Source of the DNA: Nereocystis luetkeana
Lineage: Eukaryota; Sar; Phaeophyceae; Laminariales; Laminariaceae
DNA: 64,000 nucleotides
Assembly: GCA_031213475.1 (NCBI GenBank)
Contig: JARUPZ010000013.1
Span: 6,614,739-6,678,738 of the forward strand
Direction: 5' to 3'
Shown piece by piece: positions 1-64,000 of the stretch; position 1 is the stretch's first letter, and every line of letters starts with the position of its first letter. The position numbers were made by a program, and so were the translations under genes. A model generated the notes under the pieces. It made no database searches, was not told the DNA's origin, and saw only the letters and a list, made by a program, of their open reading frames with translations.

Positions 1-170
1 CGGGGCCCGGTCTTGAGAGAAACGTCAGTTGGGCGTTCAGGTAACCATCGTGGCGGCCGTCATGCCATGGCCTAGGGTATAGCTTCTTCTCACGGGACCG
101 AGAGCGGTGTCCTCGCCAAACAACCGATCCCCAAAACACGCCAAACAATGCCACAACAACTTCGCCGTAC

Positions 171-407
171 CTCTCCCTGCTGTTGCGGTTGTTGCTGTTG
201 CTGCTGCTGCTGCTGTTGTCGCTGCTGCTGTTGAGGCTGCTGATGCGGAACGAATTTCCCCGCGAACTCTCCACACCCTCTGGCAGAGGCGTGGCGCACC
301 ATACTCGATGTCGCCACCCTTCGCTTCTTGCTCGCAACGCAGGGCGTGGGGGGCTGCATGGGGAGAGGGCTTGGCGCCATCCCCAGCATTACCCTCACCG
401 ATCCAAT
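171..407 (-). CDS. Possible polyglutamine exon, perhaps the 3' part of MYB gene 1
   Basis: A 79-codon open stretch on the minus strand bounded by a good acceptor (TTTGTCTGCAG before 407) and a donor (GAG|GTACGG after 171). Both borders are phase 0, so it could join directly to the phase-0 donor at 2070 of MYB gene 1. It holds a basic patch ASKKRRVATSS, which resembles a nuclear localisation signal, followed by a Gln-rich run broken by Pro and Arg. NLS and Gln-rich segments are common C-terminal to MYB repeats. Membership in gene 1 is inference; it could be an exon of another gene or a chance open CAG tract. If it belongs, the gene runs off the left edge. Confidence 0.35.
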
Positions 408-1010
408 CTGCAGACAAAGGAATAGCGAAAGCGATCACCAAGGGAATAGCCAAGGGAGGATGAAACATGGGCGCAACGAGGCTCAACGCTACAACTGCCA
501 CCGGCGAAACAAGCCATCGTGCCGTACGACAACCACCAAATCAGAGTCTCCGACCAGGAAACATCATCCGTACAAGAGCGCCTGCCGCCGCCGAAGCACA
601 CCCGGCAAACACCCCTATCGTGCTGTAAGAAAACCACAAAGCCAGCATCGAGACGTGCACCCCGCGCGCACACCCTTGCGCGGGTATCGTTGGACGTCCC
701 TGGTCCAACTCTCAGACAGGAGTCTTGATTGCTTGATCGAAAAACATATTCTCGTCGCCGTGTGTATCTACGTGCGGCCGGCCTATCGAGGAAACCGCTT
801 CCATCCCAGGATAGAGCTGCAGCGAGGGAGATAGATAGTTGGACACGAATCAAGCGCAGCTTTTTATGTTTTCTTGCGGTGCTACACTACACTCACAAGG
901 TCGTCCTCCTGGCTGTCGCTTTTAACCGTTACCCCCATTAACGGTAGCGGCGACGGCGTCTGTTGAGAGGCGGACGCCAACGACATTCTCGTATCAGCTC
1001 GGCCCTGTGT

Positions 1011-1235
1011 GTAGGGGTTGAGTTGGGTTGGGTTGGGGTTGAGTTGGGTAGCGTAGGGGTTGAGTTGGGTAGGGTTGGGGTAGGGTAGGGTTGGGGTTGA
1101 GTTGGGGTTGTTGGGTAGCGTAGGGGTTGAGTTGGGGTTGGGTTGGGTAGGGTAGGGTAGGGGTTGAGTTGGGGTTGGGTAGGGTTGGGGTTGGGGTTGG
1201 AGTCTGGCATCACGGGTGGGTGGGTGGGTGGGTGG
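1011..1235 (+). repeat. Telomere-like G-rich minisatellite in a putative MYB gene 1 intron
   Basis: Iterated GGGTTGAGTTGGG, GGGTAGGGTTGGGG and GTAGCGTAGGGG with irregular spacing, closed by GGGTGGGTGGGTGGGTGGGT. Not a canonical TTAGGG array. Confidence 0.88.
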
Positions 1236-1977
1236 GTAGTCCAGTGGGTTGGGTCCACCAACCACACAACACCCTCCATGCACTGCGTCGAATGAATTGG
1301 GTACGACACGTGTCCGCAACACGCTATCCAGCATCACGATAGTTGTAGTGCTGCATGGTGTTTGTGTTAGTCATATGGGGTTGATACCACCGTAAAGTGC
1401 ATTCCCGTTTCGGGCACAAACCGCTCGAATCCCAACTAGTTTTGGGAACAAACCGCTAAATACTGGTAGGTAGGTCGCTAGACCTGAATCCTAAAAGGTC
1501 AGGATTACCTAGGTTACAAGGTAGTAGCTATTAAAGGACCGCGACTGATGCTAAGCGATTACTTTTCTTTACGCGGGGAAATGCCTGCCACGGATTTTAC
1601 CGCATATCAGTGCAAGTATGCGTGTTATTTATAGTTTTATCCCCCCCCCCCCCCATGATAAACAACAAGAAATCTCGGCTGAGAGACCGAGAACCTCATC
1701 GAAACTCGTACAACTATTTGCAAAAAAAAAGGCTTAAGCGTGCGTGGCGTGGAGTGTGATGCTGTGGTCGCGCGTGGCGTGGAGTGTACTGTGTACTGTG
1801 TAAGGCCTCATCGAAAGAGCAGTTTTCGCGTGCACGAAAAAAATTAACCTGCGTTGCGCTCTGATTCTTCAAGACGCGGCAATCACGCCGCCACATGGGG
1901 CTGTTTTTGTGGGAGATTCGTTAATGTATCGAGACAGATTCAATCGCAACAAAAAAACCCGATGAAGCCTCATCATA

Positions 1978-2029
1978 TACCAGGTACCAGGTACATACGC
2001 CTGATACCAGGTATGATACCTGGTATATG
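1978..2029. repeat. Cluster of TACCAGGTA/TACCTGGTA motifs
   Basis: TACCAGGTACCAGGTA at 1978-1993, TACCAGGTA at 2005 and TACCTGGTA at 2017 within 50 bases, with neighbours sharing TA. Confidence 0.85.
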
Positions 2030-2069
2030 ATGTATCTTTTCCTCCGCAATACATACATCATACTCTCAC

Positions 2070-5000
2070 CTTTCCGTTGAGCCTCCCATCCTGCATATCC
2101 TTGGCCCTCTGGGAAATCTGAGCGCCGGCTCCGCCGACGCGCTTCTCCCTGGATAGCGTCTGCGAGCACACACCCAACAACAAACACAAAAACAAACACA
2201 CACACACACAAAAAGATGGTTTCGGTACTCAAGCCCGGCGGCCGACCGAGCAAAAAAGACCAGGCGCCGAGCGCACATTTTTTTTCTCCTACCTTCATCA
2301 GCAGCCTCAGTTATTCTCGAAGCGAAACATAGTGACGCGAGTACACGAGTGGGTGGGATGTATATTTTTTTCTCAGAGCGGAAAAAAGTATCGGCAAGGA
2401 CGGGGGAAGGAAGGAAATCAAGAAGAAAAAAAAAAGCGGAGATGACGACGCAAAAACAGCACGTTGACACAACCAGACTCGTCCATACTGGTTATTAATA
2501 AGTGTTCTATCAGCAATTGCTTCGGTCCTTTCTTTTGGCCGTTCCGAAATAACCTGCTAGGTTCTACCCAACATGCGGAAGAGCTGCACTTGGCTAGCTG
2601 CCAGTCGAATAAAACTCATGGTTGAAAACAGAGGATGGCCAGCCAACCGGGGGGGGGGGGGCGAGGTGTGCGTACAACCATTTTATCACCTTGAATCTTC
2701 CCTTGACAGCGTGCTCCGTCCGGCCGGGCATCTCTCTTGCGATCGCCGCCCACTTCGTGCCGAGGCGTGTCTGCGCGGGAGAGAGGCGGGCAGTACAGCC
2801 CACAAGCAAAGATGTCGGTTGTCTGTCTAGGCTGTCTAGTTTTGGGCCCGGTTGAGGCCCCGTTGTAGTTATTCTGCTAGATATAGATACACTCTACGGA
2901 GAAAGAGTGCCGTCAACCGACATCTTTGCCCGCAAGCGGAAGCGTCGGCAGAGGGGAAGGGGAAGAGGTGAGGAGGAGAGAGGTTGGGTGGGGGTGGGGG
3001 GGTCAACACGGGAAGAGAGATTTTTTCGGCCGCAAAAGCGCCGAGAAACACGACACGCAAAGAAAAAAGCGATATTTCCACGTACACACACCCATACCAT
3101 ACCCAAGCTCACGGTGAATGACATAACAAAGATACCCCAGATGGGGTACTACGGTAAAAACTCCGTGCGCGTCTACAAAAAAAGAAACACCGACTCTTAA
3201 GACCCACCACCTCATCAACCCACACACCCGCCAACCCAACCCATCCCACCCTTCCCCCCCCCCCGACCCGCCCCGTCACTCAACCCATTAACCCTAACCC
3301 ACCTCGAGAGAGCAGAGCAGGTCATCCTCCTCCTGCGTCCAGTTGCCATGGTTGACGCTGGGATCGAGGTGGTGGCACCAACGCTCCCGGCACTGCGCAA
3401 ACGCGGGGCAAAATCAAGAACAAAGGAATTAAAAAAAAATAAAGAGAACGAAGACATTGCATTTTATACCCGGGAAAGGGCTTCGGGGTTCCGGCTTCCC
3501 ATTGCCCCCTTGTCCACGCTTATCCTGCTGCTGCTGAACGGCTGTTGCACTCTAGTCTCCTGAGCTCAGTAAAGCGCACCCGAATAGTAGTGCTCATGCA
3601 TGAGGGATCTGTACGTGCATTCCTGCAAGGGTGTGTTGAACAAGGTACTTCAGTATATACTCTGATACTCGATTGTGTAACCGGCTACAGCCGTTTGGTC
3701 ATACTCGGATATTTACTGGGTAAATAGTATATACACCACTTGCTTTAGTGATACTCGGATACGTTAACGGGTACCCCTAGAGTATATATACATAATGTAC
3801 CAAGGGTATATATTTATATAATAAATATATATATATATTACTATATATATAGTAATATATATATATATATGTACCCTACCAGCACTTGTTTTGGTCATAC
3901 TCGAAAATATATTGGGTACCCCCAGAGCATATACTACATGTTGTTGTTCTAATACTAGAAAATGTACCAGGGCAATCGCCAGAGTAGGGTACGGGGGATA
4001 GTAAGCATATCTACCCTCCTACAAAAAACGCCCTTGCATTCCTGTTCTCGTTTTTTTTTTTTTGCGAGACCCCACCTGCTTAGCCGTTCTGCCGGGCGTA
4101 TGCGTCGCCAGCTCGCTCCAGTTCGTGAACCCCTGAGCGATGAGCGTCACCAGGTTCTCGTCCTCCTCCAAGCTCCAGGCACCTTTCACAAGGCCGGGCC
4201 TGCAAGCCCGCAAGTCATGACGCCATGTTTACGCGAGGTAGATAGCTAGTCGCGCAAAAATACCGCAAGAATAGTCTCGCAAAATCAAGCACGGCGTTTA
4301 CCCCCTTCGAGACTAGCGCCGCTTGAGAGAGACCAACCAACGCTGGAGGAGCCAAGCCAAGCCAAGCCAAGCCAAGCCGAGGCAAGCCAAGCCAAGCCAA
4401 GCCAAGCCAAGCCAAGCCCGAAAAGCGAGAAACTTGCGTTGCCTTTACGTGACCACGACCTACAATACGAGCAACAAGATAAAACATTATATCAACCACA
4501 AAACCAACACGAACTTCTTCCGCATCACGCACCGAAACAAACCAAGACAGCATGGCAACAACAAAACACCCCCCCCCCCCCCCCGCGCGCCGCGCTTGGT
4601 GCAGGCATTGTCTGTCTGGTCGATGAAAACTCGACGTGATCCGTCCTGGCATTGTGTAGGGATGGGATGCGAGGGTCTAATCTATGGTCAGACGACGACT
4701 CACCTGAGTGCTTTCTTCCACCTCTGCTGGCACTGGATGTGAGTGCGCGTGCTAACGCTCTGAGCGACGTACCTCCAGTTCTTCTCCCCTAGTCTCCCCA
4801 CCGCCTGCCAGCGAGCACGTACGTGCATTCAAACCCGTTGCCAACGACGTTCATCAGACCACCACCATCTACAGCACATAATCTACAGATCATCTACATC
4901 TTGCTGCCGTTACGACTTGTCTGTGCAGCAGGATCTGTGTCGTACAGATCCCACCCAGAAACCACGTGCTATACAGTACGTAGATGACGCAGATTACACT

Positions 5001-5256
5001 GCTCCCACCCGGCACCCCGTTTGTAGCAGGGGCCACCGTGATAGTGTATCTGATCTGTTTGATGCGTGAAACATTGGTCCGGTGGCGAAACGAGCGAACA
5101 GCGCGGGCTGGTCGATCGAACGGTCGGACCGGTCGGGAAGACAACCGGGGACACTTTTACAGTAGGAAAGACCTCCACCGTTTTTTCTATACGTAAGACA
5201 TACTTATATTAATACACAAAACATGGACAACAGTACCAATCGATGTATATGAAACA

Positions 5257-5287
<31 letters not shown>

Positions 5288-6389
5288 CGCTGATGTACGC
5301 ACGCAGGCCTACAGAGAATCGAGAGAAAGGAAAGCACAGCGCAGCACCAACGCCCGACAAAAAAGAGTCTACATGCATCATTTCAAATCACACCCCATCC
5401 CACCCACTCTACTCCACCGCACCCCCACCCACTCTACTCCACCTCACAAGGGTCCAACCGTTTTCACCTGCCGGAGCCGCTCGTCCTCCTCCGGTAGCCA
5501 TCCGCGCCGGCCACACTGCGCCTCACCCCCTCCCCTCCCCTGCTTCAACTCGGTGCCACTGTCTCCGGCCCCCCCGGTCCCGGTTCCCATCAGCGCCCCC
5601 AAGTTCCCGCCCGGCATTTTTCTCTTCTTACTTTCTCGGCAATCCACTTCTCGCTCCTGAGGTCCTCCGCCGGCGAGGCTCGCGCTGCACGCGAAGGGTG
5701 AGGATGCGGAGTTGGGGTTTCCGGTGGTGGTATTGGAGACGGTGGGCATGGCGGGGACGACGTGTGTCCCGTTGCAGCCGTTCGCGAAGGGCATGTGGCG
5801 GGCCATCTCCATGTCTCTGAAATTTTGGTCGAGTACGCTTTGCACCGCTGTCGGATTCTGCAGGAGAGAAAGAGGAGAGAAAGAGGAGAGGGAAGGGGAA
5901 GGGGGAGAGGGAGGGTAAGGGAGGGAAGGAGGAGAGGGGAGGAGAGGAGAGGAGAGGAGAGGGGAGAGGAAGGGGAGAGGAGGGGGAGGGGAGCGGGGCG
6001 GGAAGGGGAGAGGAGCGGGAAGGGGAAAAGGAAGGGGGAATGTAAAGGGGAGGGGAGGAAAGGAGGGGGAAGGAGGTCAGTTTTCACGTGACGTATACAT
6101 ATATATACTCCTGCTGTAACACATCGTCGGAAGGCGAACGGATAAATGGCGAAAACAAAGGAAAGCACACAGCAACACCAGTCACCTCGGGAATGCCGAT
6201 CGGGTTGATAGCCTCGTTAGCCTTGGACATGGCGGACGCCGCAGCCTGGGCGGCGAGGCAGCGTAGCCGGGCGTCAGTGCCCTGTCGGCAAGAATTCCCT
6301 CTTGCAATCTGGGTCAGGATTAGGGCAAGAGTTGAAACGTCAGTCATCGAGAGTGCGCGTTCTTTCGATTCGACAGTAGTGGGGGCCAT
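2070..6389 (-). CDS. R1R2R3 (three-repeat) MYB transcription factor, gene 1
   Basis: Probable nuclear sequence-specific DNA-binding regulator of the c-MYB/MYB3R type. Exons rebuilt by hand on the minus strand: 6389-6186, 5857-5448, 4793-4704, 4199-4076, 3392-3303, 2770-2690, 2159-2070. All have GT and AG borders and compatible phases and give 363 codons. R1 has WLPEEDERL, then NWRYVAQS and IQCQQRW. R2 has PGLVKGAWSLEEDE, NWSELA and PGRTAKQ, joined to QCRERWCHHLDP. R3 has NWTQEEDD, TKWAAIARE and PGRTEHAVKGRFK, so its third core Trp is Phe. The N-terminal 160 residues are unrecognised. Start chosen at the ATG at 6389, opening MAPTTVESKE; an in-frame ATG lies at 6404. The donor of exon 2 is uncertain: 5448 fits the phase, but makes R1 about three residues longer than in c-MYB, and CAG|GT at 5468 is the alternative. 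The repeats are certain by family pattern; the outer ends are inferred. Confidence 0.82.
3640..3950 (+). repeat. AT-rich tandem repeat with a palindromic core, MYB gene 1 intron
   Basis: GGTCATACTCGGATATTTAC, GTGATACTCGGATACGTTAA and GGTCATACTCGAAAATATAT open three diverged units of about 60-150 bp. Between the last two lies a self-complementary TA run (3810-3871) centred on TATTACTATATATATAGTAA. Confidence 0.82.
4347..4418 (+). repeat. AAGCC pentanucleotide microsatellite
   Basis: Fourteen or so AAGCC units with one GAGGC interruption, in a MYB gene 1 intron. Confidence 0.92.
4583..4692 (+). repeat. Dispersed repeat family C, copy in MYB gene 1 intron
   Basis: Family marked by GCGCTTGGTGCA, TCTGTCTGGTCGATGAAAAC and a GGGATGCGAGGGTCTA core. 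This copy has small internal duplications (GGGATGGGATGC). Confidence 0.75.
4860..5022 (+). repeat. Dispersed repeat family E, copy in MYB gene 1 intron
   Basis: Family order: ATC/CTA-rich steps such as CAGATCATCTAC, then GCTGCCGTTACGA, CAGGATCTGTGT, GATCCCACCCAG, then GATGACGCAGATTACAC and CTCCCACCCGGCA. Confidence 0.8.
5258..5287 (+). repeat. CA dinucleotide microsatellite
   Basis: About 14 CA units after an A-rich start. Confidence 0.9.
5862..6077 (+). repeat. Homopurine tract of about 215 bp abutting a MYB gene 1 acceptor
   Basis: Almost only A and G on the plus strand, built from GGAGAGGGG and GGAAGGGG units. On the coding strand it is a giant polypyrimidine tract ending in CTCTCCTGCAG, the acceptor of exon 2. 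Confidence 0.93.
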
Positions 6390-6483
6390 AGTAAACAGGA
6401 CCATATATTGTTCGTAAAAATAGCGAAATATATAGGTTTTTGTCTGTACCGTAGGTCCTATTTAATAAGCCCCCCCCGTAATA
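6376..6483. mobile_element. Inverted-repeat element family A, copy 1
   Basis: About 105 bp with inverted ends of the form GGGGGCCATAG / TAATAAGCCCCCCC and an internal AAATATATAGGTTTTT. Same layout as the copies at 17.1, 17.9, 18.6, 23.1, 30.5, 42.3 and 62.5 kb. Its inner end overlaps the proposed start codon of MYB gene 1. Confidence 0.85.
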
Positions 6484-7004
6484 GAGGGGGAGGGACGATA
6501 TTTAGGCAAGAGGCCGTGCCTCTTGATACACTCCCATGAACAATCGCTAACTATTCATAGTGTTTGTAGGAGGGGGATGTTTAAGCAGGAGCACATACTT
6601 CGACGCACAATTTTAGGCGGGAGGAATGGCATTGCGTTTCTGCGGGTGGTAGAAGCTAGCTCTAAAGAGTTCGAAGCACACGGGTAAGACAGAGTCAATC
6701 CTGACAACCATTTCGCCCACTCGAGAGCAAGCACCTGACCAGAGTCCACGCCACCCCGCGTACGGGTAGATCGCACCGAACGAAAGGAGAAAAATAACCA
6801 ATCCGGTTCTAGGTACAACAAGAGCAACTTGCGCTCAGCGAATTCTCAAGATTTCGAAGCGAAAACGGACGAGACAGGGCCGATCAAGACACTCGATTCA
6901 GCTACGTATCAATAGGCCAGCCATATCGACCACTCGGCAACACACAGCTTAGCTACAAGCGTCACGCGGCACTTTCGTTTCGTTGAACGAAAACACCAAC
7001 TCAT
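6484..7004. other. Intergenic region between the MYB genes
   Basis: Separates the tentative stop of MYB gene 2 from the family A element at the start of gene 1. It should hold the gene 1 promoter and the gene 2 3' end, but I see no TATA box, polyadenylation signal or repeat I can support. A 90-codon minus frame (6555-6827) has no recognisable domain. Confidence 0.5.
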
Positions 7005-10000
7005 CTACGGCACCACACAATGCAGGCACTGCTGTTCCTGCCCGCTCTCAGAAGAACAAAAAGTGAAAAACGAGGCCGAATCGAAGGGGCGTTCTCTTGT
7101 GCGCTCCCTTCTCCCCCTACCCTACCCTACCCTACCCTACTCCACCCCCTCCCTTTCCCTTCCCTTCTCGCCGAAATGCACCACACCCCAACCGCACCTT
7201 GCCTTGCTACTAACACACTTTTACTTGCCTCACACACGTGTCCTGTGACCAAGGAGTCGATTTTGCCGACGAGATACAGTAGCGCTAGAGCATCAACAAC
7301 GATATTATCTTGCCTTACCTTCCCCGGCCTCACCATACCTTGCCCGGCTATGCCTCGCCTTATCTGTTATCATACCTTACCCTGCCAGACCTCACCTTAC
7401 TATACCTTACCCTGCCTGACCTCACCTCGCGCTACCCTACCTTACGTCGTCTCCTCGCCTTATTTACAATACCTTACCCTACCTTACCTAGCCGTACCCT
7501 CCCTGACCGTACAGCTCCAAAATTCACGACATCACAACCAAACCCCACCCGTACCTTCTCCAGGCGGTGCAAGTCGCTCCCGCCCCTAATGCTTCGCTCC
7601 AATATTTTCCAGCGGATCTTGGTTGCGTTTTCCGTGCGACCGTCGAGGTGCTGCACAATAGAGGAAGCGGAGCAACCCGGCCGAAAACAAAAAAAAACGA
7701 CCGACGAAAAAAACGATCGTACGGCACAGCAGCGGCGCAACACCCAAGAGTCAGATCAGAGCCAGCGGTAGCCGACGAGGCCGAGTTGCACGACCGCAAT
7801 GCGTCGCGCTAAACATGTCGACATCTCCCAACATCTTTTCACGCAACGTTGGCATGCGTGGCATTCCGGCATCTGGGGGTAGAAACAACTACGACAAATA
7901 AATAGAGTCAGTTGGTTCAGTCACCTCTCCGCGTCGCAAGGGGCAGCCAGCCCTACGAAACGATTTGTTTCATCCATACGACTTCTTCTGGTCGTTCTCC
8001 CGAAAAAACTCCCACCTCGGATGAATGATCGATTCCCGCTTGCTTCCATCATCTACATATCTCAAGGCGGACAAGATTCGCGAGGTTCTGTCTTTCTTCC
8101 ACGCCGGAAAAATAAAAGAGCAAAAAGAAAACAAGACGGCGAGCTAAGGACGCAGCTCCTCTCAAACCACCTTTGGAAGCGCACTCCCGTTTGTGGGCAA
8201 AACCTTTTCCTGGAATAATTATGTGATGACGAGCGTTGCGGCAGGAAAAAAGGATTATGTAACCAAAACCACTGTTCCCACCACCATCGGCTGCAGGCAT
8301 CCGCCCCGCGCTATCGTATCGATCCTACGCTACATTACGCTACCCCCCCGCCACCCTCATGCTCCCCTCCGTTACCCTCCGCTACCCCGCACCGAGGAGC
8401 GCCCCCCCGTTGCTTCACCTTCCATCACAGTCGATCCTCACCCCCATCTTCACAGCCACCATCACGGACGCGTGCCACCTACCCCACCAACCTACCCAAC
8501 CCTACCCCGCGCCAATACCCTTCGCTGCCCCACCCTTCCCTCCGCCACCTACGCTACCCGGCCCCGCGCCAGTACCCTTCGCTACGCTGCCCTACCCTAC
8601 GCCGAGGCGCGTCTCCGCATGGCTTGTCTCACGCGCACCCCACCCCCACCTGTGCTATGGTGGCCCATTTGTTACCCATCTCCTGGTGCATAGACACGAT
8701 GGTTTGGTCCTCTTCCGCGGTCCACTTTCCCTTCACGATGCGCGGGTCCAGGTGATGGCACCACCGCTCCCGGCACTGCTTCGAGGTCCTGCCCGGAATG
8801 CGCGCGGCCAGCGCCCCCCAGTTCTTGTGCCCCTCGTTGAAGACGGCGGTGAGAAGCTCGTCCTCTTCCCTCGACCACTGCCCCTTGACCAGTCCCGGCC
8901 TGCACCAACAACAGCCCCCCCCCCAAAAAAAACAAAACAAAACAAACAAACAAACAACAAAAAAATAGGACAAACAAGCAAACAAAAGCACCACGCGAGT
9001 ATAAGTAACATAACATAACAACACATTCAAGGAGGCTTTTTTGTCTTTGTTAATATGTAGGGCGGCGGGTTCCTTGACCGTCGAATACGGGGAGGCTAAT
9101 GTTGTAAGAATCAGAACCCAGCATGGACCCAAAAGCCATGTATCCCCCATATGTTTACAACTCCACTTTCGGTTCTGATTGATTACTACTGTAGTACTAT
9201 TAATAATATTAAGACCAATAACAGTGCGGAGCACCCGGGAGTACGGCGAGAATAGTACCATGCCGTGCGCGAGTCGAGAGACACACATATCCCTGAAAAC
9301 TGCTGGTGCATGCAGCTCTCGCGTACACACCACACCCCACCTACCTCATTTGCAGCTCGTCGGAGATCTCCTTGCGTTGTAGCTCTCGCGCACACCACCC
9401 ACCCCCCCCCCCCCCCTACCTACCTCACTCAGCAGCTCGGTCTGCTTGCTCCCTGTGGCCGATATGCTGTACAAGAGGCCGTCACTTTTGGTTTCCCAGA
9501 CATTTTTCCCCTCTCTGTCTCAAATGGGGTTGAGCTAAGCCATGTACCAGGTATACCGTAAAAAAATTCTTTGCGCATCACTGCACAGCCATAACATAAC
9601 AGCCATAGCGATACCCACCCACAACTAGAAAGCGACAAGCACCGCACCGTCCTTATCGCCAGTCTATCAACAGCGAAGACCGTGCAGCAGCAAGCGTGTC
9701 ACCGCCATGCTGCCATGCTGCCTGCCTGCGCGACAACGCGTGTCTCGCATGTCCCTACTGCTGTGCGTTGCCCGCTGCACTTCACACACATCCTCGAGAA
9801 CAACCTCCACATCCCGCATATGCAAATATCCGCACAAAAGACGACGATATCAACAATAAGGTATTTTTAGTTGTCCTTGGTTCTTGCCGCTCATGAGGGG
9901 CAGGATGGGACGAAATCGGGGAGGGGTGATCGAAAGCGGGGGTAGGAAGCAGGAGGCGTGAGCTGCTTCCTCTTAGACGGCGACAGGCAGGTCGACAGAC

Positions 10001-11012
10001 GGGTTTGGGCCCGACGACTCACGTGAGGACCTTCTTCCACCGCTGCAGGCACTGGACGTGGTTCCTTGACTTGACATCTGCCGCGATGTCCTTCCAGTTA
10101 GTCTGGACAAACGAACAAACAAACGAAACAAAACAAATCAGAGAAGCAAAATGAAGCAAAGAACCAAATAAAACACGAACAAAAAAAAGTAAGGGGTGGG
10201 CCATATCACATACCTGGTATTAGTCTATATAGCGTGGCTCGGTTTTGGCACAAAACGAATAAACAAACGAACCGAACGAACGAAGAAACAGGGTAGAACA
10301 AACAAACCAAACAAAACCAAACCAAACGCGGTGAGGATTTCTATAGCGCGGCTCCGCTTTCCTACAAACAAACAAACAAATAAGCAAACAAAACACACAA
10401 GCGAATAACCACACAAAACACACATTAATACATTAATAACAAGGAAAATTGCGGTGAGTTTATCACGGCGCGGGTCCTTTTTGATCGCGGTTACTCCAGT
10501 AAGTTAAGACGCCCATACTCTCCAAACAAAACATATAGATAGATGCCGACTCGACTGCGCTGCCGGGCACGCGCGCCAGACGCCCACCCCGCCCGATACC
10601 CAAGCCTTGCGGAGAGGGAGACCCCAGCCGCGTACGACTACCGGCGTCCCAGCACAAAATAAGAGACTCTCGTGGCTTGCTGGAATTAATTGCCTGACCA
10701 ACGGCTGTAGCGGAAAAACAACCCTGTTACGTACCTGGTACAATATATATACCAGGGTATTATTATATATACGTACGTGGTACCAGGTACCTGGTACTTA
10801 ATATGAGGTGCAGAAGCAATGTTCGATGAAACTCAACGCAAAGAAAAAACGAACAAACAAACCAACAAAGAAACACACCGCAAGGCCAAATGGAAAACGA
10901 AAAGGAAAGCTCAAGCTACGCGTACACACACCCCTTACTTACCCCATGGTGCCTGTCCACCGAAGCGCGCAAGCGCTCGTCCTCCTCCGGCGACCACCTT
11001 CGAGGGTGCACG
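7005..11012 (-). CDS. R1R2R3 MYB transcription factor, gene 2 (5' end not found)
   Basis: Second three-repeat MYB protein, lying upstream of gene 1 on the same strand. Exons: 11012-10943, 10102-10023, 8899-8650, 7650-7555, and a tentative last exon 7037-7005 that adds ten residues and a stop. R1 has RRWSPEEDERLRASVDRHHG joined to TNWKDIAADV and VQCLQRWKKVL, with c-MYB spacing. R2 has PGLVKGQWSREEDELL, KNWGALAARIPGRTSKQ and CRERWCHHLDP. R3 has KGKWTAEEDQTIV, NKWATIAQ, HLDGRTENATKIRWKI, with all three core Trp kept. Unlike gene 1, R2 and the first half of R3 share one 250-bp exon. The first listed exon begins in phase (one base, then GTG), so at least one exon lies above 11012; I could not identify it. 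DNA binding and nuclear location follow from the family. Confidence 0.78.
7099..7505 (+). repeat. CCCTA/CCTTAC degenerate minisatellite in a MYB gene 2 intron
   Basis: CTACCCTACCCTACCCTAC, then CTTACCCTGCCAGACCTCAC and CTTACCCTGCCTGACCTCAC. On the coding strand these are G-rich repeats downstream of the 7555 donor. Confidence 0.82.
8318..8615 (+). repeat. CGCTACCC-type degenerate minisatellite in a MYB gene 2 intron
   Basis: CGCTACATTACGCTACCCCC, CCGCTACCCCGCACC and GCCAATACCCTTCGCTGCCC / GCCAGTACCCTTCGCTACGC recur. G-rich on the coding strand, downstream of the 8650 donor. Confidence 0.78.
9106..9192 (+). mobile_element. Dispersed repeat family D, copy 1
   Basis: ATCAGAACCCAGCATGGACC to CTTTCGGTTCTGATTGATT around CATGTATCCCCCATATG. 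The inverted ends ATCAGAACC/GGTTCTGAT suggest a short DNA element. Lies in an intron of MYB gene 2. Confidence 0.8.
10104..10435 (+). repeat. AAAC/AACG-rich array upstream of a MYB gene 2 acceptor
   Basis: Runs of ACAAACAAACGAAACAAAAC type. On the coding strand these are TTTG/TTCG arrays leading into the acceptor at 10103. Two internal copies of CTATAGCGCGGCTCCGCTTT / CTATATAGCGTGGCTCGG mark a wider duplication. Confidence 0.78.
10734..10799. repeat. Cluster of TACCAGGTA/TACCTGGTA motifs
   Basis: TACCTGGTA, then TATACCAGGGTA, then TACCAGGTACCTGGTA inside an AT-rich segment with many TA dinucleotides. Confidence 0.85.
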
Positions 11013-11976
11013 CTGCGGCAACGTCAAACGAAAAACAAGGCGACGTCGATCAGGACAACATTCTACAGGCGACCGATGAGGCATACCCACCCAACCCATA
11101 CAACCCATCCACCTACCCAAAACTCCACCCATCTCGAGCCGCAAGTTCGCACCACCCAGCGAACAACCCCCCCCCCCCAAAAAAAAAAAACGTCTCAAGG
11201 GCCGTTCTTTTTTAGCCCAGCGCAACAAAACAATTACAAATCGGTCTGGTTTGTGTGTTATTATAATAACTAACCCACCTCATGACGGCCGCCCCGGTGG
11301 CTCACCGGTACCCTGGAATGCTGCTAATAGTAATAATAATAATAATAATAATAATAGAATTGATTACGTGAGTTAAAATTCCATATATATACCGTGGCGA
11401 TAAATTATTTTGAGTCGGAAAAAAAACAAAAACAAGATGAAAAAAAAAAAGAGGAATCAAACTGTTGAGAGCGCGTAAGCCTGGGTACGCGAAATTAGTC
11501 CATTTCCGACGTGAGGCGACGAGGGGGAAAAACATGGTTCGAGTCTTCTCGCGATAAAAATGCCTCCCAAGGCAAAAACCCGTAGTGGGGAGGACGGAGG
11601 GAGAGCCTGCTATGTGAGTGACGCCGCGTCTGAGTTCTCACGACTACGAGTACAGTAGGGGGTGAAGAGAGACAGAAAAGTGGGCCAAGACAATAAATGG
11701 GAACAGAAGGGAAAACAAAACAAAAAACTTTGTGGCCGTTCATCTATCATATCCTGGTGATGGTGCTATGTCCGGTGGTCCCCTTTCTAGAAAGGTGCAC
11801 TGGAGGAGGAGGAGGAGGAGGAGGAGGAGAGAGGGGGGGGGGGGGATTATGTACTAGGGTGCGTGCCCTGCGTTGTGCTATTAATCGTCGAGCGGTCTTC
11901 AAAATCTCGCCACCTCTATAAACGTTGGTTGCACCGATGAATACTACTCCGAGTATTAAGTAATGGCCTTCTCTGC

Positions 11977-12058
11977 CCCCCCTGAAAACCCGACGTGTCC
12001 TGTCCCCGCAGTATAGGGATGCGAGGGTCTATGGTCATGCATGAGATATCGACTCCCC
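11977..12058 (+). repeat. Dispersed repeat family C, short copy
   Basis: Contains TGAAAACCCGACGTGTCC, then GGGATGCGAGGGTCTATGG and CATGCATGAGATATCGA. Confidence 0.8.
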
Positions 12059-12744
12059 CCTCTCCCTCACCCCCCCCCCCCCGACGCTCCGAGCTGTCAA
12101 CCGCGCACTGTCGCGCGGTAGCGGTGGCGGGCGAGGTGCGGTGCCACCTGTAGCGGGGGAAAAAAATCCGCCGAACAAAACAAATTACCCGCCGTTGTGC
12201 ATACGTAGTATCATATAGATATATCATACCAGGTATACATATATAACTCCATGAAAGTCGACGAGCAGTGGGAATACCGAACAAGCCCTATGCGCGTCAA
12301 GGCGAAGGAAAACAACGCGGGGGGTGGGGTGGGGTGGGGTGGGGGGGGGGGCGGGGGAGGAGTGCCTCGTGACCACGCACGGCCTGTCCAGAAGGCCGCC
12401 GAGGGTAAAACACCAGCACCGAGTTGAAAGCAAAAGCGACAAAAAACGAACAAACAGGTCACGTGTAAATCTATCTATAAATATATATCGTCTCCCAAGA
12501 AAAAGAAACACGTCACGTAGCTCAAGCTATGAATTGATGAGTATTCACCCACCCACATACATACACACACGTATACGCCAACTACTATACGCCCGTCCGT
12601 GTGTCGTCTGTCGCAGGTGGTACACTCTTCCACGTCTCCACGTTGTAATGTGCCGCGGCGGACTAACCTCCTTTGGGCAGGGAGGAACACCCGACGTTGA
12701 TGGTCGAGTGGGCTGTTTTGTTTTAGATGCATTCGTACCACCGC

Positions 12745-12810
12745 GGTAGTAGTAGCAGCAGCAGCAGCTGTAGTAGTGGTGGACGTAGTAATAGAAGTGA
12801 TAGCAGCAGC

Positions 12811-12857
<47 letters not shown>

Positions 12858-12900
12858 CAGCAGCAGTGGTAGCAGTAGTAGTAGTAGAAGTAGCAGTGAA
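12745..12900 (+). repeat. AGT/AGC trinucleotide microsatellite
   Basis: Mixed AGT and AGC units with occasional GGT; the central 12813-12858 is pure AGT. Confidence 0.93.
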
Positions 12901-13933
12901 GGTTAATAACAACGTGAAGATTGGCGGTTTTTATTAGAAGGCGAGGAGCGCATTGACTCTGGTGGGGAGATCGAGCCTGGTTCTGCATGCATGAAGAAAC
13001 CGTTGCGACAGCGCGGGTGGATAAAAAAAAAAGAAACAAAACATACCAGGTGCAGTAAAACAAAAGCGATCTTGGACCGACCAATCAGATTCTCCCTCCA
13101 CTTCGGTCAAATGGTTGCGGGCTGAAGCTTTCCGTACCCAGTGTTGCCGAGAAGGCGCCCATTATGCCCGCAAAATAACCTAAACCAGAGCCTTGAGGCT
13201 TCAGGCCGCAGTCAAAATTCCGTGGACCAATCAAAACCCCCGGCGGGCGGAGAAAAAAAAATAACAAAATTGGAGGACGTGTGACTACTGGCCTATCAGA
13301 TCCTCCTACTCCTACCACTGTCTGCTGTGTGTGCATACTGAACGTCAATACGAACGTATAGCAGGCACTACATTGCTACATGCTACCGAGGTATCTGGTA
13401 TCAATCTACTCGTGATACAGGGATATGATTATGAGATCATCGTACTGCTACTGACTGCTACTCTGCTCGTTGCTGCGGTGCGTATTGAATTTTCAATACG
13501 ACCATAAAGCAGGTACCAGGGTACATGGTGTATGAACATGTATGGACATGCATGAACACGTATGAACATGTATGATGATCCGCGAGGGGCGAAAGGCGGC
13601 AAGATAATGCACATACTGCTTGCTGTACCGTACAAAACATACGTATGACACCAGGTACAGCACTACACGGTGTTACTGTTTAAAAACACGAAAAAAAAAC
13701 AACAAGAGAAAACGTTCGAGGGTTCCTTCTTCAATGATCGCAATGACGTCAACGCCGTCGATCGCCTTATCGCCCCATCGCTAGGGCTTCGCCTTGGCCG
13801 CTATAAGCCGCCGACTACTGACTGCGGTTATTCGTTGGCTGTCACAGGTGATACAGGCATTAATCGTTGCGTGCGGCAACACGCAGAGCTGTTACGGAGG
13901 AAGGGGCGCAGCGATCAGGAGCCAATACGCCTA

Positions 13934-14030
13934 TTAACCCCTTTAGAACCGCAGTCCCGTTTCGGGGACAATCCATTCAAATTCTAAGTAATTTGTCCCC
14001 AAAACGGGACTGCGGTCCTAAAAGGGTTAA
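13934..14030. mobile_element. Palindromic element family B, copy 1
   Basis: Near-perfect hairpin: TTAACCCCTTTAGAACCG and CAGTCCCGTTTCGGGGAC on one arm, mirrored by GTCCCCAAAACGGGACTG and AAAAGGGTTAA on the other, around a short AT-rich loop. Confidence 0.92.
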
Positions 14031-14995
14031 TAGTGAAAATAGTGGAACATATAGGTTTGTGTGTATATCATGGATCCTGTCTACTATGGGCACCCGTACA
14101 ACATACAGTAAGTAGCTCTGCGTGTTTTAGCATATGACGGGGCGCGTTTATGCCTCGTCGGGTATTTTTTGCCGATAAAGGCAAAGTCGGTTCGTTGCCT
14201 CACCTTGCCGCAAAACTACAGCAACACCTGGCCGTAAAGTCACCTGCTGCAGCTGTAGCAGTAGGCAGACTCGCGCCTCTACCTACTGTATCGCTCTATC
14301 GGGCTGCGTTCGCCAGATCTGACGTGATTTTATCGTGACGCTTCGCCCCCGGCGGCGAACGGCGATCACCAAAGATGTCAAGAGACATGTCAAAGCAAGG
14401 CAAAAAAACGTGCGCCGTCAAAAGGGTGTGTAGGGTAGTGTACGGCCGATTGTTCCACACTAAAACCTGGTAGTTTCGCGTCAGTCGAGGCATGTCGAGG
14501 CGAAGTTGCGGTCGGTCTGCCAAGGGGTGGAAGTGCTGTCTCCGCCCGACATCTTTGGCGACCACGAGACCATGACAAAAATTTATTATATTCAGAAACG
14601 CGAAACTTGGGGCAGCCTACAATTTGTCGTAAACACGTCTTCATTTTTTTTTGTTCTTCCCATTTGTTGCCTTCGTCTTTCTCCGTCCCTTCTCGCCCCT
14701 CTTACTACTACTGTAGTCGTGAATCAAATCCGGGGCCACATAGCAGGCTCTTCCCCCCCCCCCCTCCTCCCCACTACGGTTCGTGCCTTGGAAGGCGTTT
14801 TTATCGCGCGAAGACTTCAGCCCTTTCGTCCCTCGTCGATTCGCGTCTAATTTGGCCTATATGATACACCCACGCTGCGCGCTCTCACAGCAGTGGATTT
14901 GATTATCATGTTTTGTTTCCTTTCTTGTTATTTAGCAGAAAAAAATGCAAATCAATGGTGTGATTCGAGCTCAACACCAAATACAGTCAAGTCTG

Positions 14996-15092
14996 TTAAC
15001 TCCTTTAGTACCGCAGTCCCGATTTGGGGACAAACCAGCTTAATTCCAAGTGATTTGTCCCCTAAACGGGACTGGGGTCCTAAAAGGGTGAA
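14996..15092. mobile_element. Palindromic element family B, copy 2
   Basis: TTAACTCCTTTAGTACCG opens the left arm; AAACGGGACTGGGGTCC then TAAAAGGGTGAA close the right arm. The loop reads TTAATTCCAAG. Confidence 0.9.
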
Positions 15093-15270
15093 AAGACCCA
15101 TTCGAGGGTAGCCGCTGGGACACCGGGGGCGACCGTTTGTACATCTATCTACCGAGTGTGGGAGTGCCCACCACGATAACACCTTCCTTTTTTTTCGCTC
15201 CCGGTCACCAACGAACCTCTTAACAACACCACGAAGCCTAAGAAAAACAATATTACCACCCCCCCCCCCC

Positions 15271-15603
15271 TCACTGGGACGCTAATAATAGCCCCCTCAG
15301 GAACGCGTCGTCAAGCACACCCGCGTGTGGGCGTTTCGGCAACATATACATACGACTTGGAATGAGAGCAAGGGATTTGCAATTCCGCTTTCCGCATTTG
15401 TAAAATAGTTGGTGCAGATATACAAGAATCCTGAGCTTTTGAGCTCTTTTTTTGGGCCCAGTAACCAAGACCAGGTAACTTACTATCTCTATCCATCGGG
15501 GGAAAGTGGTTTTGCCTCCCGCAGCATCTCCGACGATGACAACTGGATATACACTGGTACATAGTATCCGCCTGGAGAGCAGCAATGTTGAAGCGAAGGG
15601 CAT
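15271..15603 (-). other. Open frame with a P-loop-like motif, unidentified
   Basis: A 110-codon minus-strand frame containing VVIVGDAAGGKTTF, which matches the Walker A pattern GxxxxGKT after a hydrophobic beta-strand, as in NTPases. No Walker B or other family motif follows, and no exon structure could be fitted. It could be an exon of an unrecognised or decayed NTPase gene. Confidence 0.25.
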
Positions 15604-15881
15604 CTCTTCATCGGTGATGCAGGCATTGTGCTTGTGCTATGCTCCCCGGAGTGGAGCGAAACATTTAAGAGGGTTTCGCGAGCTCATTGTGCTACTCGCT
15701 CGCAAACTTCGAGTACACGAAAACACCTCGTGAGTCGTTTCTGGCTGCCAACTACTGCCGTCTGGCGCAGCCGACGCCCTCACACACCCCATCAGGAACA
15801 TCCTCGATTTGGCGGGCTGCAGTTTCCTGTGAGGAGCTGTAGCTGTCCCCAAGTAATAAAGTTCGAAGTGCAAACCTTCAG

Positions 15882-16379
15882 TTAGGGGTTGTCTTTTGCT
15901 GTTTTTATTTGTCTCCTATTTCGTGAACCCCTAACTTCGACCAATTTCGACCACTGCAGCACCTCTTTCGTCGAGGTGTAGAGTACCCCTCCGTTGAGAA
16001 CCTGCGGGAGATCAATCTCGAGAGAAGCACAAGCTGCTGTGATGAACCTCTTTTGAAGCTTTGAAGTCACCGTCGCTCTCCGGCAAGCACGACCCAGCCG
16101 AAGCTCTGATAAACGCAGGGTGTTGAAAGAGCCATTTTGTTTTTTTTCCGATAAAACATCTAGAGATGAGAGTGACCGGAAGCACGGGGACCGGGAGACG
16201 CTCAGTTGCGCGGCCTTAAGCATGGACCGAAAGAGGGAAGCTATCATATCGACTATTGATAGTAGGTACCCCGATTTAAGAGCGCCCCGTGACAAGCCCA
16301 AACAGACGTTCCTAACTACCAGGTACGCAACACTCTCATCTCTATTAATAGTGGGATATATAGCTTTTGGTGCAGACAA
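15882..16379 (-). other. 165-codon open frame, unidentified
   Basis: One of the longer low-repeat frames of the gene-poor region, on the same strand as the P-loop-like frame 280 bases further on. It contains KLQKRFITAACASLEIDLPQ and VLYTSTKEVLQW, which look protein-like, but I recognise no domain. It may belong with 15271-15603 to one decayed gene; that is conjecture. Confidence 0.2.
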
Positions 16380-17071
16380 GACATGCCGATTCGACCGCGC
16401 TCTAAAATCGGGGTACCCAGTGTACCGAATACCACAATATCATACCCGGTATGTACGATACCATATGATATATATTATCGTATGTACGATATCACACACA
16501 TCACCACGTAGGATAGGGGCAGCCAATGCACACCCAGATACGTGCTACCTACGTACGGACGGTGGCATGGGTAGCATTTTTGGTCACCATATTCGGGACT
16601 GGCGGGGTTCCCCAACCGGGGCTGAGGTATGCACGAGCCCACCATCTTCGGAATCCCTTTATACCTTTATAATACCGGTACAGCAGTACAGCAGTAGTGA
16701 GGCCTTCTATTAATTTCATACGACGATAGAGATTCCCCCCGATTTTTCTGAGGCTCCCACGTCCCCCCCTTAAGGTCTAAGGCAGTGCGAATTCAAAGGG
16801 GACGAGCAAGCATATGAACACGACTGACGGATGCTACACGCATCTCGTTCGTACGTGTACGTACGCATTTTATGCCCAACAATGTACACCACAAGGCATG
16901 CTCATGCTTCCACTGCCGCCCGGCAAGGACGCCGTGGTGGCTCAAGATTTTTTCCCCCCCCAAATATCGTATCTCTACGTGTATATATATTTACCGTATA
17001 ACGCCTCTTTTCATTAGTGCAGCAGCGCAGTATAATAGCGCTCCCTCAGAAAGTGCGGCGAGTATATATAC

Positions 17072-17186
17072 TATTACGGGGGACCAAAGTTAACAGGACC
17101 AAATATTCTTAGTGAAAATGGTTAAATATATAGGTTTTTATGTATGGCATAGGTCCTACCAGTATTAACTATGCCCCCCCGTAATA
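17072..17186. mobile_element. Inverted-repeat element family A, copy 2
   Basis: Begins TATTACGGGGGACCAAAG and ends CCCCCCGTAATA. Carries TACCAGTA at 17157-17164 where other copies have a single TA. Confidence 0.9.
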
Positions 17187-17872
17187 GTAGTGCTGGTACT
17201 ATTGGCTAGCAACGGTCCTTCGTTTCCACTCTAAAACCTACATACTCCCCATTCCGGAGTAGTGGCGGTTGCCGCAGTAGCACTAGCGCCGGTTTTCCAG
17301 GCTCGCACATACAGGCCCTACATATAGAGGGATCACTATTAGGACTATACTACAGTAATACGCTTCACAAGCTGCCGTCGACGCCACCGTGGGGCGGTGC
17401 CCCTAAAATATGAATATAATAATAGCAGGTTCTCTTTTATGTCGTTATGGTTATGGTCTGGAGGGCACACCGAGGCGGGTCGGTACCTCGGGTCAGAACG
17501 GAACGAAGTCTGGGCGACCTCTGGTAAACCTTCAACTTGTAAATAATGAGGCGGTACTATCTTAGGGGAAGGGGACACCTGGTGTCCACATGAGCAGCAT
17601 GAATAGTTTTCCTGTACATGCACAAAACCAGGTACACCTCAAGACACGGCATGCCGTGTATGGTAAGATATTTCTGAAAAGTGACTTGACGTATTCGGGT
17701 GAGGTACGTGAGGTGTGCGTGTGTAAGTAAATGCACAGCTCCAAAAGGGTGAGGAGGAGCCTGAGAAAAGTTGAGTCGGCCCCTATGATACCACCGTCAC
17801 AGCATGCGTCAACACGTCACTCGGTTCTTGCCACGTACCAGGTACCAGGTATGTAACAATAGTATAGTATAG

Positions 17873-17981
17873 TATTACGGGGGACCATAGTTAATAGGAC
17901 CTATGGTATACATAAAAACCTATATATTTAACCATTTCTACTAACAATATTTGGTCCTATTAACTATGGTCCCCCGTAATA
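17873..17981. mobile_element. Inverted-repeat element family A, copy 3 (cleanest)
   Basis: Begins TATTACGGGGGACCATAG and ends CTATGGTCCCCCGTAATA. The outer 29 bases of each side are almost perfect inverted complements. No coding capacity, so a MITE-like non-autonomous DNA element is the likely class. Confidence 0.92.
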
Positions 17982-18645
17982 GTACTCACACCTATTTAAT
18001 ACCAAGCTCAACGACAGGAAGAAGAACTACTAACTGTAGTGTATTAATAGTGCGTTGCGACGAAACACACAGACATGCACACGCAGAAACACAGCACGCG
18101 GCACACACACACGCAACATGAGCGGGGTTCAACGAAGTAATCAAGGCGTCATCACAGCAGCAGCATTTCATACATATGGCATCAACGAGTAGGTGCCATC
18201 GCGTTACCCCATGCCACCACTTTTCTCTACAGCGACGTAACTAGAACGTCACAACCCCCCCCCAAATATACCACTTTGTCCCTCAAAATAAGGACCTAGT
18301 CTCTAATAATACTATAACAAAACGGTCCTTCCAAGAAGGGACAGGGTGGTATGCCATATACGCTATATATGCTATATATGTTATACCAGGTATGGTGTAT
18401 CATATAACGGTATAGATAAGCACAACCTAATGCTGCGTCACGGCACCTTTCGCTCTGACGGAGTTCGCGTCATCGATCGCAGAATCACCCCGCACCGAAA
18501 AAAGAAACACCGAAATGACGGAGCTTGAACAAGAAAAAAAAAAAAAAACGTACTCAAAACAGCTTTCTCTTGCCGCTGTTGCTTACCAGGTTTTCTTTAC
18601 AATCTAGCGCGGGCATTTTTCTTGCGCTGCTATCTCTCGTACCAC

Positions 18646-18763
18646 TATTACGGGGGATCATACCTGGTAGTTAATAGAACCTGTGGTATACATAAAACCT
18701 GGTATATATTTAACCATTTCTACTAACAATATTTGGTCCTATTAACTATGGTCCCCCGTAATA
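18646..18763. mobile_element. Inverted-repeat element family A, copy 4, with micro-insertion
   Basis: Aligns with copy 3 across its full length except for an extra CCTGGTA after CATA, creating TACCTGGTA at 18661-18669, and a 3-base GGT gain further in. Confidence 0.92.
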
Positions 18764-18784
18764 GGTACAGTGATTTTCGGCCTC

Positions 18785-19045
18785 GAGTATTGCACAACGT
18801 TGGGCAGACATATAATCTACTGCTGTACTATACTAGTAGATTATCTGCATACCAAGGTATAGATAATCTACATCGTCTGTGAATATCATGTACATGGTCT
18901 GTGAATGGATCATCGTGGGGGGGTCGCGCGGGATCTGCAGATCACGTGTTCAATCCAGGAAACATGTTGCGCATCAGTAAACAGAGCACACAGGTTGAAC
19001 GGTTGGACGGCTCCCACCCTCCTGGCAACATGAGCGACTGCTATG
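18785..19045 (+). repeat. Dispersed repeat family E, diverged copy
   Basis: GTAGATTATCTGCATACC, GGGATCTGCAGATCACG, CCAGGAAACATGTTGC, and GGACGGCTCCCACCCTCC ending in CAACATGAGC. The right half matches the 32.8-kb copy closely. Confidence 0.75.
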
Positions 19046-19269
19046 TTGCTGTACGGTCACACACATCCGGAATCCACCTGCCACATGCCCTTGAAATATC
19101 TCCCCATCATCATGACCAAGTGTGGATGCTCTGTAGGTGATGTATCCGAAACGTTGAACATTTTCGCGTTTTTGGATCAGATTCGTCCAACTTTCGGCTT
19201 TCCGGCGGATCCGTCGAGCTAGCCAGAAGGGGGGGGGAGGGACTCATTTTTTTCTTTTTTTTTAGGGGG

Positions 19270-19660
19270 GGGCTCGATAGGAGAGATGTACTCGATCTCA
19301 TGCATGACCGTAGTCGTATAACCGTAGAGGGGGGGGGGACTCACTGTCATGCATGGCCGTAGACGTATGACCATAGACTCTCGCATCCCTACAATGACGG
19401 GACGGAGCACGTCGGGTTTTCACCGACCAGGCAGACACTGCTGCTTGCACCAAGCGCGAAGCGCCGTGAGGTGTTGGGTGAGTCGCATGAAGAGTGAGCT
19501 GCATCCTACTACGAACCGCTTTTGAGCAAGATTTTCTTGCATATGGATGACAGCGTAAATTAATTGATTTAGTATGGTGTGGTCACTTCCACAGACAGCA
19601 ATGGGTTTTACTATGTAGCTGCCTCGTGGGTGCCTTACCTTATATAACACACTAGGTGAT
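19270..19660 (-). repeat. Dispersed repeat family C, long copy
   Basis: On the minus strand, follows the 49.6-kb copy for more than 300 bases: AAGGTAAGGCACCCACGAGG, GCGGTTCGTAGTAGGATGC, GCTTCGCGCTTGGTGCAAGC, GGTGAAAACCCGACGTGC, then the GGGATGCGAG core and CATGCATGAC. Confidence 0.88.
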
Positions 19661-22467
19661 ACGACCATTCCCCGTGTGCGGAGTTACGGTTCTCCCCGCA
19701 CAAAAATGAACTAACCCGATCGCCAGCCCTGGTGACCGCCATAAAAAAAAAAAAAAACGGCACCTTGGTTGTCTATCTAGCTCACGTAGTGAGAGGCGAG
19801 CTTTACAGCGTCGTCGCCAACCGTCGCCAACCCAACCAATATATATATATATATATTGTATATCAGGTACCAGGTATACAATACAGGGGAGGGGGGGTGT
19901 TTATATTTGTTGCTTGCCTTCGTCATTTGGCCAAGTGACCCAAACGACCCACGCATCCCTTTAGGGGGGAAGGGGGGGCAACAATGGCGCAGCCTGTGTT
20001 CTGTCAGAAGGCGGTCGGGCGAACCGCCCCCCCTGCACCCCAATAAAGTACCAGGTGGTTGTTTCGCTGTTCATTCAATGCATGATATTGTATCATTATA
20101 GACAGCAGCAGTAGTACATTTACTGGCTGCATTTCTACTACGAACAGGTACCATTAATACATACATTGTTCTTGAGGCCAACTTGTTCTGTGGCAAAAAA
20201 AAAGGAACTTGACGGGGAGAATTTGTCAACCGATATATTTTACGGTAACATTTTTCAACCGATCGCAGAGTGGTCGGTAATCGAAAATTAGCAGCCGATG
20301 CTCTCTGAATAGGTAAACCGGTAAATCATACCAGGTATACTATAGAGGGTTTGTTCTGGGCGGCGCCGAAAATTAGTGATGACCCCTTCGTAGGTGACGT
20401 GGTTGAAGCGACCGACCAACGGCCCGATCGACCGACCGGGATCCAACGCCACGATGACTCACGACTGACGACAGCAGTTACATACCGGGTATATCAACTA
20501 TTCTGCTGCGCGTTGGGTTTGTGTGTTGTGGCTCACCCTTTCCCGTCCTCGTCACTCCTGGGATCCTCTTTCTCTAGTGGTCTCGCGGTCATTTCCCGGC
20601 CGCCATTGCTGCCACTGCTGCTGCCATTGCTGCTGGTGATCGAAAGAGAGCTCCTTCGATGCGGTTTCACCTGCTGGTGTTCCACGTCACGATACGGTAC
20701 GGCAGGGAGCGATGCACGGAGGCGGTGCGGTGCCGGGGGTGGTTCCTACGAGGTCATAAAGCGAGCTGCTATATACAAGTATTCTACAGCAGTGATTGCC
20801 GCGAAAAGTTTTTTTTTTTTTAGCTGGATGACGCCGGAGATGTGGGCCCGGAGAACCGCCCTGTCTCGACCGAAAACCTCCGTTCGTTTCTTTTTTTGAG
20901 AATATGCCTTCTACTTCCAGCAGCACTGCTGCACACTGGTGCACACTGGTGCACACTGGTGTTAGTTGGCATCAGTTACACGTATTGTCCAGCGCGAGCT
21001 CCTATTAATAGCGACAACTATTAATATCATACGTACCCTATCGTAATTTGCTTCTACGTACATATATACATTATACCATGTAGCGCTAGAACAGGCGAAC
21101 GGAACTGCTGTACAAACACTACAGCAGTACTACCACTGGTAAGTATGTAGACACCTGCGTACGGACAGGCACCAAGCTACAGGCCAACCCGAGCCCACAT
21201 CAGAGAGGGGGGAGGGACGCGTACTCAGTTGTTGCTTGCCTTATCAATAGTCATTTCGCATCCTCTCCGAGACGGAGCACCGTTCCAACTCGTAATAGAG
21301 ACACCTCGAACAGATGGGCGCTCAATACTATGTTTCCGTCTATAACATGGAAATCTTTTGCTAGTCTTATTTTTCCCCCTCCTGTTTGGTCCCCTGTGAC
21401 CACCATCTATCTCCTAGGATAACGATCGTTTTCTCGAGGCTACCTAGTGTATCAAACCCCGACATGTCACATTCGTCTATTTCCCTCATCTCCCCTTCTA
21501 TCACATCCCGTTCTTCCTGGAATATTTTACATTCTCCAGTGAGGGAGGGGGGGAGGGGGTGTAACACACGGCCGGAACGACACTGCTGCACGCCGTACTA
21601 CAGCAGTACATACTATTAATACCAGGTACTTGTTACTACGAATATTAGCCTTGGGGCTTGAGAAACGTCGAAAATAAACTACGACGGCGGCACCGGCAAC
21701 GACAATCAGCCCGGGCTAAGGCAGTAGCAAAACGCAGTACCAGGTATCTCATACGTATGGGGTAGGAGACGTGCCCGAACAGCAGTCGCGCAGCATGGAG
21801 ATACTCGCACTATTATACGAGTACGACTACTGCCGCTGTACGGTCAAACTTGACGCTTCTGCGACCGCATGATTAATAACATTTTTTTTTTGGTCGCGTA
21901 ACACGGTCCAAGGGGTAACTACTGCTTTATTAACAATACTAATAATAACACTTATGCTTACGCTCCTTCCACGAGGGGTATTTGGAACGTACTCACTGGG
22001 TACTGCGGTACACTACAGAGAAGTGTTGATAGTAATCTGTAGACAATATGGAACGCGCACGGGGTCTCCCACCGCCCGATATGCATAAAAAACAGCAGCA
22101 GCAGTTGCGTCGACTATCTCGCAGAACATAGACATCAACAACAACGCTGTTGATGTTTTAAAAAGTATGATATTGCACGCCCTCCAGGTCTTCGTGCCCC
22201 ATTCATTGCCTGTCTGTCACTCTACAACTCCTGTCTCTCTAGAAATAGAACGAAAAATCTTTACAGACACTATTGATAGGTGCACTGGACTGGTGGATGT
22301 CGCTGGAAAGAAATACAACAACAGCAGCAGCGGCAATATCACATTATACATGGTCATCAATATCAGTATTATACCGCGAGAGTACAAACAAGTCAACTCC
22401 GCGTCCGAAAGTAATCACTTTCACGAATAGATACTCCTTCCTTCCTTCCTTCCTCCCCCCCCCTCCG

Positions 22468-22560
22468 TCCCGGCATTGTAGGGATGCGAGGGTCTATGGC
22501 CATACGACTACGGCCATGCATGAGATCGAGTTCATCTCTCCTATCAGGTACCCCCTCCCC
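22468..22560 (+). repeat. Dispersed repeat family C, short copy
   Basis: TCCCGGCATTGTAGGG, then GCGAGGGTCTATGGCCATAC and GCATGAGATCGAGTTCATC. Confidence 0.82.
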
Positions 22561-23050
22561 CCCTTCCCTTCGCTTCCCTTCCCTTCCCTTCCGAGGCCAG
22601 GTGCAAGCCCTGATGCTCGCGCAGCAGTGAAGACGCCCGTGGGATACCTGTAATACCATCGCTCACCGCTACGATCAAGAATGTCGCAAACCAATCGCAC
22701 CAACTCGTACAGTCAGGACCGGCCTTCTATATAATACAAAAACCGGGATACCGGTAGAGAGGTTATATTTCCTACCAGGTATTTGAACAGGATATTTTGA
22801 ATCCCACACCACTGCTGTAGAAACTTTCGACCCTTTTAGTGCTGCCCTCCTGAGCAGAAACATACATTCTGCTCTAATTTCAAGCATTCAGTGTATTCCC
22901 AAAACGGGAGTGCATTTCTTAAGGGGATAATAAAATTTCTCCCGAATTTCTTGTTTCCCTGGAGTTCTCACACTGAGTTTCTGGCGGAGCTCTGTATCAT
23001 GAGAGGGCCGGTAGTGTTGTGGGGGTCATAATTATTTAACTAATACCTGG

Positions 23051-23166
23051 TAGTAACGGGGGGCCATAATATATAGGGCCCGCGGTACACACAAAAACCT
23101 ATATATTTCCCTATTTTTACTAACATTTTTCGGTCCTATTTATTTACTATAGCCCCCCCGCAATAA
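23051..23166. mobile_element. Inverted-repeat element family A, copy 5
   Basis: Degenerate copy from AACGGGGGGCCATAAT to TAGCCCCCCCGCAATA. A TACCTGGTA sits at its left border (23044-23052), and a family B palindrome starts about ten bases beyond its right border. Confidence 0.8.
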
Positions 23167-23175
23167 TATTAGTAT

Positions 23176-23260
23176 ATACTGCAGTCTCGTTTTCTGGACG
23201 AACCAGTCAACTTATAAGTCGTTTGTCCCCAAAACGGGGCTGCAGCCTTAAAAGGGTTAA
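23176..23260. mobile_element. Palindromic element family B, copy 3
   Basis: The left arm is damaged (CTGCAGTCTCGTTTTCTGG); the right arm is intact (GTTTGTCCCCAAAACGGGG, AAAAGGGTTAA). Sits just past family A copy 5. Confidence 0.85.
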
Positions 23261-24247
23261 GAGAGAGGGCCGTTTTCTTTTTTAGCCGGTACCGGCTACC
23301 ACAATGACCGGGAATATAGTCCCCGTTTGTTGGTATTACAATTCTTCATGTAAGAATCAATAGTACGGGTCATTATATTTTCGACCAGTGGCGATACCCC
23401 GCGGAAATTCGGAAATTTTCCATTTAGCCGCCAAAAATCAAAACAACCAATAGAACGACGACGAACGGCGACATGACGCGAGATGACGTCATGCCACATT
23501 CGAAGGGAATCGTTCCAGTAAAAGTGCTACTGCTGCTCCCGGGTTTCCGTCGTTTCTCCGGCATCTGCACGTTATACATACTTGCTTCGTACAGACTAGA
23601 CTTTCGCCCAGATTCCGCCGTCTGCTGATGGTGCTCGCTCACAGTCAGCCCGGGAAAAAAGAAAAATACGATCAAACTATTTTTCTCCTTCTACATTTCA
23701 TGTTTGGGGCCGGTCAATCTTTTAACTCCAGTTATCCCTCTTAATAGTTGCCGGTGATCTCCCATCAGTAGCCAGGCTACCAGGGGTGTTCGGCTGCTGT
23801 CTTGGGTCTTCATAATCTAGCCCATGGTCACTTGGGATTGATAACAGGTTTATCGGATGGTCTGTCTGAGGTGCGGTAGGATTTTACGAGCCGATCGCCG
23901 AGCGCCCATACAAGCAAGCGCTGGTGGGTGGTGCAGCAACACCAAACCTACATGCATGCCTGGTATACGAAGAAGCTACCAGGTATATGGAGCTGTAGTT
24001 ATACCGTGCTCGCCCCAGTAAAGAAACAAACGGTTGTCTGGTGTACATACTTCTACATTATAGTACTCGTACGTCCGTCAAGCTTATCGTGATCTCGGAA
24101 GCCAGATCATACTCTAGTATAAAATATGTATGTACCGCTACCGAGCGAGTCAGCCGCGTCAAAAAAAGCTAATTTGACACCTTTAGGGGACAGGGGGCAT
24201 CTTGTATTATATACCTGGTACAGCAGTAGGTATCGTACCTGGTATGT

Positions 24248-24333
24248 CGTTTAGGACCGCAGTCCCGTGCTGGGGACAAATTACTTAGAATTTGAGTGGT
24301 TTGCTCTCAACACGGGACTGCAGTACTAACAGT
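24248..24333. mobile_element. Palindromic element family B, copy 4
   Basis: Arms TTTAGGACCGCAGTCCCG and AACACGGGACTGCAGTAC, loop TTAGAATTTGAGTGG. The outer TTAACCC ends are lost. Confidence 0.85.
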
Positions 24334-24699
24334 ACTGACAGCAGTCCTGAAATGATTGAGTCCAACATCGAGCGCCCATTTTTGTGGGCAGGGACGGGGG
24401 GGGCATATGCGTGAACTCCATTTGCTTGATTGAACACTTCGTGACTTGTATGCACCATTTTGGCAATAGTGACAAGTATGTTGTACAGACAGCAGTATCA
24501 ACGGCGATGTGGTGCGATGACGGGGATGACGGTGAAACAAAAAAAATATGTCGTCATCATGTCGTTGCCCATTGCCTAGGGCGCCCTCGCCAAGAGAGAA
24601 GAGGAAGAGAGATGTGTGAAGATAGCGTTTGTTTGAGATGAAGGGCGTCATTCGGGCGAGCCCAACCAACGCGCGAACAGTCTTGGAGAACGACAAACG

Positions 24700-24730
24700 A
24701 CGACAACAACAACAACAACAACAACAACAC
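24700..24730 (+). repeat. ACA microsatellite
   Basis: About nine ACA units. Confidence 0.85.
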
Positions 24731-25049
24731 CCCGTGCATATTTCATGCATTAAAATGGTTTTTAGAATAAATCGTCGCACGTTCCAGTCTATACATGCCA
24801 AGTATATTATGTAGACTATATATAACCAGACTTTCTTGGTTCTTTCGATGCTTCAACACCGCTTCCAACTCCAATGGCCGGCGTCCACAACTGCTCGGAA
24901 CAGAGCGGATTACGAGTATTGTTTTGAACCGAGGGATTCGTTGTGGGGTGGTTGATTGGACCGACCACCCAGCTCTCTCTTATCTTCTCACCTTATGATC
25001 GTGCGAGGGCCTTGCTCCACCACTTGCGGGGCACACCATATCTGCCTGC

Positions 25050-25082
25050 AACACCACCACCACCACCACCACCACCACCAAC
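25050..25082 (+). repeat. ACC microsatellite
   Basis: Eleven ACC-type units, followed by an AAC-rich stretch to about 25118. Confidence 0.85.
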
Positions 25083-28000
25083 CACCACCAAAAACAACCA
25101 CAACAACAACAACAACAGGGAAAAAGACCAACAGCACGCTGTGGTGAGATTGCGTCGTCTCCCCCTCGTATGGCTACTCGATACTTGTACTGCAGAGAAA
25201 CAACAGCAGCAGCACTAATATTAATACCTGGTAGAAGCTGCTGTAAGAGAAAAGCAGCGCACGTTAGAATGTCTTTTGTAAACTACTGCTGTATTTATTA
25301 CCAGGTATTAATCATACCATCATTCATTGTGTCCATCAGAACAAGGCTTTCAAATACTATTAATAATACCTGGTAGGGAATTGGACAAAGAATCTGCGAA
25401 ATACACGTACGAGGTGGAGGCTGTGGGGGGGGTGGGCTACTATACGAGTATACTACTACAAGCAGTGCCGTAGCAGCAGCAAGCCCACGGAAGTGCACTG
25501 CTGGTAGGTTTGCATCACGTGTTGGGGATTGCTCAACAGGAACAGCTACCAACGAGTACCATCAGGGTCCGCCACGGACTACTGAACGGGAGTCGGCAAG
25601 TACGTGCGTATCAAGGCGAGGCGAGGCGATTGCTCTCGGCCCGAACGGCCCAAGTGAACAATGCAATTCTCTGCTGAGAGCTACCAGGTACAGCAGTAAA
25701 AAGAGTCGTGCATAAGGATAACAAACATACAGCAATCGGCTGCCACCGTCCGGAGACGTTGGCAACCGTGCGAAGTTTTCTTGCGTTGGAAGGATCACCA
25801 CTCCGTATGCGCATCCATGCGATATTTCTTGTGCGTCTACTACGCCTGGCCGAGTCATGTCTCCTCGCTTGTATACAGCCGCACCCTGCATGATGAGCCA
25901 GGCCTTGGTTGGCGGAATAAAAACCTCGCCAATCCGTACTCTATCTATTAATAGGATGAAAAAAAACTCCAAGGACTCAAGCCAACGGTTACGTTCTCGA
26001 GGCAAGGAATCTCCAGAAAGGAGCAGAGGAGAGGTGCAAAGACCTTGCACTACCCTGCCAGCACCAGCTCACCTTGAAAGCTCGTTGGTCCAGCTGCGCG
26101 CTCTGCCACTGCTGTGCTTTTCTAGTTGACCACAGGATTTGGCGGAAGGCAATAAATAATGACTGAGCGACAAGACCTGTGGACTGCGGTGTGATACAGA
26201 TTAGAGCAAGTGGAGACTGACTGAACTGCGTGCTCTCCTCTTCGTTCTGTTTCCTACGCTCATTCGAGATGCAAGACGAAAGCCAGTCAGGCGCTGAATA
26301 TTAGGCGAACCAAAACGCCACAAATATTCATGGAGCTCCTCTGTTTTTTTTAGAACCAATCCTCCGAGGCCTGTTTTTTAGAACCAATTTTGGAGGCCTA
26401 TCGCATGATACGATACGAAGCAGCACCAGACAGCAGAGCAGAGCAGAAAGCGCCTTCAAGCAAGACGGAGACAAAGCGCCAACATACCATGAACGAGGAT
26501 TTGGCTCGCGAGAGGGCTGCGAGTTTTGTGGATGTCGAGGTACGATCGGGCTTCGATTATACAGATTCATCAGCTTGCAGCTGTGACAGAGTAATCGTAT
26601 TTAATACCTGGTAGTACACAGCAGCAGTCAGCACTGGTCAGTTTGTCCCCATTGCCCCCTCGTAATACATACGAATGTCTGCCGAGCGTTGTATCTGAAG
26701 GTTTGAGGCAATCCCAACAGCAGGCTACGTATAATTCGATGTCAATGTCATCATCGCCATTTATTGGAGGGAGGAGTCAACGGAGCACAGCTCTGGCGAG
26801 AGGAGTCACCCTCCTGGCAAAGATTCACCGTATTGCAACGCCATGGGCGTATAAAGCATAATATACCTGGTAGTTTGGTACTGCTGTACCGATTCAGCGC
26901 GAGACGAGGCTCTATCGCGCTGACCCTGTTGCTTCCGCAATCCAGCGGAAACATGGAGCTGCCATTATGGCATGGTTACATATTATACCCATGTGCGTAT
27001 TGTAATTGCCCGCGCCCCTATTGGACTACCAGTAGACCCCTACAACAACAGTAGAGTTATAAATAGGCGTTTAATACTATTTATCCGTATCCCCGTTTAG
27101 TATATCTTACAGACAGACCTGCTTCAGAGAGCCGGCCACCGATCATGTCAAAAACCTGGCATACCTGGTATATTATACGTGCTTGTTACTTCGACGTCGA
27201 CGCTACACGAGCCGTAGCTATTCCAGCTTCGTACTGCTGTGTGAGTAGTCGCTCGCCGTGTGTTTTCCGCAGCTACCCGTAACTTACGGTAAGCAGGGTC
27301 GCGCTGAGGTTGACGAAGAGGGAGCAAAAAGCACGTGAGCGGTTGTCGGTGCGTGGTGCGTTGCCCTCTTCTTGCGTCATTGTCGTACAGCAGTGGCTCT
27401 CTTTGCAGTCCCATAAGCACTCACATGCTCATGAACCCATTACTGTCTTCGGTGTAATTTTGAAACATAGAGACGGCATGAACTGCCAGATGCGCCGGTT
27501 CAGCTTTCTTGTTCGGCGGAATGTCTGTTTAGTGAGTAACTTTGCCTCGTTGTTTGTTCTGCGTTGGTACTACTGTTTGGTTTTGTACGATAAGTTGTGG
27601 TTATAGACTGCTGTATGTAGAGCTGTACATACAGCAGTATCACACTGCTGTGTAGGTCGAGCCTACTCGTTGATACGGGCTTACAGACGTGAATTTGTTC
27701 TACTGCTGTGTGTACCGATGTCCTCTCGCCACAGTCTGTAACTAGTCTGTAACTGATACTGACACGGGTTTACACGAATGTTTGTACATCCGGGGACATC
27801 TGGCACAAGAGTATATATAGCACATTCTACAACAACTAGAGTATGTCCCTCGTTGTCCCATGCCCTTGCTACTGATTTGCCCACCTGCTGCAGCGAAACA
27901 TTTGGCGCAATATCTCCAAATTGATTGCTTCTCTTTCGTTTCGTTTTAGTATACACTACTGCTTGGTACGCGTACATACTTCGATACATACTCGTGGAGA

Positions 28001-28137
28001 CTCCCTTAGGCTGAACAGCGATAACAACAGCGGCAAGGAGTTGGTACATACATCATTGCAGGCTGCCTCTATTTGCAACACCACCTTGCAAGTACCAGGT
28101 ACCTGGTGCAACACCGTTTGGCCCATTTCTATCTTGC

Positions 28138-28200
28138 ACGTTCGCCCAAACCCAACCCGACCCAACCTATAACCCTGCCCCTAACCCTAACCCCAACCCT
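28138..28200 (+). repeat. Short interstitial telomere-like tract
   Basis: CCCAACCCGACCCAACC followed by CCCTAACCCTAACCCCAACC; two perfect CCCTAA units only. Confidence 0.7.
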
Positions 28201-29284
28201 TTGGGGGGCTTGAGGCAATCAGGGGCGGTCGCGTGTTTCGGTGGCGTTTTTCCAACAGAGAACGGCCCGACCGAAGCGCCAGCCTCGACCAATCACACAG
28301 TGGTGTTGCACGTTTTTTTGTTTTTTTGGGAGGCGGTATTGCAATTAGAACCTCTCATCATTGTAGGGAGTTCCTCACGTGTTGTGTGCATATGCGGACA
28401 CCGAGGGTTTGCTATGATTAGGTACTGTAGTTATGCAGACAGGAGGGTGTCGGCTTGAAACTGGAAACTTGGGGAGCACGCACGAGTGAGAACCAGGTAT
28501 CATTGGTGGGTTTCTCTTGGTTTGGGTCGCTATCGCTACTGTTTACCAGGTATATCGAATCATACGTAGTCGCTTATTTGCTCGTGCCAGCTATTCTACC
28601 TCGTGACTCGTGGTTCAATGTTTGGTTCGATTGCGACGGGTAGGTCAAGAGCCCAGAGTCCAGGATCAAGAACGATACATCATCTCACGTACGTACTGAT
28701 GCGGGCTATCGTACCCCTTCTATAAAAGTATGAGCTACGTATCGCTAGGATTTCGCGCAGCCGGATATTTTGAACTGTCGTCAACTTGTGTGGGTTGTGT
28801 TCGGGCGTAAGACGGACGGTTCAGGCAATTTCGACGTAATACGTCACGTACTGGTAGTCCTTTCCGTGACACATGATGTAGGCAGACAGGTGAGGAATAC
28901 CTGTGATCCGAGTATGTGCACATGGCAGCAGTGCTACTGTAATTGTAACGGCGCTGTGCTCGAACTGTACGGCAGCTTCGGAAGTGTTCCGCATCTGCAC
29001 ATATGACGAGGGCTATTAGCAGGTCTTCTTGTCAGGGGTACATCTCGGTACATGTCTTGCGCTGGCTAGACTGGCCAGTATACCGGTGGAGAGAGCGCTG
29101 CTGCTCACACAGATCAATAGCACGGCAGTACAGCAGCAACAACAGTATATGCATTCGTACGCGGGACTATCAACCTCATTTGGCATGTATGATGATACTG
29201 GATATGATACCCAGCACACGCATCAGACGCACCCGGTGCCAGATATCGCTGTTGACATATTTCGAAGTATTCACACATCGGACG

Positions 29285-29560
29285 CTTCACGATCTATCTA
29301 TCTACAGATAGGTCATCTACAGATTATGTAGATACTAACCTGCTACTAGGATGCTGTGCATGATCTGGATAGTGCAGATCCAACCCAGGAAGCATGTCCC
29401 AGATGGTGCAGATTATACAGCTCTCCCTCGACAACATGAACTAGATCATACAGATCATGCAGATCAGGGATATATCCGCCCTACTCTTATGACCTAGATC
29501 ATGAAATGTGGGAATGATCTATCTGTAGATGATCTGTCTGCCCGACGTGTGGAAGGGTTG
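29285..29560 (+). repeat. Dispersed repeat family E copy
   Basis: CTATCTACAGATAGGTCATC, CTGTGCATGATCTGG, GATCCAACCCAGGAAGC, then GCAGATTATACAGCTCTCC and a run of AGATCATGCAGATCA-type steps. Confidence 0.82.
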
Positions 29561-29839
29561 AACTAACTCCTCCTTACGTTCCGCGCAGGCACTGACGCAT
29601 CTGATTGATGGAAGTGCGGCCAAGACGGCCCGCAGGAGGGAGTTACAGGTGAGGCGACGGCGATACATAGGGCGGGGTGGAATGGGATAAGCCATGCTAC
29701 TGTACCGGAGTGCACGGAAGGAATGGCCCTTGGGCCACCCTGAAGGCAGAGGAAAGTTAACGGAATGGTCGGTATGGTACCCTCGGGATCGCGTGTGGTA
29801 CCGCGGGATTCCATGTTTTAGTTTACGTCAGCCTCGAGC

Positions 29840-29936
29840 TTAACCCTTTTAGAACCGCTGTCCCGTTTTGGGGGCAAACCACTCAAATTCCAAGTAGTTT
29901 GTCCCCATAACGGGACTGCGGTTCTAAAGGGGTTAA
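29840..29936. mobile_element. Palindromic element family B, copy 5
   Basis: Both ends intact: TTAACCCTTTTAGAACCG to CGGTTCTAAAGGGGTTAA, with loop CTCAAATTCCAAG. Confidence 0.92.
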
Positions 29937-30523
29937 CGTCGAAGGGCGCGATGATTTAGACAAAAATCACAAAAAAAGACGCGGGCTGCTACTTGGACGA
30001 AGAGTTTTCCACGAAATGGGAAAATGTGAGTATCGAAACGTGACTTTCCGGAACATGCGGGTTCTCGAGCTGCGCCTGCGCCGTCTTGACCAAGTGCAAC
30101 ACCACAGAAGTCTGCATATACTCGTGGGAATAGTTACAGGACTCTTACAGGAACGCCTGGTTGTACCGCAACCGTAAAATCTGCAGGACTGAGTTGGCTT
30201 ACTATGATAGTGACGTCACGGGCAGATACTGGTTGGGTGGCGAAGTAAGCCAACCAAGGTACAGTATCCTAGTTCATGCGGGGAGCGATCGCATTCAGAA
30301 CCTTCGATAGTACCAAAGACCATACATCCCTCTATTTTTACTAACCATGCTTGGTTCTTATTACGATCTTATTACTATGTTATGATACGCCGCAGTAGTG
30401 TTTCACCAATACAACACGCACATCGAGCCAAAATTCCACAAAGAGTCTTGTAATACCTAGCCAAGTCGCAAGAACTGCTGCTGTAGTCGGCGACTAACAC
30501 CGTAGTCAACCAACTCGCAGCCC

Positions 30524-30632
30524 TATTACGGGGAACCATAGTTAATAGGACCTATGGTATACATAAAAACCTATATATTCAACCAGTTTTACTAACAATA
30601 TTAGGTCCTATTAAATGTGCCCCCCCGTAATA
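30524..30632. mobile_element. Inverted-repeat element family A, copy 6
   Basis: Begins TATTACGGGGAACCATAG and ends CCCCCCCGTAATA. Same orientation and spacing as copy 3, with no micro-insertion. Confidence 0.9.
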
Positions 30633-30806
30633 GTAATCTGTTAAGATAGCGCCGTTCGCTGGTCTAGTCTGGTCGCGCGACGACGAAAGGAAAGCTTATT
30701 GTACTTATGGAAGGTGCACAGACAGACAGTTGGGCGTGTCAAGTTTGAGTCAGCTGGCCATGAAGCAACTGGTTTTGGCGTTTTGGCTATACAACGAAAC
30801 AAACCG

Positions 30807-30880
30807 GCAGCAGCAGCAGCAGCAGCAGCAGTAGCAGCAGCAGCAGCAGTAGCAGGAGCAGCAGGAGCAGCAGCAGCGAG
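30807..30880 (+). repeat. AGC microsatellite
   Basis: AGC units interrupted by AGT and AGGAGC. Open in an Ala frame, but with no flanking coding signal. Confidence 0.9.
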
Positions 30881-32699
30881 AAATTCATGCCCGACACGCT
30901 CGCACAGGGCAATAATTAGCTGTTACGCTGTTACGCTGGCGCAACGTTCGAGTCGGAATTGCGGCTTACCGCACCAGCCGCCGGAGACTACTTCTCACCA
31001 TGGGTTGCGAGCGCCGCAACGTTTTTCGCCGCCGGTAAAAAAACAGCTGCGGGCATCTTCTTCGCCGAAGGCGAACACACATTTTATTGTTCGCCGGGGA
31101 GCGGTATGATAGATAGGGCTCTGGATGGCCAGCAGGCGATTAGTTTGTTGTAGGCACCTATGCTATTGTGCACACCCCAATAATGCATCCTGACGCATGT
31201 TTTTTTCGCATATCCTGTCGAGGTCCGGGAGGCGTCTGATCGCGCTTGCGTCAAGTGGTTTAGAGACTTAATATTCACACAAAAATCGCAAATTTGTTTT
31301 TGGCTCCCGCGGCCCTCCGGGGCCTGTGCGGGCGGGTGCAGCACGCCTTCCAGCGCCTGTTGCGCGATATAATAACTGGTTAGGAGCGCTAACCGATGGC
31401 CTGTGCATAGGGACGATTGGATCCGACTCGACCATCTGGGAACGATATTCCAACGGGTGAACCGTCTGGCTTAGAAGCCGACCCTTCAATTTTAGAACCC
31501 TGGAATTGTGTGCATTGACGGCGGAAAGTGCTGCAGGCATTTCAGGCGGCGCAACTAAACACCGTCTGAGAAAAGATCCACGGGCGGCCCTCAGAGTGTA
31601 CTTATACCCATACCAGGCCTAGTCGATCTTCCTTTCTAGTGGTAAGCTTAGACGCGTAGTACGATAGAGGGAGCACGTTTGGGTCGAACTATTTGTTTCT
31701 GACCGGGCTCCGTAGCCGAACATTTTTTTTTAATACCGAGAGTGTTTTGCACTGCTTTTGTCGTGATACAAGGATGGGTTGGGATTTATCCATCGGGTGG
31801 CACCATTATCTTTTCTCAAAGTCAGTTTTTGGGGTGAGGTATGGAGGTCCCTTGAGGTCGAGTGTGAAGCCTCAGAAAGTCAAGTGCTACCGACCCCGTA
31901 GCAGGCAGGACTCGTTAACCCTAAACCCTATCCGTTGTTTGAAGGCAATTTAGCTGCACTATGGGTACGTAGGCTTGTTGACCTTGAATCTATTTGGGTT
32001 TCACCGAGGGTATGGAAATATGGAATGTGGATTCCCGTTGTTCCTTTTTCAACTATTTGTTATTCGTCCCGAAGATCGGACGGCGTGACAAAGAGTCACG
32101 GTAGTTGCACCGCGCTTGGCTCTGGAAAGCCGGTGCCAGATTTTGCGGGCGTTTCGTTCGGAAGTCTTGTCCGTGGCATGTACCCTGTATGTACGTATAC
32201 CTGAGTCATGCGGCGTTAGGTACATGATACTTGAGGGGATACATCTATTTTCTGGGTTTCCTCAATTGAGGAGCTGTGTGCCTCATGAAACATTCACATA
32301 AAATGTACCCATCTGTCACAAAGGCGCCAACTGTGATTTTGACCTGTCGAGCGGTCGACACTCCATTTTGAAGGCCCTCTGAAAGCTGCGTGATACGGCG
32401 GGCGCGCGTGTTCTGTGTTTCATGAATGAAAGCAAATTATGTCCTGTGAGCATCGACCAGATGCTGTAGTTGGTACCCATTTTTTTTCAAAGCTGTAAAC
32501 GGCACAAACCGTTCGCGCGTGTTATTAATGCAACCCGACGAAAGCGAGCCCACGGGGTAAGCGCATACTGGTGAGGTACCAGGTGACGAGTATAATTGCG
32601 AAACAAGTATTGGGCTGCAAAAGATACGAGCCACTCGGTTGATTGATTGCTACAGTAGCTCCTAGGTTGAGGACCACCGACAGTCAAAATACGCCGGAC

Positions 32700-32880
32700 A
32701 GAGAGATCATGTACGGATAGATCATCTACAGACAGATCATGTAGACCCTAATCTGCCGTTACGAGGTGCTGCGCAGGATCTGTGTCTTACAGAAAAAAAA
32801 AGGAAACGTGTCCTTCCTGTAGATGATGCAGGTTGGACGGCTCCCACCCGGTAACATGAGCTACAGTGGTGCCCCGACTT
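32700..32880 (+). repeat. Dispersed repeat family E copy
   Basis: GATAGATCATCTACAGAC, CTGCCGTTACGAGGTGC, CAGGATCTGTGTCTTACAG, GATGATGCAGG and CCCACCCGGTAACATGAGC. Confidence 0.85.
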
Positions 32881-33083
32881 GAGAGAGGTGTAGTACAGAC
32901 CAGAAACAGCTCTCCTAAAAACAGTTTCCTCTCTTCACTTTAGCTACTATCCACACTAAGTTCGAGTCATTCTATGTTTTGGTTCAAACCGGTTTGCTCT
33001 CGCTTAACTGTACTATCCTCTTAACCTGGCCTCTCTTGCGTCGGGGTACCCACAGTCCAGCAAATTTATGCAGACCATAACAT

Positions 33084-33269
33084 GTGGAGAATAGTCACCC
33101 GGAAACCCGGGAATGGGAGGTGGATAAGATTCTCCGACGCCTTGATGATATCAGGAAGACATCTGCCCTGGAAGATTTCGATGAGGAAGTGTTAATCGAT
33201 GATCTCTCAGATGTGCGGGCAGGTTTTGGGCTTTCAAGCACCCCCCCCGGTTACCACCTTTCAGCATAG
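33084..33269 (+). other. Short acidic open frame, unidentified
   Basis: 62 codons with PETREWEVDKILRRLDDIRK and EDFDEEVLIDDLSD, highly charged and unlike repeat translation. The first codon is GTG, so it would have to be an exon or a remnant. It lies 2 kb upstream of the oxidase exons, but does not resemble the oxidase N terminus. Confidence 0.25.
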
Positions 33270-34429
33270 CCTAGTTGCTATAGTTGAAAAGGAAGGCGGC
33301 GTGGCTACGGCACCATCAGAAGCTCAATGCCCTCGTCTTTTTTTGCGGTGTGCGACCTAGGTTCCAGCCACCCCCACGTTTGAGCTACGGCAGGAAGGCA
33401 CAGCCCAGTGTATATAGATATTTTTGAATGTGTACTTGGTTATCTTGACGCTGCATTAACTTGAATTTAGTGTATAAATCTGTTCTGTACCAGGGACGTA
33501 TTTGACGACACAGGCCAACCCACGGTTCTATTAATAGGTGTAATAGAGGATATCACCCGGTGTTCTGGGTGTAATATTAGAGCACAGCCGAGGTGGATGG
33601 TTGGGCCGTGATCATCTCACCACCCGTTGTAAGGCATGCCTTGTGTCTTGTGTACTGTCGTGTGGTGGCGGGACGTGCCTTATCGTATCGTGAACGGGCA
33701 GAACGTCAACAGCGCTGTGAATAGCTGCTAGGCTGACAGCTGGGGGGGTGCCTTATGCTCGTGCAGCCTGCTATCTCTGCTCAAACGTGCTCCCGAACCT
33801 CCGCACGATGATTGCATCAGAAACTCCCTACCAAGGGGCGTTTATGATGACACTTTGAATGTTATGGACATGCAATTCTCTCTTTTGACAACAGGCACAA
33901 CATTATGCGGTATGCTATGCATAGTATCTCACGTTTCCAAAACCATAGCCAATAGCATCCCCGCTACCCTCCTCCGCTTTCTCCTTTTGTTTTGAAGCGT
34001 TGCAGTGGCTATTATTGTAATTTTTGAGCCGTGTGTTGCATTTCTCTTCGCGGCAGATCCTAGCGGATGTTTTGTTTTCTTTCTTCTTGTCTGAGCTACA
34101 TCAGCGCGTGTTATATTTCATACTTGTAGCATGCCGCCAATCGGCCAACGCTTGGCCCCTACTGACGTATGTATGGGTATGAGCGGGAAACATGAGGCGA
34201 AAACAAAAATGACAGTTGTCGGCCGCTCTAAGCAAACAGCCGCGGCCCGGGCCATCGGCTAACAGGGAATCGATCCCCTTCAGGACGGTACTCCCGTTGT
34301 GTGGACAAATTACTTAGAATTGGAGTCAGCTTTAGGTTTCTGTACAGCAGTGAGGTGCACTACTGAAACGGTTGAGGGTCTTGAGGGACGGCGTGGGGAG
34401 TTGTGCGGCACGCGCAGAGCATAATGCTG

Positions 34430-34525
34430 TTGCGGGGTACCATGTCAACTGCAGTATTCAGAACCAAACTATCGTGTGTACACATGGTATGGGGGATGCA
34501 TGATGTTTGGGTCCATCGTGGGTTT
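34430..34525 (-). mobile_element. Dispersed repeat family D, copy 2
   Basis: Reverse orientation: TATGGGGGATGCATGATG and GGGTCCATCGTGGGTTTTGC. The end is eroded. Confidence 0.65.
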
Positions 34526-34895
34526 TGCTTCTTACTACATATGCCCCCCCGGTGCTTATAGTAGTGCTGGGAGGAGCTGAAAGTCGACGACTGATAAATT
34601 GGCACTTCTCGTTTTTGTAGTCGGCGCAGTACCTGGATACCAAAGGGTTGTTGCCATGCCAATATGAACGAAAATTCAAGGGTCGGTGGGTACTCATACT
34701 AAAATCCGAACGGTCCTTACAATTTCGTCCAGAGTGGCTTCTAAAAAGGTCAGTCCAAACATATTGAGGGAGGATGCATCCTCAGGAAGGATGGAGAGCT
34801 TCCGTCAGTTGTCGGAGTTCGTTCTTTTATTTTTTATATAACGATGCCAGACCCGCCAAATCCTAGCTGAAGATCGAATCGTTTTTTTGTCGTGT

Positions 34896-34906
34896 CCTAT
34901 TGTTTG

Positions 34907-34991
<85 letters not shown>

Positions 34992-35005
34992 GCTGCTGCT
35001 GCTGT
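34896..35005 (+). repeat. GTT trinucleotide microsatellite upstream of the oxidase
   Basis: About 110 bases of uninterrupted GTT ending in four GCT-type units. Confidence 0.95.
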
Positions 35006-35261
35006 TGTCTCTGTTTGTTGTCTTTGGTGTTGTTGATGATATCACAATAGCCTATGCCATAATCAACATCACTGTTCACGAAAAAGTAGGATTCCACAGA
35101 GAAGTAGGAAAACTATCCAATAGAAACTAAGTCCTGGCCCCGGGATGACGTAGTATGTCTTTTGTTGCGCCCCAACGCGTGAGTTCAACGGTCACCCTGA
35201 CGCACTACGTAATCGTCAAATGCTGGTGTCGGTGGTGATGTCGGTGTTCGTTTACGAGCAG

Positions 35262-58658
<23,397 letters not shown>

Positions 58659-58899
58659 ACGAACCTGCCGTGTTTCAACTGATCGCGGCTAGCGTAAGCC
58701 ACCTCGCTCGATGGTCTGACTGAGCACTACGTGCCCAAGTATTCGCGACCACTTGCCCAAGTATTTGCGGCTAGAGCTGCGCTCAGTGTTTCGGGGTACT
58801 TAAACGACTTGGAATTAGTGTGGGATCATTTTTACAGGGTAGGAAAAGGGTGACGGTATTAGGCTATATAGAGTAATCCGCCGGGCTGTGACGGGGGAG

Positions 58900-58985
58900 C
58901 ACAGTATTCCCAACCAAATACGCTGTGTAAACATATTAGGGGGGATGTATGGTTTTTGGGTCCATTGTGGGTTCTGATTGCTGTA
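58900..58985 (-). mobile_element. Dispersed repeat family D, copy 6, downstream of the oxidase
   Basis: Reverse orientation: AGGGGGGATGTATGG, TTTTTGGGTCCATTGTGGG, TTCTGATTGCTG. Confidence 0.78.
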
Positions 58986-59319
58986 GGCTCTCGTCATAGT
59001 AGCCCACGGGACCAATACCTGATAACTTGGCGTCGTCGACATGCCATAGCTTTTGGGAACCGTGAATTCGATTTTCACCGTCCCTAGGCTTGTAGCACCG
59101 GTCTTGAGCCATCGTGCCAAATCTCCAAGCAAACGTGGCAAATTTTCTTCGCGACCGTCGATTCCTGTCCTACTCTGGTCTGTCGTGTTGTGTCCTGTTT
59201 TGCCTCGTCATGTACCGGAAGTATTTAGCGAGGTTAGTTTAGTCGTCTTGTCTAGCTACTTGGGTGATTGGTACGAGAGAGGTTAGGGGGTCTCTGCGGA
59301 GTAGACGGCTTGGTGTCAT

Positions 59320-61260
59320 AGTGCATCGTTTGGTCTCGTTTGGGCAGGCGATCGAAAATCGAAACCTACGATCCTGTGATAGATGGGGGCGCCTGCTTTG
59401 TGCGCGAAGGGGGGGGGGGGGGGGAAGGGGTGGGTTCGCCGAAGTTTGTTTGGCCTACGCCACCAAGTTGTTTTGTTTTTGCTAGGCAGAAACGTGTTTT
59501 CGTCTTTCTCCAGGATCGAGAGAAAGTTGAGAATGTCGGCATCCTACGTACGGTAGTAGCTCTTTGCGGATGCCGGAATTTCATGATGTCGAATGTCGAT
59601 GCCTTGAAGTTATCACCCCCACGTAATATCAACCCGACATGTTTCATTCTTACTATCATAGTAGCATCTGTCCTTTAGTACCTTCAATGTAAGGACCGTT
59701 TGGATTAAATATTATTACACAACCAGTCCTATAGTTGGGGACTGAGTGGTGTGAATTTCTAAAGCTTGCTGGGTAGCGAGCTCAAGCAGCGTCGCGTGCG
59801 GCAGGCAGCGTTTTTTTCCCCCCACGATATTTTGTGTGCCCTTGCTTCCCCCTCATGGCGTATGCAAAGGAGGATGGGGTTGGGGTGGGCTCCTGCAAGG
59901 TGCTGCTAACGGTTTCGTGCCATAGTGTCGCTCGATACCGTTTGGTCCTGTTGAGACAGGCGGCGGGCTTACAAATAGCTAGCGTCTTAGCGTCTTGTTT
60001 TTTGCAGCGTGTGATAGCTCGAAAGGCGTAGCGTGGGCTAGTATTCCCCTCGAAAACAAGCGTTGCTGGGTGTTTTGTATCCACAGCACCGTACCGGGTA
60101 TACTCGAAGAAGGGGCAGGGTCGGGGTAGACTTTGACAACACGCCTGAGTAAACGGCGTCGTCTCATGATGTCGTTCGTTGCCGTTGGATCTCGTAAACT
60201 CTTCCGAGACCCCCGAGATTGCGACCGGACACGATGATTACTTTTAGTGTTATCAAGTTCCTACGAGCAAAGTGGTCGCCCAACAGTACTGGTGGGGTCA
60301 TGTTGCGCCCGCGCCGTACGAATCGTTGCATCAACCGTTGTAACTCAAGACACCAGTTTTTTTTTTATCAACCCTCAACCAAGCAGTGGATGTTGCTTCA
60401 ATCATATACTGGTATTTGTCACTTTTACGGCTAATTCCCCCCCGTAAAAGGTAGGCCGTGGTGTGGGCGTCGGCAGAAAACAGGGACGCCCATTTTTTTT
60501 TTTTTTTTTTTGCTATTGTTGTTGCTGTGTAGCTCAAAAAAGCGTCGCTTGCGGCACCTTTAGTGTATTTCCATGAAAATCACCCCCCTCCCCCCCGCGT
60601 GCGCGAACGAACGAGAGCGGGGTCGGGGTGGGCTTCGGCAAGGTGCTGAAATGGCGTGATGCCATGGGTATCGTGTGTTGTCGTTTGATCTCGTTAGGGC
60701 GAGCGACCGACGTCCGCGATATAGATCGGGGCGTCTACTTTCTATGTGTGCTGTTGCTGTTGTTGCTGCTGGGCCGCTCGAACTACCGTTGCCATCGACA
60801 AAGACGCGGGCGTCTACTGTACGTCCTATGCTGGGTAGCTCAAAACTATGTCGCGTGCCGCAGGAAGCGTTTTTTTCCCCATCATGAGACGAGGTGTGCC
60901 CTTGACTTCCCCCCCCCCCAACGAGGGCGAGGTCAGGGCGGGCCTCGGCAAGATGTTGAAAATATTGACGTTTGGTCTATTTCAATCCCGGCGGCGGGCG
61001 TCTGCCAAAGATGGGGAGCATCCAACTTTTGCTTTTGTTTTGTAACTCAAAAACCGTCGCGTGGGCGGGTGTATTATGTACCAGGGTGTATACAGTGCTG
61101 GCTTGTAGTGGTTTTCAACGAAAAAATAGGCACACTTGCCCCCTGTGACGGCGCGCGCCGGGGGGTCGGGGTGAGCTTCAGGCGGATGGTGCTCGAAGCT
61201 ACAGTATATCTCTTGCGCCGTCCCGACCGCCAACCGCTGACTGGTATCGCCCGCGCAGGG
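59320..61260 (+). repeat. Degenerate long tandem repeat downstream of the oxidase
   Basis: Marker blocks recur in order: GGGGTTGGGGTGGGCTCCTG (59877), GGGGTCGGGGTGGGCTTCGG (60620), GAGGTCAGGGCGGGCCTCGG (60927) and GGGGTCGGGGTGAGCTTCAG (61162); TAGCTCAA-like plus GTCGCGTG(C/G) at 59775, 60530, 60836 and 61043; TTTGGTCTCGTTTGGGC (59331) and TTTGATCTCGTTAGGGC (60684). The unit is roughly 210-310 bp, strongly diverged. Confidence 0.75.
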
Positions 61261-62310
61261 AGTGGGTGCGGATTGCGCCCATCCTTTGGGGGAACGTCGC
61301 CTGGATAACACTGTCCGGCAAAAAAATAGCGTTGTCTTCACGGGGTTGGTGTCGATCAGCGTTGATTTTTGTCGATGGTTCAACGTTTTCAAAGGGCGTA
61401 TAGGCTACTGCAGAGCTTCCATATGCCTCGAAAGACGATTCGTGACCGCAGTTTTGTGATTGGTGATCGGTCAATTTTTGAGGTTGGAGTTTTTTATTGG
61501 TGGAAAATCCTTGGTCGACGTGTGTATCGTCATCTGGGATCGTGACGTCACTTCTCGTAAAACAAATACATGCGTACATTATACGGGAAATTGGGCGTGG
61601 ATGATGACGTTGGTGAATCTAGCGTCTTGATACCAGGTATGCGTCCCCGTGGCTCAAACATCAGGCACTCGTTGCTTTTATGTACCGCACACGTGCGTGC
61701 CGCGGAGCAAAATACGCGAGGGGTATGGTTTGCCATCATAAGTTTTCCAAGTTGGTTGTTCGTTCTATATACGAGTCAACGAGGGGATGGGTAGTGTTCA
61801 AGATAACCACAAGCAGGTCGCAGAATAAGGTTGCGATCATCTCGTTTCCGTTGGCTGCACTGGGAAATCAACCATGGCTCATTTGGTGACGTATTGTAGT
61901 TAGTGCTGATTTACCGCAGAGACGTAGAAACACGGGTGTTCATTCGTTTTGGTTCCTGCTTCTCGTGCCTAGCAGCGCGAGCATAGCTGAGGCACACGAG
62001 CGAATGGCACGACGCTGCGCTGCTGCTGGTAGGCCTAGAACCTATAGGACTATTGTGGTTTTTGTCGGGTATTACCCGCACGGCCCACTTTTTTTTCCGG
62101 ATAGCCGGTACGCATAACACGCACGGAGTAGCTGTTATATTCGCCCTTTAATTCATTTTACTCTAGTTAAAAGTGGTGGTGCGTTTCCTATCATGCATAA
62201 GTACACGCTTTCGTCGGACAAGCATGGCTTGAGCCAAGTACCAGATACAATGCATGGTATGTTTTCCCCGAAGGGGGTAACAAAATGAGTTCTGGCGTAA
62301 GAGATCCTAC

Positions 62311-62417
62311 TTTGACCCTTTTAGGACGGCGGTCTCTTTTTGGGGAGAAACTTCTTAGAATTCGAGTGGTCTGCCCCCCAAACGGGACTGCAGTACTGCA
62401 GTCCTAACAGGGCTAAA
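62311..62417. mobile_element. Palindromic element family B, copy 6
   Basis: GACCCTTTTAGGACGGCGG to CAGTCCTAACAGGGC. The right arm carries a short internal duplication of CTGCAGT. Confidence 0.8.
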
Positions 62418-62453
62418 GGGGTTTACACACCTACTGTAGTTACTATTATGGGG

Positions 62454-62553
62454 GAGCATAGTTAATAGGACCAAATATTGTTCGTAAAAATGGTGAAATA
62501 TATAGGTTTTTATGTGTACCATAGGTCCTATTGACTATGGCCCCCCGTAATAT
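62454..62553. mobile_element. Inverted-repeat element family A, copy 8
   Basis: Begins TATTATGGGGGAGCATAG and ends CCCCCCGTAATA. Lies about 40 bases from a family B palindrome. Confidence 0.9.
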
Positions 62554-62812
62554 TAATACCTACCGTGTTTAACAGTCTGCTCGTCGTGAGCATGAGGTAT
62601 CCTGCGCACGTTTTGCGGCATATCCAAACGCCTTTTTATATTTTCGACCAGACCGGTAACGGATTATTATACACACATACACGCGACTGCACATACTGTA
62701 CAAGTGCGAGTAGTACTCTCTTATTTCGGATCATCCTCGAATTTTATGCAAGCAAGGGTGCGTGCCACTCTAAATTTCAGTACAAGAAAGGCCACACTCT
62801 TCCGAAGAAACG

Positions 62813-62907
62813 AGCCCTTTTAGAACCGCAGTCCCGTTTTGGGGACAAACCAGTCTAATTTCAAGTAGTTTGTCCCCAAAACGGGACTGCGGTTCTAAAG
62901 GGATTAA
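62813..62907. mobile_element. Palindromic element family B, copy 7
   Basis: CCCTTTTAGAACCGCAGTCC to CGGTTCTAAAGGGATTAA; the arms pair with almost no mismatch, which suggests recent spread. Confidence 0.92.
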
Positions 62908-63266
62908 CTCCCAAGTTCTTGAGTGCTGTCGCGTACCACGCTGGGCGTAAATGTAAGGACCGCTTGGTCTTCCTATTGACCACTAAAGGGCCTTACATTT
63001 TCAGTCAGAGTGGTATTAATATTGCACACGCATACATGCATACCTGGCACATGCATGCATACTTCGTTTCAGAGAATATACCGTACCTGGTATACTATAA
63101 GCGAGATGTCACACCCCCTCGGGCGATTTTGAAAGGTATGGTCGGTTGGTTTCCCGATGACGGGGAGGGCGTGCTGAATACGACGAACGATGCATGCGTC
63201 TATACATGCAACCTTCTCGACGAAATCTCTTATCCAAAGCCACCATTTTCGTTGTGTGTGCCTCCC

Positions 63267-63363
63267 TTAACCCCTTTAGTACCGCAGTCCCGATTTGGGG
63301 ACAAACCATTCTAATTCCAAGTGATTTGTCCCCAAAACGGGACTGGGGTTCTAAAAGGGTTAA
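63267..63363. mobile_element. Palindromic element family B, copy 8
   Basis: TTAACCCCTTTAGTACCG to GGGGTTCTAAAAGGGTTAA, loop TTCTAATTCCAAG. Closest to copy 2 in its loop and in the TACCG variant. Confidence 0.92.
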
Positions 63364-64000
63364 GGCATCTTTTTTGGAGGAAACCGGGTCGTCTGAAAAT
63401 CGTCCCAGGGGAGTGTGTTATCTCAAGTGTTACCAGGATTACGGCGGTATACGGTAGTACATACAGCACGTGCGGTTGGACATACGATCACGGGTGACCT
63501 GTTGTCTGTCGTCCCTGCTGACGGAACACAGGCCGGGGTGTGTGAATACCGGTGAAAGCAGAAATGACACCTGTTGGTGTGTTTCTTCTAGTTTCTTGAC
63601 TCTTGGCATTGTCGCTAAAGGGGCGAGAGCCATGAAGCTCATCCCACGGTATACCGTTTTTCGGCTCAATATTTGTTTTGACCGGTTGAGTTCCTCAAGC
63701 GAGCAAGTATTAATATTGGTATGCCGGCGACAGCAGTAGCAAGAGATATCGGAGAGTGTATTGGGTTTCAGGGCTATCGCATACAGCGCATACAGCGCAT
63801 ACAAAAGTTGTTCGGATTGCGCGAACAAACTTCTTCGAAGTCATGTTTCGTGTGACGTACCGAGCTCCTTATGTGAGGCAGGGGCCCAGAAAACAATAAT
63901 CCGCAACCTCTACCGTTCCGTGCCACTGGTCGAACTTCTATGAAACTCGACGAGCAGGGGAAATCGTTAAAGCTTGTGTCGCCTTCAGTACTCCCCACCA

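Follow-up and report, generated by a model that had tools for sequence, protein, structure and literature searches.

A TA-flanked nine-base motif in the Nereocystis luetkeana genome is probably the excision scar of a TA-inserting DNA element

The 9-mer TACCAGGTA, which recurs with its reverse complement TACCTGGTA in a 64,000-nucleotide stretch of Nereocystis luetkeana DNA (the window), is probably (about 75%) the excision scar of a TA-inserting cut-and-paste DNA element that left its last five bases behind. Wherever copies were comparable, the 9-mer adds 7 bp to a TA that was already there. In the proposed mechanism, the element would insert at TA, duplicating it, and would remain temporarily flanked by the two TAs. 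The enzyme would then cut one strand five bases in from the element's ends, giving 3′ overhangs of 5′-CCAGG-3′ on both flanks. These overhangs would anneal with one central A-A mismatch, and repair would yield CCAGG or CCTGG, so that TA would become TA-CCAGG-TA.

The abundance of the 9-mer was measured in the window and in the whole 465-Mb genome. The window contained 44 exact copies (25 on the plus and 19 on the minus strand; Table 1), compared with a mean of 0.60 and a maximum of 3 in 100 dinucleotide shuffles. The pair ranked first among window 9-mers by the enrichment score used, and CCAGG/CCTGG was the most enriched TA-N5-TA filler (44 vs 0.64). The genome contained 182,395 copies (91,240 + 91,155), about 390 per Mb, while TACCAGGTA read backwards occurred 1,744 times (861 + 883), a roughly 100-fold excess over this composition control. 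Pairs of the form TACCAGGTA-N4-TACCAGGTA numbered 144, against 0 in the control, and 24 arbitrary 10-kb stretches held 75 copies. L001-L005 carried two copies each, those that had been searched for. Chance or composition as the source of the excess was ruled out by the shuffles and the genome control counts. The dense scatter described in the initial annotation is thus real and larger than stated there; the genome-wide count it had proposed gave a strong excess, not a frequency at expectation, and both reverse-complement forms were present. Among its nine example positions, six match a copy to within 2 bases (1978; 10734, at 10732; 24212; 25682; 26606, at 26605; 52256). The other three are not: 17856 has no copy, the true ones being at 17836 and 17843, 32576 reads TACCAGGTG, and nothing similar lies at 55315. 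Abundance alone proves nothing, because Sleeping Beauty footprint 7-mers already occur at more than 300,000 mouse sites, as given in an excerpt of PMC4378557.

Table 1. Copies of the 9-mer and related forms in the window
Feature	Position	Strand	Basis or remark
Cluster of four copies	1978..2025	1978 +, 1985 +, 2005 +, 2017 -	1978/1985 tandem, common TA
TACCAGGTA copy	9545..9553	+	exact match
9-mer	10211..10219	-	exact match
Cluster	10732..10796	10732 -, 10781 +, 10788 -	10781/10788 have common TA
9-mer	12227..12235	+	exact match
9-mer	16317..16325	+	exact match
6-bp variant TACCAGTA in MITE family A copy	17157..17164	+	clean insertion at TA
Two tandem copies (17836, 17843), common TA	17836..17851	+	exact match
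9-mer	18384..18392	+	exact match
9-mer in family A element	18661..18669	-	clean 7-bp insertion at TA
TACCAGG without following TA, core of family A element carrying 18661 copy	18698..18704	-	sequence comparison; perhaps an imprecise scar
9-mer	19868..19876	+	exact match
9-mer	20329..20337	+	exact match
9-mer, TA in common with TATTAATA at 21614	21620..21628	+	exact match
9-mer	21738..21746	+	exact match
9-mer	22773..22781	+	exact match
9-mer	23044..23052	-	exact match
9-mer	23977..23985	+	exact match
9-mer, TA in common with TACAGCAGTA at 24219	24212..24220	-	exact match
9-mer	24236..24244	-	exact match
9-mer, TA in common with TATTAATA at 25219	25225..25233	-	exact match
9-mer	25299..25307	+	exact match
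9-mer	25367..25375	-	exact match
9-mer, TA in common with TACAGCAGTA at 25689	25682..25690	+	exact match
9-mer	26605..26613	-	exact match
9-mer	26864..26872	-	exact match
9-mer	27162..27170	-	exact match
9-mer	28093..28101	+	exact match
9-mer	28544..28552	+	exact match
9-mer in 75%-identical local duplication	39473..39481	-	alignment without simple gap
6-bp variant TACCAGTA in family A fragment	42369..42376	+	insertion judged by eye only
9-mer	43915..43923	-	exact match
9-mer	44407..44415	-	exact match
9-mer	46592..46600	+	exact match
9-mer in core of family A element	52256..52264	+	clean 7-bp insertion at TA
9-mer	53326..53334	+	exact match
9-mer amid exon stretches of acyl-CoA oxidase gene, probable intron	54305..54313	-	exact match
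9-mer amid exon stretches of acyl-CoA oxidase gene, probable intron	54959..54967	-	exact match
9-mer	57865..57873	+	exact match
9-mer	61631..61639	+	exact match
9-mer	63084..63092	-	exact match

Empty sites were sought for 102 copies, 44 from the window and 58 from 20 further stretches. A spanning repeat was available for 21 of them, which gave 5 clean 7-bp empty sites (window 18661 and 52256, L034:1943, L036:6551 and L036:6569), 8 shared copies and 8 uninformative or ambiguous cases. In the clean comparisons TA was replaced by TA-CCAGG-TA, a net gain of 7 bp (5 bp and the second TA), and the target duplication was TA only. PiggyBac and PIF-Harbinger elements, with TTAA or 3-bp target duplications, were rejected because TA alone was duplicated. 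Two of the five empty sites fall in one duplication, L020/L036, which aligned over 6,205 columns (6.2 kb) at 93.57% identity; its only two 7-bp indels are both the 9-mer, private to one duplicate and 18 bp apart. The 8 shared copies are four L020/L036 sites, each viewed from both sides, and since these copies are common to diverged duplicates, they are inherited. The claim of an exact insertion at an ancestral TA therefore held where it was testable, including the family A copies at 18661 and 52256, each compared with other family members; positions common to all copies, together with empty alleles lacking TA, were not the pattern found. L034:1943 and L021:6350 occupy an identical TA position in family A, so the two could represent a single inherited scar.

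We then considered which known system the scars resemble. Like the TACAGTA/TACTGTA footprints of Sleeping Beauty, they have TA on both sides, an odd-length near-palindromic filler and both reverse-complement forms, and TA insertion with TA duplication, as in Tc1/mariner, was seen for 5 of the 21 copies with a spanning repeat. However, excerpts of PMC7913693 and PMC9976928 give 2-4 bp for the Tc1/mariner (IS630-Tc1-mariner) remnant, and the main remnant here is 5 bp. For this reason the motif was not filed under Tc1/mariner, and the assignment to that superfamily in the initial annotation does not follow. Irregular footprints that depart from this size range have been reported as well (PMC3770610, in part). 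The present case further differs from Tc1/mariner footprints in that no TIR or transposase was identified and in its copy density. Stowaway MITE footprints in Triticeae are likewise inherited TA-flanked scars recognised by empty versus filled sites; in the excerpt of PMC1925063 they are 1-4 bp TIR fragments, a handful from a single intron, where some sequences still carry elements. The pogo-type Passer also leaves short remnants, described as similar to Tc1/mariner but of 0-4 bp in the available part of PMC9976928. Ectocarpus has almost 12,000 Mariner-Tc1 copies according to a portion of PMC12477816, in whose main text the word "footprint" does not appear; these elements and the Ectocarpus MITEs may be relatives. 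Searches of the open-access literature for the two 9-mers as complete words found no paper, and no report of such scars was found there. The published footprint work, in the portions available, concerns single loci or assays, whereas one genome here holds about 182,000 exact candidate scars, a set large enough to read a mobile element's target choice, end-joining outcome and timing from its debris. Every scar, being a 7-bp insertion, contributes small-scale variation, and scar presence or absence would give dense between-strain markers.

The number of scars raises the question of how so many could accompany so few recognisable copies. In the window, no TACCAGG...CCTGGTA pair had inner ends that matched well (best 10/12, 11/20), bearing out the earlier statement that no intact parent is visible there. 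In 358 kb of sampled DNA (less than 0.1% of the genome), no parent with such ends and no terminal inverted repeats starting with CCAGG were recognised. The 129 TACCWGG tips without a following TA in these 358 kb shared no common end, apart from a three-copy repeat (L015, L026, L038) also alike in its outer flank and the L020/L036 duplicate. A third exception, a 30-bp palindrome (L032:9715-9744) with the ends TACCTGG...CCTGGTA, is a single case. DDE_3 (PF13358, Tc1-type) gave 0 matches in the genome (30 candidates scored, searched without intron modelling), so the bounded element with a DDE transposase that the initial annotation had suggested seeking was not recovered in these searches. Among 38 ORF stretches of the window scanned with Pfam (153 stop-to-stop ORFs of at least 100 aa exist), no transposase was found; only Myb and acyl-CoA oxidase domains exceeded the curated cut-offs, besides a few weak matches below them. 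Rfam gave nothing at the gathering threshold, and the viral-contig scans gave 5, 4 and 1 matches, taken as chance. With so many scars and no recognised parent, excision would have been unusually complete. The excision footprint reading of the initial annotation is supported in part, as regards insertion at an ancestral TA where this was testable, the genome excess, the positions not common to all copies and the two forms; the former presence of an element is inferred.

The lack of a recognised parent and of DDE_3 matches would also suit a direct micro-insertion, in which no full element is ever resident and the 7-bp CCAGGTA is joined to a broken TA by a transposase or by a repair enzyme, its source being, for instance, a terminal fragment, an integration that was aborted or a short template. 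The tandem copies and the two private copies so close together in one duplicate are in line with it. However, this explanation requires a mechanism of unknown kind, while staggered excision would be expected to duplicate the TA, to leave a filler that is nearly palindromic and to yield minor 6-bp forms such as those observed (CCAG, CCGG), and we consider direct micro-insertion unlikely.

Missing parents would be accounted for as well if IES-like elements were removed during development and the assembly came from post-excision tissue. Ciliate IES excision is precise, leaves one TA and concerns somatic DNA only; in Paramecium a single TA is restored. Here, in contrast, a 5-bp filler and a second TA remain, and the copies common to diverged duplicates, together with the excess of mutated forms, indicate that at least many scars were inherited through the germ line. 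Programmed elimination is therefore quite improbable.

The decay of the motif was examined in the window and 20 stretches (264 kb, 102 exact copies). One-mismatch forms numbered 110 against 54.0 expected, and transitions made up about 40 of these 56 surplus forms. Two inner filler positions showed no transition excess, contrary to what plain neutral decay would produce. Extrapolated from these 264 kb (56 excess one-mismatch forms per 102 exact), CCAGG scars would total about 280,000 with decayed ones included. These two positions, and an exact 9-mer clustered on both strands, are what a regulatory or structural binding site under selection might show, but the private 7-bp insertions, which lie inside mobile-element copies and in a duplication, contradict such an origin; elsewhere in the motif one-mismatch forms are roughly twice as frequent as expected, and about 182,000 copies exist, making this origin highly improbable, although later co-option of some copies as binding sites is possible. 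That the counts merely reflect an abundant longer repeat containing the 9-mer is highly improbable, for although some copies are carried by duplicated DNA (L020/L036) and MITE copies, the sequences flanking the motif at its 44 window positions have little in common beyond the 9-mer and no longer word outscores it.

Under the excision reading, the spacing of scars bears on how the element moved. Copies no more than 50 bp apart formed 22 pairs, where random RTAY sites would give 3.6 (one tandem pair enters twice, in L020 and in L036), and pairs 101-200 bp apart were fewer than expected (2 vs 6.2). Each scar adds a TA and therefore a new target. With both strands counted and the whole of L036 left out, adjacent copies with a common TA numbered 18 against 1.55 expected. 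The 9-mer was likewise nested with TATTAATA (4 vs 0.73) and TACAGCAGTA (3 vs 0.40), while one of the control fillers gave 1 vs 0.30. The close clustering suggests very short hops or strong hot spots. Copies favour RTAY, a palindromic TA target: of 60 non-nested sites sampled beyond the window, 36 have it, compared with 0.317 of all TAs; for the target and flank counts outside the window, four L036 sites common with L020 were dropped, as were nested sites for the flank counts.

Orientation was compared with the flanks as well. All 14 window sites with asymmetric flanks have the A on whichever strand reads ...TAY, which counts against random mismatch repair, since random repair does not predict such a bias. 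Outside the window the split was 13 vs 8, so this tie, absent or weak there, is tentative. Genome-wide, one of the two flank arrangements, YTACCAGGTAY, occurred 35,165 times, against 460 for its control. A TA exactly 7 bp from the target TA was present on 27 of 68 window flanks, taken from 34 non-nested sites, where the background rate is about 0.09 per flank. A first outside sample gave 9 matches at 43 sites (0.21 per site, background 0.14), and an enlarged one, which contains three stretches adjoining the window, gave 20 of 120 flanks vs 0.064, with offsets 2, 4 and 14 raised as much as 7. A special 7-bp spacing rule, weak outside the window, was dropped.

Related fillers were also found. 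Two other words, TATTAATA and TACAGCAGTA, possibly represent additional scar families. As a more tentative proposal, which we consider somewhat less likely than not, the genome would contain several hundred thousand inherited micro-scars of a TA-inserting element of an undescribed kind. Such an element would be cut five bases in from either end, would leave almost no copies unexcised and would move only tens of bases at a time, so that trails of scars arise, and at least two more fillers (TTAA, CAGCAG) would mark sister families. The 8-mer TACCAGTA is weakly enriched (7 vs 2.17 in the window; 22 vs 15.6 with the 20 stretches added). The initial annotation had placed it where other family A copies have TA; 17157 is indeed a clean 6-bp insertion (CCAGTA), whereas alignments at 42369 are ambiguous and the insertion fits by eye only, against the element's own other arm. 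The minor 6-bp forms have the filler CCAG at 17157 and CCGG in L018. Five of the 22 copies had a spanning match, giving one clean 6-bp empty site (17157), two shared cases and two that were not simple, one of which, L036:6185, faces TACAGTA and not TA.

The abundance of TACCAGGTA, a CCAGG filler between two TAs whose reverse complement carries CCTGG, was measured. The window holds 44 copies on either strand against 0.60 expected from dinucleotide shuffling, and TACCAGGTA ranked first among its 9-mers by the enrichment score used. Among 5-base fillers between two TAs in the window, CCAGG/CCTGG showed the highest enrichment (44 versus 0.64). A scan of the assembly (465,085,209 bases in 1,987 contigs, the window being C13:6614739-6678738) found 182,395 copies versus 1,744 for the pattern read backwards, about 105-fold. 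Density averaged 392 per Mb over the whole genome and reached 688 per Mb within the window; 24 arbitrary 10-kb stretches held 75 copies. Six of nine example positions in the initial annotation were correct to within 2 bases, while three were wrong.

MITE family A is palindromic, about 115 bp long, with arms of 29-32 nt (TATTACGGGGGACCATAGTTAATAGGACC), and its TATATA core holds the motif in several copies. The proposal that the motif is an insertion at TA was borne out here: three members carry private insertions (7 bp at 18661 and 52256, 6 bp at 17157), where other copies that can be aligned have a plain TA. At the site matching 18661, one other copy, in L018 (L numbers denote other stretches of the genome), has TACGAGGTA. 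When 102 copies (44 from the window and 58 from 20 stretches) were tested, a spanning repeat was present for 21. Five of these gave clean 7-bp empty sites (18661, 52256, L034:1943, L036:6551 and L036:6569), eight represent four sites common to L020 and L036, each counted from both sides, and eight were ambiguous. L034:1943 and L021:6350, at the same family A TA, may be a single inherited scar.

L020 and L036 are duplicates with 93.57% identity over 6,205 columns. Their only two 7-bp indels are both the motif, 18 bp apart in L036, with exact TAs in L020; by eye, many of their other indels resemble tandem duplications. Since four sites have the motif in common and two are private to L036, copies arose before and after the duplication. 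The wider short-indel list between repeats, for which L018 was chosen for containing the motif, had 16 entries of 7 bp; most indels of other lengths came from microsatellites, which make up three of the repeats in these stretches. Of the 16, five bore the label of CCAGG inserted at a TA, and in two others (18661 and, again, L034:1943) the motif was visible with the gap placed one base off.

Target sites were compared at 60 non-nested sites outside the window. R-TA-Y was found at 36 of them, versus 0.317 of all TAs, and YTAR at three, versus 0.137. Genome-wide, YTACCAGGTAY accounted for 35,165 of the 182,395 copies (19%); YTAY makes up 0.324 of sampled TAs. Against the expectation from RTAY sites drawn at random within these stretches, pairs no more than 50 bp apart were in excess (22 versus 3.6, one tandem pair being counted in both duplicates), and pairs at 101-200 bp showed a deficit (2 versus 6.2). 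Copies with a common TA numbered 18 versus 1.55 expected, both strands counted. Two rules drawn from the window alone were withdrawn: in the outside sample, a TA at ±7 bp was mild at most, and orientation gave no clear sign. Both patterns are kept as window features.

In the window and 20 stretches, exact copies numbered 102 versus 2.4 expected and one-mismatch forms 110 versus 54.0, with transitions making up about 40 of the 56 excess forms. Assuming one age for all scars, this corresponds roughly to 0.55 changes in each 9-mer, or close to 6% per site. At the inner C and G, which adjoin the central base, mismatches were not in excess in this sample.

Excision of a TA-inserting cut-and-paste element by cuts five bases inside its ends would leave two TAs separated by a filler whose length hardly varies. 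Two 3′ overhangs, presumably 5′-CCAGG-3′, would anneal with a single central A-A mismatch. Depending on the direction of repair, one or the other of the observed forms would result; if the mismatched base were lost, the product would be CCGG. In the short-indel list, CCGG appeared as a 6-bp insertion in L018, and TACCGGTA was found 13 times versus 3.9 expected in the window and 20 stretches. The main gap in the excision reading is the missing parent, an element with TACCAGG...CCTGGTA ends. Among 129 tips without a following TA (358 kb), a common end was absent save for three exceptions. One of them, a palindrome of 30 bp, has TACCTGG and CCTGGTA at its two ends, and its arms match everywhere except at the tips' third base. 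No match to the Tc1-type transposase domain DDE_3 (PF13358) was found in the genome among 30 candidates scored, introns being ignored.

Reported remnants are 2-4 bp for Tc1/mariner (PMC7913693), 0-4 bp for Passer (PMC9976928) and 1-4 bp for Stowaway (PMC1925063), whereas the main remnant here is 5 bp; footprints of irregular size are also on record (PMC3770610). Because of this length, and because neither end nor enzyme was seen, the Tc1/mariner label was withheld. What is new is a remnant that is mainly 5 bp long and recurs about 182,000 times.

TATTAATA was also enriched (18 versus 1.3 in the window; 28 versus 3.3 in 200 kb). It is dispersed and nested with its own copies and with CCAGG copies. 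Repeat comparisons gave two 6-bp TTAATA insertions at a TA; TTAA, as a remnant of 4 nt, would be perfectly cohesive. TACAGCAGTA occurred 11 times versus 0.44 expected in the window. TACAGCAGTA and the 8-mer ACAGCAGT, with Y/R flanks, are dispersed, chiefly at 16-28 kb, with flanks sometimes other than TA. A TA common to CCAGG copies was found for TATTAATA (4 versus 0.73 expected) and TACAGCAGTA (3 versus 0.40), both small numbers, and one control filler gave 1 versus 0.30. The tandem and TA-sharing copies suggest that TACAGCAGTA/ACAGCAGT is a second scar family, and TATTAATA and TACAGCAGTA may be scars of sister families.

Features of the window (positions in the window) and of other stretches of the genome
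Feature	Location	Strand	Details
MITE family A	6381-6499, 17069-17189, 17870-17984, 18641-18764, 30523-30635, 62441-62555		
Family A private insertion	18661		7 bp
Family A private insertion	52256		7 bp
Family A private insertion	17157		6 bp, CCAGTA
Second palindromic MITE family	13935-14029, 14997-15091, 29841-29936, 62814-62906, 63268-63362		TTAACCC...GGGTTAA-like ends
Possible single MITE	16265-16417		21-nt arms GGTACCCCGATTTAAGAGCGC, 95%
TATTAATA	2493, 5207, 9198, 16343, 21003, 21614, 25219 and others; L026, L035		
TACAGCAGTA	16679, 16687, 18818, 21120, 21599, 24219, 25284, 25689, 26879, 27630, 44391		
ACAGCAGT	32 places in window		8-mer, Y/R flanks
Tip exception	L015, L026, L038		three-copy repeat
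Tip exception	L020/L036		duplicate
Tip exception	L032:9715-9744		30-bp palindrome
Acyl-CoA oxidase gene	53954-55179	+	three exon stretches, one under Pfam cut-off
Microsatellite	44899-45605		~700 bp (CTA)n/(CTG)n, several frames open

The ends of the second MITE family are reminiscent of piggyBac ends, and a CCAGG copy at 16317 lies within the possible single MITE. G+C is about 50%. A Myb gene is also present; these two traits, the acyl-CoA oxidase gene with its several exon stretches and the size of the genome might suit a large brown alga as host. Two motif copies lie between the exon stretches of the acyl-CoA oxidase gene.
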